Notes under the pieces: model-generated
What the model was told of the DNA's origin: nothing
Seen by the model: the letters and a program-made list of their open reading frames with translations, nothing else
The model's database searches: none
Program-made: the position numbers and the translations under genes
Assembly: GCA_963669155.1 (NCBI GenBank)
Contig: OZ022596.1
Span: 6,143,582 to 6,207,581 of the forward strand
Direction: 5' to 3'
From: Arbacia lixula
Lineage: Eukaryota > Echinodermata > Echinoidea > Arbacioida > Arbaciidae
DNA length: 64,000 nucleotides
In this document: positions 1-64,000 of the stretch, in pieces
Numbering within the stretch: position 1 is the stretch's first letter
How the letters are laid out: every line of letters begins with the position of its first letter

Positions 1-1030
1 AATATGTGGATAGCGTAGGTCAAGCTCTGGGGGAGGGAAGCATAAATGACAAGTTTCAGGCTGCCACATATGCTCTATTGCTGTCACTGTCCAATAGCCC
101 GAAACCGTTAGATAGAATGTCACAATAATTGTCCATTACACCACATAATTACAAAAAATGGACACAAACGGAAATACAGTCAGAGGGTCCGGTAGATGCA
201 TGTATGTTGCATGCTCAGCATGAGAATGTCCAGCATAAGATATCTACCTGATACATATTTTACAATGTGCAGGAAGAGTCCTTGTATGATGACAGTGATA
301 AAGGTGACAATTAAAATGTACTTGAAAAGGTACATTGTTTTACAATAAGCAACAATATTTGTCTTGACCAGGACCGTAATTATCAATTTATTAAAGCATT
401 CACCTGTAAAGCTTGAAATTCATATTTCTATGCACTTTCAGTGTGTATTTTGTTTTAAAGTGGGTAAAACGTATATATTTGATTGAGACATTGCCATGCC
501 AACAACCAAGTACTTCACACTGATTTCAAAATAATGTGGGATGTGATGACCTTAAATGACTTGGATTTTTATTTCAGTCACCTAATATATGTAACTAAGC
601 ACATTCATAGAGTTTTGACAGGGTGAAATCAATTATTAATTATATAATTATGAAATTCGAGTATTTGATTGGTGAGTTGCGGTGACAATAGCCTCACACT
701 AACAGGAACTATCGGTTTGAGAGGAAACATGCACATTATGGTATCTGATGGTTATTAGAGAGAAAACAAGGGATAAAAGAGTGAACCGGGATAGTGATCG
801 GATTTGATGTGTACCTCATATGTGCTTTTCACATCTACTTCATATATTATATCATTCTGTTGTCCTGGAAACTATCCAATTAGGAATGACCATAAACACA
901 TACCGGTACGAATATCATAATATTGATTTACATAAATTGAAAATATAAGCCATCATAAAACCAGTTGCGTGTAAGTTGCGTGCTTCCTATTTATGTAATA
1001 TATTGAATATGTTCATCAAAATCACCCTTT
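1..1030. other. AT-rich non-coding stretch
   Basis: No ORF longer than about 70 codons, no convincing splice-bounded exon and no strong repeat was seen. The DNA is AT-rich intergenic or intronic sequence. Confidence 0.5.
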
Positions 1031-1034
1031 TCTG

Positions 1035-1900
1035 TATGGTTACTATAGCAATGACCTTACTTTGACCATGAACGTGACCTTAAATTACGAAGATTGTAAT
1101 CAAAATCAACTGGGCACCTTGCAAAATGTATACTTAGACACTAATTATTTGTTTTTATGTTACCATATGGCAAATATATGGCACTTTCTTATATTTCTGT
1201 AATTTCAGTATTTCGGCACCATGGTGTTGTCATAACAACTGTCGCTTTATGCGTGGCAGTTATCATTTAGAAATTATGAAATCTTGATTGCTTCTCTTCT
1301 GGCATCTAAATATTCATAAAACTATAAACTAGGATTAGGTTTTTGCGATGCATTTTCATATGTTTGAATGGTTTTCTAAAACAAAATTCCTTATATATAT
1401 ATATATATATATATTGTTTCCATGACAACTATTTCTAGGTATGATCATAACCTTACATGACATACATTCCGATCAAAATCAAATGGGCACCTTGCACACC
1501 GTATATTTAGACACTAATTCTGTGTTTTTATGTCACCATATGAGAAATATATGGCACTTTCTTATAATCCTGTAAGTTCAATATTTTGGCATCATGGTGT
1601 TGTCACAGCAACAGTCATTATTTGCATGACAGTTATCACTTAAAAATGACTCAGTCTTGAGTGCTACTATTCTGGCATCTAAATATTCATAAAACTATCA
1701 ACTAGGATGAGTTTTTTGCTGTGTATTAGCATATTTGTTTTTCATATGATTGTGACCTTAAATATCTTATTTGCTGATCAGAATCAGCTGGGTAACTTGT
1801 AACATGTATAGTTAGACACTAATTTTGTATTTTTATGTGAATATTTGAGATGGCAATTTCTGAAATTCCAATATTTCACTGATGCGTTCCCATGGTAACG
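1035..1900. repeat. Diverged ~373-bp tandem repeat, about 2.5 copies
   Basis: A block starting near 'gtgaccttaaat' and 'tgggcaccttg' (1111) recurs at 1484, an offset of 373 bp. A shorter third copy begins near 1789. Shared landmarks include 'tagacactaatt', 'atatatggcactttctta', 'catggtgttgtca' and 'ctggcatctaaatattca'. The copies differ at many sites, so this is an old duplication. A (TA)n microsatellite lies at the first copy boundary (1392-1414). Function unknown; probably decayed repeat DNA. Confidence 0.7.
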
Positions 1901-4000
1901 GCTCTGTAGGCCACACCCACCACTAGTGCAATGCCAAACAGTCTAAAAGGGGAATGCATAGAAAGATAAAGGAGTGGGTAATTTTGACCAAAACAAATAT
2001 TTCACTAACACACATGCTCTCTCTCTCTCTATTTCTATTTCATACACAAACACACACCTGTCACCATATCTCATTTGCAGGATGTTATTTCAGCCATATT
2101 GAAGAGGAGGCGATCATGACAGTTTTTAGTACAGTGTAGCACTTCACATTCAAGCCAAAACACCACACGCCCAACAAAATAAATCCATATGTAGTCAGGA
2201 TGGTAAATTCCACATCTTACATGTACACACCCGAAATTTATTTAAACATCCAGATAATTGTAAGCGATAATAACGCATAATGACACATCTGTGCAGAAAG
2301 TGATACTGTTTATATTTTGTACATGGTCTTAATACTCACGGCATCTTATTAATTAGGAGCAGACTTTTTGCATATGGCTATTATTTGAATAACTTTTAAT
2401 CCAAATGAGAATCCCATCAGTGTTTCCGTATTTTTTTTAACCAATGCAATTCATATAGCCCGATATGGCTCCTAAATACAACATAACTGATACAAAGATT
2501 TATATGTCATGCTTTCTTGCATGGCCACTGCAATACCCTACTCCTCTGCCCAATAATTGTTTGAGGAGTCTACTGTAAATACATGGAAGGTTACATGCAT
2601 ATTTTTTCTACGTTTACCGGATGATGGTGTGCAAGATTTTATATAATACTATTGCCTATCACTTCAACCAAGCTTTTCATTTCTTGGCTATTTCTTCTTT
2701 ATAGCAGAGACTTTTGATGGTCAAGTACAAATGACGAGTGGTGAGGACTCTCTTTATTTTGTAAGCTTTCCACTACAGCTGATCTATTCACACTGCATCA
2801 GTCCATCATACACAGGCTTGTATATTATTCCTCAAAATGTCAGGGTTATATTATAAGGTATACACATGGGGTTCACATGCTGACCGACATTTGTAAGCAG
2901 TTATTACATAATCTGTAGTGCCACAAATGCATGATACACTGTACTTGCTATATCCTCATATATATATATTGGCCTATTCACAGCGTATCACCATTTGCGC
3001 GTGACACAAACTCCTTTCTAAAGGATTTTTATGATTTATTTAAATTTTAAAATTTTTAAAATTTATTAATGGCACATTAAAACATTAAAACAGCTTTTAA
3101 GTCAACAAAACCAGAAAAGGAAACTGGTTCAAGTAGCTTTTAGTGGTCAACTGGTTGTGGAGTGCTTCTCCCTTGTACCAGTGCTATTGTTTCCTGAAAG
3201 AAACAGTGAACATGTTAACTTACTTTCAAGTCCCTTTATCTACATGTACTACATGATGCTATTGCTACGAGTTACATTGCAAAAAGACATTTAATCTATA
3301 CATATTACAGTATTATGCATAAAAAGGACACACTGTATCAAGTTTATTTGCAGCTTATAAAAAACAGCTCAATGGGAGACTATGACCCATCTTCTGAACA
3401 GTGGGTTAACTTAGTATGCATACTAAACCATGACTAACCAATGTACCGCAAGAAAACACCCACAAGACATGTGATTCCCTCACAAAATCAGTAAATTTAT
3501 CCAGAGAATCTAAACAGTGAATTGTTTTAATCACTCACCATAGTTATTATGAAATACCAGACTCCCTTACAGTAGCGATTCCCTGGACAAAATTGGAACT
3601 GTGACAGAATTACATAATTTCCACTGGCTCCCTATAAATTAGTCCAGAACTAGTATGCGTAATAATATCAACATCCACGGGACTATGTGCTTGTAAACGT
3701 TGTACATAAATATATTATTCCATTACCAGATAAACCTACAAGTCACTTTCCATATACATGTAGAAAAGATTGATTATAATGCATAAAGCTTCATATTAGA
3801 TACACAAGAACAATGTACATGTAATCAATTATTCTCCATACGTCACCACACACAATCCCACACATACACATATAGATATAAAACTCAACCATCATCCAAA
3901 CGGACTAACAGAAATTATTACTTTTCACATCGTGGCCATAGCCCAGAAGAAATTCAATAAATCTGAGGCAGTGTATAAAACAAGGCATTAGCAATATTGT
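1901..4000. other. Non-coding, no gene recognised
   Basis: No coding signal was found on either strand. Small items only: CA/CT-rich tracts near 2010-2060, a (TA)n run near 2958, an A/T-only patch at 3040-3070, and a perfect 16-bp palindrome (TTAGTATGCATACTAA) at 3411-3426. Confidence 0.5.
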
Positions 4001-5353
4001 GTCTCGCCCGCTTGCGAAAATAACCAGAAATATCGCGATCTCCGTTGCTACGCAAAAGAACACAATTCTGTGCACAAGTTAGGAAGCCTTCACCAAGAGT
4101 CTTGCAAGTAAACTTTAATGTATGACCTCAAATGACCTTTGCCCTTATCATGTGACGTCTTACAGCACAATAACATGCAGGTGCCCCCAGTGCATTCATC
4201 ATCAAAGTTTGATTGCCATTGTAGCAACATGTGATGAGTTATGTGTGATAAGAGAGTCTTGCAAGTAAACTTTAACGTATGACCTCAAATGACCTTTGAC
4301 CTTATCCTGTGACCTTCAACGGTACCATAACATGAAGGTACCCCCAGTGCATCTATGACCCAAGTTAGGTTGTAATCCAAGCAACCTATGTGAAGTTATT
4401 TGTCAAAAGAGAGTCTTGCAGGTAAACTTTAACGTATGACCTCAAATGACCTTTGACCTTCTCCTGTGACCCCCAACAGCACCATAACATGAAGGTACCC
4501 CCAGTGCATCTATGACCCAAGTAATGTTGTAATCCAAGCAACCTATGTGAAGTTATTTGTCAAAAGAGAGTCTTGCAGGTAAACTTTAAGGTATGACCTC
4601 AAATGACCTTTGACCTTATCCTGTGACCTCCAATGGCACCATAACATGAAGGTACCCCCAGTGCATCTATGACCCAAGTTAGGTTGTAATCCAAGCAACC
4701 CATGTGAAGTTATTTGTCAAAAGAGAGTCTTGCAGGTAAACTTTAATGTATGACCTCAAATGACCTTTGACCTTATCCTGTGACCTCCAACGGTACCATA
4801 ACATGAAGGTACCCCCAGTGCATCTATGACCCAAGTTAGGTTGTAATCCAAGCAACCCATGTGAAGTTATTTGTCAAAAGAGAGTCTTGCAGGTAAACTT
4901 TAACGTATGACCTCAAATGACCTTTGACCTTATCCTGTGACCTCCAATGGCACCATAACATGAAGGTACCCCCAGTGCATCTATGACCCAAGTTAGGTTG
5001 TAATCCAAGCAACCTATGTGAAGTTATTTGTCAAAAGAGAGTCTTGCAGGTAAACTTTAACATAGAAAAAGAGTCTTGCACATACTCTTTAATATATGAC
5101 CTCAAATGACCTTTGACATCATCACATGACCTCTGACAACACCATAACATGAAGATACCCCTAGTGCTTCTATCAACCAAGTGTGGCTGCCATTGCTGTA
5201 ACAGTTGCCAAGTTATGGATCATAAGAGAGTCTTGCAGGTAAACTTTAATATTTGTGACGGACGACGGATGGACGACGACGGACGGACGACGGATGGACG
5301 GACGGACGCCATTTGGATCCCTTAGTCTCGCCTTCACCTCCGGTGGGCGAGAC
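4001..5353. mobile_element. Repeat element with GTCTCGCC / GGCGAGAC inverted ends
   Basis: The left end reads GTCTCGCCCGC (4001) and the right end closes with GGGCGAGAC (5345-5353), so the element has short inverted termini. The interior is mostly a 157-bp tandem array followed by a GGAC/GGACGAC-rich tail (about 5255-5310). A smaller relative with the same ends is at 8776-9082. No transposase ORF is present, so it is non-autonomous or purely repetitive. The family name is not known to me. Confidence 0.6.
4097..5252. repeat. 157-bp tandem repeat carrying TGACCTTTGACC
   Basis: The phrase GAGTCTTGCA(A/G)GTAAACTTTAA starts at 4097, 4254, 4411, 4568, 4725, 4882 and 5039, a period of exactly 157 bp. 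A truncated and then a diverged copy follow (5069, 5228). Most units contain TGACCTCAAATGACCTTTGACC. The last part is a direct repeat of TGACCT spaced by one base, the half-site layout (DR1) recognised by HNF4/RXR/COUP-TF type nuclear receptors. Binding is inference. The near-identity of copies 2-6 suggests recent expansion. Confidence 0.85.
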
Positions 5354-5558
5354 AAAAATTAGATAAACAAACTAAAATTGAATGTCATGGTGAAATCTTG
5401 AGCATGTACTCACATGTACAAGGAAGAAAAGAGCAATATAATCCATTACATAAGCTACCTTTCCCAGTAATAATCAAACATATCTTGCATGCATACAACT
5501 ACAGATAAGTCTTCCAAACTGAAGACAGATATATTGAGTTGTAATTTTCAAGTTTTGC

Positions 5559-6113
5559 TTAAAGGGTTACTAAATTAGAAAAATAAGTTCCCACTAATCT
5601 TTATGAAATTATCCACTAAAAACGAATTTCACAATCGTTTGCTGCAATAAAGTCTCATTTTGACGAAAATGTGAAAACACGCACGCCTCCCATGATGTCA
5701 GAGGAGTCAAAATTCCATAAATGCCAACAGCATATTTTATTCACGCCGTTCAAACAATACGTTACCAATGGGAACCCCAAAGCTTGTCCGAGGTTTGTCC
5801 GAGGAGCAACAACTAATAGATTCAAAGTGCATTCCATCCATTGAATCTGAATGACTAGATACAGGTGACTGCAATAACGCGTTACTACACAGTTAGGGGG
5901 AAAGTTGTGAATATATTAGGGAAATATTTTTTTGTTGACTTCCGTACAACCTATGGCATTTTGACTTCTCTGACGTCACTGGAGGCGTGCGTTTTTTCAC
6001 ACTTTCGTCAAAATGAGACTTTATTGCAGCAAACAAATGTGAAATTCATTTTTAGTGGATAATTTTACGTAGATTAGAGGGAATCTATTTTTCTAATTTA
6101 GTAACCCTTTTAA
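5559..6113. mobile_element. TTAA-flanked foldback MITE, copy 1
   Basis: TTAA at 5559-5562 and 6110-6113 bracket an element whose ends are AGGGTTACTAAATTAG and its reverse complement. The inverted arms extend roughly 130 bp on each side with about 85-90% match by eye, for example GCAATAAAGTCTCATTTTGACG on the left and its mirror near 6010-6030 on the right. No ORF for a transposase is present. TTAA target duplication is characteristic of the piggyBac superfamily, so a non-autonomous piggyBac-like MITE is the best guess. A second copy is at 54891-55460. Confidence 0.75.
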
Positions 6114-6210
6114 GACATGAAATGACTTTGTGACCATAAAAAATTTTTCCTAACATTTGAGACAAAATTACTAAATTTACAATGAGAAAAGAAATTAATA
6201 CTCAAATTCC

Positions 6211-6763
6211 TTAAAGGTGATATTCATAGGAAATAAAATCAAATAAATATAGTTTATGTTATAATTGAATGAGCTATTAAAGCAATTTATGCAGCTAACA
6301 TGCCATGAAAGTGTTCAGTTTTGTGTTAAATGAAAGTCAAATTTCACTAAATTGACTCTCTTCCTGACCTACGATATCGCCTAAGGGAAAGTGGCGTTGT
6401 GTATACGTCACAGCCGGGATATGCTTCACAATGACCATTGTGTATCACACCTGTTAATCCAATAGCAACTGCCATCACAGTTTCATTAACAATGCCTGAT
6501 GCTTCTGGCGGAAAAGAAGCTGCGGATTGGCATGTGTGATGCACAATAACGAATCCCGTTTCTTACATCAGACCTAAAGGCCGTTTCGCATGACAGTATA
6601 GGTCAAATTTGTCCCCGAGAATACGGTGATTGTTTTCACCCTAATTTCGCTTTTGGAAAGTGATATATTGTTTGAATGTCATCCGAGCTCATTGTATGGC
6701 TTATAAGCTTTCTGTAGATGAATATCTTCGTATTTTTGGATTTTCTATGAATATCACCTTTAA
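6211..6763. mobile_element. Second, distinct TTAA-flanked MITE
   Basis: The left end TTAAAGGTGATATTCATAG (6211) is mirrored by CTATGAATATCACCTTTAA ending at 6763, with TTAA on both outer edges. The termini differ from the 5559-6113 element after the first few bases, so this is another family using the same target tetranucleotide. Interior 6350-6560 is higher in GC but shows no convincing coding potential. No transposase is present. Confidence 0.65.
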
Positions 6764-7440
6764 AGAAATCCCCAAATAACAACTGTATACAGAAAGCATT
6801 GACAATCGTGTTCCTGCTGTATTTACTTCAAAATGTTTTGAGTGTGACACAAAGAGAAAGATGAGACCAATTTCAAAACGCAATGATTTGAAATTAGACC
6901 TCATCACCATGGAATTCATCCTCAGAAATTTGTGCCTATTACTTTGTTTCTGTAAGCTTACCAAAACCCTGTTTATAACATCAAATTACCAGAAAAATAG
7001 GGGGAAAACAGTCGCTTGTCAACATCACATCAAACACTTTGAGCCTGTCTTCCTATGCTGTACACCAGTATGTCTACTCACAACAATGCTCAAACCAAAA
7101 TAAAAACTAACAATCCAAATAAAGAATTCATTTTTTTTTTCATTGCACAGTTAAAGCAAACAAGGCATGCATGTATATGAAATGTTTAATGCAAAGTTTC
7201 ATTTCCATTCAGAGGTCAATTTCACTTTGCGTATCGAAAGACTACAATCAAATAAAATCTTGTTCTAAAGTGATACATGTGAAGTTCAATAATTTTTATT
7301 TTGAAGGACATGATTTAGAAAAGGTTATACAGTATCAGATTGTCAAGTGACATACGGTTACTTCAGATAATCTTGGCTCAGAAAAATAAGGAGATATTTG
7401 TTCCATCTTCCATTTCCATAGCAATATGTGTCTATCCCTG
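6764..7440. other. Non-coding, no gene recognised
   Basis: Short ORFs on both strands here (largest about 80 codons) overlap one another, have no recognisable motif and sit in AT-rich DNA. Nothing else was seen apart from a T run near 7130. Confidence 0.45.
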
Positions 7441-8098
7441 GGTAGAGAGAGGTAATGCAGATAAGATTTTTAAGATATTTGGTTAGAATTGCGCCATTGG
7501 ATTTGGATTTAGGTTTATTGTGAAAAATATCAGTTTTGCAAAGTTCATTGACCTTTGATCTCTGACCTTCCAGCAATTTCACCAACAATGTCACCAGTCT
7601 ACCCAAAAGTAGTGATCCATCGTTTCACTATGTTTGGTTGGAATTGCACCATTGGGTTTGGATTTATTGTGAAAAATTGAAAGTTTGGGGCAATTTCTAG
7701 CCAATTTTGGCAAATTTTATTGACCTTTGACCTCTGAACTTTCAGGAATTTTACCAAAAATGTCACCAGTCTATCCCCAAGTAGTAATCTATCTTTGTAC
7801 CATGTTTAATGAGAATTGCGTCCTTGGATTTGGATTTATTGTGAAGAAGGTCAATTTTTGGCAAATTTTCACAAATTTCATTGACCTTTGACCTTTGACC
7901 TCAATCAGATTTGACCCCAATTTTACACACTTCATTAGTTTCATGCAATACATACATGTACTAAGTTTGAAGCAAATCTGCTTAACGGTTCTCAAGATAT
8001 TGCCTAAACGGATTCGGGACGGACGGACGGACGGACGGACGGACGGACGGACAACCCGAAAACATAATGCCTCCGGCCACTTCGTGGCGGAGGCATAA
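7440..8098. repeat. (GGAC)n-tailed repeat element with ~155-172-bp subunits
   Basis: Three diverged subunits share 'GAATTGCNCCNTTGG', 'TTTGGATTTATTGTGAA', 'CATTGACCTTTGACCT' and 'AATGTCACCAGTCTA', with GAATTGC at 7486, 7641 and 7813. A pure (GGAC)n run (8017-8052) and a terminal hairpin CCTCCGGCCACTTCGTGG...GGAGGC (about 8071-8094) follow. This composite resembles repeats common in marine invertebrate genomes. It again carries TGACCTTTGACCT direct repeats. The ORF through the GGAC run is a by-product. Confidence 0.7.
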
Positions 8099-8099
8099 A

Positions 8100-8545
8100 A
8101 AGAATCTTGTACAGGATGTGTCTAGCACCTACGGTATGTATACAAACGCATAGAAATCAATCTATTTTTTCCCCAAAGAAATAAATGCTTTATTGCTCTG
8201 TGACAAACTTCCTTCTTATCCCTGGCATTCTTTATCAAGCTCTCTCTGATTTTCCAACATGTTCATTTTAAGAATGTAAACAAAAAATCATTTCATCAAG
8301 AAGTGGCAAACTTAATGCTATAAAGTTTTCGCTCAAGTCATGATCGTAATGAGTTTCTCATAGGTAATTTACTGGTTTAAATACCTTAAGACATATACTA
8401 ACACACACACATACATACTCACAACCATTAAAATGACTGGCATGTATAGGTAGGATTTGTATGGAACCAAAGTGTTGTGACAAATGTGACAATGAATGTC
8501 AGATATGCTGCATCTTATTAAGACCAGGGGCCATATTCCAGAGAG
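8100..8545. other. Non-coding, no gene recognised
   Basis: No supported feature. The reverse complement of GCAATAAAGC (about 8187-8196) is a possible minus-strand AATAAA poly(A) signal for the basigin-like gene, but nothing else supports it. Confidence 0.35.
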
Positions 8546-8700
8546 ATGGAGAGAGAGGGAGATGGAGGGAGAGGGAGAGAGAGGGAGGGAGAGGGAGAGG
8601 GAGAGAGAGGGAGAGAGAGGGAGAGGGAGAGAGAGGGAGAGAGAGAGAGAGAGGGAGAGAGAATGAGGGAGGGAGTGAGAGGGGGAGAGAGAGAAATAGA
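8546..8700. repeat. GA/GGGA purine microsatellite
   Basis: About 150 bp of almost pure A/G on the plus strand, built from GAGA and GGGAGA units. It generates overlapping Arg/Glu/Gly-rich ORFs on the plus strand and Ser/Leu/Pro-rich ORFs on the minus strand, which are low-complexity artefacts. It probably lies in or just beyond the 3' untranslated region of the minus-strand gene ending at 9197. Confidence 0.9.
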
Positions 8701-8775
8701 GAGCACATTGAAAGGGCTAGGCATGGGTGGGGTGAGAAAGAAGATATTATAGGAACAAAGTGGTTTGTGAAACGA

Positions 8776-9082
8776 GTCTCGCCTGATTAAGCGATCAATA
8801 AACAGTGCTGATTATTTTTCTTCAAATATCTGAAATGGTGCCGAGGTAACCTTTGACCTCATCAACACATGTGGTATTACCCAAGGATCATTTGTACCAA
8901 GTTTGATCACAAGTTATAAATTGTAAAATAATTTCTTCAATAAAGAAATGAGAGCAATTTAAACAAAAACTTTTTTGTAACAGACCAAAGGACTAAAAGA
9001 CCAACAGGAAAAGTGATTACTCACATAAATATAAAAATAAAAGTGATTACTAGGTCTCTGCTGAACTTTGTTCAGGCGAGAC
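8776..9082. mobile_element. Short GTCTCGCCTGA / TCAGGCGAGAC element
   Basis: An 11-bp perfect terminal inverted repeat (GTCTCGCCTGA at 8776 and TCAGGCGAGAC ending 9082) encloses about 285 bp including GAGGTAACCTTTGACCTC. The ends match the larger element at 4001-5353, so this looks like a deleted or single-unit member of that family. It lies about 115 bp downstream of the predicted stop codon of the minus-strand gene, so it may be transcribed as 3' UTR. Confidence 0.6.
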
Positions 9083-9196
9083 AAAAATGGAGGGGGATAG
9101 GAGAGGGTAAGAATAAGAGGGAGGTTAAATGAGAGACCCCATTCTGAGGTCCTAGCTTGGATCCTCCCAAGCGGTTTTTCGGCGGTGAACATTCTG

Positions 9197-9260
9197 TCAC
9201 TGCTTGGTGGATCGCATCCTTATGTCACTATCCCCATCTGAGATCTTCTTCTTCTCTTTC
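9197..9260 (-). CDS. Basigin/neuroplastin-like gene, last coding exon
   Basis: Read on the minus strand, a good acceptor (TGTGTATTTGCAG) precedes 64 bp of open frame ending in TGA at 9197-9199. The first base, G, completes an ATG codon begun in the upstream exon (9941-10066), so phases agree. The 20 residues after that Met are basic at the start and end (KEKKK then DIRMRSTKQ). Basigin and neuroplastin tails end in a comparable polar sequence with Arg-x-Arg near the C-terminus. The tail would be cytoplasmic. The homology call is by eye and rests mainly on the preceding exon. Too short to be found by ORF length. Confidence 0.6.
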
Positions 9261-9401
9261 CTGCAAATACACATATACAACGAAATGAGAGTTAAGTGTG
9301 TAACTTTACATTGTCCCCTCTCAAGGATAAGCTAACTAAAAGATCGGGTATATTGAGTGGAAGGGGTGCAGGGAGAGTGCAAGTTTGTAGGGATCTGTCC
9401 A

Positions 9402-9553
9402 TCTGTGCATAAAACCTACCATTGATGGTAACTTTGCTATCAAAGACAACTTCTTTGGAAAAGTTAATTTAGATTGGCTGTTGAGCGATGTTACCATGGT
9501 AGTTATCATTGATGGCAGAGGTTTATCATGGTAAGGCTTATGCGACAGGGCCC
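9402..9553. mobile_element. Foldback MITE (GCATAAAAC...GGGCCC family), copy 1
   Basis: This ~150-bp segment, starting 'GCATAAAACCTACCATTGATG' and ending 'CTTATGCGACAGGGCCC', aligns by eye with the reverse complement of 56563-56715. It has inverted ends (GCATAA...TTATGC) and lies in the 680-bp intron between the two basigin-like exons. No coding capacity. Confidence 0.65.
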
Positions 9554-9940
9554 TGGTTTGTGATCCCGTACTCAACTGTGGCATTTACAACCCAATGTTC
9601 CTTGTCCACTATCCTTTCATACTGGGCATATTGTACATACGTCAAACAACATTACACTTCAATAGTGATCACTAGTGGTCCTACTATGTTTTCTTTAAAA
9701 ATCAATAAATTGATTGGGTTCACAATGAAGTTATGAATGCAAATATAAAGAGGACCATAGAATATTCAAAGTCATAACTGTTTGGTTACTTATCTATTTT
9801 CCAACTAGCTACTAAGTGCACAGGATACTGGCAAAGGTAATGCCAGATTTCAGGGCTAGTCATAAGGCTCCTCTTCAAACTTCACACTGACGAATCACAA
9901 CACATATTCACTGATTGCTCTCGCGAGGGCGCACACTCAC

Positions 9941-10066
9941 ATGAGATCCTCGTCATCCTCCCCATAGTCCTCTTCCTTGCTGCACTTCTCATGGATGAAG
10001 ATGATGATGATTTGGATGATGACCGCGCTCACGATGCCAAGAACTGCCAAAGGCCTGTCAGACGAT
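9941..10066 (-). CDS. Basigin/neuroplastin-like gene, transmembrane exon
   Basis: On the minus strand a CT-rich acceptor tract ending CTCTCTCTCTAG is followed by 126 bp of open frame and a consensus donor (CTCAT|GTGAGT). Two bases of the first codon come from an upstream exon not located here. The product has a short polar start, a ~21-residue hydrophobic helix (LAVLGIVSAVIIQIIIIFI), then HEK and an acidic tail (EEDYGEDDEDL). Basigin and neuroplastin have the same order: LGIV-type helix, YEK at the inner face, then an Asp/Glu-rich tail. These family members are Ig-superfamily glycoproteins that chaperone monocarboxylate transporters and Ca2+ pumps. The Glu conserved inside the vertebrate helix is not seen here (VSAV instead of VAEV). 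If the intron is retained, a TGA follows immediately after DLM. The Ig-domain exons should lie at higher coordinates, beyond or within the satellite. Confidence 0.6.
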
Positions 10067-10262
10067 CTAGAGAGAGAGAGAGAGTCAACATACAATTAAC
10101 TCTCTTAGTCCTAAATGCAATAAACTATGTTATAATTCAACTAGGAATATTACTGTTTGGTACTGAGAGGGTTTTATATTCTGTTCACGCCAGAGCAAGA
10201 TTAGAGAAGAGCTGGTGTGAGGGGGAGGCACTTCTTTAAAGGCTTCTACAAAATACATGGAG
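10067..10262. other. Intron remnant between basigin-like exon and satellite
   Basis: Begins with the (GA)n tract that forms the minus-strand polypyrimidine tract. The remaining ~180 bp is unique sequence with no recognised exon. The G-rich minisatellite starts at about 10264. Confidence 0.5.
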
Positions 10263-10263
10263 G

Positions 10264-13200
10264 ACTATTTTCTACAAGGGATGGTGGGAAGGGGTGGTGG
10301 GAAGGGGTGGTGGGAAGGGGTGGTAGGAAGGGGTGGTGGGAAGGGGTGGTAGGAAGGGGTGGTGGGAAGGGGTGGTGAGAAGGGGTGGTAGGAAGGGGTG
10401 GTGAGAAAAGGTGGTGGGAAGGGGTGGTGAGAAGGGTGGTTGGAAGGAGTGGTGGGAAGGAGTGGTAGGAAGGGGTGGTAAGAAGGGGTGGTGAGAAGGG
10501 GTGGTAAGAAGGGGTGGTGGGTACAGGTGGTAAGAAGGGACGGTTGGAAGGGGTGGTGGGGAAGGGGTAGTGAGAAGGGGTGGTGGGTACAGGTGGTGAG
10601 AAGGGGTGGTGGGAAGTGTTAGTTGGAAGGGATGGTGGGAAGGGGTGGTGAGAAGGGGTGGTGGTGAGAAGGGGTGGTGGGAAGTGTTAGTTGGAAGGAA
10701 TGGTGGGAAGGGGTGGTGAGAAGGGGTGGTGAGAAGGGGTGGTGGGAAGGGGTTGTGAGAAGGGGTGGTGGGAAGGGATGGCTGGAATGGATGGTGGGAA
10801 TGGATGGTAGGAAGGAGTGTTAGGAAGGAGTGGTAGGAAGGGGTGGTGAGGAGGGGTGGTGAGAAGGGGTGGTAAGAAGGGGTGGTAAGAAGGGGTGGTA
10901 AGAAGGGGTGGTAAGAAGGGGTGGTGGGTACAGGTGGCGAGAAGGGACGGTTGGAAGGGGTGGTGGGGAAGGGGTAGTGAGAAGGGGTGGTGGGTACAGG
11001 TGGTGAGAAGGGGTGGTGGGAAGTGTTAGTTGGAAGGAATGGTGGGAAGGGGTGGTGAGAAGGGGTGGTGAGAAGGGGTGGTGGGAAGGGGTTGTGAGAA
11101 GGGGTGGTAGGAAGGGGTGGTTGGAGGGGCTGGTGGGAAGGGGTGGTGAGAAGGAGTGGTGGGAAGGGGTGGTGGGAAGGGATGGCTGGAATGGATGGTA
11201 GGAAGGGGTGGTTAGAAGGGGTGGTGGGAAGGGGTGGTGGGAAGGGATGGCTGGAATGGATGGTGGGAATGGATGGTAGGAAGGGGTGGTTGGAAGGGGT
11301 GGTAGGAAGGGGTGGTGAGAAGGGGTGGTGAGAAGGGGTGGTAAGAAGGGGTGGTGAGAAGGGGTGGTAAGAAGGGGTGGTAAGAAGGGGTGGTGGGTAC
11401 AGGTGGTGAAAAGGGACGGTTGGAAGGGGTGGTGGGGAAGGGGTAGTGAGAAGGGGTGGTGGTAAGGGTTGGTTGGAAGGGGTTGTGAGAAGGGGTGGTG
11501 GGAGGGGTGGTGGGAAGGGGTTGTGAGAAGGGGTGGTGGGAAGGGATGGCTGAAATGGATGGTGGGAATGGATGGTAGGAAGGAGTGGTAGGAAGGGGTG
11601 GTGAGGAGGGGTGGTGAGAAGGGGTGGTAAGAAGGGGTGGTAAGAAGGGGTGGTAAGAAGGGGTGGTGGGTACAGGTGGCGAGAAGGGACGGTTGGAAGG
11701 GGTGGTGGGGAAGGGGTAGTGAGAAGGGGTGGTGGGTACAGGTGGTGAGAAGGGGTGGTGGGAAGTGTTAGTTGGAAGGGATGGTGGGAAGGGGTGGTGA
11801 GAAGGGGTGGTGGTGAGAAGGGGTGGTGGGAAGTGTTAGTTGGAAGGAATGGTGGGAAGGGGTGGTGAGAAGGGGTGGTGAGAAGGGGTGGTGGGAAGGG
11901 GTTGTGAGAAGGGGTGGTGGGAAGGGATGGCTGGAATGGATGGTGGGAAGGGATGGTGGGAAGGGGTGGTGAGAAGGGGTGGTAGGAAGGGGTGGTTGGA
12001 GGGGCTGGTGGGAAGGGGTGGTGAGAAGGAGTGGTGGGAAGGGGTGGTGGGAAGGGATGGCTGGAATGGATGGTAGGAAGGGGTGGTGAGAAGGAGTGGT
12101 GGGAAGGGGTGGTGGGAAGGGATGGCTGGAATGGATGGTAGGAAGGGGTGGTTAGAAGGGGAAGTGGGAAGGGGTGGTGGGAAGGGATGGCTGGAATGGA
12201 TGGTGGGAATGGATGGTAGGAAGGGGTGGTTGGAAGGGGTGGTAGGAAGGGGTGGTGAGAAGGGGTGGTGAGAAGGGGTGGTGAGAAGGGGTGGTAAGAA
12301 GGGGTGGTGAGAAGGGGTGGTGGGTACAGGTGGCGAGAAGGGACGGTTGGAAGGGGTGGTGGGGAAGGGGTAGTGAGAAGGGGTGGTGGGTACAGGTGGT
12401 GAGAAGGGGTGGTGGGAAGTGTTAGTTGGAAGGAATGGTGGGAAGGGGTGGTGAGAAGGGGTGGTGAGAAGGGGTGGTGGGAAGGGGTTGTGAGAAGGGG
12501 TGGTGGGAAGGGATGGCTGGAATGGATGGTGGGAAGGGATGGTGGGAAGGGATGGTGGGAAGGGGTGGTGAGAAGGGGTGGTAGGAAGGGGTGGTTGGAG
12601 GGGCTGGTGGGAAGGGGTGGTGAGAAGGAGTGGTGGGAAGGGGTGGTGGGAAGGGATGGCTGGAATCGATGGTAGGAAGGGGTGGTTAGAAGGGGTGGTG
12701 GGAAGGGGTGGTAAGAAGGGGTGGTAAGAAGGGGTGGTAAGAAGGGGTGGTGGGTACAGGTGGCGAGAAGGGACGGTTGGAAGGGGTGGTGGGGAAGGGG
12801 TAGTGAGAAGGGGTGGTGGGTACAGGTGGTGAGAAGGGGTGGTGGGAAGTGTTAGTTGGAAGGAATGGTGGGAAGGGGTGGTGAGAAGGGGTGGTGAGAA
12901 GGGGTGGTGGGAAGGGGTTGTGAGAAGGGGTGGTAGGAAGGGGTGGTTGGAGGGGCTGGTGGGAAGGGGTGGTGAGAAGGAGTGGTGGGAAGGGGTGGTG
13001 GGAAGGGATGGCTGGAATGGATGGTAGGAAGGGGTGGTTAGAAGGGGTGGTGGGAAGGGGTGGTGGGAAGGGATGGCTGGAATGGATGGTGGGAATGGAT
13101 GGTAGGAAGGGGTGGTTGGAAGGGGTGGTAGGAAGGGGTGGTGAGAAGGGGTGGTGAGAAGGGGTGGTAAGAAGGGGTGGTGAGAAGGGGTGGTAAGAAG

Positions 13201-16200
13201 GGGTGGTAAGAAGGGGTGGTGGGTACAGGTGGTGAAAAGGGACGGTTGGAAGGGGTGGTGGGGAAGGGGTAGTGAGAAGGGGTGGTGGTAAGGGTTGGTT
13301 GGAAGGGGTTGTGAGAAGGGGTGGTGGGAGGGGTGGTGGGAAGGGGTTGTGAGAAGGGGTGGTGGGAAGGGATGGCTGAAATGGATGGTGGGAATGGATG
13401 GTAGGAAGGAGTGGTAGGAAGGGGTGGTGAGGAGGGGTGGTGAGAAGGGGTGGTAAGAAGGGGTGGTAAGAAGGGGTGGTAAGAAGGGGTGGTGGGTACA
13501 GGTGGCGAGAAGGGACGGTTGGAAGGGGTGGTGGGGAAGGGGTAGTGAGAAGGGGTGGTGGGTACAGGTGGTGAGAAGGGGTGGTGGGAAGTGTTAGTTG
13601 GAAGGGATGGTGGGAAGGGGTGGTGAGAAGGGGTGGTGGTGAGAAGGGGTGGTGGGAAGTGTTAGTTGGAAGGAATGGTGGGAAGGGGTGGTGAGAAGGG
13701 GTGGTGAGAAGGGGTGGTGGGAAGGGGTTGTGAGAAGGGGTGGTGGGAAGGGATGGCTGGAATGGATGGTGGGAAGGGATGGTGGGAAGGGGTGGTGAGA
13801 AGGGGTGGTAGGAAGGGGTGGTTGGAGGGGCTGGTGGGAAGGGGTGGTGAGAAGGAGTGGTGGGAAGGGGTAGTGGGAAGGGATGGCTGGAATGGATGGT
13901 AGGAAGGGGTGGTTAGAAGGGGTGGTGGGAAGGGGTGGTGGGAAAGGATGGCTGGAATGGATGGTGGGAATGGATGGTAGGAAGGGGTGGTTGGAAGGGG
14001 TGGTAGGAAGGGGTGGTGAGAAGGGGTGGTGAGAAGGGGTGGTGAGAAGGGGTGGTAAGAAGGGGTGGTGAGAAGGGGTGGTGGGTACAGGTGGCGAGAA
14101 GGGACGGTTGGAAGGGGTGGTGGGGAAGGGGTAGTGAGAAGGGGTGGTGGGTACAGGTGGTGAGAAGGGGTGGTGGGAAGTGTTAGTTGGAAGGAATGGT
14201 GGGAAGGGGTGGTGAGAAGGGGTGGTGAGAAGGGGTGGTGGGAAGGGGTTGTGAGAAGGGGTGGTGGGAAGGGATGGCTGGAATGGATGGTGGGAAGGGA
14301 TGGTGGGAAGGGGTGGTGAGAAGGGGTGGTAGGAAGGGGTGGTTGGAGGGGCTGGTGGGAAGGGGTGGTGAGAAGGAGTGGTGGGAAGGGGTGGTGGGAA
14401 GGGATGGCTGGAATGGATGGTAGGAAGGGGTGGTTAGAAGGGGTGGTGGGAAGGGGTGGTGGGAAGGGATGGCTGGAATGGATGGTGGGAATGGATGGTA
14501 GGAAGGGGTGGTTGGAAGGGGTGGTAGGAAGGGGTGGTGAGAAGGGGTGGTGAGAAGGGGTGGTAAGAAGGGGTGGTGAGAAGGGGTGGTAAGAAGGGGT
14601 GGTAAGAAGGGGTGGTGGGTACAGGTGGTGAGAAGGGACGGTTGGAAAAGTGGTGGGGAAGGGGTAGTGAGAAGGGGTGGTGGGAGGGGTGGTGAGAAGG
14701 GGTGGTGAGAAGGGGTGGTAAGAAGGGGTGGTAAGAAGGGGTGGTGGGTACAGGTGGTGAGAAGGAACGGTTGGAAGGGGTGGTGGGGAAGGGGTAGTGA
14801 GAAGGGGTGGTGGTAAGGGTTGGTTGGAAGGGGTTGTGAGAAGGGGTGGTGGGAGGGGTGGTGGGAAGGGGTTGTGAGAAGGGGTGGTGGGAAGGGATGG
14901 CTGGAATGGATGGTGGGAATGGATGGTAGGAAGGAGTGGTAGGAAGGGGTGGTGAGGAGGGGTGGTGAGAAGGGGTGGTAAGAAGGGGTGGTAAGAAGGG
15001 GTGGTAAGAAGGGGTGGTGGGTACAGGTGGCGAGAAGGGACGGTTGGAAGGGGTGGTGGGGAAGGGGTAGTGAGAAGGGGTGGTGGGTACAGGTGGTGAG
15101 AAGTGGTGGTGGGAAGTGTTAGTTGGAAGGAATGGTGGGAAGGGGTGGTGAGAAGGGGTGGTGGAAAGGGGTGGTTGAAAGGGGTGGTTGGAAGGGTTAG
15201 TGGGAAGGGGTTGTGAGAATGGGTGGTGAGAAGGGTTGGTGGGAAGGGGTTGTGAGAAGGGGTGGTGGGAAGGGATGGCTGGAATGGATGGTGGGAATGG
15301 ATGGTAGGAAGGGGTGGTGGGAAGGTGTGGTGGGGAATAGGTGGTTGAAAGGGGTGGTGGGAAAGAGTGGTGGGAAGGGGTGGTGGGTACAGGTGGTGAG
15401 AAGGGGTGATGGGTACAGGTGGTGATAAGAGGTGGTGCGAAGAGGTGGTGGGAAGAGGTGGTGGAAAGGGGTGGTGGAAAGGGGTGGTTGAAAGGGGTGG
15501 TTGGAAGGGTTGGTGGGAAGGGGTTGTGAGAATGGGTGGTGAGAAGGGTTGGTGGGAAGGGGTTGTGAGAAGGGGTGGTGGGTACAGGTGGTGAGAAGGG
15601 GTGGTGGGAAGTGTTAGTTGGAAGGAATGGTGGGAAGGGGTGGTGAGAAGGGGTGGTGAGAAGGGGTGATGGGTACAGGTGGTGATAAGAGGTGGTGCGA
15701 AGAGGTGGTGGGAAGAGGTGGTGGAAAGGGGTGGTTGAAAGGGGTGGTTGGAAGGGTTGGTGGGAAGGGGTTGTGAGAATGGGTGGTGAGAAGGGATGGT
15801 GGGAAGGGGTTGTGAGAAGGGGTGGTGGGAAGGGATGGCTGGAATGGATGGTGGGAATGGATGGTAGGAAGGGGTGGTGGGAAGGTGTGGTGGCGAAGAG
15901 GTGGTTGAAAGGGGTGGTGGGAAGGAGTGGTGGGAAGGGGTGGTGGGTACAGGTGGTGAGAAGGGGTGGTGGGAAGTGTTAGTTGGAAGGGATGGTGGGA
16001 AGGGGTGGTGAGAAGGGGTGGTGGTGACAAGGGGTGGTGGTGAGAAGGGGTGGTGGGTACAGGTGGTGATAAGAGGTGGTGCGAAGAGGTGGTGGGAAGA
16101 GGTGGTGGAAAGGGGTGGTTGAAAAGGGTGGTTGGAAGGGTTGGTGGGAAGGAGTTGTGAGAAGGGGTGGTAAGAAGGGTTGGTGGGAAGGGGTTGTGAG

Positions 16201-16605
16201 AAGGGGTGGTGGGAAGGGATGGCTGGAATGGATGGTGGGAAGGGATGGTGGGAAGGGGTGGTTGGAAAGGGTGGAGGGAAGGGGTGGTGGGAAGAGGTGG
16301 TTGAAAGGGGTGGTGGGAAGGGGCTGGTGAGAAGGGGTGGTGGGAAGGGATGGCTGGAATGGATGGTGGGAATGGATGATAGGAAGGGGTGGTTGGAAAG
16401 GGTGGAGGGAAGGGGTGGTGGGTACAGGTGGTGAGAAGGGGTGGTGCGAAGTGGTTGTAAGAAGGGGTTGTGAGAAGGGGTGGTAGGAAGGGGTGGTGAG
16501 AAGGGGTGGTGGGAAGGGGTGGTGGGAAGGGGTGGTGGGAAGGGGTGGTGGGAAGGGGTGGTAGGAGGGGATGGTGGGAAGGGGTGGTGGGAAGGGGTGG
16601 CTTGA
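10264..16605. repeat. 13-bp G-rich minisatellite (6.3 kb)
   Basis: The core unit is GGAAGGGGTGGTG (13 bp), with variants such as GAGAAGGGGTGGT, TAAGAAGGGGTGG, GGGTACAGGTGGT, GGAAGTGTTAGTT and GATGGCTGGAATG. The plus strand has almost no C. Because 13 is not a multiple of 3, any open frame repeats every 39 bp as a 13-residue peptide. This yields long spurious ORFs: Pro/Ser/Thr/His-rich on the minus strand (up to 1128 codons, 13662-17048) and Gly/Trp/Lys-rich on the plus strand. Blocks recur at an offset of 1,826 bp (11013/12839, 11104/12930, 11888/13714), with further offsets of 521 and 1,396 bp. Runs of GGGG, TGG and GGG make G-quadruplex formation plausible. Confidence 0.95.
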
Positions 16606-19600
16606 GGGTTAGAGGGTTGAGGGACAGGAGGGTAGAGTACAGAGGCACAGGAGGGTAGAGGATAGGACAGGAGGGGAGAGGGTAGAGGTACGCCCCTAGT
16701 AGGAGGGGAGAGGGTAGAGGTACGCCCTAGAAGGAAAAGAGGATAGAGCGTAGAAGGATGGGAAAGAAATGGAAAATGGAGAAATGAAAAAGCATATTTC
16801 ATGACACATAATATAGTCGACTTAGAATGTAACAGTATACAAAATGAAAGAGTAGAGTGTGGAAGGACTAGAGGGTAGGGCGTAGAAGGACAGGAGGGTA
16901 GAGCGCTGAGGGACAGGAAGAAGGAGGGTAGAGGTACGCCCCTAGTAGGAGGGGAGAGGGTAGAGGTACGCCCTAGAAGGAAGAGAGGGTAGAGCGTAGA
17001 AGGACAGGAAAGAAATGGAAAATGGAGAAATGAAAAAGCATATTTCATGACACATAATATAGTCGACTTAGTGTGTAAAAGTATACAAAATGAAAGAGTA
17101 GAGAGTGGAAGGACTAGAGGGTAGGGCGTAGAAGGATTGGAGGGTAGAGCGCAGAGGGACAGGAGAGTAGAGTGTGGAAGGACTAGAGGGTAGGGCGTAG
17201 AAGGATTGGAGGGTAGAGCGCAGAGGGACAGGAGGGGAGAGGGTAGAGGTACGCCCTAGAAGGAAGAGAGGGTAGAGCGTAGAAGGACGGGAAAGAAATG
17301 GAAAATGGAGAAATGAAAAAGCATATTTCATGAAACCTAATATAGTCGACTTGGTATGTAAAAGTATACAAAATGAAAGAGTAGAGTGTGGAAGGACTAG
17401 AGGGTAGGGCATAGAAGGACAGGAGGGTAGAGCGCAGAGGGACAGGAGGGGAGAGGGTAGAGGTACGCCCCTAGTAGGAGGGGAGAGGGTAGAGGTACGC
17501 CCTAGAAGGAAGAGAGGGTAGAGCGTAGAAGGATGGGAAAGAAATGAAAAATGGAGAAATGAAAAAGCATATTTCATGACACATAATATAGTCGACTTAG
17601 AATGTAAAAGTATACAAAATGAAAGAGTAGAGAGTAGAAGGACTAGAGGGTAGGGCGTAGAAGGACAGGAGGGTAGAGCGCTGACGGACAGGAGGGGAGA
17701 GGGTAGAGGTACGCCCCTAGTAGGAGGAAAGAGGGTAGAGGTACGCCCTAGTAGGAGGGGAGAGGGTAGAGGTACGCCCTAGAAGGAAGAGAGGGTTGGG
17801 CGTAGGACGGGAAAGAAATGGAAAATGGAGAAATGAAAAAGCATATTTCATGACACCTAATATAGTCGACTTGGTATGTAAAAGTATACAAAATGAAAGA
17901 GTAGAGTGTGGAAGGACTAGAGGGTAGGGCATAGAAGGACAGGAGGGTAGAGCGCAGAGGGACAGGAGGGGAGAGGGTAGAGGTACGCCCCTAGTAGGAG
18001 GGGAGAGGGTAGAGGTACGCCCTAGAAGGAAGAGAGGGTAGAGTGTAGAAGGATGGGAAAGAAATGGAAAATGGAGAAATGAAAAAGCATATTTCATGAC
18101 ACATAATATAGTCGACTTAGAATGTAACAGTATACAAAATGAAAGAGTAGAGTGTGGAAGGACTAGAGGGTAGGGCGTAGAAGGACAGGAGGGTAGAGCG
18201 CTGAGGGACAGGAGGGGAGAGGGTAGAGGTACGTCCCTAGTAGGAGGGGAGAGGGTAGAGGTACGCCCTAGAAGGAAGAGAGGGTAGAGCGTAGAAGGAT
18301 GGGAAAGAAATGGAAAATGGAGAAATGAAAAAGCATATTTCATGACACATAATATAGTCGACTTAGAATGTAAAAGTATACAAAATGAAAGAGTAGAGTG
18401 TGGAAGGACTAGAGGGTAGGGCGTAGAAGGACAGGAGGGTAGAGCGCTGAGGGACAGGAGGGGAGAGGGTAGAGGTACGCCCCTAGTAGGAGGGGAGAGG
18501 GTAGAGGTACGCCCTAGAAGGAAGAGAGGGTAGAGCGTAGAAGGACAGGAAAGAAATGGAAAATGGAGAAATGAAAAAGCATATTTCATGACACATAATA
18601 TAGTCGACTTAGTGTGTAAAAGTATACAAAATGAAAGAGTAGAGAGTGGAAGGACTAGAGGGTAGGGCGTAGAAGGATTGGAGGGTAGAGCGCAGAGGGA
18701 CAGGAGAGTAGAGTGTGGAAGGACTAGAGGGTAGGGCGTAGAAGGATTGGAGGGTAGAGCGCAGAGGGACAGGAGGGGAGAGGGTAGAGGTACGCCCTAG
18801 AAGGAAGAGAGGGTAGAGCGTAGAAGGACGGGAAAGAAATGGAAAATGGAGAAATGAAAAAGCATATTTCATGAAACCTAATATAGTCGACTTGGTATGT
18901 AACAGTATACAAAATGAAAGAGTAGAGTGTGGAAGGACTAGAGGGTAGGGCGTAGAAGGACAGGAGGGTAGAGCGCTGACGGACAGGAGGGGAGAGGGTA
19001 GAGGTACGCCCCTAGTAGGAGGAAAGAGGGTAGAGGTACGCCCTAGTAGGAGGGGAGAGGGTAGAGGTACGCCCTAGAAGGAAGAGAGGGTTGAGCGTAG
19101 GACGGGAAAGAAATGGAAAATGGAGAAATGAAAAAGCATATTTCATGACACCTAATATAGTCGACTTGGTATGTAAAAGTATACAAAATGAAAGAGTAGA
19201 GTGTGGAAGGACTAGAGGGTAGGGCATAGAAGGACAGGAGGGTAGAGCGCAGAGGGACAGGAGAGTAGAGTGTGGAAGTACTAGAGGGTAGGGCGTAGAA
19301 GGATTGGAGGGTAGAGCGCAGAGGGACAGGAGGGGAGAGGGTAGAGGTACGCCCTAGAAGGAAGAGAGGGTAGAGCGTAGAAGGACGGGAAAGAAATGGA
19401 AAATGGAGAAATGAAAAAGCATATTTCATGAAACCTAATATAGTCGACTTGGTATGTAAAAGTATACAAAATGAAAGAGTAGAGTGTGGAAGGACTAGAG
19501 GGTAGGGCATAGAAGGACAGGAGGGTAGAGCGCAGAGGGACAGGAGGGGAGAGGGTAGAGGTACGCCCCTAGTAGGAGGGGAGAGGGTAGAGGTACGCCC

Positions 19601-22600
19601 TAGAAGGAAGAGAGGGTAGAGCGTAGAAGGACGGGAAAGAAATGGAAAATGGAGAAATGAAAAAGCATATTTCATGAAACCTAATATAGTCGACTTGGTA
19701 TGTAAAAGTATACAAAATGAAAGAGTAGAGTGTTGAAGGACTAGAGGGTAGGGCATAGAAGGACAGGAGGGTAGAGCGCAGAGGGACAGGAGGGGAGAGG
19801 GTAGAGGTACGCCCCTAGTAGGAGGGGAGAGGGTAGAGGTACGCCCTAGAAGGAAGAGAGGGTAGAGCGTAGAAGGATGGGAAAGAAATGGAAAATGGAG
19901 AAATGAAAAAGCATATTTCATGACACATAATATAGTCGACTTAGAATGTAAAAGTATACAAAATGAAAGAGTAGAGTGTGGAAGGACTAGACGGTAAGGC
20001 GTAGAAGGACAGGAGGGTAGAGCGCTGAGGGACAGGAGGGGATAGGGTAGAGGTACGCCCCTAGTAGGAGGGGAGAGGGTAGAGGTACGCCCTAGTAGGA
20101 GGGGAGAGGGTAGAGGTACGCCCTAGAAGGAAGAGAGGGTAGAGCGTAGAAGGATGGGAAAGAAATGGAAAATGGAGAAATGAAAAAGCATATTTCATGA
20201 CACATAATATAGTCGACTTAGAATGTAAAAGTATACAAAATGAAAGAGTAGAGAGTGGAAGGACTAGAGGGTAGGGCGTAGAAGGACAGGAGGGTAGAGC
20301 GCTGAGGGACAGGAGGGGAGAGGGTAGAGGTACGCCCCTAGTAGGAGGAAAGAGGGTAGAGGTACGCCCTAGTAGGAGGGGAGAGGGTAGAGGTACGCCC
20401 TAGAAGGAAGAGAGGGTTGAGCGTAGGACGGGAAAGAAATGGAAAATGGAGAAATGAAAAAGCATATTTCATGACACTTAATATAGTCGACTTGGTATGT
20501 AACAGTATACAAAATGAAAGAGTAGAGTGTGGAAGGACTAGAGGGTAGGGCGTAGAAGGACAGGAGGGTAGAGCGCTGAGGGACAGGAGGGTAGAGCGCT
20601 GAGGGACAGGAGGGGAGAGGGTAGAGGTACGCCCCTAGTAGGAGGGGAGAGGGTAGAGGTACGCCCTAGAAGGAAGAGAGTGTAGAGCGTAGAAGGATGG
20701 GAAAGAAATGGAAAATGGAGAAATGAAAAAGCATATTTCATGACACATAATATAGTCGACTTAGAATGTAACAGTATACAAAATGAAAGAGTAGAGTGTG
20801 GAAGGACTAGAGGGTAGGGCGTAGAAGGACAGGAGGGTAGAGCGCTGAGGGACAGGAGGGTAGAGCGCTGAGGGACAGGAGGGTAGAGCGCTGAGGGACA
20901 GGAGGGGAGAGGGTAGAGGTACGTCCCTAGTAGGAGGGGAGAGGGTAGAGGTACGCCCCTAGTAGGAGGGGAGAGGGTAGAGGTACGCCCTAGAAGGAAG
21001 AGAGGGTAGAGCGTAGAAGGATGGGAAAGAAATGGAAAATGGAGAAATGAAAAAGCATATTTCATGACACATAATATAGTCGACTTAGAATGTTAAAGTA
21101 TACAAAATGAAAGAGTAGAGTGTGGAAGGACTAGACGGTAAGGCGTAGAAGGACAGGAGGGTAGAGCGCTGAGGGACAGGAGGGGATAGGGTAGAGGTAC
21201 GCCCCTAGTAGGAGGGGAGAGGGTAGAGGTACGCCCTAGTAGGAGGGGAGAGGGTAGAGGTACGCCCTAGAAGGAAGAGAGGGTAGAGCGTAGAAGGATG
21301 GGAAAGAAATGGAAAATGGAGAAATGAAAAAGCATATTTCATGACACATAATATAGTCGACTTAGAATGTAAAAGTATACAAAATGAAAGAGTAGAGAGT
21401 GGAAGGACTAGAGGGTAGGGCGTAGAAGGACAGGAGGGTAGAGCGCTGAGGGACAGGAGGGGAGAGGGTAGAGGTACGCCCCTAGTAGGAGGAAAGAGGG
21501 TAGAGGTACGCCCTAGTAGGAGGGGAGAGGGTAGAGGTACGCCCTAGAAGGAAGAGAGGGTTGAGCGTAGGACGCGAAAGAAATGGAAAATGGAGAAATG
21601 AAAAAGCATATTTCATGACACTTAATATAGTCGACTTGGTATGTAACAGTATACAAAATGAAAGAGTAGAGTGTGGAAGGACTAGAGGGTAGGGCGTAGA
21701 AGGACAGGAGGGTAGAGCGCTGAGGGACAGGAGGGTAGAGCGCTGAGGGACAGGAGGGGAGAGGGTAGAGGTACGCCCCTAGTAGGAGGGAAGAGGGTAG
21801 AGGTACGCCCTAGAAGGAAGAGAGGGTAGAGCGTAGAAGGATGGGAAAGAAATGGAAAATGGAGAAATGAAAAAGCATATTTCATGACACATAATATAGT
21901 CGACTTAGAATGTAACAGTATACAAAATGAAAGAGTAGAGTGTGGAAGGACTAGAGGGTAGGGCGTAGAAGGACAGGAGGGTAGAGCGCTGAGGGACAGG
22001 AGGGTAGAGCGCTGAGGGACAGGAGGGTAGAGCGCTGAGGGACAGGAGGGGAGAGGGTAGAGGTACGTCCCTAGTAGGAGGGGAGAGGGTAGAGGTACGC
22101 CCTAGAAGGAAGAGAGGGTAGAGCATAGAAGGATGGGAAAGAAATGGAAAATGGAGAAATGAAAAAGCATATTTCATGACACATAATATAGTCGACTTAG
22201 AATGTAAAAGTATACAAAATGAAAGAGTAGAGAGTGGAAGGACTAGAGGGTAGGGCGTAGAAGGACAGGAGGGTAGAGCGCAGAGGGACAGGAGGGGAGA
22301 GGGTAGAGGTACGCCCCTAGTAGGAGGGGAGAGGGTAGAGGTACGCCCTAGTAGGAGGGGAGAGGGTAGAGGTACGCCCTAGAAGGAAGAGAGGGTAGAG
22401 CGTAGAAGGATGGGAAAGAAATGGAAAATGGAGAAATGAAAAAGCATATTTCATGACACATAATATAGTCGACTTAGAATGTAAAAGTATACAAAATGAA
22501 AGAGTAGAGAGTGGAAGGACTAGAGGGTAGGGCGTAGAAGGACAGGAGGGTAGAGCGCTGAGGGACAGGAGGGTAGAGCGCTGAGGGACAGGAGGGGAGA

Positions 22601-25600
22601 GGGTAGAGGTACGCCCCTAGTAGGAGGAAAGAGGGTAGAGGTACGCCCTAGTAGGAGGGGAGAGGGTAGAGGTACGCCCTAGAAGGAAGAGAGGGTTGAG
22701 CGTAGGACGGGAAAGAAATGGAAAATGGAGAAATGAAAAAGCATATTTCATGACACTTAATATAGTCGACTTGGTATGTAACAGTATACAAAATGAAAGA
22801 GTAGAGTGTGGAAGGACTAGAGGGTAGGGCGTAGAAGGACAGGAGGGTAGAGCGCTGAGGGACAGGAGGGTAGAGCGCTGAGGGACAGGAGGGGAGAGGG
22901 TAGAGGTACGTCCCTAGTAGGAGGGGAGAGGGTAGAGGTACGCCCCTAGTAGGAGGGGAGAGGGTAGAGGTACGCCCTAGAAGGAAGAGAGGGTAGAGCG
23001 TAGAAGGATGGGAAAGAAATGGAAAATGGAGAAATGAAAAAGCATATTTCATGACACATAATATAGTCGACTTAGAATGTAAAAGTATACAAAATGAAAG
23101 AGTAGAGAGTGGAAGGACTAGAGGGTAGGGCGTAGAAGGACAGGAGGGTAGAGCGCTGAGGGACAGGAGGGGAGAGGGTAGAGGTACGCCCCTAGTAGGA
23201 GGAAAGAGGGTAGAGGTACGCCCTAGTAGGAGGGGAGAGGGTAGAGGTACGCCCTAGAAGGAAGAGAGGGTTGAGCGTAGGACGGGAAAGAAATGGAAAA
23301 TGGAGAAATGAAAAAGCATATTTCATGACACTTAATATAGTCGACTTGGTATGTAACAGTATACAAAATGAAAGAGTAGAGTGTGGAAGGACTAGAGGGT
23401 AGGGCGTAGAAGGACAGGAGGGTAGAGCGCTGAGGGACAGGAGGGTAGAGCGCTGAGGGACAGGAGGGGAGAGGGTAGAGGTACGCCCCTAGTAGGAGGG
23501 GAGAGGGTAGAGGTACGCCCTAGAAGGAAGAGAGGGTAGAGCGTAGAAGGATGGGAAAGAAATGGAAAATGGAGAAATGAAAAAGCATATTTCATGACAC
23601 ATAATATAGTCGACTTAGAATGTAACAGTATACAAAATGAAAGAGTAGAGTGTGGAAGGACTAGAGGGTAGGGCGTAGAAGGACAGGAGGGTAGAGCGCT
23701 GAGGGACAGGAGGGTAGAGCGCTGAGGGACAGGAGGGTAGAGCGCTGAGGGACAGGAGGGGAGAGGGTAGAGGTACGTCCCTAGTAGGAGGGGAGAGGGT
23801 AGAGGTACGCCCTAGAAGGAAGAGAGGGTAGAGCGTAGAAGGATGGGAAAGAAATGGAAAATGGAGAAATGAAAAAGCATATTTCATGACACATAATATA
23901 GTCGACTTAGAATGTAAAAGTATACAAAATGAAAGAGTAGAGAGTGGAAGGACTAGAGGGTAGGGCGTAGAAGGACAGGAGGGTAGAGCGCTGAGGGACA
24001 GGAGGGGAGAGGGTAGAGGTAAGCCCCTAGTAGGAGGGGAGAGGGTAGAGGTACGCCCTAGAAGGAAGAGAGGGTAGAGCGTAGAAGGATGGGAAAGAAA
24101 TGGAAAATGGAGAAATGAAAAAGCATATTTCATGACACATAATATAGTCGACTTAGAATGTAACAGTATACAAAATGAAAGAGTAGAGTGTGGAAGGACT
24201 AGAGGGTAGGGCGTAGAAGGACAGGAGGGTAGAGCGCTGAGGGACAGGAGGGTAGAGCGCTGAGGGACAGGAGGGTAGAGCGCTGAGGGACAGGAGGGGA
24301 GAGGGTAGAGGTACGTCCCTAGTAGGAGGGGAGAGGGTAGAGGTACGCCCTAGAAGGAAGAGAGGGTAGAGCATAGAAGGATGGGAAAGAAATGGAAAAT
24401 GGAGAAATGAAAAAGCATATTTCATGACACATAATATAGTCGACTTAGAATGTAAAAGTATACAAAATGAAAGAGTAGAGAGTGGAAGGACTAGAGGGTA
24501 GGGCGTAGAAGGACAGGAGGGTAGAGCGCTGAGGGACAGGAGGGGAGAGGGTAGAGGTACGCCCTAGTAGGAGGGGAGAGGGTAGAGGTACGCCCTAGAA
24601 GGAAGAGAGGGTTGAGCGTAGGACGGGAAAGAAATGGAAAATGGAGAAATGAAAAAGCATATTTCATGACACCTAATATAGTCGACTTGGTATGTAAAAG
24701 TATACAAAATGAAAGAGTAGAGTGTGGAAGGACTAGAGGGTAGGGCATAGAAGGACAGGAGGGTAGAGCGCAGAGGGACAGGAGGGGAGAGGATAGAGGT
24801 ACGCCCCTAGTAGGAGGGGAGAGGGTAGAGGTACGCCCTAGAAGGAAGAGAGGGTAGAGCGTAGAAGGATGGGAAAGAAATGGAAAATGGAGAAATGAAA
24901 AAGCATATTTCATGACACATAATATAGTCGACTTAGAATGTAAAAGTATACAAAATGAAAGAGTAGAGTGTGGAAGGACTAGACGGTAAGGCGTAGAAGG
25001 ACAGGAGGGTAGAGCGCTGAGGGACAGGAGGGGAGAGGGTAGAGGTACGCCCCTAGTAGGAGGGGAGAGGGTATAGGTACGCCCTAGTAGGAGGGGAGAG
25101 GGTAGAGGTACGCCCTAGAAGGAAGAGAGGGTAGAGCGTAGAAGGATGGGAAAGAAATGGAAAATGGAGAAATGAAAAAGCATATTTCATGACACATAAT
25201 ATAGTCGACTTAGAATGTAAAAGTATACAAAATGAAAGAGTAGAGAGTGGAAGGACTAGAGGGTAGGGCGTAGAAGGACAGGAGGGTAGAGCGCTGAGGG
25301 ACAGGAGGGGAGAGGGTAGAGGTACGCCCCTAGTAGGAGGAAAGAGGGTAGAGGTACGCCCTAGTAGGAGGGGAGAGGGTAGAGGTACGCCCTAGAAGGA
25401 AGAGAGGGTTGAGCGTAGGACGGGAAAGAAATGGAAAATGGAGAAATGAAAAAGCATATTTCATGACACTTAATATAGTCGACTTGGTATGTAAAAGTAT
25501 ACAAAATGAAAGAGTAGAGTGTGGAAGGACTAGAGGGTAGGGCATAGAAGGACAGGAGGGTAGAGCGCAGAGGGACAGGAGGGGAGAGGGTAGAGGTACG

Positions 25601-28600
25601 CCCCTAGTAGGAGGGGAGAGGGTAGAGGTACGCCCTAGAAGGAAGAGAGGGTAGAGCGTAGAAGGATGGGAAAGAAATGGAAAATGGAGAAATGAAAAAG
25701 CATATTTCATGACACATAATATAGTCGACTTAGAATGTAAAAGTATACAAAATGAAAGAGTAGAGAGTGGAAGGACTAGAGGGTAGGGCGTAGAAGGACA
25801 GGAGGGTAGAGCGCAGAGGGACAGGAGGGGAGAGGGTAGAGGTACGCCCCTAGTAGGAGGGGAGAGGGTAGAGGTACGCCCTAGTAGGAGGGGAGAGGGT
25901 AGAGGTACGCCCTAGAAGGAAGAGAGGGTAGAGCGTAGAAGGATGGGAAAGAAATGGAAAATGGAGAAATGAAAAAGCATATTTCATGACACATAATATA
26001 GTCGACTTAGAATGTAAAAGTATACAAAATGAAAGAGTAGAGAGTGGAAGGACTAGAGGGTAGGGCGTAGAAGGACAGGAGGGTAGAGCGCTGAGGGACA
26101 GGAGGGGAGAGGGTAGAGGTACGCCCCTAGTAGGAGGAAAGAGGGTAGAGGTACGCCCTAGTAGGAGGGGAGAGGGTAGAGGTACGCCCTAGAAGGAAGA
26201 GAGGGTTGAGCGTAGGACGGGAAAGAAATGGAAAATGGAGAAATGAAAAAGCATATTTCATGACACTTAATATAGTCGACTTGGTATGTAACAGTATACA
26301 AAATGAAAGAGTAGAGTGTGGAAGGACTAGAGGGTAGGGCGTAGAAGGACAGGAGGGTAGAGCGCTGAGGGACAGGAGGGTAGAGCGCTGAGGGACAGGA
26401 GGGGAGAGGGTAGAGGTACGCCCCTAGTAGGAGGGGAGAGGGTAGAGGTACGCCCTAGAAGGAAGAGAGTGTAGAGCGTAGAAGGATGGGAAAGAAATGG
26501 AAAATGGAGAAATGAAAAAGCATATTTCATGACACATAATATAGTCGACTTAGAATGTAACAGTATACAAAATGAAAGAGTAGAGTGTGGAAGGACTAGA
26601 GGGTAGGGCGTAGAAGGACAGGAGGGTAGAGCGCTGAGGGACAGGAGGGTAGAGCGCTGAGGGACAGGAGGGTAGAGCGCTGAGGGACAGGAGGGGAGAG
26701 GGTAGAGGTACGTCCCTAGTAGGAGGGGAGAGGGTAGAGGTACGCCCCTAGTAGGAGGGGAGAGGGTAGAGGTACGCCCTAGAAGGAAGAGAGGGTAGAG
26801 CGTAGAAGGATGGGAAAGAAATGGAAAATGGAGAAATGAAAAAGCATATTTCATGACACATAATATAGTCGACTTAGAATGTAAAAGTATACAAAATGAA
26901 AGAGTAGAGTGTGGAAGGACTAGACGGTAAGGCGTAGAAGGACAGGAGGGTAGAGCGCTGAGGGACAGGAGGGGATAGGGTAGAGGTACGCCCCTAGTAG
27001 GAGGGGAGAGGGTAGAGGTACGCCCTAGTAGGAGGGGAGAGGGTAGAGGTACGCCCTAGAAGGAAGAGAGGGTAGAGCGTAGAAGGATGGGAAAGAAATG
27101 GAAAATGGAGAAATGAAAAAGCATATTTCATGACACATAATATAGTCGACTTAGAATGTAAAAGTATACAAAATGAAAGAGTAGAGAGTGGAAGGACTAG
27201 AGGGTAGGGCGTAGAAGGACAGGAGGGTAGAGCGCTGAGGGACAGGAGGGGAGAGGGTAGAGGTACGCCCCTAGTAGGAGGGGAGAGGGTAGAGGTACGC
27301 CCTAGAAGGAAGAGAGGGTAGAGCGTAGAAGGATGGGAAAGAAATGGAAAATGGAGAAATGAAAAAGCATATTTCATGACACATAATATAGTCGACTTAG
27401 AATGTAACAGTATACAAAATGAAAGAGTAGAGAGTGGAAGGACTAGAGGGTAGGGCGTAGAAGGACAGGAGGGTAGAGCGCTGAGGGACAGGAGGGGAGA
27501 GGGTAGAGGTACGCCCCTAGTAGGAGGAAAGAGGGTAGAGGTACGCCCTAGTAGGAGGGGAGAGGGTAGAGGTACGCCCTAGAAGGAAGAGAGGGTTGAG
27601 CGTAGGACGGGAAAGAAATGGAAAATGGAGAAATGAAAAAGCATATTTCATGACACTTAATATAGTCGACTTGGTATGTAACAGTATACAAAATGAAAGA
27701 GTAGAGTGTGGAAGGACTAGAGGGTAGGGCGTAGAAGGACAGGAGGGTAGAGCGCTGAGGGACAGGAGGGTAGAGCGCTGAGGGACAGGAGGGGAGAGGG
27801 TAGAGGTACGCCCCTAGTAGGAGGGGAGAGGGTAGAGGTACGCCCTAGAAGGAAGAGAGGGTAGAGCGTAGAAGGATGGGAAAGAAATGGAAAATGGAGA
27901 AATGAAAAAGCATATTTCATGACACATAATATAGTCGACTTAGAATGTAACAGTATACAAAATGAAAGAGTAGAGTGTGGAAGGACTAGAGGGTAGGGCG
28001 TAGAAGGACAGGAGGGTAGAGCGCTGAGGGACAGGAGGGTAGAGCGCTGAGGGACAGGAGGGTAGAGCGCTGAGGGACAGGAGGGGAGAGGGTAGAGGTA
28101 CGTCCCTAGTAGGAGGGGAGAGGGTAGAGGTACGCCCTAGAAGGAAGAGAGGGTAGAGCGTAGAAGGATGGGAAAGAAATGGAAAATGGAGAAATGAAAA
28201 AGCATATTTCATGACACATAATATAGTCGACTTAGAATGTAAAAGTATACAAAATGAAAGAGTAGAGAGTGGAAGGACTAGAGGGTAGGGCGTAGAAGGA
28301 CAGGAGGGTAGAGCGCTGAGGGACAGGAGGGGAGAGGGTAGAGGTAAGCCCCTAGTAGGAGGGGAGAGGGTAGAGGTACGCCCTAGAAGGAAGAGAGGGT
28401 AGAGCGTAGAAGGATGGGAAAGAAATGGAAAATGGAGAAATGAAAAAGCATATTTCATGACACATAATATAGTCGACTTAGAATGTAACAGTATACAAAA
28501 TGAAAGAGTAGAGTGTGGAAGGACTAGAGGGTAGGGCGTAGAAGGACAGGAGGGTAGAGCGCTGAGGGACAGGAGGGTAGAGCGCTGAGGGACAGGAGGG

Positions 28601-31600
28601 TAGAGCGCTGAGGGACAGGAGGGGAGAGGGTAGAGGTACGTCCCTAGTAGGAGGGGAGAGGGTAGAGGTACGCCCTAGAAGGAAGAGAGGGTAGAGCATA
28701 GAAGGATGGGAAAGAAATGGAAAATGGAGAAATGAAAAAGCATATTTCATGACACATAATATAGTCGACTTAGAATGTAAAAGTATACAAAATGAAAGAG
28801 TAGAGAGTGGAAGGACTAGAGGGTAGGGCGTAGAAGGACAGGAGGGTAGAGCGCTGAGGGACAGGAGGGGAGAGGGTAGAGGTACGCCCTAGTAGGAGGG
28901 GAGAGGGTAGAGGTACGCCCTAGAAGGAAGAGAGGGTTGAGCGTAGGACGGGAAAGAAATGGAAAATGGAGAAATGAAAAAGCATATTTCATGACACCTA
29001 ATATAGTCGACTTGGTATGTAAAAGTATACAAAATGAAAGAGTAGAGTGTGGAAGGACTAGAGGGTAGGGCATAGAAGGACAGGAGGGTAGAGCGCAGAG
29101 GGACAGGAGGGGAGAGGGTAGAGGTACGCCCCTAGTAGGAGGGGAGAGGGTAGAGGTACGCCCTAGAAGGAAGAGAGGGTAGAGCGTAGAAGGATGGGAA
29201 AGAAATGGAAAATGGAGAAATGAAAAAGCATATTTCATGACACATAATATAGTCGACTTAGAATGTAAAAGTATACAAAATGAAAGAGTAGAGTGTGGAA
29301 GGACTAGACGGTAAGGCGTAGAAGGACAGGAGGGTAGAGCGCTGAGGGACAGGAGGGGAGAGGGTAGAGGTACGCCCCTAGTAGGAGGGGAGAGGGTATA
29401 GGTACGCCCTAGTAGGAGGGGAGAGGGTAGAGGTACGCCCTAGAAGGAAGAGAGGGTAGAGCGTAGAAGGATGGGAAAGAAATGGAAAATGGAGAAATGA
29501 AAAAGCATATTTCATGACACATAATATAGTCGACTTAGAATGTAAAAGTATACAAAATGAAAGAGTAGAGAGTGGAAGGACTAGAGGGTAGGGCGTAGAA
29601 GGACAGGAGGGTAGAGCGCTGAGGGACAGGAGGGGAGAGGGTAGAGGTACGCCCCTAGTAGGAGGAAAGAGGGTAGAGGTACGCCCTAGTAGGAGGGGAG
29701 AGGGTAGAGGTACGCCCTAGAAGGAAGAGAGGGTTGAGCGTAGGACGGGAAAGAAATGGAAAATGGAGAAATGAAAAAGCATATTTCATGACACTTAATA
29801 TAGTCGACTTGGTATGTAAAAGTATAGAAAATGAAAGAGTAGAGTGTGGAAGGACTAGAGGGTAGGGCATAGAAGGACAGGAGGGTAGAGCGCAGAGGGA
29901 CAGGAGGGGAGAGGGTAGAGGTACGCCCCTAGTAGGAGGGGAGAGGGTAGAGGTACGCCCTAGAAGGAAGAGAGGGTAGAGCGTAGAAGGATGGGAAAGA
30001 AATGGAAAATGGAGAAATGAAAAAGCATATTTCATGACACATAATATAGTCGACTTAGAATGTAAAAGTATACAAAATGAAAGAGTAGAGAGTGGAAGGA
30101 CTAGAGGGTAGGGCGTAGAAGGACAGGAGGGTAGAGCGCAGAGGGACAGGAGGGGAGAGGGTAGAGGTACGCCCCTAGTAGGAGGGGAGAGGGTAGAGGT
30201 ACGCCCTAGTAGGAGGGGAGAGGGTAGAGGTACGCCCTAGAAGGAAGAGAGGGTAGAGCGTAGAAGGATGGGAAAGAAATGGAAAATGGAGAAATGAAAA
30301 AGCATATTTCATGACACATAATATAGTCGACTTAGAATGTAAAAGTATACAAAATGAAAGAGTAGAGAGTGGAAGGACTAGAGGGTAGGGCGTAGAAGGA
30401 CAGGAGGGTAGAGCGCTGAGGGACAGGAGGGGAGAGGGTAGAGGTACGCCCCTAGTAGGAGGAAAGAGGGTAGAGGTACGCCCTAGTAGGAGGGGAGAGG
30501 GTAGAGGTACGCCCTAGAAGGAAGAGAGGGTTGAGCGTAGGACGGGAAAGAAATGGAAAATGGAGAAATGAAAAAGCATATTTCATGACACTTAATATAG
30601 TCGACTTGGTATGTAACAGTATACAAAATGAAAGAGTAGAGTGTGGAAGGACTAGAGGGTAGGGCGTAGAAGGACAGGAGGGTAGAGCGCTGAGGGACAG
30701 GAGGGTAGAGCGCTGAGGGACAGGAGGGGAGAGGGTAGAGGTACGCCCCTAGTAGGAGGGGAGAGGGTAGAGGTACGCCCTAGAAGGAAGAGAGTGTAGA
30801 GCGTAGAAGGATGGGAAAGAAATGGAAAATGGAGAAATGAAAAAGCATATTTCATGACACATAATATAGTCGACTTAGAATGTAACAGTATACAAAATGA
30901 AAGAGTAGAGTGTGGAAGGACTAGAGGGTAGGGCGTAGAAGGACAGGAGGGTAGAGCGCTGAGGGACAGGAGGGTAGAGCGCTGAGGGACAGGAGGGTAG
31001 AGCGCTGAGGGACAGGAGGGGAGAGGGTAGAGGTACGTCCCTAGTAGGAGGGGAGAGGGTAGAGGTACGCCCCTAGTAGGAGGGGAGAGGGTAGAGGTAC
31101 GCCCTAGAAGGAAGAGAGGGTAGAGCGTAGAAGGATGGGAAAGAAATGGAAAATGGAGAAATGAAAAAGCATATTTCATGACACATAATATAGTCGACTT
31201 AGAATGTAAAAGTATACAAAATGAAAGAGTAGAGTGTGGAAGGACTAGACGGTAAGGCGTAGAAGGACAGGAGGGTAGAGCGCTGAGGGACAGGAGGGGA
31301 TAGGGTAGAGGTACGCCCCTAGTAGGAGGGGAGAGGGTAGAGGTACGCCCTAGTAGGAGGGGAGAGGGTAGAGGTACGCCCTAGAAGGAAGAGAGGGTAG
31401 AGCGTAGAAGGATGGGAAAGAAATGGAAAATGGAGAAATGAAAAAGCATATTTCATGACACATAATATAGTCGACTTAGAATGTAAAAGTATACAAAATG
31501 AAAGAGTAGAGAGTGGAAGGACTAGAGGGTAGGGCGTAGAAGGACAGGAGGGTAGAGCGCTGAGGGACAGGAGGGGAGAGGGTAGAGGTACGCCCCTAGT

Positions 31601-34600
31601 AGGAGGGGAGAGGGTAGAGGTACGCCCTAGAAGGAAGAGAGGGTAGAGCGTAGAAGGATGGGAAAGAAATGGAAAATGGAGAAATGAAAAAGCATATTTC
31701 ATGACACATAATATAGTCGACTTAGAATGTAACAGTATACAAAATGAAAGAGTAGAGTGTGGAAGGACTAGAGGGTAGGGCGTAGAAGGACAGGAGGGTA
31801 GAGCGCTGAGGGACAGGAGGGTAGAGCGCTGAGGGACAGGAGGGTAGAGCGCTGAGGGACAGGAGGGGAGAGGGTAGAGGTACGTCCCTAGTAGGAGGGG
31901 AGAGGGTAGAGGTACGCCCTAGAAGGAAGAGAGGGTAGAGCGTAGAAGGATGGGAAAGAAATGGAAAATGGAGAAATGAAAAAGCATATTTCATGACACA
32001 TAATATAGTCGACTTAGAATGTAAAAGTATACAAAATGAAAGAGTAGAGAGTGGAAGGACTAGAGGGTAGGGCGTAGAAGGACAGGAGGGTAGAGCGCTG
32101 AGGGACAGGAGGGGAGAGGGTAGAGGTAAGCCCCTAGTAGGAGGGGAGAGGGTAGAGGTACGCCCTAGAAGGAAGAGAGGGTAGAGCGTAGAAGGATGGG
32201 AAAGAAATGGAAAATGGAGAAATGAAAAAGCATATTTCATGACACATAATATAGTCGACTTAGAATGTAACAGTATACAAAATGAAAGAGTAGAGTGTGG
32301 AAGGACTAGAGGGTAGGGCGTAGAAGGACAGGAGGGTAGAGCGCTGAGGGACAGGAGGGTAGAGCGCTGAGGGACAGGAGGGTAGAGCGCTGAGGGACAG
32401 GAGGGGAGAGGGTAGAGGTACGTCCCTAGTAGGAGGGGAGAGGGTAGAGGTACGCCCTAGAAGGAAGAGAGGGTAGAGCATAGAAGGATGGGAAAGAAAT
32501 GGAAAATGGAGAAATGAAAAAGCATATTTCATGACACATAATATAGTCGACTTAGAATGTAAAAGTATACAAAATGAAAGAGTAGAGAGTGGAAGGACTA
32601 GAGGGTAGGGCGTAGAAGGACAGGAGGGTAGAGCGCTGAGGGACAGGAGGGGAGAGGGTAGAGGTACGCCCTAGTAGGAGGGGAGAGGGTAGAGGTACGC
32701 CCTAGAAGGAAGAGAGGGTTGAGCGTAGGACGGGAAAGAAATGGAAAATGGAGAAATGAAAAAGCATATTTCATGACACCTAATATAGTCGACTTGGTAT
32801 GTAAAAGTATACAAAATGAAAGAGTAGAGTGTGGAAGGACTAGAGGGTAGGGCATAGAAGGACAGGAGGGTAGAGCGCAGAGGGACAGGAGGGGAGAGGG
32901 TAGAGGTAAGCCCCTAGTAGGAGGGGAGAGGGTAGAGGTACGCCCTAGAAGGAAGAGAGGGTAGAGCGTAGAAGGATGGGAAAGAAATGGAAAATGGAGA
33001 AATGAAAAAGCATATTTCATGACACATAATATAGTCGACTTAGAATGTAAAAGTATACAAAATGAAAGAGTAGAGTGTGGAAGGACTAGACGGTAAGGCG
33101 TAGAAGGACAGGAGGGTAGAGCGCTGAGGGACAGGAGGGGAGAGGGTAGAGGTACGCCCCTAGTAGGAGGGGAGAGGGTATAGGTACGCCCTAGTAGGAG
33201 GGGAGAGGGTAGAGGTACGCCCTAGAAGGAAGAGAGGGTAGAGCGTAGAAGGATGGGAAAGAAATGGAAAATGGAGAAATGAAAAAGCATATTTCATGAC
33301 ACATAATATAGTCGACTTAGAATGTAAAAGTATACAAAATGAAAGAGTAGAGAGTGGAAGGACTAGAGGGTAGGGCGTAGAAGGACAGGAGGGTAGAGCG
33401 CTGAGGGACAGGAGGGGAGAGGGTAGAGGTACGCCCCTAGTAGGAGGAAAGAGGGTAGAGGTACGCCCTAGTAGGAGGGGAGAGGGTAGAGGTACGCCCT
33501 AGAAGGAAGAGAGGGTTGAGCGTAGGACGGGAAAGAAATGGAAAATGGAGAAATGAAAAAGCATATTTCATGACACTTAATATAGTCGACTTGGTATGTA
33601 AAAGTATACAAAATGAAAGAGTAGAGTGTGGAAGGACTAGAGGGTAGGGCATAGAAGGACAGGAGGGTAGAGCGCAGAGGGACAGGAGGGGAGAGGGTAG
33701 AGGTACGCCCCTAGTAGGAGGGGAGAGGGTAGAGGTACGCCCTAGAAGGAAGAGAGGGTAGAGCGTAGAAGGATGGGAAAGAAATGGAAAATGGAGAAAT
33801 GAAAAAGCATATTTCATGACACATAATATAGTCGACTTAGAATGTAAAAGTATACAAAATGAAAGAGTAGAGAGTGGAAGGACTAGAGGGTAGGGCGTAG
33901 AAGGACAGGAGGGTAGAGCGCAGAGGGACAGGAGGGGAGAGGGTAGAGGTACGCCCCTAGTAGGAGGGGAGAGGGTAGAGGTACGCCCTAGTAGGAGGGG
34001 AGAGGGTAGAGGTACGCCCTAGAAGGAAGAGAGGGTAGAGCGTAGAAGGATGGGAAAGAAATGGAAAATGGAGAAATGAAAAAGCATATTTCATGACACA
34101 TAATATAGTCGACTTAGAATGTAAAAGTATACAAAATGAAAGAGTAGAGAGTGGAAGGACTAGAGGGTAGGGCGTAGAAGGACAGGAGGGTAGAGCGCTG
34201 AGGGACAGGAGGGGAGAGGGTAGAGGTACGCCCCTAGTAGGAGGAAAGAGGGTAGAGGTACGCCCTAGTAGGAGGGGAGAGGGTAGAGGTACGCCCTAGA
34301 AGGAAGAGAGGGTTGAGCGTAGGACGGGAAAGAAATGGAAAATGGAGAAATGAAAAAGCATATTTCATGACACTTAATATAGTCGACTTGGTATGTAACA
34401 GTATACAAAATGAAAGAGTAGAGTGTGGAAGGACTAGAGGGTAGGGCGTAGAAGGACAGGAGGGTAGAGCGCTGAGGGACAGGAGGGTAGAGCGCTGAGG
34501 GACAGGAGGGGAGAGGGTAGAGGTACGCCCCTAGTAGGAGGGGAGAGGGTAGAGGTACGCCCTAGAAGGAAGAGAGTGTAGAGCGTAGAAGGATGGGAAA

Positions 34601-37600
34601 GAAATGGAAAATGGAGAAATGAAAAAGCATATTTCATGACACATAATATAGTCGACTTAGAATGTAACAGTATACAAAATGAAAGAGTAGAGTGTGGAAG
34701 GACTAGAGGGTAGGGCGTAGAAGGACAGGAGGGTAGAGCGCTGAGGGACAGGAGGGTAGAGCGCTGAGGGACAGGAGGGTAGAGCGCTGAGGGACAGGAG
34801 GGGAGAGGGTAGAGGTACGTCCCTAGTAGGAGGGGAGAGGGTAGAGGTACGCCCCTAGTAGGAGGGGAGAGGGTAGAGGTACGCCCTAGAAGGAAGAGAG
34901 GGTAGAGCGTAGAAGGATGGGAAAGAAATGGAAAATGGAGAAATGAAAAAGCATATTTCATGACACATAATATAGTCGACTTAGAATGTAAAAGTATACA
35001 AAATGAAAGAGTAGAGTGTGGAAGGACTAGACGGTAAGGCGTAGAAGGACAGGAGGGTAGAGCGCTGAGGGACAGGAGGGGATAGGGTAGAGGTACGCCC
35101 CTAGTAGGAGGGGAGAGGGTAGAGGTACGCCCTAGTAGGAGGGGAGAGGGTAGAGGTACGCCCTAGAAGGAAGAGAGGGTAGAGCGTAGAAGGATGGGAA
35201 AGAAATGGAAAATGGAGAAATGAAAAAGCATATTTCATGACACATAATATAGTCGACTTAGAATGTAAAAGTATACAAAATGAAAGAGTAGAGAGTGGAA
35301 GGACTAGAGGGTAGGGCGTAGAAGGACAGGAGGGTAGAGCGCAGAGGGACAGGAGGGGAGAGGGTAGAGGTACGCCCCTAGTAGGAGGGGAGAGGGTAGA
35401 GGTACGCCCTAGTAGGAGGGGAGAGGGTAGAGGTACGCCCTAGAAGGAAGAGAGGGTAGAGCGTAGAAGGATGGGAAAGAAATGGAAAATGGAGAAATGA
35501 AAAAGCATATTTCATGACACATAATATAGTCGACTTAGAATGTAAAAGTATACAAAATGAAAGAGTAGAGAGTGGAAGGACTAGAGGGTAGGGCGTAGAA
35601 GGACAGGAGGGTAGAGCGCTGAGGGACAGGAGGGGAGAGGGTAGAGGTACGCCCCTAGTAGGAGGAAAGAGGGTAGAGGTACGCCCTAGTAGGAGGGGAG
35701 AGGGTAGAGGTACGCCCTAGAAGGAAGAGAGGGTTGAGCGTAGGACGGGAAAGAAATGGAAAATGGAGAAATGAAAAAGCATATTTCATGACACTTAATA
35801 TAGTCGACTTGGTATGTAACAGTATACAAAATGAAAGAGTAGAGTGTGGAAGGACTAGAGGGTAGGGCGTAGAAGGACAGGAGGGTAGAGCGCTGAGGGA
35901 CAGGAGGGTAGAGCGCTGAGGGACAGGAGGGGAGAGGGTAGAGGTACGCCCCTAGTAGGAGGGGAGAGGGTAGAGGTACGCCCTAGAAGGAAGAGAGTGT
36001 AGAGCGTAGAAGGATGGGAAAGAAATGGAAAATGGAGAAATGAAAAAGCATATTTCATGACACATAATATAGTCGACTTAGAATGTAACAGTATACAAAA
36101 TGAAAGAGTAGAGTGTGGAAGGACTAGAGGGTAGGGCGTAGAAGGACAGGAGGGTAGAGCGCTGAGGGACAGGAGGGTAGAGCGCTGAGGGACAGGAGGG
36201 TAGAGCGCTGAGGGACAGGAGGGGAGAGGGTAGAGGTACGTCCCTAGTAGGAGGGGAGAGGGTAGAGGTACGCCCCTAGTAGGAGGGGAGAGGGTAGAGG
36301 TATGCCCTAGAAGGAAGAGAGGGTAGAGCGTAGAAGGATGGGAAAGAAATGGAAAATGGAGAAATGAAAAAGCATATTTCATGACACATAATATAGTCGA
36401 CTTAGAATGTAAAAGTATACAAAATGAAAGAGTAGAGTGTGGAAGGACTAGACGGTAAGGCGTAGAAGGACAGGAGGGTAGAGCGCTGAGGGACAGGAGG
36501 GGATAGGGTAGAGGTACGCCCCTAGTAGGAGGGGAGAGGGTAGAGGTACGCCCTAGTAGGAGGGGAGAGGGTAGAGGTACGCCCTAGAAGGAAGAGAGGG
36601 TAGAGCGTAGAAGGATGGGAAAGAAATGGAAAATGGAGAAATGAAAAAGCATATTTCATGACACATAATATAGTCGACTTAGAATGTAAAAGTATACAAA
36701 ATGAAAGAGTAGAGAGTGGAAGGACTAGAGGGTAGGGCGTAGAAGGACAGGAGGGTAGAGCGCTGAGGGACAGGAGGGGAGAGGGTAGAGGTACGCCCCT
36801 AGTAGGAGGGGAGAGGGTAGAGGTACGCCCTAGAAGGAAGAGAGGGTAGAGCGTAGAAGGATGGGAAAGAAATGGAAAATGGAGAAATGAAAAAGCATAT
36901 TTCATGACACATAATATAGTCGTTATAGAATGTAACAGTATACAAAATGAAAGAGTAGAGTGTGGAAGGACTAGAGGGTAGGGCGTAGAAGGACAGGAGG
37001 GTAGAGCGCTGAGGGACAGGAGGGTAGAGCGCTGAGGGACAGGAGGGTAGAGCGCTGAGGGACAGGAGGGGAGAGGGTAGAGGTACGTCCCTAGTAGGAG
37101 GGGAGAGGGTAGAGGTACGCCCTAGAAGGAAGAGAGGGTAGAGCGTAGAAGGATGGGAAAGAAATGGAAAATGGAGAAATGAAAAAGCATATTTCATGAC
37201 ACATAATATAGTCGACTTAGAATGTAAAAGTATACAAAATGAAAGAGTAGAGAGTGGAAGGACTAGAGGGTAGGGCGTAGAAGGACAGGAGGGTAGAGCG
37301 CTGAGGGACAGGAGGGGAGAGGGTAGAGGTAAGCCCCTAGTAGGAGGGGAGAGGGTAGAGGTACGCCCTAGAAGGAAGAGAGGGTAGAGCGTAGAAGGAT
37401 GGGAAAGAAATGGAAAATGGAGAAATGAAAAAGCATATTTCATGACACATAATATAGTCGACTTAGAATGTAACAGGATACAAAATGAAAGAGTAGAGTG
37501 TGGAAGGACTAGAGGGTAGGGCGTAGAAGGACAGGAGGGTAGAGCGCTGAGGGACAGGAGGGTAGAGCGCTGAGGGACAGGAGGGTAGAGCGCTGAGGGA

Positions 37601-40600
37601 CAGGAGGGGAGAGGGTAGAGGTACGTCCCTAGTAGGAGGGGAGAGGGTAGAGGTACGCCCTAGAAGGAAGAGAGGGTAGAGCATAGAAGGATGGGAAAGA
37701 AATGGAAAATGGAGAAATGAAAAAGCATATTTCATGACACATAATATAGTCGACTTAGAATGTAAAAGTATACAAAATGAAAGAGTAGAGAGTGGAAGGA
37801 CTAGAGGGTAGGGCGTAGAAGGACAGGAGGGTAGAGCGCTGAGGGACAGGAGGGGAGAGGGTAGAGGTACGCCCTAGTAGGAGGGGAGAGGGTAGAGGTA
37901 CGCCCTAGAAGGAAGAGAGGGTTGAGCGTAGGACGGGAAAGAAATGGAAAATGGAGAAATGAAAAAGCATATTTCATGACACCTAATATAGTCGACTTGG
38001 TATGTAAAAGTATACAAAATGAAAGAGTAGAGTGTGGAAGGACTAGAGGGTAGGGCATAGAAGGACAGGAGGGTAGAGCGCAGAGGGACAGGAGGGGAGA
38101 GGGTAGAGGTAAGCCCCTAGTAGGAGGGGAGAGGGTAGAGGTACGCCCTAGAAGGAAGAGAGGGTAGAGCGTAGAAGGATGGGAAAGAAATGGAAAATGG
38201 AGAAATGAAAAAGCATATTTCATGACACATAATATAGTCGACTTAGAATGTAAAAGTATACAAAATGAAAGAGTAGAGTGTGGAAGGACTAGACGGTAAG
38301 GCGTAGAAGGACAGGAGGGTAGAGCGCTGAGGGACAGGAGGGGAGAGGGTAGAGGTACGCCCCTAGTAGGAGGGGAGAGGGTATAGGTACGCCCTAGTAG
38401 GAGGGGAGAGGGTAGAGGTACGCCCTAGAAGGAAGAGAGGGTAGAGCGTAGAAGGATGGGAAAGAAATGGAAAATGGAGAAATGAAAAAGCATATTTCAT
38501 GACACATAATATAGTCGACTTAGAATGTAAAAGTATACAAAATGAAAGAGTAGAGAGTGGAAGGACTAGAGGGTAGGGCGTAGAAGGACAGGAGGGTAGA
38601 GCGCTGAGGGACAGGAGGGGAGAGGGTAGAGGTACGCCCCTAGTAGGAGGAAAGAGGGTAGAGGTACGCCCTAGTAGGAGGGGAGAGGGTAGAGGTACGC
38701 CCTAGAAGGAAGAGAGGGTTGAGCGTAGGACGGGAAAGAAATGGAAAATGGAGAAATGAAAAAGCATATTTCATGACACTTAATATAGTCGACTTGGTAT
38801 GTAAAAGTATACAAAATGAAAGAGTAGAGTGTGGAAGGACTAGAGGGTAGGGCATAGAAGGACAGGAGGGTAGAGCGCAGAGGGACAGGAGGGGAGAGGG
38901 TAGAGGTACGCCCCTAGTAGGAGGGGAGAGGGTAGAGGTACGCCCTAGAAGGAAGAGAGGGTAGAGCGTAGAAGGATGGGAAAGAAATGGAAAATGGAGA
39001 AATGAAAAAGCATATTTCATGACACATAATATAGTCGACTTAGAATGTAAAAGTATACAAGATGAAAGAGTAGAGAGTGGAAGGACTAGAGGGTAGGGCG
39101 TAGAAGGACAGGAGGGTAGAGCGCAGAGGGACAGGAGGGGAGAGGGTAGAGGTACGCCCCTAGTAGGAGGGGAGAGGGTAGAGGTACGCCCTAGTAGGAG
39201 GGGAGAGGGTAGAGGTACGCCCTAGAAGGAAGAGAGGGTAGAGCGTAGAAGGATGGGAAAGAAATGGAAAATGGAGAAATGAAAAAGCATATTTCATGAC
39301 ACATAATATAGTCGACTTAGAATGTAAAAGTATACAAAATGAAAGAGTAGAGAGTGGAAGGACTAGAGGGTAGGGCGTAGAAGGACAGGAGGGTCGAGCG
39401 CTGAGGACAGGAGGGGAGAGGGTAGAGGTACGCCCCTAGTAGGAGGAAAGAGGGTAGAGGTACGCCCTAGTAGGAGGGGAGAGGGTAGAGGTACGCCCTA
39501 GAAGGAAGAGAGGGTTGAGCGTAGGACGGGAAAGAAATGGAAAATGGAGAAATGAAAAAGCATATTTCATGACACTTAATATAGTCGACTTGGTATGTAA
39601 CAGTATACAAAATGAAAGAGTAGAGTGTGGAAGGACTAGAGGGTAGGGCGTAGAAGGACAGGAGGGTAGAGCGCTGAGGGACAGGAGGGTAGAGCGCTGA
39701 GGGACAGGAGGGGAGAGGGTAGAGGTACGCCCCTAGTAGGAGGGGAGAGGGTAGAGGTACGCCCTAGAAGGAAGAGAGTGTAGAGCGTAGAAGGATGGGA
39801 AAGAAATGGAAAATGGAGAAATGAAAAAGCATATTTCATGACACATAATATAGTCGACTTAGAATGTAACAGTATACAAAATGAAAGAGTAGAGTGTGGA
39901 AGGACTAGAGGGTAGGGCGTAGAAGGACAGGAGGGTAGAGCGCTGAGGGACAGGAGGGTAGAGCGCTGAGGGACAGGAGGGTAGAGCGCTGAGGGACAGG
40001 AGGGGAGAGGGTAGAGGTACGTCCCTAGTAGGAGGGGAGAGGGTAGAGGTACGCCCCTAGTAGGAGGGGAGAGGGTAGAGGTACGCCCTAGAAGGAAGAG
40101 AGGGTAGAGCGTAGAAGGATGGGAAAGAAATGGAAAATGGAGAAATGAAAAAGCATATTTCATGACACATAATATAGTCGACTTAGAATGTAAAAGTATA
40201 CAAAATGAAAGAGTAGAGTGTGGAAGGACTAGACGGTAAGGCGTAGAAGGACAGGAGGGTAGAGCGCTGAGGGACAGGAGGGGATAGGGTAGAGGTACGC
40301 CCCTAGTAGGAGGGGAGAGGGTAGAGGTACGCCCTAGTAGGAGGGGAGAGGGTAGAGGTACGCCCTAGAAGGAAGAGAGGGTAGAGCGTAGAAGGATGGG
40401 AAAGAAATGGAAAATGGAGAAATGAAAAAGCATATTTCATGACACATAATATAGTCGACTTAGAATGTAAAAGTATACAAAATGAAAGAGTAGAGAGTGG
40501 AAGGACTAGAGGGTAGGGCGTAGAAGGACAGGAGGGTAGAGCGCTGAGGGACAGGAGGGGAGAGGGTAGAGGTACGCCCCTAGTAGGAGGAAAGAGGGTA

Positions 40601-43600
40601 GAGGTACGCCCTAGTAGGAGGGGAGAGGGTAGAGGTACGCCCTAGAAGGAAGAGAGGGTTGAGCGTAGGACGGGAAAGAAATGGAAAATGGAGAAATGAA
40701 AAAGCATATTTCATGACACTTAATATAGTCGACTTGGTATGTAACAGTATACAAAATGAAAGAGTAGAATGTGGAAGGACTAGAGGGTAGGGCGTAGAAG
40801 GACAGGAGGGTAGAGCGCTGAGGGACAGGAGGGTAGAGCGCTGAGGGACAGGAGGGGAGAGGGTAGAGGTACGCCCCTAGTAGGAGGGGAGAGGGTAGAG
40901 GTACGCCCTAGAAGGAAGAGAGGGTAGAGCGTAGAAGGATGGGAAAGAAATGGAAAATGGAGAAATGAAAAAGCATATTTCATGACACATAATATAGTCG
41001 ACTTAGAATGTAACAGTATACAAAATGAAAGAGTAGAGTGTGGAAGGACTAGAGGGTAGGGCGTAGAAGGACAGGAGGGTAGAGCGCTGAGGGACAGGAG
41101 GGTAGAGCGCTGAGGGACAGGAGGGTAGAGCGCTGAGGGACAGGAGGGGAGAGGGTAGAGGTACGTCCCTAGTAGGAGGGGAGAGGGTAGAGGTACGCCC
41201 TAGAAGGAAGAGAGGGTAGAGCATAGAAGGATGGGAAAGAAATGGAAAATGGAGAAATTAAAAAGAATATTTCATGACACATAATATAGTCGACTTAGAA
41301 TGTAAAAGTATACAAAATGAAAGAGTAGAGAGTGGAAGGACTAGAGGGTAGGGCGTAGAAGGACAGGAGGGTAGAGCGCTGAGGGACAGGAGGGGAGAGG
41401 GTAGAGGTACGCCCCTAGTAGGAGGAAAGAGGGTAGAGGTACGCCCTAGTAGGAGGGGAGAGGGTAGAGGTACGCCCTAGAAGGAAGAGAGGGTAGAGCG
41501 TAGAAGGATGGGAAAGAAATGGAAAATGGAGAAATGAAAAAGCATATTTCATGACACTTAATATAGTCGACTTGGTATGTAAAAGTATACAAAATGAAAG
41601 AGTAGAGTGTGGAAGGACTAGAGGGTAGGGCATAGAAGGACAGGAGGGTAGAGCGCAGAGGGACAGGAGGGGAGAGGGTAGAGGTACGCCCCTAGTAGGA
41701 GGGGAGAGGGTAGAGGTACGCCCTAGAAGGAAGAGAGGGTAGAGCGTAGAAGGATGGGAAAGAAATGGAAAATGGAGAAATGAAAAAGCATATTTCATGA
41801 CACATAATATAGTCGACTTAGAATGTAAAAGTATACAAAATGAAAGAGTAGAGAGTGGAAGGACTAGAGGGTAGGGCGTAGAAGGACAGGAGGGTAGAGC
41901 GCAGAGGGACAGGAGGGGAGAGGGTAGAGGTACGCCCCTAGTAGGAGGGGAGAGGGTAGAGGTACGCCCTAGTAGGAGGGGAGAGGGTAGAGGTACGCCC
42001 TAGAAGGAAGAGAGGGTAGAGCGTAGAAGGATGGGAAAGAAATGGAAAATGGAGAAATGAAAAAGCATATTTCATGACACATAATATAGTCGACTTAGAA
42101 TGTAAAAGTATACAAAATGAAAGAGTAGAGAGTGGAAGGACTAGAGGGTAGGGCGTAGAAGGACAGGAGGGTAGAGCGCAGAGGGACAGGAGGGGAGAGG
42201 GTAGAGGTACGCCCCTAGTAGGAGGGGAGAGGGTAGAGGTACGCCCTAGTAGGAGGGGAGAGGGTAGAGGTACGCCCTAGAAGGAAGAGAGGGTAGAGCG
42301 TAGAAGGATGGGAAAGAAATGGAAAATGGAGAAATGAAAAAGCATATTTCATGACACATAATATAGTCGACTTAGAATGTAAAAGTATACAAAATGAAAG
42401 AGTAGAGAGTGGAAGGACTAGAGGGTAGGGCGTAGAAGGACAGGAGGGTAGAGCGCAGAGGGACAGGAGGGGAGAGGGTAGAGGTACGCCCCTAGTAGGA
42501 GGGGAGAGGGTAGAGGTACGCCCTAGTAGGAGGGGAGAGGGTAGAGGTACGCCCTAGAAGGAAGAGAGGGTAGAGCGTAGAAGGATGGGAAAGAAATGGA
42601 AAATGGAGAAATGAAAAAGCATATTTCATGACACATAATATAGTCGACTTAGAATGTAAAAGTATACAAAATGAAAGAGTAGAGAGTGGAAGGACTAGAG
42701 GGTAGGGCGTAGAAGGACAGGAGGGTAGAGCGCTGAGGGACAGGAGGGGAGAGGGTAGAGGTACGCCCCTAGTAGGAGGGGAGAGGGTAGAGGTACGCCC
42801 TAGAAGGAAGAGAGGGTAGAGCGTAGAAGGATGGGAAAGAAATGGAAAATGGAGAAATGAAAAAGCATATTTCATGACACATAATATAGTCGACTTAGAA
42901 TGTAACAGTATACAAAATGAAAGAGTAGAGTGTGGAAGGACTAGAGGGTAGGGCGTAGAAGGACAGGAGGGTAGAGCGCTGAGGGACAGGAGGGTAGAGC
43001 GCTGAGGGACAGGAGGGTAGAGCGCTGAGGGACAGGAGGGGAGAGGGTAGAGGTACGTCCCTAGCAGGAGGGGAGAGGGTAGAGGTACGCCCTAGAAGGA
43101 AGAGAGGGTAGAGCATAGAAGGATGGGAAAGAAATGGAAAATGGAGAAATTAAAAAGAATATTTCATGACACATCATATAGTCGACTTAGAATGTAAAAG
43201 TATACAAAATGAAAGAGTAGAGAGTGGAAGGACTAGAGGGTAGGGCGTAGAAGGACAGGAGGGTAGAGCGCTGAGGGACAGGAGGGGAGAGGGTAGAGGT
43301 ACGCCCTAGTAGGAGGGGAGAGGGTAGAGGTACGCCCTAGAAGGAAGAGAGGGTTGAGCGTAGGACGGGAAAGAAATGGAAAATGGAGAAATGAAAAAGC
43401 ATATTTCATGACACCTAATATAGTCGACTTGGTATGTAAAAGTATACAAAATGAAAGAGTAGAGTGTGGAAGGACTAGAGGGTAGGGCATAGAAGGACAG
43501 GAGGGTAGAGCGCAGAGGGACAGGAGGGGAGAGGGTAGAGGTACGCCCCTAGTAGGAGGGGAGAGGGTAGAGGTACGCCCTAGAAGGAAGAGAGGGTAGA

Positions 43601-46600
43601 GCGTAGAAGGATGGGAAAGAAATGGAAAATGGAGAAATGAAAAAGCATATTTCATGACACATAATATAGTCGACTTAGAATGTAAAAGTATACAAAATGA
43701 AAGAGTAGAGTGTGGAAGGACTAGACGGTAAGGCGTAGAAGGACAGGAGGGTAGAGCGCTGAGGGACAGGAGGGGAGAGGGTAGAGGTACGCCCCTAGTA
43801 GGAGGGGAGAGGGTAGAGGTACGCCCTAGTAGGAGGGGAGAGGGTAGAGGTACGCCCTAGAAGGAAGAGAGGGTAGAGCGTAGAAGGATGGGAAAGAAAT
43901 GGAAAATGGAGAAATGAAAAAGCATATTTCATGACACATAATATAGTCGACTTAGAATGTAAAAGTATACAAAATGAAAGAGTAGAGAGTGGAAGGACTA
44001 GAGGGTAGGGCGTAGAAGGACAGGAGGGTAGAGCGCTGAGGGACAGGAGGGGAGAGGGTAGAGGTACGCCCCTAGTAGGAGGAAAGAGGGTAGAGGTACG
44101 CCCTAGTAGGAGGGGAGAGGGTAGAGGTACGCCCTAGAAGGAAGAGAGGGTTGAGCGTAGGACGGGAAAGAAATGGAAAATGGAGAAATGAAAAAGCATA
44201 TTTCATGACACCTAATATAGTCGACTTAGAATGTAAAAGTATACAAAATGAAAGAGTAGAGAGTGGAAGGACTAGAGGGTAGGGCGTAGAAGGACAGGAG
44301 GGTAGAGCGCAGAGGGACAGGAGGGGAGAGGGTAGAGGTACGCCCCTAGTAGGAGGGGAGAGGGTAGAGGTACGCCCTAGTAGGAGGGGAGAGGGTAGAG
44401 GTACGCCCTAGAAGGAAGAGAGGGTAGAGCGTAGAAGGATGGGAAAGAAATGGAAAATGGAGAAATGAAAAAGCATATTTCATGACACATAATATAGTCG
44501 ACTTAGAATGTAAAAGTATACAAAATGAAAGAGTAGAGAGTGGAAGGACTAGAGGGTAGGGCGTAGAAGGACAGGAGGGTAGAGCGCTGAGGGACAGGAG
44601 GGGAGAGGGTAGAGGTACGCCCCTAGTAGGAGGGGAGAGGGTAGAGGTACGCCCTAGAAGGAAGAGAGGGTAGAGCGTAGAAGGATGGGAAAGAAATGGA
44701 AAATGGAGAAATGAAAAAGCATATTTCATGACACATAATATAGTCGACTTAGAATGTAACAGTATACAAAATGAAAGAGTAGAGTGTGGAAGGACTAGAG
44801 GGTAGGGCGTAGAAGGACAGGAGGGTAGAGCGCTGAGGGACAGGAGGGTAGAGCGCTGAGGGACAGGAGGGTAGAGCGCTGAGGGACAGGAGGGGAGAGG
44901 GTAGAGGTACGTCCCTAGTAGGAGGGGAGAGGGTAGAGGTACGCCCTAGAAGGAAGAGAGGGTAGAGCATAGAAGGATGGGAAAGAAATGGAAAATGGAG
45001 AAATGAAAAAGCATATTTCATGACACATAATATAGTCGACTTAGAATGGAAAAGTATACAAAATGAAAGAGTAGAGAGTGGAAGGACTAGAGGGTAGGGC
45101 GTAGAAGGACAGGAGGGTAGAGCGCTGAGGGACAGGAGGGGAGAGGGTAGAGGTACGCCCCTAGTAGGAGGGGAGAGGGTAGAGGTACGCCCTAGAAGGA
45201 AGAGAGGGTAGAGCGTAGAAGGATGGGAAAGAAATGGAAAATGGAGAAATGAAAAAGCATATTTCATGACACATAATATAGTCGACTTAGAATGTAAAAG
45301 TATACAAAATGAAAGAGTAGAGTGTGGAAGGACTAGACGGTAAGGCGTAGAAGGACAGGAGGGTAGAGCGCTGAGGGACAGGAGGGGAGAGGGTAGAGGT
45401 ACGCCCCTAGTAGGAGGGGAGAGGGTAGAGGTACGCCCTAGTAGGAGGGGAGAGGGTAGAGGTACGCCCTAGAAGGAAGAGAGGGTAGAGCGTAGAAGGA
45501 TGGGAAAGAAATGGAAAATGGAGAAATGAAAAAGCATATTTCATGACACATAATATAGTCGACTTAGAATGTAAAAGTATACAAAATGAAAGAGTAGAGA
45601 GTGGAAGGACTAGAGGGTAGGGCGTAGAAGGACAGGAGGGTAGAGCGCTTAGGGACAGGAGGGGAGAGGGTAGAGGTACGCCCCTAGTAGGAGGAAAGAG
45701 GGTAGAGGTACGCCCTAGTAGGAGGGGAGAGGGTAGAGGTACGCCCTAGAAGGAAGAGAGGGTTGAGCGTAGGACGGGAAAGAAATGGAAAATGGAGAAA
45801 TGAAAAAGCATATTTCATGACACATAATATAGTCGACTTAGAATGTAAAAGTATACAAAATGAAAGAGTAGAGAGTGGAAGGACTAGAGGGTAGGGCGTA
45901 GAAGGACAGGAGGGTAGAGCGCTGAGGGACAGGAGGGGAGAGGGTAGAGGTACGCCCCTAGTAGGAGGAAAGAGGGTAGAGGTACGCCCTAGTAGGAGGG
46001 GAGAGGGTAGAGGTACGCCCTAGAAGGAAGAGAGGGTTGAGCGTAGGACGGGAAAGAAATGGAAAATGGAGAAATGAAAAAGCATATTTCATGACACTTA
46101 ATATAGTCGACTTGGTATGTAAAAGTATACAAAATGAAAGAGTAGAGTGTGGAAGGACTAGAGGGTAGGGCATAGAAGGACAGGAGGGTAGAGCGCAGAG
46201 GGACAGGAGGGGAGAGGGTAGAGGTACGCCCCTAGTAGGAGGGGAGAGGGTAGAGGTACGCCCTAGAAGGAAGAGAGGGTAGAGCGTAGAAGGATGGGAA
46301 AGAAATGGAAAATGGAGAAATGAAAAAGCATATTTCATGACACATAATATAGTCGACTTAGAATGTAAAAGTATACAAAATGAAAGAGTAGAGAGTGGAA
46401 GGACTAGAGGGTAGGGCGTAGAAGGACAGGAGGGTAGAGCGCAGAGGGACAGGAGGGGAGAGGGTAGAGGTACGTCCCTAGTAGGAGGGGAGAGGGTAGA
46501 GGTACGCCCTAGAAGGAAGAGAGGGTAGAGCGTAGAAGGATGGGAAAGAAATGGAAAATGGAGAAATGAAAAAGCATATTTCATGACACATAATATAGTC

Positions 46601-48613
46601 GACTTAGAATGTAAAAGTATACAAAATGAAAGAGTAGAGAGTGGAAGGACTAGAGGGTAGGGCGTAGAAGGACAGGAGGGTAGAGCGCAGAGGGACAGGA
46701 GGGGAGAGGGTAGAGGTATGCCCCTAGTAGGAGGGGAGAGGGTAGAGGTACGCCCTAGAAGGAAGAGAGGGTAGAGCGTAGAAGGATGGGAAAGAAATGG
46801 AAAATGGAGAAATGAAAAAGCATATTTCATGACACATAATATAGTCGACTTAGAATGTAACAGTATACAAAATGAAAGAGTAGAGTGTGGAAGGACTAGA
46901 GGGTAGGGCGTAGAAGGACAGGAGGGTAGAGCGCTGAGGGACAGGAGGGGAGAGGGTAGAGGTACGCCCCTAGTAGGAGGGGAGAGGGTAGAGGTACGCC
47001 CTAGTAGGAGGGGAGAGGGTAGAGGTACGCCCTAGAAGGAAGAGAGGGTAGAGCGTAGAAGGATGGGAAAGAAATGGAAAATGGAGAAATGAAAAAGCAT
47101 ATTTCATGACACATAATATAGTCGACTTAGAATGTAAAAGTATACAAAATGAAAGAGTAGAGAGTGGAAGGACTAGAGGGTAGGGCGTAGAAGGACAGGA
47201 GGGTAGAGCGCTGAGGGACAGGAGGGGAGAGGGTAGAGGTACGCCCCTAGTAGGAGGAAAGAGGGTAGAGGTACGCCCTAGTAGGAGGGGAGAGGGTAGA
47301 GGTACGCCCTAGAAGGAAGAGAGGGTTGAGCGTAGGACGGGAAAGAAATGGAAAATGGAGAAATGAAAAAGCATATTTCATGACACATAATATAGTCGAC
47401 TTAGAATGTAACAGTATACAAAATGAAAGAGTAGAGTGTGGAAGGACTAGAGGGTAGGGCGTAGAAGGACAGGAGGGTAGAGCGCTGAGGGACAGGAGGG
47501 GAGAGGGTAGAGGTACGCCCCTAGTAGGAGGGGAGAGGGTAGAGGTACGCCCTAGTAGGAGGGGAGAGGGTAGAGGTACGCCCTAGAAGGAAGAGAGGGT
47601 AGAGCGTAGAAGGATGGGAAAGAAATGGAAAATGGAGAAATGAAAAAGCATATTTCATGACACATAATATAGTCGACTTAGAATGTAAAAGTATACAAAA
47701 TGAAAGAGTAGAGAGTGGAAGGACTAGAGGGTAGGGCGTAGAAGGACAGGAGGGTAGAGCGCTGAGGGACAGGAGGGGAGAGGGTAGAGGTACGCCCCTA
47801 GTAGGAGGAAAGAGGGTAGAGGTACGCCCTAGTAGGAGGGGAGAGGGTAGAGGTACGCCCTAGAAGGAAGAGAGGGTTGAGCGTAGGACGGGAAAGAAAT
47901 GGAAAATGGAGAAATGAAAAAGCATATTTCATGACACTTAATATAGTCGACTTGGTATGTAAAAGTATACAAAATGAAAGAGTAGAGAGTGGAAGGACTA
48001 GAGGGTAGGGCGTAGAAGGACAGGAGGGTAGAGCGCAGAGGGACAGGAGGGGAGAGGGTAGAGGTACGCCCCTAGTAGGAGGGGAGAGGGTAGAGGTACG
48101 CCCTAGTAGGAGGGGAGAGGGTAGAGGTACGCCCTAGAAGGAAGAGAGGGTAGAGCGTAGAAGGATGGGAAAGAAATGGAAAATGGAGAAATGAAAAAGC
48201 ATATTTCATGACACATAATATAGTCGACTTAGAATGTAAAAGTATACAAAATGAAAGAGTAGAGAGTGGAAGGACTAGAGGGTAGGGCGTAGAAGGACAG
48301 GAGGGTAGAGCGCTGAGGGACAGGAGGGGAGAGGGTAGAGGTACGCCCCTAGTAGGAGGGGAGAGGGTAGAGGTACGCCCTAGTAGGAGGGGAGAGGGTA
48401 GAGGTACGCCCTAGAAGGAAGAGAGGGTAGAGCGTAGAAGGATGGGAAAGAAATGGAAAATGGAGAAATGAAAAAGCATATTTCATGACACATAATATAG
48501 TCGACTTAGAATGTAAAAGTATACAAAATGAAAGAGTAGAGAGTGGAAGGACTAGAGGGTAGGGCGTGGAAGGACAGGAGGGTAGAGCACTGACAGGAGG
48601 GGAGAGGGTATAC
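16606..48613. repeat. ~270-bp satellite array with higher-order repeats (32 kb)
   Basis: About 118 units, each with a conserved AT-rich core (GAAAAAGCATATTTCATGACA, then TATAGTCGACTT and AGTATACAAAATGAAAGAGTAG) and a variable A/G-rich body. Unit length varies from roughly 245 to 325 bp. The variation comes from internal tandem sub-repeats: a 23-bp block (AGGAGGGTAGAGCGCTGAGGG plus two bases) present once to three times, and a 32/33-bp block ending TACGCCC(C)TAG present once to three times. The extra C toggles the minus-strand frame and explains the many short repeated ORFs beginning MKYAFSFLHF. A SalI site (GTCGAC) occurs in nearly every unit; it is lost at about 36921. No independent gene is seen inside. 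Copy number depends on the assembly. Confidence 0.97.
23053..35235. repeat. 4,325-bp higher-order repeat blocks (16 units each)
   Basis: Landmark units recur at an exact offset of 4,325 bp (23392/27717, 24153/28478, 25330/29655, 26327/30652, 26994/31319), giving two complete 16-unit blocks: 23053-27377 and 27378-31702. The third block follows at offset 3,782, which is 543 bp (two units) shorter. From block 3 to block 4 the offset is 5,203 = 3,782 + 1,421, due to an extra 1,421-bp (five-unit) duplication (34434 vs 35855). Blocks differ by only occasional single bases. The pattern continues less regularly to about 46 kb. Confidence 0.9.
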
Positions 48614-48960
48614 GAATGTGCGATATGTTTAAATGAGCAATATTCTCTAAAAGTTAATCATTAATCTTCAATCCAAAAAAAAAAAATTTAAAGAGCATAA
48701 TATTGCTAATTTGTGGGTGAAATTTCAGTATTTTACCTATTCATCTAGGTATGAAAATATTTAAAAGAAAGCAAGGGGGCCGGTTTGAGGCACCCATATC
48801 ATACGTACCAACTTACCAAGCCCAAGGCAGGAAGCCTGGCCAAAGCCATCATCTTTTTTTCGATGTCACAAATGGCACCCCCATGCATTTTTCAAAACAA
48901 CCCCGAATCTTCATTGAAGATGGAAGGTCCTCCACTCATCCACAATGGCTGGTTATGGAT
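48614..48960. other. Satellite-to-unique junction, non-coding
   Basis: The satellite stops abruptly after a partly degenerate unit (TAGAGCACTGACAGG, then GAGGGTATACGAATG at about 48603-48617). Unique AT-rich DNA with an A run (about 48677-48687) follows. An 81-codon ORF at 48751-48996 has no recognisable features and is not called as a gene. Confidence 0.6.
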
Positions 48961-49458
48961 GTCATAACGAATTCCATGGAATATCTAACACGATGAAAGC
49001 GACGGCCTGCAAAAGAGACGGTGCAGTTCCATGTGCTCGAGCTAGCGTGCAGTGTTATGCATGGAGGAGTGGAAGTGCGCGCGCGCGCGTGTACCTATGT
49101 ATTATGCATGAGTCTCGTGAATATGCAAATCGTGTTAAATATTCATGTACCTCTGCCCTCTCCCATTTAGCCGACCCCGTGCTACACTTATTGTAGCGAG
49201 CAGCTGACGCTGAATGAATGCATGCAGCGCGCATGTGTGTGCCTACCCTTGTACGCTGCCGCGGAGCCGCTAGGCGCCTGTGTTACCGGCCTGAGCTGAG
49301 CTGAGTGAGTGAGCCGAGTACACTCGTTCGAGGCGAAGGATACGGTTTTATTCTCTACTCTCCGATCAATTTATATCCCTTCTAACTCTGTTACTTGTTA
49401 GTAAAGGGGTGAATAAGATTTCTATTGTACTAAAATAGATCTAGATTTCATAATCACA
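48961..49458 (+). promoter_or_regulatory. CpG-richer 5' region of the trihelix gene
   Basis: CpG dinucleotides are clearly denser here than in the flanks, including an alternating (CG)n run at 49077-49088. An octamer motif ATGCAAAT lies at about 49124, and GAGCTGAGCTGAGTGAGTGAG at about 49290-49310. No clear TATA box. The start codon at 49459 has the context CACAATGCC, with A at -3 relative to ATG. A promoter and 5' UTR role is inferred from position. Confidence 0.4.
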
Positions 49459-49920
49459 ATGCCCAGGACGGAGGAGAGTACTCGCGAGAGAGGCTCCAAC
49501 TGGGGCACGGACGAGATGAGGTTGTTGTTGGAAGTAAGGGCAGATGCGGAGATTGATTCGATGATGATGGGGACCAGTCGGGACTCGATGGTATACCAGA
49601 AAATAGCGACACGGCTCGGACAAATGGGCATCCATAGAACGAGAAAGCAAGTCACCTGCAAACTGCAGAACGTCAAAAAGAAGTTCTTAGTATTGAAGGA
49701 TCAGAACTGGAGCATCGGGGAGAAAAGGAAATACTTGCATCATTATGACATTTGTCGGTCCATTTGGGGACACTACAAAGTGAAAGTCACTGCAAACACC
49801 AAGTCCAGGACTAACAACGTTCCATTCATGAGGCCCACTGGCCTCGGCCCCGTCAGGCTCAGTTCCAGGTCAAAACCCGCCAGGGATAGTTTTGTGAGTC
49901 GTGATTTTACGGAACTTCAG
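49459..49920 (+). CDS. Myb/SANT-like (trihelix) DNA-binding protein, exon 1
   Basis: Codons 1-154, ending ...ELQ before the donor CAG|GTAAAC. Residues about 14-85 match the Myb/SANT-like trihelix pattern (MSANTD/Myb_DNA-bind_4). Trp15 leads helix 1 (NWGTDEMRLLLEVRA). Helix 2 carries MVYQKIATRLGQMG (44-57). Helix 3 is RTRKQVTCKLQNVKKKF (60-76), followed by the usual HHYDICRSIWG segment (94-104). The domain probably binds DNA in the nucleus. The same fold occurs in the accessory Myb-like protein of PIF/Harbinger transposons, so a domesticated transposon origin is possible. Residues 130-154 are basic and Ser/Arg-rich. If unspliced, the frame ends four codons later. This ATG opens the frame and no in-frame upstream alternative was seen. 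Confidence 0.8.
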
Positions 49921-50321
49921 GTAAACGAATCTTAGCAACCCTTACGAAGTTACTTAACCTACACTTAGTCTCATTAGATATTCACCTTGGATTATTACAA
50001 ACGAAAAAAATGATGAAATATCAGAAAACTTCTAAAAAAAACTTGACATCCCTTAATTGCGTCTTGACTTCAGGATACTTTTTCTTTATACTGGTATGTC
50101 CATATCAATTTCAGCTGGCTTAGTTACAATAACTTATTTTAGATTTCTCAAAAGTTGTTTAATGAATAAATATGTGTACATGCAGGAAACAAGACATTTT
50201 TAACAAGATTTTTTTATGATACCAATCCCTCATTCTCCTTCCTTTTGTGAACCAGTTTGTCAGAAAGACTTGTCTCATATTAAGATTATTTTTTTGTTGG
50301 AAATATCATTTTGTTGATTAG
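49921..50321 (+). other. Intron 1 of the trihelix gene
   Basis: 401 bp, beginning GTAAAC and ending GTTGATTAG. It is AT-rich and has a T-rich stretch near the acceptor. Phase 0. No other feature seen. Confidence 0.65.
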
Positions 50322-50514
50322 ATGGAGGAACCAGCTCTGTCGAGTGCAAAGCGTCCCAGAATAACAGAGCCGTGGGACGCCACAGACTTTGCCATCCTTC
50401 TGGAGGAAAACCACACACTGAAGAGGAAGATCGTCAGTCTGGAACAGAGACTGAGGGACAATGACATGAAGAACAAAGTTGCAAGCCTGGAACAAAAACT
50501 GAGCTCAGCTGTAG
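50322..50514 (+). CDS. Trihelix protein, exon 2 (nuclear signal and coiled coil)
   Basis: 193 bp bounded by GATTAG|ATGGAG and GTAG|GTGAGT; it adds residues 155-218 and one base of codon 219. It contains a basic patch KRPR (a possible nuclear localisation signal). A coiled coil follows, with Leu/Ile heptads across LLEENHTLKRKIVSLEQRL and VASLEQKL, about residues 180-215. C-terminal coiled coils that mediate dimerisation are usual in trihelix-type factors. The exon starts with an in-frame ATG, so it could also serve as an internal start, but splicing from exon 1 is favoured because both sites and the phase agree. Confidence 0.75.
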
Positions 50515-51080
50515 GTGAGTGAAATTACATATAATTGAAAGTCTTCTCCCAACAGATGCGGGAAGTTCATTCAGACATCTTCACATTATTGTGTAAAGGA
50601 CAGCCCGTCCCTTTTGCAGATCACCACAAAACCGTCGAAACATTGGCAAAACATATAGAGAAGTGTTAGCAAGCTCTATATTCACAATTTGAAACTGATT
50701 TGTAGTGTAAAATTCAAATAATGCATGTAAACAATGTCTGATTAATAGTCTTTTCCTCAGGCTCTTAGCAGTTTGTGTTAAAATATCTGCTTTATTGATT
50801 AACCTGTTTATTAAATTATAAAACGCATTATGAAAACAATTGTTCTATAGAATGAATCATCTCCAAAGTTTGGTAATTACTCATAAAATTAGGATTTCGC
50901 ACACGCATAATAACCACATAGATACTGTAACAAAGACTAATACTTTTTCGTAGTACGAAAAAAGTAGGTCTGAAATTTAACGGCTGAAATTTTTTACATA
51001 TACAGAAAGCTTCAACATGCTAAATTCTTAGAAATGGTCTTGAATGATCACACTTTCTTCAATTTACGACCGTGATAGAT

Positions 51081-51233
51081 GGGGTAATTTCAATTTACAA
51101 AGAAATTTTAGGCATACACCCTGTAGTAAGGATAGCGTGCTCCATCCTGTTTTTCGTTCATTTACAGGATGGAGCACGCTATCCTTACTACTGGGTGTAT
51201 GCCTAAAATTTCTTTGTTAATTGAAATTACCCC
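51081..51233. repeat. 69-bp inverted repeat capping the 294-bp array
   Basis: Left arm 51081-51149, 15-bp spacer, right arm 51165-51233. The arms pair almost perfectly, from GGGGTAATTTCAATT...CATCCTG to CAGGATG...AATTACCCC. The right arm is also the start of the first 294-bp unit, so the left arm is an inverted partial copy of a unit at the array edge. Such a structure would form a strong hairpin in DNA or in the pre-mRNA. Confidence 0.85.
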
Positions 51234-52720
51234 AGGAAACCTTTTCACTAAAATTGTTCCTACGGCGGACTACTCATGAATATTAATGAGTCAGATAAAA
51301 TGAGACTCTTTCGTGTAATTGTTTCCATGTTGTCGTGTCTTGACCCGTGAACTAGAAATAGCTTGCGGGGTTAAGTCGCTACCCGGTAAGCAGTAGACTG
51401 CAGGTTCAAATCCCGTCTGGTTCCAAGATTTTTGTCTGACTTGTTTTTCGTTCATTTACAGGATGGAGCACGCTATCCTTACTACTGGTTGTATGCCTAA
51501 AATTTCTTTGTAAATTGAAATTACCCCAGGAAACCTTTTCACTAAAATTGTCCCTACGGTGGACTACTCATGAATATTAATGAGTCAGATAAAATGAGAC
51601 TCTTTCGTGTATTTGTTTCCATGTTGTCGTGTCTTGACCCGTGAACTAGAAATAGCTTGCGTGGTTAAGTCGCTGCCCGGTAAGCAGTAGACTGCAGGTT
51701 CAAATCCCGTCTGGTTCCAAGATTTTTGTCTGACTTGTTTTTCGTTCATTCACAGGATGGAGCACGCTATCCTTACTACTGGGTGTATGCCTAAAATTTC
51801 TTTGTAAATAGAAATTACCCCAGGAAACCTTTTCACTAAAATTGTCCCTACGGTGGACTACTCATGAATATTAATGAGTCAGATAAAATGAGACTCTTTC
51901 GTGTATTTGTTTCCATGTTGTCGTGTCTTGACCCGTGAACTAGAAATAGCTTGCGTGGTTAAGTCGCTGCCCGGTAAGCAGTAGACTGCAGGTTCAAATC
52001 CCGTCTGGTTCCAAGATTTTTGTCTGACTTGTTTTTCGTTCATTTACAGGATGGAGCACGCTATCCTTACTACTGGTTGTATGCCTAAAATTTCTTTGTA
52101 AATAGAAATTACCCCAGGAAACCTTTTCACTAAAATTGTCCCTACGGTGGACTACTCATGAATATTAATGAGTCAGATAAAATGAGACTCTTTCGTGTAT
52201 TTGTTTCCATGTTGTCGTGTCTTGACCCGTGAACTAGAAATAGCTTGCGTGGTTAAGTCGCTGCCCGGTAAGCAGTAGACTGCAGGTTCAAATCCCGTCT
52301 GGTTCCAAGATTTTTGTCTGACTTGTTTTTCGTTCATTTATAGGATGGAGCACGCTATCCTTACTACTGGGTGTATGCCTAAAATTTCTTTGTAAATTGA
52401 AATTACCCCAGGAAACCTTTTCACTAAAATTGTCCCTACGGCGGACTACTCATGAATATTAATGAGTCAGATAAAATGAGACTCTTTCGTGTATTTGTTT
52501 CCATGTTGTCGTGTCTTGACCCGTGAACTAGAAATAGCTTGCGTGGTTAAGTCGCTGCCCGGTAAGCAGTAGACTGCAGGTTCAAATCCCGTCTGGTTCC
52601 AAGATTTTTGTCTGACTTGTTTTTCGTTCATTCACAGGATGGAGCACGCTATCCTTACTACTGGGTGTATGCCTAAAATTTCTTTGTAAATTGAAATTAC
52701 CCCAGGAAACCTTTTCACTA
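51165..52720 (+). repeat. 294-bp tandem array, about 5.3 units
   Basis: The junction GATTTTTGTCTGACTTG recurs at 51427, 51721, 52015, 52309 and 52603, a period of exactly 294 bp. Copies differ by single bases (TTAATTG/TAAATTG/TAAATAG, GTGTAA/GTGTAT, GCGGGG/GCGTGG). Each unit has three parts: a block starting TTCATTTACAGGATGGAGC, a segment CATGAATATTAATGAG, and a tRNA-like segment. The array breaks off at CTTTTCACTA (52720) where unique sequence resumes. It may descend from a tRNA-derived SINE that became tandem. Confidence 0.9.
51349..52601 (+). other. Five tRNA-like cloverleaf segments (SINE-type)
   Basis: Copies at 51349-51425, 51643-51719, 51937-52013, 52231-52307 and 52525-52601. Each can fold as follows: acceptor stem GAACTAG with CTGGTTC; D arm GCTT...AAGT with GG in the loop; anticodon arm GCTGC-CCGGTAA-GCAGT; T arm GCAGG-TTCAAAT-CCCGT (four of five pairs). 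CCA follows the acceptor strand. The B box GGTTCAAATCC matches the Pol III consensus; the A box TAGCTTGCGTGG is looser. The linker between acceptor and D stem is about three bases too long, and C stands where T33 should be (anticodon position reads GGT). This points to a tRNA-derived repeat, not a functional tRNA gene. Confidence 0.6.
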
Positions 52721-52893
52721 ACCTGACATTGTTGGGAAAGTATGCGCCAGGGATTCAATAACATATTGTTAGGTATTCTTCTATGCAAAGAGAGGTGTAC
52801 ATGTAGCTCTAAAAAATTACCTTGATTAATTTTGTAAAATGTGATATGAGATGCCTATTGTGCCTCTCTTTCTGTCATCTTAATTCACCACAG

Positions 52894-53075
52894 ATATTAC
52901 AGACTTCCAATGCCTCTTAGAAGACACCTTAGCAGAGCTCAAGAAGAAACTGTTGGTCAACAGGAGACCATTGGTCCTGAACTCACTCAACAGAATTCAC
53001 CAGAATGGGCCAAGAGGTCACCCTCAATCTGAATCCACCTCTGGCAATCAGCCCCTAGTTCAGCATAAAACATGA
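52894..53075 (+). CDS. Duplicated alternative exon 3 with early stop
   Basis: An acceptor CACCACAG|ATATTACAG identical in layout to that of the main exon 3 (53294) opens a frame of the right phase: codon 219 completed by AT, then ITDFQCLLEDTLAELKKKLL. For about 160 bp it is roughly 97% identical to 53294-53455, then diverges after CAGCC. It continues as CTAGTTCAGCATAAAACATGA and stops at 53073-53075. Used as the terminal exon it would give a 278-residue isoform with the DNA-binding domain and coiled coil but without the acidic tail. Otherwise it is a dead exon duplication that must be skipped. The open frame up to the novel stop is seen; usage is unknown. Confidence 0.5.
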
Positions 53076-53112
53076 TGCTTTAGCCTAAAAAGCATCATGT
53101 TCCATGCTGAAC
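53058..53112. repeat. 24-bp stem / 7-bp loop hairpin
   Basis: GTTCAGCAT...ACATGATGCTTT (53058-53081) and its mirror AAAGCATCATGT...ATGCTGAAC (53089-53112) pair at 22 of 24 positions around a 7-bp loop. It begins just where the two exon 3 copies stop matching, and the novel stop codon lies inside its left arm. It could be a tiny foldback insertion that terminated the exon copy. Confidence 0.8.
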
Positions 53113-53293
53113 TGGACAAAATATACAGTGGTTTAAAACTGCAGCTCCTTCCCTTTCTTCCCTTTCCCTTTCCCTATGCCAATTCCTTTGAGCTGTAGTG
53201 TACACTGTACTTAGGATCTCTGTAACTCAGATAGTTAGCTCAGATTTAAATAATTATTTTTTCCTTTCTTCCTATGATGTAATTTTACCACAG
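53076..53293 (+). other. Spacer between the two exon 3 copies
   Basis: Includes the hairpin right arm, a CCCTTTCC-rich tract (about 53150-53176) and the T/C-rich acceptor tract of the main exon 3. No coding signal. Confidence 0.5.
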
Positions 53294-54633
53294 ATATTAC
53301 AGACTTCCAGTGCCTCCTAGAAGACACCTTAGCAGAGCTCAAGAAGAAACTGTTGGTCAACAGGAGACCATTGGTCCTGAACTCACTCAACAGAATTCAC
53401 CAGAATGGACCAAGAGGTCACCCTCAATCTGAATCCACCTCTGGCGATCAGCCAAATATCCGGATGCAGGAGGACCTTATGGGTCAAAGGTCAGATCACA
53501 GTGGGGTAAGTGAGGGAGAAGGTCCAACCCAACCTGGACAAAGTGAACTCCAAAGCATACATGTAGTGAAGATGGAGTGGGATGTCGACAATGATGAGGG
53601 TGATGGTGATGGCCAAACCTGTGTTCTGAGAATAGATTCTCCCAACTCGGAAGAAGAAGTGGACATCAACCAGTCGCGGGTGCGTGAGGAGACAAACCTT
53701 ATACAGAGACATAGTGGTGTGGGCGCTCCCAGGAAGACTGGTGACAATATACATCTCATAAGCAACAGCAAGAAGGATGTAGGTAGGGACGCCATTGTGC
53801 CTTCACATGTGAATCTGCTGAGTGAGGTCACACCCCGTGTGGGCTTGTCTAGCAGTGCGGCTGCTCTTTCAGTGGATGGAGCCGGTGACTCAGAGGTAGC
53901 TGCTATGAATGTCAGAGCTGCAGGTAGAAGGGTAATACCTGCCACACAAGTTCATCCCCCAAATGTCTTGCCAGCAACGGGTGACACACAATTCCAAGAG
54001 AACAATCAAGGGAGAGAAAAGCAGCTGCAGATTACAAGAATCCAGTCTCTGGCAGGGTTACGACCGAACAACTCTTGGAAAAGATGTCCGACATCGGCGA
54101 CATCCACCACGAAACCATCGCTGGATAACTATCCTGACAGGAAGAAGTCTGGAATGCACCAGGACAGTCAAGGGATGCCATCAGACAACTCTTCTTGGAG
54201 AAGATGTCCGACATCCATCACGAACCCATCGCCGGATGACTATTTTGACAGGGAGAAGTCTGGAATGCACCAGGACAATCAAGGGATGGTGTTGTTAAAG
54301 AGGCAGCATCAGGGGAAGCTGATTCACTCACGGGGGCGTTCACACTTAACCGAGGGGGTAGCGTCCACTGCAGGAGCACATCCACCAACCAGTGGAGAAA
54401 CCACACCATCAGCAGCATGCAGAACTGATCAGAGGGGTTCTTCTAAGGACTCTGATGGGGCCTCTACTACGGGGTGTTCTGTGAAGGCTTCAACAACAAA
54501 GCCCCAACAAGAAGGGGATGGCTGGGAGGGGGGGTTAGAGGAAAATTCAGACAAGGACGGTGATGACCAACTCTCTCTCATACAGATGTATGAGATTAGC
54601 TCAGATGAAGGGTGGAGCCCTGATGGAAGTTAA
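53294..54633 (+). CDS. Trihelix protein, exon 3 (coiled-coil end and acidic tail)
   Basis: Acceptor TTTTACCACAG|AT; exon 2 supplies the first base of codon 219 (Asp). It continues the coiled coil (DFQCLLEDTLAELKKKLL) and then runs as a long hydrophilic, probably disordered tail to TAA at 54631-54633. Total predicted protein is 664 aa. Acidic clusters occur at DVDNDEGDGDG and near the C-terminus (EENSDKDGDD). Residues about 477-515 and 516-553 are an internal duplication: each has SW(K/R)RCPTS, then D(N/D)Y.D(R)(K/E)KSGMHQD.QGM. The acidic tail suggests a transcriptional regulatory role, but that is inference. TTG at 53353 is internal, so the exon starts at the acceptor. Confidence 0.75.
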
Positions 54634-54890
54634 TAATTTGTGTCCGAGATAAACTGATGCTCTCAAGGAATGTGGCATGTGGCGCTCATATAGTTGAAAG
54701 GCATATACTCTACTGGGAAGACAAAAAAGCCTTCAAAAGGTGATCGTGAGTAATTTTCCATCTAATGGTCTTAAATTCACGCATTATCTAGTTTAGAAAC
54801 TTGCTGAAAGTTATTTGCTACCAAATGTTCGACATTTGGAGTAATTAGTGATTAAATCGCAATTCCTCAAAATGTTCGGTCCGAACATTT
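54634..54890 (+). other. 3' flank / probable 3' UTR of the trihelix gene
   Basis: Non-coding, and overlapping the left arm of the foldback element at 54717-55612. The first AATAAA hexamers downstream (54979 and 55068) lie inside the nested TTAA MITE, so the element may supply the poly(A) signal. Unproven. Confidence 0.4.
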
Positions 54891-55612
54891 TTAAAGGGTT
54901 ACTAAATTAGAAAAATAACTTTCCACTAATCCATGTAAAATTATCCACTTTAAACGAATTTCACATTCGTTTGCTGCAATAAAGTCTCATTTTAACGAAA
55001 ATTTGAAAAAATCACACACCTCCAGTGACGTCAAAAAAGTCAAAATGCCATAAATGCCAATGGCGTGAATAAAATATTTTATTCACGCCGTTCAAACAAT
55101 AAGTTACCATTGGGAACCCCAAAGCTTGTCTGAGGTTTGTCCGAGTAGCAAAACTAATAGATTCAAAGTGCATTTCATCCATTGAATCTGAATGACAAGA
55201 TACAGGTGAATGCAATAATGCATTACATGTACTACGCAGTTAGGGGAAAAATTGTGCATGCATTACGAAAATGGTCTCTTGCTAAACAGCAGAGACTTTT
55301 ATGGCATTTGACTCCTCTGACTTTATTTGGAAGTGTGAGTTTTTTCAAATTTTCGTCAACATGAGACTTTATTGCGGCAAACAATTGTGAAATTCGTTTT
55401 CAGTGGATAACTTTACATAGATTAATGGGAACTTATTTTTCTAATTTAGTAACCCTTTAAGAATGTGTGATTTCATCACTAATGACAGTAATTGTGGATC
55501 ATTTGAGGGCAAGTAACTTTCATTGCAAGTTTCTAAAATAGACAATACATGAATATAAGACCATTGGCAAGAAGATTGCTCATGCTCACCTTTTGAAGGC
55601 TTTTTTGTCTTC
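54717..55612. mobile_element. Older foldback element interrupted by a TTAA MITE
   Basis: GAAGACAAAAAAGCCTTCAAAAGG at 54717 is mirrored by CCTTTTGAAGGCTTTTTTGTCTTC ending 55612. Matching continues inward with gaps through AATGGTCTTAAATTCA, TTTAGAAACTTGC, GAAAGTTA and TTAGTGATTAAATC, so each arm is about 150-175 bp. The TTAA MITE at 54891-55460 sits in the loop, which dates the outer element as older. Confidence 0.7.
54891..55460. mobile_element. TTAA-flanked foldback MITE, copy 2
   Basis: TTAA at 54891-54894 and 55457-55460, termini AGGGTTACTAAATTAG and its mirror, and the same interior landmarks as copy 1 (GGGAACCCCAAAGCTTGTC, ATTCAAAGTGCATTYCATCC). It has the same orientation as copy 1 and is about 85-90% similar by eye. 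No ORF. Inserted inside the 54717-55612 foldback element. Confidence 0.75.
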
Positions 55613-56028
55613 ATTTGAGTCATTTGACCCCCCCCCCCCCCCCCACCGCCCATACAAAATCCATGACTGATGCGCAACTGCTTCAAATCGTGACGCGCCT
55701 TTACATGACTTTTTCTTTTGAAGTGTCTCACAGCTTTTGAGACCGATTGTTAAAAAATCTGACATTCCGTTTAGTGGTTGTGTTATAGTCTAATGTCTCA
55801 CAAAAAGTAACTTTTCACATACTTTTGTGTACAAAATACTGCTTTTGCTACTCTGCTCTAAATCATGCTTTTAACTGTGCCTTCTAGGCCTTTTGCTTGA
55901 TATCATTGTTTTGGTTAGAGTTGGAGGAAAGGTATGCAAGTCAGAAGAGAGTTACTGTATTTAATTCAAGGTAAAAAATTGATTAGATAGCATCTCACAC
56001 GAAAAGATAACTACTGAATACTGTATAT
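55613..56028. other. Non-coding with a C17 run
   Basis: A homopolymer of 17 C at 55628-55644 is the only notable item. A 96-codon minus-strand ORF through it encodes poly-Gly and is not supported. Confidence 0.6.
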
Positions 56029-56043
56029 TTTGCAGTTTTTTTT

Positions 56044-56309
56044 ATTTTCGCAAATTTCGCGAGTCGGATGCTATTCGCGAAACTATGAATATGATGCGCA
56101 CGAGCACATATACTGATACTAGTGGGTTCTAATCTCTATTATTGTTGTGCAATACCTGGAAATTTTAAACTGTGCGTAAGAAACTTGATGTAGCAAAGCC
56201 TAGTACAGCACTGTAGTAGTAGTACTCCACGCTCGCGAATTTAACCACTCGCGAAATTGTCGAGAAATCCTGATTCGCTAAAAATTATCCTCGCGAAATT
56301 TGTGGCGTA
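56044..56309. mobile_element. Foldback element with CGCGAA-rich ends
   Basis: The left end TTCGCAAATTTCGCGAG (about 56046) is mirrored by CTCGCGAAATTTGTGGCG at 56290-56307. CGCGAA or TTCGCG recurs several times internally (56075, 56234, 56249). No coding capacity. Confidence 0.55.
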
Positions 56310-56562
56310 TGGAGTAATCTGCCAGACTAGGTTTTACTCTTTAAAATGTTTCTGTACAACTGATGGATCAATAGAAGGGTTCTGGTTTCAGGGTAGGGGC
56401 TGGTTGTGTGCCCAATACCTAGGGCCCAGTATCAAGCATGGGGCCGCTTTGTGGGCCCAAATACAGGGCCCAATTACAAACAAAGGGCCCACTTTGTGGA
56501 CCATTTAGACACCATTCCAAAATTATATGTCTTCTTATTTTCTTTAATATAATGTGTCATCT
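56310..56562. other. GGGCCC-rich short direct repeats
   Basis: Between 56395 and 56505 the phrase GGGCCCA(N)TA recurs with roughly 33-39-bp spacing (AGGGCCCAGTAT, GTGGGCCCAAATA, AGGGCCCAATTA, AGGGCCCACTTT), a small decayed tandem repeat. No gene. Confidence 0.5.
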
Positions 56563-56715
56563 GGGCCCCGTTGCATAAAAGTATTAATGGTAACGCTGTC
56601 ATCAGTCATAATTTCCATGGAAACACAGCTCGACATCCAATCAATTGAGGTTTCCATAGAATTTGCCATTGATAGCAAAGTTACTATCAATGGTAAGTTT
56701 TATGCAGAATGGCCC
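56563..56715. mobile_element. Foldback MITE (GGGCCC...GCATAAAA family), copy 2
   Basis: GGGCCCCGTTGCATAAAA on the left and TTTTATGCAGAATGGCCC on the right form the inverted ends. The interior (ATGGTAAC, TTTGCCATTGATAGCAAAGTTACTATCAATGG) matches the reverse complement of 9402-9553. Confidence 0.7.
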
Positions 56716-57878
56716 TGATGATGTTATTGATGTCTGACTTGATTTTTTTTTGTGTGTGAATGCACATGATCCCTGTGATACAGATCATACAAAGTGTAAA
56801 AGTAATTTGATAGCCATGTAATCATGAAGGAAAGTGTGGGGGAAATTTCACCCTGTGCCCTACTGTGTTTCTGTCACTGGAAGTCATGATAAGGGTAGAG
56901 GAGCCAGATACATGTACCCATGGAGCAGAACTGGCTTTTAGGGGTCTCAATTATTTTTGGTTGCTAACTACAGCCTAGGCTGGGGTAAGGGTTACCGTAA
57001 ACCCTAACCTACATGTAATCATTGTAACCCTAACCCTGACCGTACCCTAACTCTTACCCCTATATAGCCTTGTCTAGACTGAAGGCAATAACCAAAAATC
57101 ATTTTTATTCCCCAAAACTCAGGATTACCACCTGTTGACTAACTACAATGGAATATTCCTACTACTACGCAGACTGGACATTTATTTGTTTCTGTTTATG
57201 ATGTGGCCTTCATGTTGGGTATGAATGAATGTTTTAAATGTATTGTAAACATGTATCTAACTACACTTTCAGATGTTTTTATTACATCGTGATAGGTGTT
57301 TGAAAAATAAGCCATAACCCCAATACTTCAAATGGCAGGAAAGCATGTCACTGGGTTGAGCACAGCAGTTGAATATTATATTGTACATGTACATGTTATA
57401 GACAAATACACCTTTCATCTTAGGTAGACTGGGTTGAGATACATTGCAGCTTTTATGAAAATTATGTTATAAAATGTCGTCATGATGTATTACACCTGTA
57501 GTACTACATTGTAGTTCATTCATCACACTGTAATAGAATTACATTCTCTTGTATTTCAGACATAGACTCGTCTTACCTCGCCCATACACATAATCACACA
57601 ATGTTATGCTAATTATCATGGTTTATACATGTATCACCATGATGTGTGGTACTAGTTTATTGTAAAAGAATTATAACATTGTAATAGAATCTTGTACAGT
57701 ATTTTCTTTAAATAGACTGGTCTTATTTTTACCTTCCCCTCCCCCTAAATCTTTTAGTTACAATAGTATAATAATTGATTCTAAAATAATTGAGTTGTGC
57801 ATGATACACATATACGTGTACATACCATTGGTCCAATGTCGGTTCACAGCTTCACATCACAAAGTTGATTTCAATAAG
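56716..57878. other. Non-coding, no gene recognised
   Basis: Contains scattered CCCTAA-like words (56980-57065) that are too irregular for telomeric repeat. Two loosely similar AT-rich stretches near 57500-57570 and 57650-57725 both contain TAATAGAAT and ATAGACT(C/G)GTCTTA. No exon found. Confidence 0.45.
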
Positions 57879-58313
57879 CCAGTTCGTAATTACAATTTGC
57901 GCATGAGCAGATGAAGGTCATAGTGACCAAACCAGCTTGTTGGTTTTTAAATCACTGAGATAAGCATCATCATTGATAAGTTATTTTAGAATATGCTTGT
58001 TATCCAATTTATAAAAGAACACCAAGGTGTTCAATCATGGGGTATTTGACAACAGGCCAAACGACAACAATTAGTTTACAATAAACAATGTAATAGAAGC
58101 TTTCCCAATTGTTCACAGACCGTAGCGTACTATTCTTGTCACCTGTTTTGAGATGGTTCCTTTATTAGAGGTTGAATATCGCCAATTGCTATGTCGGGTA
58201 AGCACATTACGTAACATCTCCTTTTGAAATGATATATTAATCAACTGCTTATCCTAATGAAAAAGGGAAAGGTCATAGTGACCAAACTTGCTCCAGAGCT
58301 AACTACGAACTGG
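57879..58313. mobile_element. MITE with CCAGTTCGTA(A/G)TTA inverted ends
   Basis: CCAGTTCGTAATTA at 57879 is mirrored by TAACTACGAACTGG ending 58313. GGTCATAGTGACCAAAC occurs near both ends in the same orientation (57916 and 58271) and is itself partly palindromic. A related left-end fragment (CCACTTCGTAATTGCAATTTG) occurs alone at 60352-60390. No ORF. Confidence 0.6.
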
Positions 58314-58634
58314 TGTATTCAATGCGTGGTAACATGTTCATGTGCATACACTCCAGATCTTGCTCGTTAATCCATTCACCGAAATTTGTGCTGATTTCTT
58401 GCTCATTGTTGTCTGAAAAGCTTTCGCATTTATTATTATTTGATAAAAATGTACATTTATTTATTACAAGAATATGCAGTTCTTCGCCATGAACTTGTTA
58501 CAGTTAATCAAATGCTAAATGAATATGTGTAATAAAAAACAATGAATGTATTTAAAAAAAAAATGTGGTGTCCATTGTACATGTACCTGTAAGGACGACA
58601 GTTCATATCTATTTATTGAGTAAATTTGAAATGA

Positions 58635-58657
58635 ATGCGAAATGAGAGAGGAGTTGA

Positions 58658-58703
<46 letters not shown>

Positions 58704-58745
58704 GGGGGGGGAGAGAGAGAGTGGAGAGAGAGAGAGAGAGAGAGG

Positions 58746-58784
<39 letters not shown>

Positions 58785-58915
58785 GGAGAGAGAGAGAGAG
58801 GAGGGAGAGAAAAAGGAGAGGGGGAGAGAGAGATGGGGGGGGGGGGGGGGAGGGAGAGAGAGAGGAGAGGGAGAGAGAGAGGGGAGAGAGAAAGTGGAGA
58901 GAGAGAGGGGGGAGG

Positions 58916-58976
<61 letters not shown>

Positions 58977-59041
58977 AAGAGAAAGGGAGAGATGGGTAGG
59001 ATGAAGCTGGAGGGAGAGGGGGCAGAGGGTAAGAAAGGATG

Positions 59042-59077
<36 letters not shown>

Positions 59078-59130
59078 CAATAAAAGTGTGCATTTGTCCG
59101 GGGAGGGGGGGGGGGGGGGGATGGAGAGAA
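58635..59130. repeat. Compound GA / GT / poly-G microsatellite
   Basis: About 490 bp, almost all A/G on the plus strand, interrupted by two (GT)n tracts (about 58746-58765 and 58917-58940) and G runs (58836-58850, 59106-59120). Overlapping ORFs of up to 216 codons on the two strands are Arg/Glu or Ser/Leu/His/Thr low-complexity translations and are not genes. Confidence 0.9.
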
Positions 59131-60351
59131 AGAGAAGAAATCCGAGAGCGAGTCTTTTCGTTAAAATCATACTTTCACCAACAACAGAAAACGGCAAAGG
59201 GGAGAGATAGATAAGGAGAGTGGAAGTAATGAAAGTGAGTCCTGCCATCTGCCTGAAGGTCAAGTTTTTATCTCTCCTTTGAAACTCTTAATTTACAGTG
59301 TTTCAAGTTCTCCTAAAATGCCTCTTGTCACCATCACAATTAATAACAATCACATCTTCATAGCGCTTTGTGAAATTACGTATATTGTGTCAAGCGCCTT
59401 ACGATTGAATAATTATTATTTTATATCGACGAATTTACACCACCGACACCACCGGGACGACACGATTTTGCCATGATAGGGGCTATGACTGGAATATGAC
59501 GTCATCGTCTCGCACGAATCCAATGGCCGGGTCCTGCGATTCAGTCCGTCGCAGTGCCGTGCGTGTGATCGGATCGTGTCGTCTCCAATGGGTATTGGAG
59601 GCAAAGGGAAACGAGTATAGTGACACTCAACTAGAGGAAAAGAGCACTTAATAAACAAATGTGTGTGGCAAAAATACAGAACAAATCAAGTGATCTTCAA
59701 CATTCAATTCTTCACGTAAACATCACGTAGCACTTGACGATTGAGAGCTAAAACCCTTTGACTGAAAAATGGCCGCCGTGGAAATGTAGTAAGCCTATTG
59801 ATCAATGTTATAGAGAACATTTGAACGGAACATGTTCTCACATGTTCTCACATCATCACATCACATGTTCTCCCATCATATTCAAGTGGATATAATGGTT
59901 TACACGATGGTACCATATTTGTTTGCGTGATGTTCGGGCAAAGAATATTTTGTTTTGTTTTACAATTGTTTCGTAAAGATTGGAAAACAAACTTCTTCCC
60001 AACGACCTTTTACAACAGCCAGTGTCTGGTGGACCCCATATTTGAAATGTTGCGCCCTGGGGTCCTTCCTTATCATCAAACTACAATCCTATCGAACAAT
60101 GTTCGCGGTGTGCTTCAAAAATCCTCATTTTACGGTCCACATATTTGCACTGTAAATCGTCAATTTTTGTTTCGGTGCAGTTTATTCAAATACATGTACA
60201 TCTAGTAATTCTTTTGAATCATCCTTTTAACCTGTGTTATTGTATGATGTTACCTAGATAGTGAACCATGTTGATGAAGGCTGCCCGAAGAAAAAAAGTT
60301 TTCATGAGGAGGTGGTGTTTGTGTACACTGTATAGGATACTCCAATAAACC
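59131..60351. other. No gene recognised; CpG-richer patch with CRE and CCAAT
   Basis: Between about 59440 and 59600 CpG density rises. There is a perfect palindromic TGACGTCA (59497-59504), the core bound by CREB/ATF factors, and CCAAT at about 59519. This could be a promoter for an unseen gene, since no adjacent first exon is evident. Short ORFs at 59927-60205 lack recognisable features. Confidence 0.3.
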
Positions 60352-60390
60352 ACTTCGTAATTGCAATTTGCGCATGAGCAGATTATTGCT
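60352..60390. repeat. Solo fragment of the CCAGTTCGTAATTA family
   Basis: CCACTTCGTAATTGCAATTTG followed by CGCATGAGCAGAT matches the left end of the element at 57879 almost base for base. No partner end was seen nearby. Confidence 0.7.
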
Positions 60391-60714
60391 GGTAGAAAAT
60401 GACCTCAGATCAATTTCACTACTCACAGAGTAAAATGGAAATTCATTAGATAGACAACCACATTTCAATTTGTTATTATACAAGTATGGCAACAGCTACT
60501 CAGCACTGAGAAGATAGTGAAAGAACATCCCACCATGTGCACCTGTTTCTATTGTTGTTCCGGGCACGCTGTAAAATATCTTTACATCCATCATCCAACA
60601 TAGCTTCATGAAATAAAATCCCAATCAGTAGTCTAGAAGTATTTATTCAGTTTATACCATGAATACAGGTTTCAACGAGAGAAAACTGAAATATGGTTTG
60701 TATGAACAGGGAAC

Positions 60715-61010
60715 CGTTTCATGAAAGTTGTCAGCACTGACCAGGGGGGCATTTCATCAAAGGACTTGTCGGATATTTTATCCGACAAGTTTGCTCTCGG
60801 CCAATAAGATGCAAGCATTTCAGTAGCTTATAACAGTTTGTCGGATAAAACGTCCGACAAGTCCTTTGATGAAATGCCCCCAGTTTTTTTTCTCCGACAA
60901 TTTCCATAGTAACATTATGATGTTAGTGCCTCTCAGCCAATCAAAACCGAGGATTTCACTGAAATTGTTGGCACTGACTATTTAGTCAGTGCTGATAACT
61001 TTCATGAAAC
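60715..61010. mobile_element. Foldback MITE (CGTTTCATGAAAGTT) hosting another MITE
   Basis: CGTTTCATGAAAGTTGTCAGCACTGA at 60715-60740 pairs with TCAGTGCTGATAACTTTCATGAAACG at 60985-61010, with one mismatch in 26. The left arm is cut at 60741-60743 by the inner element 60744-60881, after which the outer element resumes (TTTTTTTTCTCCGACAATTTCC). Confidence 0.8.
60744..60881. mobile_element. Inner foldback MITE (GGGGGCATTTCATCAAAGG)
   Basis: The left arm, about 45 bp from GGGGGGCATTTCATC, matches the reverse complement of the right arm ending GATGAAATGCCCCC (60881) with only two internal mismatches. Each arm is itself nearly palindromic: ACTTGTCGGATA-TTT-TATCCGACAAGT in the left arm. The element therefore can form nested hairpins. 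No coding capacity. Confidence 0.85.
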
Positions 61011-61405
61011 GCCCCTGATGGTCTTTCCACTTAAATGGTCGCTAAAGCAGGTTTCAATGTAGACACGATATTAATGGCCCTGATTTGTCAAAAAGTGAAA
61101 ATGTAATAACAAATCAAAAGGATGATACGAAGAGCATTCAATGTTGCTATCTCACACATCTTACGTTCAATTTGTTTTACAATGTGTCAATAATTATTTA
61201 GCTTGATACGAGTTTTTAAACCTTTCAACTGATTTCTAATTTGTATTCATTTTCGGGATGCATTAAGTCTTCCTGTCCCGTAGGCGATGCCATGTGTTGT
61301 ACTTGACACGGGACTCTCAATGGATGGTATAATATGAGAGCCACTTCTGATATATCCGTTTTATGCGAAATTGACACCGTGCGTCAATAAGGAAGTAATA
61401 TAGCT
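61011..61405. other. Non-coding, no gene recognised
   Basis: Ordinary AT-leaning sequence with no repeat, exon or RNA gene that I can support. Confidence 0.5.
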
Positions 61406-61514
61406 GGGGCCATATTCATGAAACCTTACTAAGCCTAGTTAGTTGCTTAATGCATTCAGCTGCATGCATTCTTAGGTACTGACTAGGCTAGTAAGCTTTC
61501 ATGAACATGGGCCC
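61406..61514. mobile_element. Short foldback MITE (GGGGCCATATTCATGAAA)
   Basis: GGGGCCATATTCATGAAACCTTACTAAGCCTAGT is mirrored by ACTAGGCTAGTAAGCTTTCATGAACATGGGCCC, giving ~33-bp arms around a ~42-bp loop that contains GCTGCATGCA. It lies about 140 bp upstream of the Ig receptor ORF, possibly within its promoter or 5' UTR. Confidence 0.75.
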
Positions 61515-61652
61515 TAGTCCATAGTGCGGTTAGCTTGGCTATTAAATGACCAAACACAACATCCACTCTCACATTAGCACACTATACGCGGACATCTCGA
61601 CACTCCATTTGATTTGTGGATCTCGTAGACTGGTAGAAGAAATATTGCAAAC

Positions 61653-62918
61653 ATGCCGAGCTACAGACATGTTCTAGTCTTGCTGCTTTCTCATATGGTG
61701 CTGAGTGTGGAGGAAGAGACTTTCACGAAGGTTGTTGTGAATGTCGGTGAAGATTTCACCTTTGATTGTTTCCCTCCAGTTTTCTACGATTGGATATACA
61801 GGAGGAGGATGGACCATAATCCCAGCCCAGGTAGTTTCCCGGTCTCTTCATACTTTCAGGAAGGCGATGTCTCGAGTATTGCCAGCTTCTTCGCAAATAC
61901 GGATGCGTATAATTATAAACGTGCGATGTCAGATGATCGCATTTCTCTTACCATAAGGAACATGACCATCTCGGATACTGCTAACTATTCATGCGAGAGC
62001 ATCTCAAAATTAAATTCTGATATGTCTACTTACGATCCCATGATAACCCACTATAGGTATGACGTCCGTGTGATTGGCTGTTCCTGTGTCAGCGTGGTTC
62101 ACCAACATAAGCTGGGTTTTACCACGAACAGGGTTACCTGCAGCCTCGACATGCTCGCGAAGTTTTCCCCTCCAACGGCCGTTCCTGTAACCATCACCAC
62201 TGATGCCCGAAAATTATTACGCGTTACTCTTGAAGACGGCCAGTTAATATTCGATACGAACAGAGATGTGCGCAGAGGACTGAATATTTCTTTCAACCCG
62301 TTCTCAGATTTCGAAGGTAGAGTTTCGTGTATCGTGTCAGCTCTACCAGTGTCTGCTCCGACCACCATTACCTCAGAGAGCACCATGCAGTCCATCCGGA
62401 CTACTTCCGGGGCCCAGCTCACTTCCCCGCCGATGTTGACAAGTTACCGTTCGATGCTCACGAACACTTCTACGCACACACCACCACCAGTGACGTCGTG
62501 TAATTACACCGCTCAAACTGATGGTCATGTAATCGGGAGAGGCGCCATCCTCATAGTGTGTGCAGTACTTTCGGTCGTGATACTGATTTTGGTTATTGTT
62601 ATCATCGTGTTGGGAGCACGGCTCAAACATGTGCAACGAAATCCAAGAGGTACATCGGGCCGAAATGATGGGAAGGAAGAAAGCTATGAAGCCTATAAAA
62701 CGAAAGACGCGAACGATGGAAATTACGAGGCATATATAGTGCGGAAGACCGATGCGTATGTTGATATGAATACGTCTTCTTATGATACCAACACCGCAGT
62801 GTATGCCAATACGAATGCAACGACTTCGTTCGATCATGCTTATCTCGAAACCAATGTGTATGTCAATTGTGCACCGTCTACTGGTGATTCCGAGTACGAC
62901 ACCGTAACTATGGTCTAG
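61653..62918 (+). CDS. Ig-domain type I membrane receptor with Tyr-rich tail
   Basis: 421 codons in one uninterrupted exon. Residues 1-18 form a signal peptide (HVLVLLLSHMVLS). Residues about 24-140 form a V-like Ig domain: Cys39, Trp47, and DTANYSC with Cys114. A second Ig-like segment has Cys163 (RVTCSL) and Cys226 (GRVSCIV). A Ser/Thr/Pro-rich stalk (235-285) and one membrane helix (about 298-320, GAILIVCAVLSVVILILVIV) follow. The tail has ten Tyr in about 100 residues. Candidate SH2 ligands are YVDM (YxxM, PI3-kinase type), YANT and YVNC (YxN, Grb2 type), and SEYDTV (ITIM-like SxYxxV). The C-terminus TMV fits a class I PDZ ligand. Several N-glycosylation sites (NMT103, NYS111, NIS211). 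The ATG context AACATGC has A at -3. A cell-surface signalling or immune-type receptor is inferred. The absence of introns suggests a retrocopy or a lineage-specific intronless family. Confidence 0.8.
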   Translation: MPSYRHVLVLLLSHMVLSVEEETFTKVVVNVGEDFTFDCFPPVFYDWIYRRRMDHNPSPGSFPVSSYFQEGDVSSIASFFANTDAYNYKRAMSDDRISLTIRNMTISDTANYSCESISKLNSDMSTYDPMITHYRYDVRVIGCSCVSVVHQHKLGFTTNRVTCSLDMLAKFSPPTAVPVTITTDARKLLRVTLEDGQLIFDTNRDVRRGLNISFNPFSDFEGRVSCIVSALPVSAPTTITSESTMQSIRTTSGAQLTSPPMLTSYRSMLTNTSTHTPPPVTSCNYTAQTDGHVIGRGAILIVCAVLSVVILILVIVIIVLGARLKHVQRNPRGTSGRNDGKEESYEAYKTKDANDGNYEAYIVRKTDAYVDMNTSSYDTNTAVYANTNATTSFDHAYLETNVYVNCAPSTGDSEYDTVTMV

Positions 62919-62985
62919 TGGTAAGGGTTCTCGGGCCTTTAACTGTATAAGAGACATCCTGAATTCGAGCCTTGTCTAACGCATA
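62905..62985 (+). repeat. Degenerate tRNA-like segment overlapping a stop codon
   Basis: TGGTCTAGTGGTAAGGGTTCTC (A-box-like) is followed about 40 bp later by CTGAATTCGAGCC (B-box-like), the spacing of a tRNA-derived SINE head. The TAG stop of the Ig receptor lies inside the A-box-like part, so the last codons (Met-Val-stop) may be repeat-derived. Arms do not fold into a good tRNA. Confidence 0.4.
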
Positions 62986-63432
62986 CACCCTGAGATACAG
63001 GATTAGGTACCCGGTAGGATTTATTTCAAATAGTAGATCAAGTAGTTAATATAGGACTGGATCACTTGGCTAAGGTCAGGGTATTCGTCTAGCTTGGTGG
63101 TCAATCCTGTACAATTAATGTTGGTCTTCTAGAAAAACGCTTTTCATATTACTGACTGATATAGCAATATATGTTATTTTGAGGAGAGGATATTAAAAAT
63201 GATAGAAGGTACAGCCGTACATATGTGTATACAATACTGCAAATTACTAACCATGCTTGTAGTTCATTGATTCCAGGTTTATTCTATTTCTGACTGCATG
63301 CTAGTCAAAATAATTGTTATCATGGTGAATCCTGTGTGTACAAGATGGATCCGATGATCTTTATGCGGATTGAGTTTATTTATTTTGGCAAACAAAGACT
63401 TAAATGGACAGTTAACCTTGCAGATAAGTTGG
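62986..63432. other. 3' flank of the Ig receptor, non-coding
   Basis: No gene or clear repeat. No AATAAA was seen before 63689, which lies within the next foldback element. Confidence 0.45.
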
Positions 63433-63861
63433 TTTCACTAAAGCAGAAACATGAAGGAAACACAATAATGAAGGTATAACGAAAATCAGTCAAAGGAAAA
63501 GAAAGTGATTACATTTTGAAATTTAAATTTTGTGACGTCACGTGTGATGTGCTCCACCATATGTTGTGTACCATATAAATGCATACATTGATATTTGTCT
63601 GTTTTTGACAATGGAATGAGGGTGTAACAACGCATTCCTGATGATGTATCAAATGCAAAAGTACAATGATGAATTTTCTTTTTTAGAAAATAAACATTTT
63701 CGAGAACAAAAATGTACACAACATAATATGAAAAAGAATTTCGCACGTGACGTCACAAAATCAAAATTTAAAATAAAAAAAATCATTACTTTCTTGTACT
63801 TCAACGGATTTTCATCAAACCTTCACTTAATTTTTCTTTCATGTGTCTGCTTTTATTGAAA
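63433..63861. mobile_element. Foldback element with TGACGTCA in both arms
   Basis: The left arm (TTTCACTAAAGCAGAAACATGAAGG at about 63433, through GAAAATC, AAAGTGATTAC and AAATTTTGTGACGTCACGTG at about 63550) is mirrored on the right by GCACGTGACGTCACAAAATC (63745) through GTAATGATT-type and GATTTTCATC to CTGCTTTTATTGAAA. Arms are about 115 bp with roughly 75-80% match. Two short ORFs in it are spurious. Confidence 0.65.
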
Positions 63862-64000
63862 GAAAAAAAAAGAGAAAGGGAAATTTGAATTCCGTTTTAC
63901 TTGTACAATAGCGAGTTTTAAACCGCATGAACAACTGAGATCAGCGCCAGATGTGTGGTTTGCAAAAATGCTCACAAATAGATAGATAGATAGGTAATAT
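63862..64000. other. Non-coding window edge with (GATA)n
   Basis: Only a short (GATA)n microsatellite at about 63977-63993 is notable. Confidence 0.6.

What the first reader, a model, noticed from the sequence alone, without database searches (positions are those of the whole stretch)
9197..48613. 38-kb double satellite where a basigin-like gene's upstream intron should be
The two minus-strand exons at 9197-9260 and 9941-10066 join in phase and encode a helix plus acidic tail like basigin/neuroplastin. The helix exon starts with a split codon behind a strong acceptor, so at least one more exon must lie at higher coordinates. Only ~190 bp of unique DNA separates it from 38 kb of tandem repeat. 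If the gene is intact, its transcript crosses the whole array as C/U-rich RNA. Otherwise the satellite has cut the gene from its ectodomain.
Basis: partly seen in the sequence, partly recalled or inferred. Interest (0 to 1): 0.8.

Follow-up and report, generated by a model that had tools for sequence, protein, structure and literature searches.

The report
Giant jumping element carrying gene-born satellite
The 38-kb repeat and the basigin-like exons beside it are not a gene with a huge intron: both are cargo of a very large DNA transposon with about two dozen copies in this genome, and one of its two satellites appears to have grown from a short tract in an intron of the real basigin gene.

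Summary
The exons and double satellite are real, but they are not part of a local gene. The basigin-like 3' end was found 27 times in this 607-Mb genome. One copy, on contig C3, is the intact-looking gene with Ig exons. The other 26, the window included, join intron 3 directly to the 13-bp array, and 25 of those share a 1-base frameshift. Ig2/Ig3 exons match well only on C3. The block lies in a DNA transposon with terminal inverted repeats, 46 bp where measured. Seventeen end pairs span 18.8-52.4 kb; one pair is doubtful. The right end is base-exact in 10 of 10 copies read, each with a different flank; in the window it is base 49178. A 28-mer of the array occurs 94 times: 93 in element copies or pieces, once in C3's intron just before the Ig2 exon. 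So the 13-bp satellite most likely grew from the parent gene's splice-acceptor tract. A second captured piece has an ALS2CR8/CaRF domain. The satellite-bearing arm varies from 4.7 to 39 kb. Target-site duplications, transposase and superfamily remain unknown.

The parts
1..49178 (-). Portion of the transposon copy that lies in the window (its left end lies outside); orientation given by the captured gene fragment
   Evidence: win 1-1000 in 24 copies, window included, at 97-100%; win 1001-4000 at the same loci, wholly or partly; right terminus at 49178
49133..49178 (-). Right terminal inverted repeat, 46 bp, 5'-GGGGTCGGCTAAATGGGAGAGGGCAGAGG... reading inward
   Evidence: 8 of 17 left ends were among the scored matches and align to query 304-349 = 46 bp at 100%; 20-nt and 40-nt patterns, 0 hits in reversed control
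48614..49132 (-). Right subterminal segment, shared by the copies, not seen inverted at left ends among the scored matches; contains a dispersed ~170-bp repeat (about 48637-48804)
16601..48613 (.). ~246-bp higher-order satellite (23-bp subunits plus an AT-rich landmark; 277 bp is the commonest landmark spacing)
   Evidence: TRF; landmark spacing; the same repeat lies inverted about 1.05-1.78 kb left of the window
10276..16600 (-). 13-bp satellite (sense strand CCCACCACCCCTT), inferred expansion of the basigin intron tract before the Ig2 exon
   Evidence: TRF; 28-mer shared only by element copies/pieces and C3:1794544-1794571
2394..10275 (-). Captured fragment of the C3 basigin locus (intron 3 tail, TM exon, tail exon, 3' flank; C3 about 1795984-1801214), with later insertions
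   Evidence: blastn to C3, 84.6-91.6% identity by piece
9941..10066 (-). Relic of the transmembrane exon, frameshifted by one base against C3, in the same way in 25 of 27 copies
   Evidence: alignment
9197..9260 (-). Relic of the cytoplasmic tail exon with stop codon
   Evidence: C3 counterpart C3:1797067-1797129
1942..2393 (.). 452-bp segment of unknown origin between the ~300-bp-repeat unit and the C3 piece
   Evidence: no diverged relative passes win 1941; C3 homology starts at win 2394
1..1941 (.). Older repeat unit made of ~300-bp direct repeats (1068-1896), with inverted counterparts left of the window; its own end is at 1941
   Evidence: nine listed matches of diverged relatives end at 1941 and none of them passes it; C65 (94-96%, no TM exon found) does; relatives at 78-88%; self-repeats; L022 and L037

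Best explanation
The region is one copy of a giant DNA transposon with 46-bp terminal inverted repeats and no transposase recognised in the parts read. It moves a dead 3' piece of the host basigin gene, flanked by satellites. Shown: a locus like C3's basigin supplied the stretch from intron 3 to about 4 kb past the stop. The piece is joined to a 13-bp array whose unit matches the C3 tract in front of the Ig2 exon. All 26 copies have that joint, and 25 share a frameshift. Copies end base-exactly at a terminal repeat. Inferred: a template switch or deletion at a short match removed Ig2, Ig3 and most of intron 3 (about 1.4 kb) and placed the intron's CT tract beside the TM exon inside the transposon. 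The tract then expanded into the 13-bp satellite. The element spread through an unknown transposase, while its repeat-rich arms kept changing length by unequal exchange or replication slippage; the window copy has the longest arm found. Transcription across the array is not needed for any of this.
For: 27 TM-exon and 27 tail-exon matches. C3 gene: Ig2 to tail matches neuroplastin at 4.7e-22 and basigin at 2.8e-19. Ig2/Ig3 on C3 only, but for two weak hits. Corresponding joint in 26 of 26 non-C3 copies, nine of them (window included) a few bases shorter. Shared frameshift in 25 of 27 aligned copies. Right end exact with a different flank in 10 of 10 copies read. TIR 20-mer: 52 hits, 0 in reversed control. 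40-mer: 49 hits, 0 in control, both ends of all 17 pairs with 0-1 mismatch. TIR length 46 bp at the 8 left ends scored. 28-mer: 94 hits, 88 in TM-bearing copies, 5 in other element pieces, 1 in C3's intron, 0 in reversed control. Closely related copies with very different arm lengths: window 39.2 kb, C12 23.7, C10 18.0, C184 13.4.
Against: Of 26 copies, 17 have both ends, 7 have one (the window among them: right only) and 2 (C11, C223) have none in the pattern searches; gaps and contig edges explain some but not all. The C2:2352020-2404383 pair (52.4 kb) has no right subterminal hit among the scored candidates. No transposase and no superfamily was identified. Only short stretches of the left arms were read. 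Arm lengths include copy-specific inserts (C144 upstream sequence matches no other copy) and depend on assembly quality. The C3 tract holds only about two 13-bp units beside an 11-bp minisatellite, so its role as seed rests on uniqueness and position.
Confidence: 0.88

Rival explanations
1. A working basigin-like gene whose Ig exons lie beyond the array, so its transcript crosses 38 kb of satellite.
For: Intact splice sites and an open joined frame; homology to basigin.
Against: Ig2/Ig3 found on C3 only, but for two weak hits not on C21; the TM exon is frameshifted against C3; the same joint of array and fragment recurs in 25 other places; the element ends at 49178 with a terminal repeat.
Confidence: 0.01
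2. A segmental duplication (duplicon) spread by recombination between chromosomes rather than by transposition.
For: Large mosaic units; copies on 17 of the contigs C1-C21; small contigs may be haplotypes; one doubtful TIR pair and nine copies without both ends found.
Against: Base-exact right end in 10 of 10 copies with unrelated flanks; matching inverted ends; flanking DNA at these ends is not shared.
Confidence: 0.06
3. A Helitron-type rolling-circle element captured the gene piece, introns included.
For: Capture of a genomic fragment with introns; insertions resembling Helitron-related pearl elements (resemblance recalled) seem common here.
Against: Both ends carry an inverted repeat starting GGGG; Helitrons are defined by non-inverted ends (recalled).
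Confidence: 0.02
4. The transposon reading is right, but the 13-bp satellite did not start from the basigin intron; the C3 match arose by convergence or later sequence exchange.
For: CT-rich, low-complexity sequence; only about two units in C3, next to a different 11-bp minisatellite.
Against: The 28-mer is found in 607 Mb only in element copies/pieces and at this one intron, in gene-sense orientation, on the gene the element captured, at the edge of the deleted stretch.
Confidence: 0.1

Closest known systems
Multicopy Pack-TIRs of animals, notably Ssk-FB4 of Drosophila (PMC8277862; abstract, sections 7 and 9 and search passages read)
   Same: TIR DNA element carrying a host gene piece, several genomic places, repeat-rich arms; template switching proposed there for capture.
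   Different: That survey took only inner lengths of 100-5000 bp and found 4 multicopy cases in 100 animals (the frog example has three copies; Ssk-FB4 has three loci, one doubled); here 17 end pairs of 19-52 kb, a gene-derived satellite and pieces of probably two genes.
Tetris foldback transposon and its TIR-220 satellite, D. virilis (PMC4079207; abstract and section 20 read)
   Same: Apparently non-autonomous TIR element whose internal tandem repeats grew into satellite arrays.
   Different: In Tetris the repeats were already part of the element; here the 13-bp repeat is traced to a captured host intron. TIRs here are 46 bp, with inverted 246-bp arrays further in.
Turmoil-1 of C. elegans (PMC2572040; start of abstract in a listing only)
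   Same: Animal transposon holding two protein-coding sequences.
   Different: There the sequences lie inside the inverted repeats; here they lie in the core of an element with satellites.
Satellite-like arrays in oyster Helentrons (PMC7492417; title and start of abstract in a listing only)
   Same: Tandem arrays spread by a non-autonomous element in a marine invertebrate.
   Different: Other element class; the listing speaks of short arrays and states no gene origin of the repeat.
Basigin/neuroplastin family
   Same: C3 gene: Ig domains, LAALWPFLGIVSEV helix, acidic tail.
   Different: The window fragment has no Ig exon, is frameshifted and has lost the conserved Pro and Glu of the helix.

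Membership tests
Pack-TIR (gene-capturing TIR transposon) | Terminal inverted repeats at both ends | tested here: met
   17 plus/minus pairs, paired by me from adjacency; 46 bp at 8 left ends; one pair doubtful; window copy: right end only
Pack-TIR (gene-capturing TIR transposon) | Host gene fragment with an identifiable parent elsewhere | tested here: met
   parent C3 about 1795984-1801214
Pack-TIR (gene-capturing TIR transposon) | Several copies with distinct insertion flanks | tested here: met
   10 of 10 right flanks read differ
Pack-TIR (gene-capturing TIR transposon) | Target-site duplications | not tested
Pack-TIR (gene-capturing TIR transposon) | Non-autonomous (no transposase) | tested here: inconclusive
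   frames of at least 40 aa in window 1-10280 show no recognisable transposase by eye, no family search was run on them; left arms mostly unread
Foldback element (Tetris/FB4 type) | Long inverted arms made of tandem repeats | tested here: inconclusive
   246-bp array inverted on the left in the two copies read that far, C21 window and C183, but the right subterminal 519 bp was not seen inverted; TIR itself 46 bp
Helitron | No TIRs, rolling-circle ends | tested here: not met
   inverted ends
Basigin/neuroplastin gene (window copy) | Ig domains plus helix in one open frame | tested here: not met
   Ig2/Ig3 only on C3; frameshift; Ig1 not searched genome-wide
Basigin/neuroplastin gene (C3 copy) | Ig domains, WPFLGIV..E helix, acidic tail | tested here: met
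piggyBac, Tc1/mariner, Harbinger superfamilies | Fixed target next to the end (TTAA, TA, TWA; recalled) | tested here: not met
   ten one-sided flanks show no such shared start, read by eye; assumes the end is where likeness stops
hAT superfamily | CA start of the TIR and 8-bp target of the type nTnnnnAn (recalled) | tested here: inconclusive
   the end reads GGGGTCGGC without CA; T at place 2 in 3 of 10 flanks, A at place 7 in 2 of 10, by eye

The most novel reading that the evidence does not exclude
A traceable birth of satellite DNA: the polypyrimidine tract before one exon of basigin was captured by a giant foldback-like TIR transposon, was freed from splicing constraint by loss of the adjoining Ig exons, expanded into kilobases of 13-bp satellite, and has been carried to most chromosomes by recent, possibly continuing transposition, with the satellite-bearing arm changing length by up to tens of kilobases between copies whose gene fragments differ by under 0.5%.
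Probability: 0.65. Interest if true: 0.82.

Novelty: new variant of a known kind. Interest (0 to 1): 0.72.

Why it matters
Where satellites come from is usually lost. Here the likely seed (one intron tract), the capture joint, an early in-frame copy (C11) and about two dozen later copies all survive in one genome. That makes satellite birth and array growth datable and testable. It also shows that gene-capturing TIR transposons in animals can be several times larger than a 100-genome survey looked for (inner limit 5 kb in PMC8277862), and that multi-exon 'genes' next to satellites can be transposon cargo that misleads annotation.

Tried and rejected
G-quadruplex role of the G-rich 13-bp array: motifs are fewer than in base-shuffled sequence (26 against a mean of 69.3 in 10276-16600), so no claim is made. 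An early depth profile suggested that the unit stopped at the array edge; this came from the HSP limit and was corrected by masking and by the genome search. Apparent array ends in L012, L014 and L033 are assembly gaps. Centromere reading (about one copy per chromosome): dropped, because several contigs have two or three copies, others none, and the ends are transposon-like. Helitron reading: dropped after the TIRs appeared. Pfam on the 62-aa C-terminus: no family. Papers with basigin, neuroplastin and echinoderm together: none; on basigin in invertebrates gave nothing of use. No title describing this element is among the rows listed by paper searches (1 of 1; 8 of 8; 10 of 20; 6 of 6; 10 of 45; 10 of 215; 10 of 22). 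Source of the ALS2CR8 block: DNA search of L027:1300-3992 did not complete.
Full report
WHAT WAS CHECKED. TRF confirms a 13-bp array at 10276-16600 and a ~246-bp array at 16647-48610. The two minus-strand exons are as described and join in phase. The joined 62 residues resemble basigin (E 9.5e-4) and neuroplastin (E 4.3e-3). The window is C21:6143582-6207581 of an unnamed 607-Mb assembly in 590 contigs. From memory its size would suit the bat star Patiria miniata; no call names the species.

NOT ONE GENE BUT A REPEAT. The protein search found 27 TM-exon and 27 tail-exon matches, one beside the other (counts are lower bounds). They lie on C3 (the parent), on 17 of the other contigs C1-C21, and on four small contigs. 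I fetched about 10 kb around the 26 other than the window (6.2 kb for one). The 13-bp array sits directly upstream in 26 of 26 non-C3 copies, the window included. The joint corresponds in all; nine, the window among them, are a few bases shorter there. Copies on C10, C19 and C184 are 99.4-99.8% identical to the window over 7.4-9.0 kb, part of the array included.

THE PARENT GENE. C3 holds an intact-looking gene on its plus strand: an Ig1 exon near 1786826, Ig2 at 1794573-1794857 and Ig3 at 1795190-1795498, TM exon at 1796193-1796330 (L034:4894-5031) and tail exon at 1797067-1797129. All three Ig stretches pass Pfam Ig cut-offs. Ig2 through the tail matches neuroplastin at 4.7e-22 and basigin at 2.8e-19, including the LAALWPFLGIV..E helix. 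No signal-peptide exon was sought. In the whole genome Ig2/Ig3 match well only on C3; the two other hits at E <= 0.01 are weak (34% and 27%) and lie on C12 and C1, away from any copy. Ig1 was compared only with the stretches held. The window's exons thus have no matching ectodomain to be spliced to.

THE COPIES ARE DEAD. Of 27 aligned TM exons, 25, the window among them, lack the same single base relative to C3. C11 keeps the reading frame. All 26 copies lost the helix proline, and 25 of 26 its glutamate; C5 keeps the glutamate codon but has a stop further on. The gene-fragment tree places C11 next to C3 and then the other 25 (87/87); 12 of 23 inner forks are weak. Mean p-distances are C3 to the 25: 9.8%; C11 to the 25: 2.8%; among the 25: 1.1%, maximum 2.2%. 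Some small contigs (C144, C183, C184, C223) may be haplotypes, so independent insertions may number a little below 26.

IT IS A TRANSPOSON. In the search with window 48614-49200, 20 other strong matches end near window base 49178: 12 exactly there, 8 within the next 20 bases (40 of 876 candidates were scored). In 10 of 10 copies read, the sequence ...CCCATTTAGCCGACCCC is followed by unrelated DNA. The inward 20-mer GGGGTCGGCTAAATGGGAGA occurs 52 times at up to 2 mismatches, 0 in the reversed control. The first 40 nt occur 49 times at up to 3 mismatches, again 0 in control. By adjacency I paired 34 of the 52 into 17 elements around basigin copies, spanning 18.8-52.4 kb with median 30.0. For 16 of these the right subterminal segment was also seen; the 52.4-kb C2 pair is doubtful. 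Of the 26 copies 17 thus have both ends, 7 one end (C6, C9:1.2 Mb, C16, C19, C144, C183 and the window) and 2 none (C11, C223). The other hits include a pair on C15 without basigin and several unpaired ends. Eight left ends were among the scored matches, and all share exactly 46 bp with the right end. The one-sided flanks show no shared TTAA, TA or TWA. Target-site duplications could not be read.

ANATOMY. In gene orientation: 46-bp TIR; 519-bp subterminal segment; 246-bp array; in 10 copies so far a 2.7-kb block, absent from the window; 13-bp array; basigin fragment; 452 bp of unknown origin; ~300-bp repeats; 246-bp array again, inverted (seen in the two copies read that far, the window's left neighbour and C183); left end. 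Copies differ: C144 has at least 4 kb upstream of a short array that matches no other copy, and C9:16.8 Mb has ~300-bp repeats on that side too. The 2.7-kb block holds two exon-like pieces that together match ALS2CR8/CaRF, PF15299, E 1.4e-14 (I joined the pieces), so a second gene was probably captured; its parent was not found because that search did not complete. The C3-derived part is C3 about 1795984-1801214, equal to window 2394-10275. Window 3981-5354 and 7475-8104 are absent at those points in C3 and in many copies, and similar sequence occurs elsewhere in L016, L027 and L009. They look like later insertions of tandem-repeat elements, resembling pearl-type elements from memory.

WHERE THE 13-BP SATELLITE CAME FROM. 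The C3 intron before Ig2 ends in a CT-rich tract closing with ACCCCTTCTCACCACCCCTTCCTACCAC|AG. That 28-mer was searched exactly in the whole genome: 94 hits, 0 in the reversed control. Of these, 88 lie in TM-bearing copies, 5 in other element pieces (C144 second element 3, C237 1, C11:22.945 Mb 1), and 1 in this C3 intron. Of the 26 copies, 24 hold at least one; C16 (gap) and C223 (contig edge) hold none. In the copies the array is followed at once by the intron-3 sequence next to the TM exon. The simplest history is loss of about 1.4 kb between the tract and intron 3 at a short match, then expansion. Direction from gene to element follows because the element's basigin copy is partial and, but for C11, frameshifted, while C3's is whole. 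That the C3 motif is the seed rather than a chance likeness is inference.

ARM LENGTH. From TM exon to right end the window copy measures 39.2 kb, nearly all of it array; the 16 well-paired copies measure 4.7-23.7 kb and the doubtful one 37.4. Within the group C21 window, C10, C12, C184 (terminal branches 0-0.2%, fork 84/76, within a six-row group at 99/96) the values are 39.2, 18.0, 23.7 and 13.4 kb. Only the window's arm was read in full, so that array length changes faster than point mutations accumulate is inferred; copy-specific inserts or collapsed assembly could account for part of it.

MECHANISM AND COMPARISON. It works like an animal Pack-TIR. [quoted passage not shown] That survey limited inner length to 5 kb and found four multicopy cases in 100 animals. 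Satellites arising inside a foldback transposon are known from Tetris (PMC4079207, abstract and section 20 read), but there from repeats that the element already had. No title about an element of this size, or about a satellite seeded by a captured splice-acceptor tract, is among the rows listed by searches; not all hits were listed, and the library lacks most subscription papers.

VERDICT. Observation confirmed; gene-with-giant-intron reading contradicted; replaced by a giant gene-capturing TIR transposon whose 13-bp satellite most likely grew from the captured gene's own intron.

Noticed in passing
window 49459-49935 (+): Open frame with a Myb/SANT-like domain (PF13837, E 7.7e-11) starting about 280 bp beyond the transposon's right end; the element may have landed in this gene's promoter.
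   Followed up: partly
window 61653-62915 (+): Single open frame of 421 aa: signal-like start, weak V-set Ig (E 4.8e-4, below Pfam cut-off), transmembrane-like stretch and tyrosine-rich tail, by eye; looks like a single-exon Ig receptor.
   Followed up: partly
window 51148-52721: About 5 direct copies of a 294-bp unit at ~98% identity, with a ~70-bp inverted piece at 51080-51150.
   Followed up: no
window 50580-51000: High-copy dispersed repeat: 20 listed hits at 93-96% over this end of the query, from a first look of 2240 candidates.
   Followed up: no
window 4096-5250 and 7534-7845: 157-bp and 172-bp tandem repeats next to GACG/GGAC microsatellites inside mobile-looking insertions.
   Followed up: partly
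right flanks of ten copies (window 49179 on; L024, L038-L045): The seventh base outside the element end is C in 7 of 10 flanks (counted by eye): possibly a target preference, possibly chance.
   Followed up: no
C144:24551-24648: Two element ends face each other 18 bp apart, so two copies seem to have inserted side by side in opposite orientation.
   Followed up: no
C15:19749003-19759570: 10.6-kb relative with both TIRs (2 mismatches each) and a right subterminal 73% alike, no basigin found: candidate older or autonomous element.
   Followed up: no
C1:35024656-35033559: Four units about 2.77 kb apart, each with the transposon's right subterminal segment at 81-84%.
   Followed up: no
window 53278-54633 (+): 451-codon open frame without any Pfam match, its start repeated at 52863-53053.
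   Followed up: no
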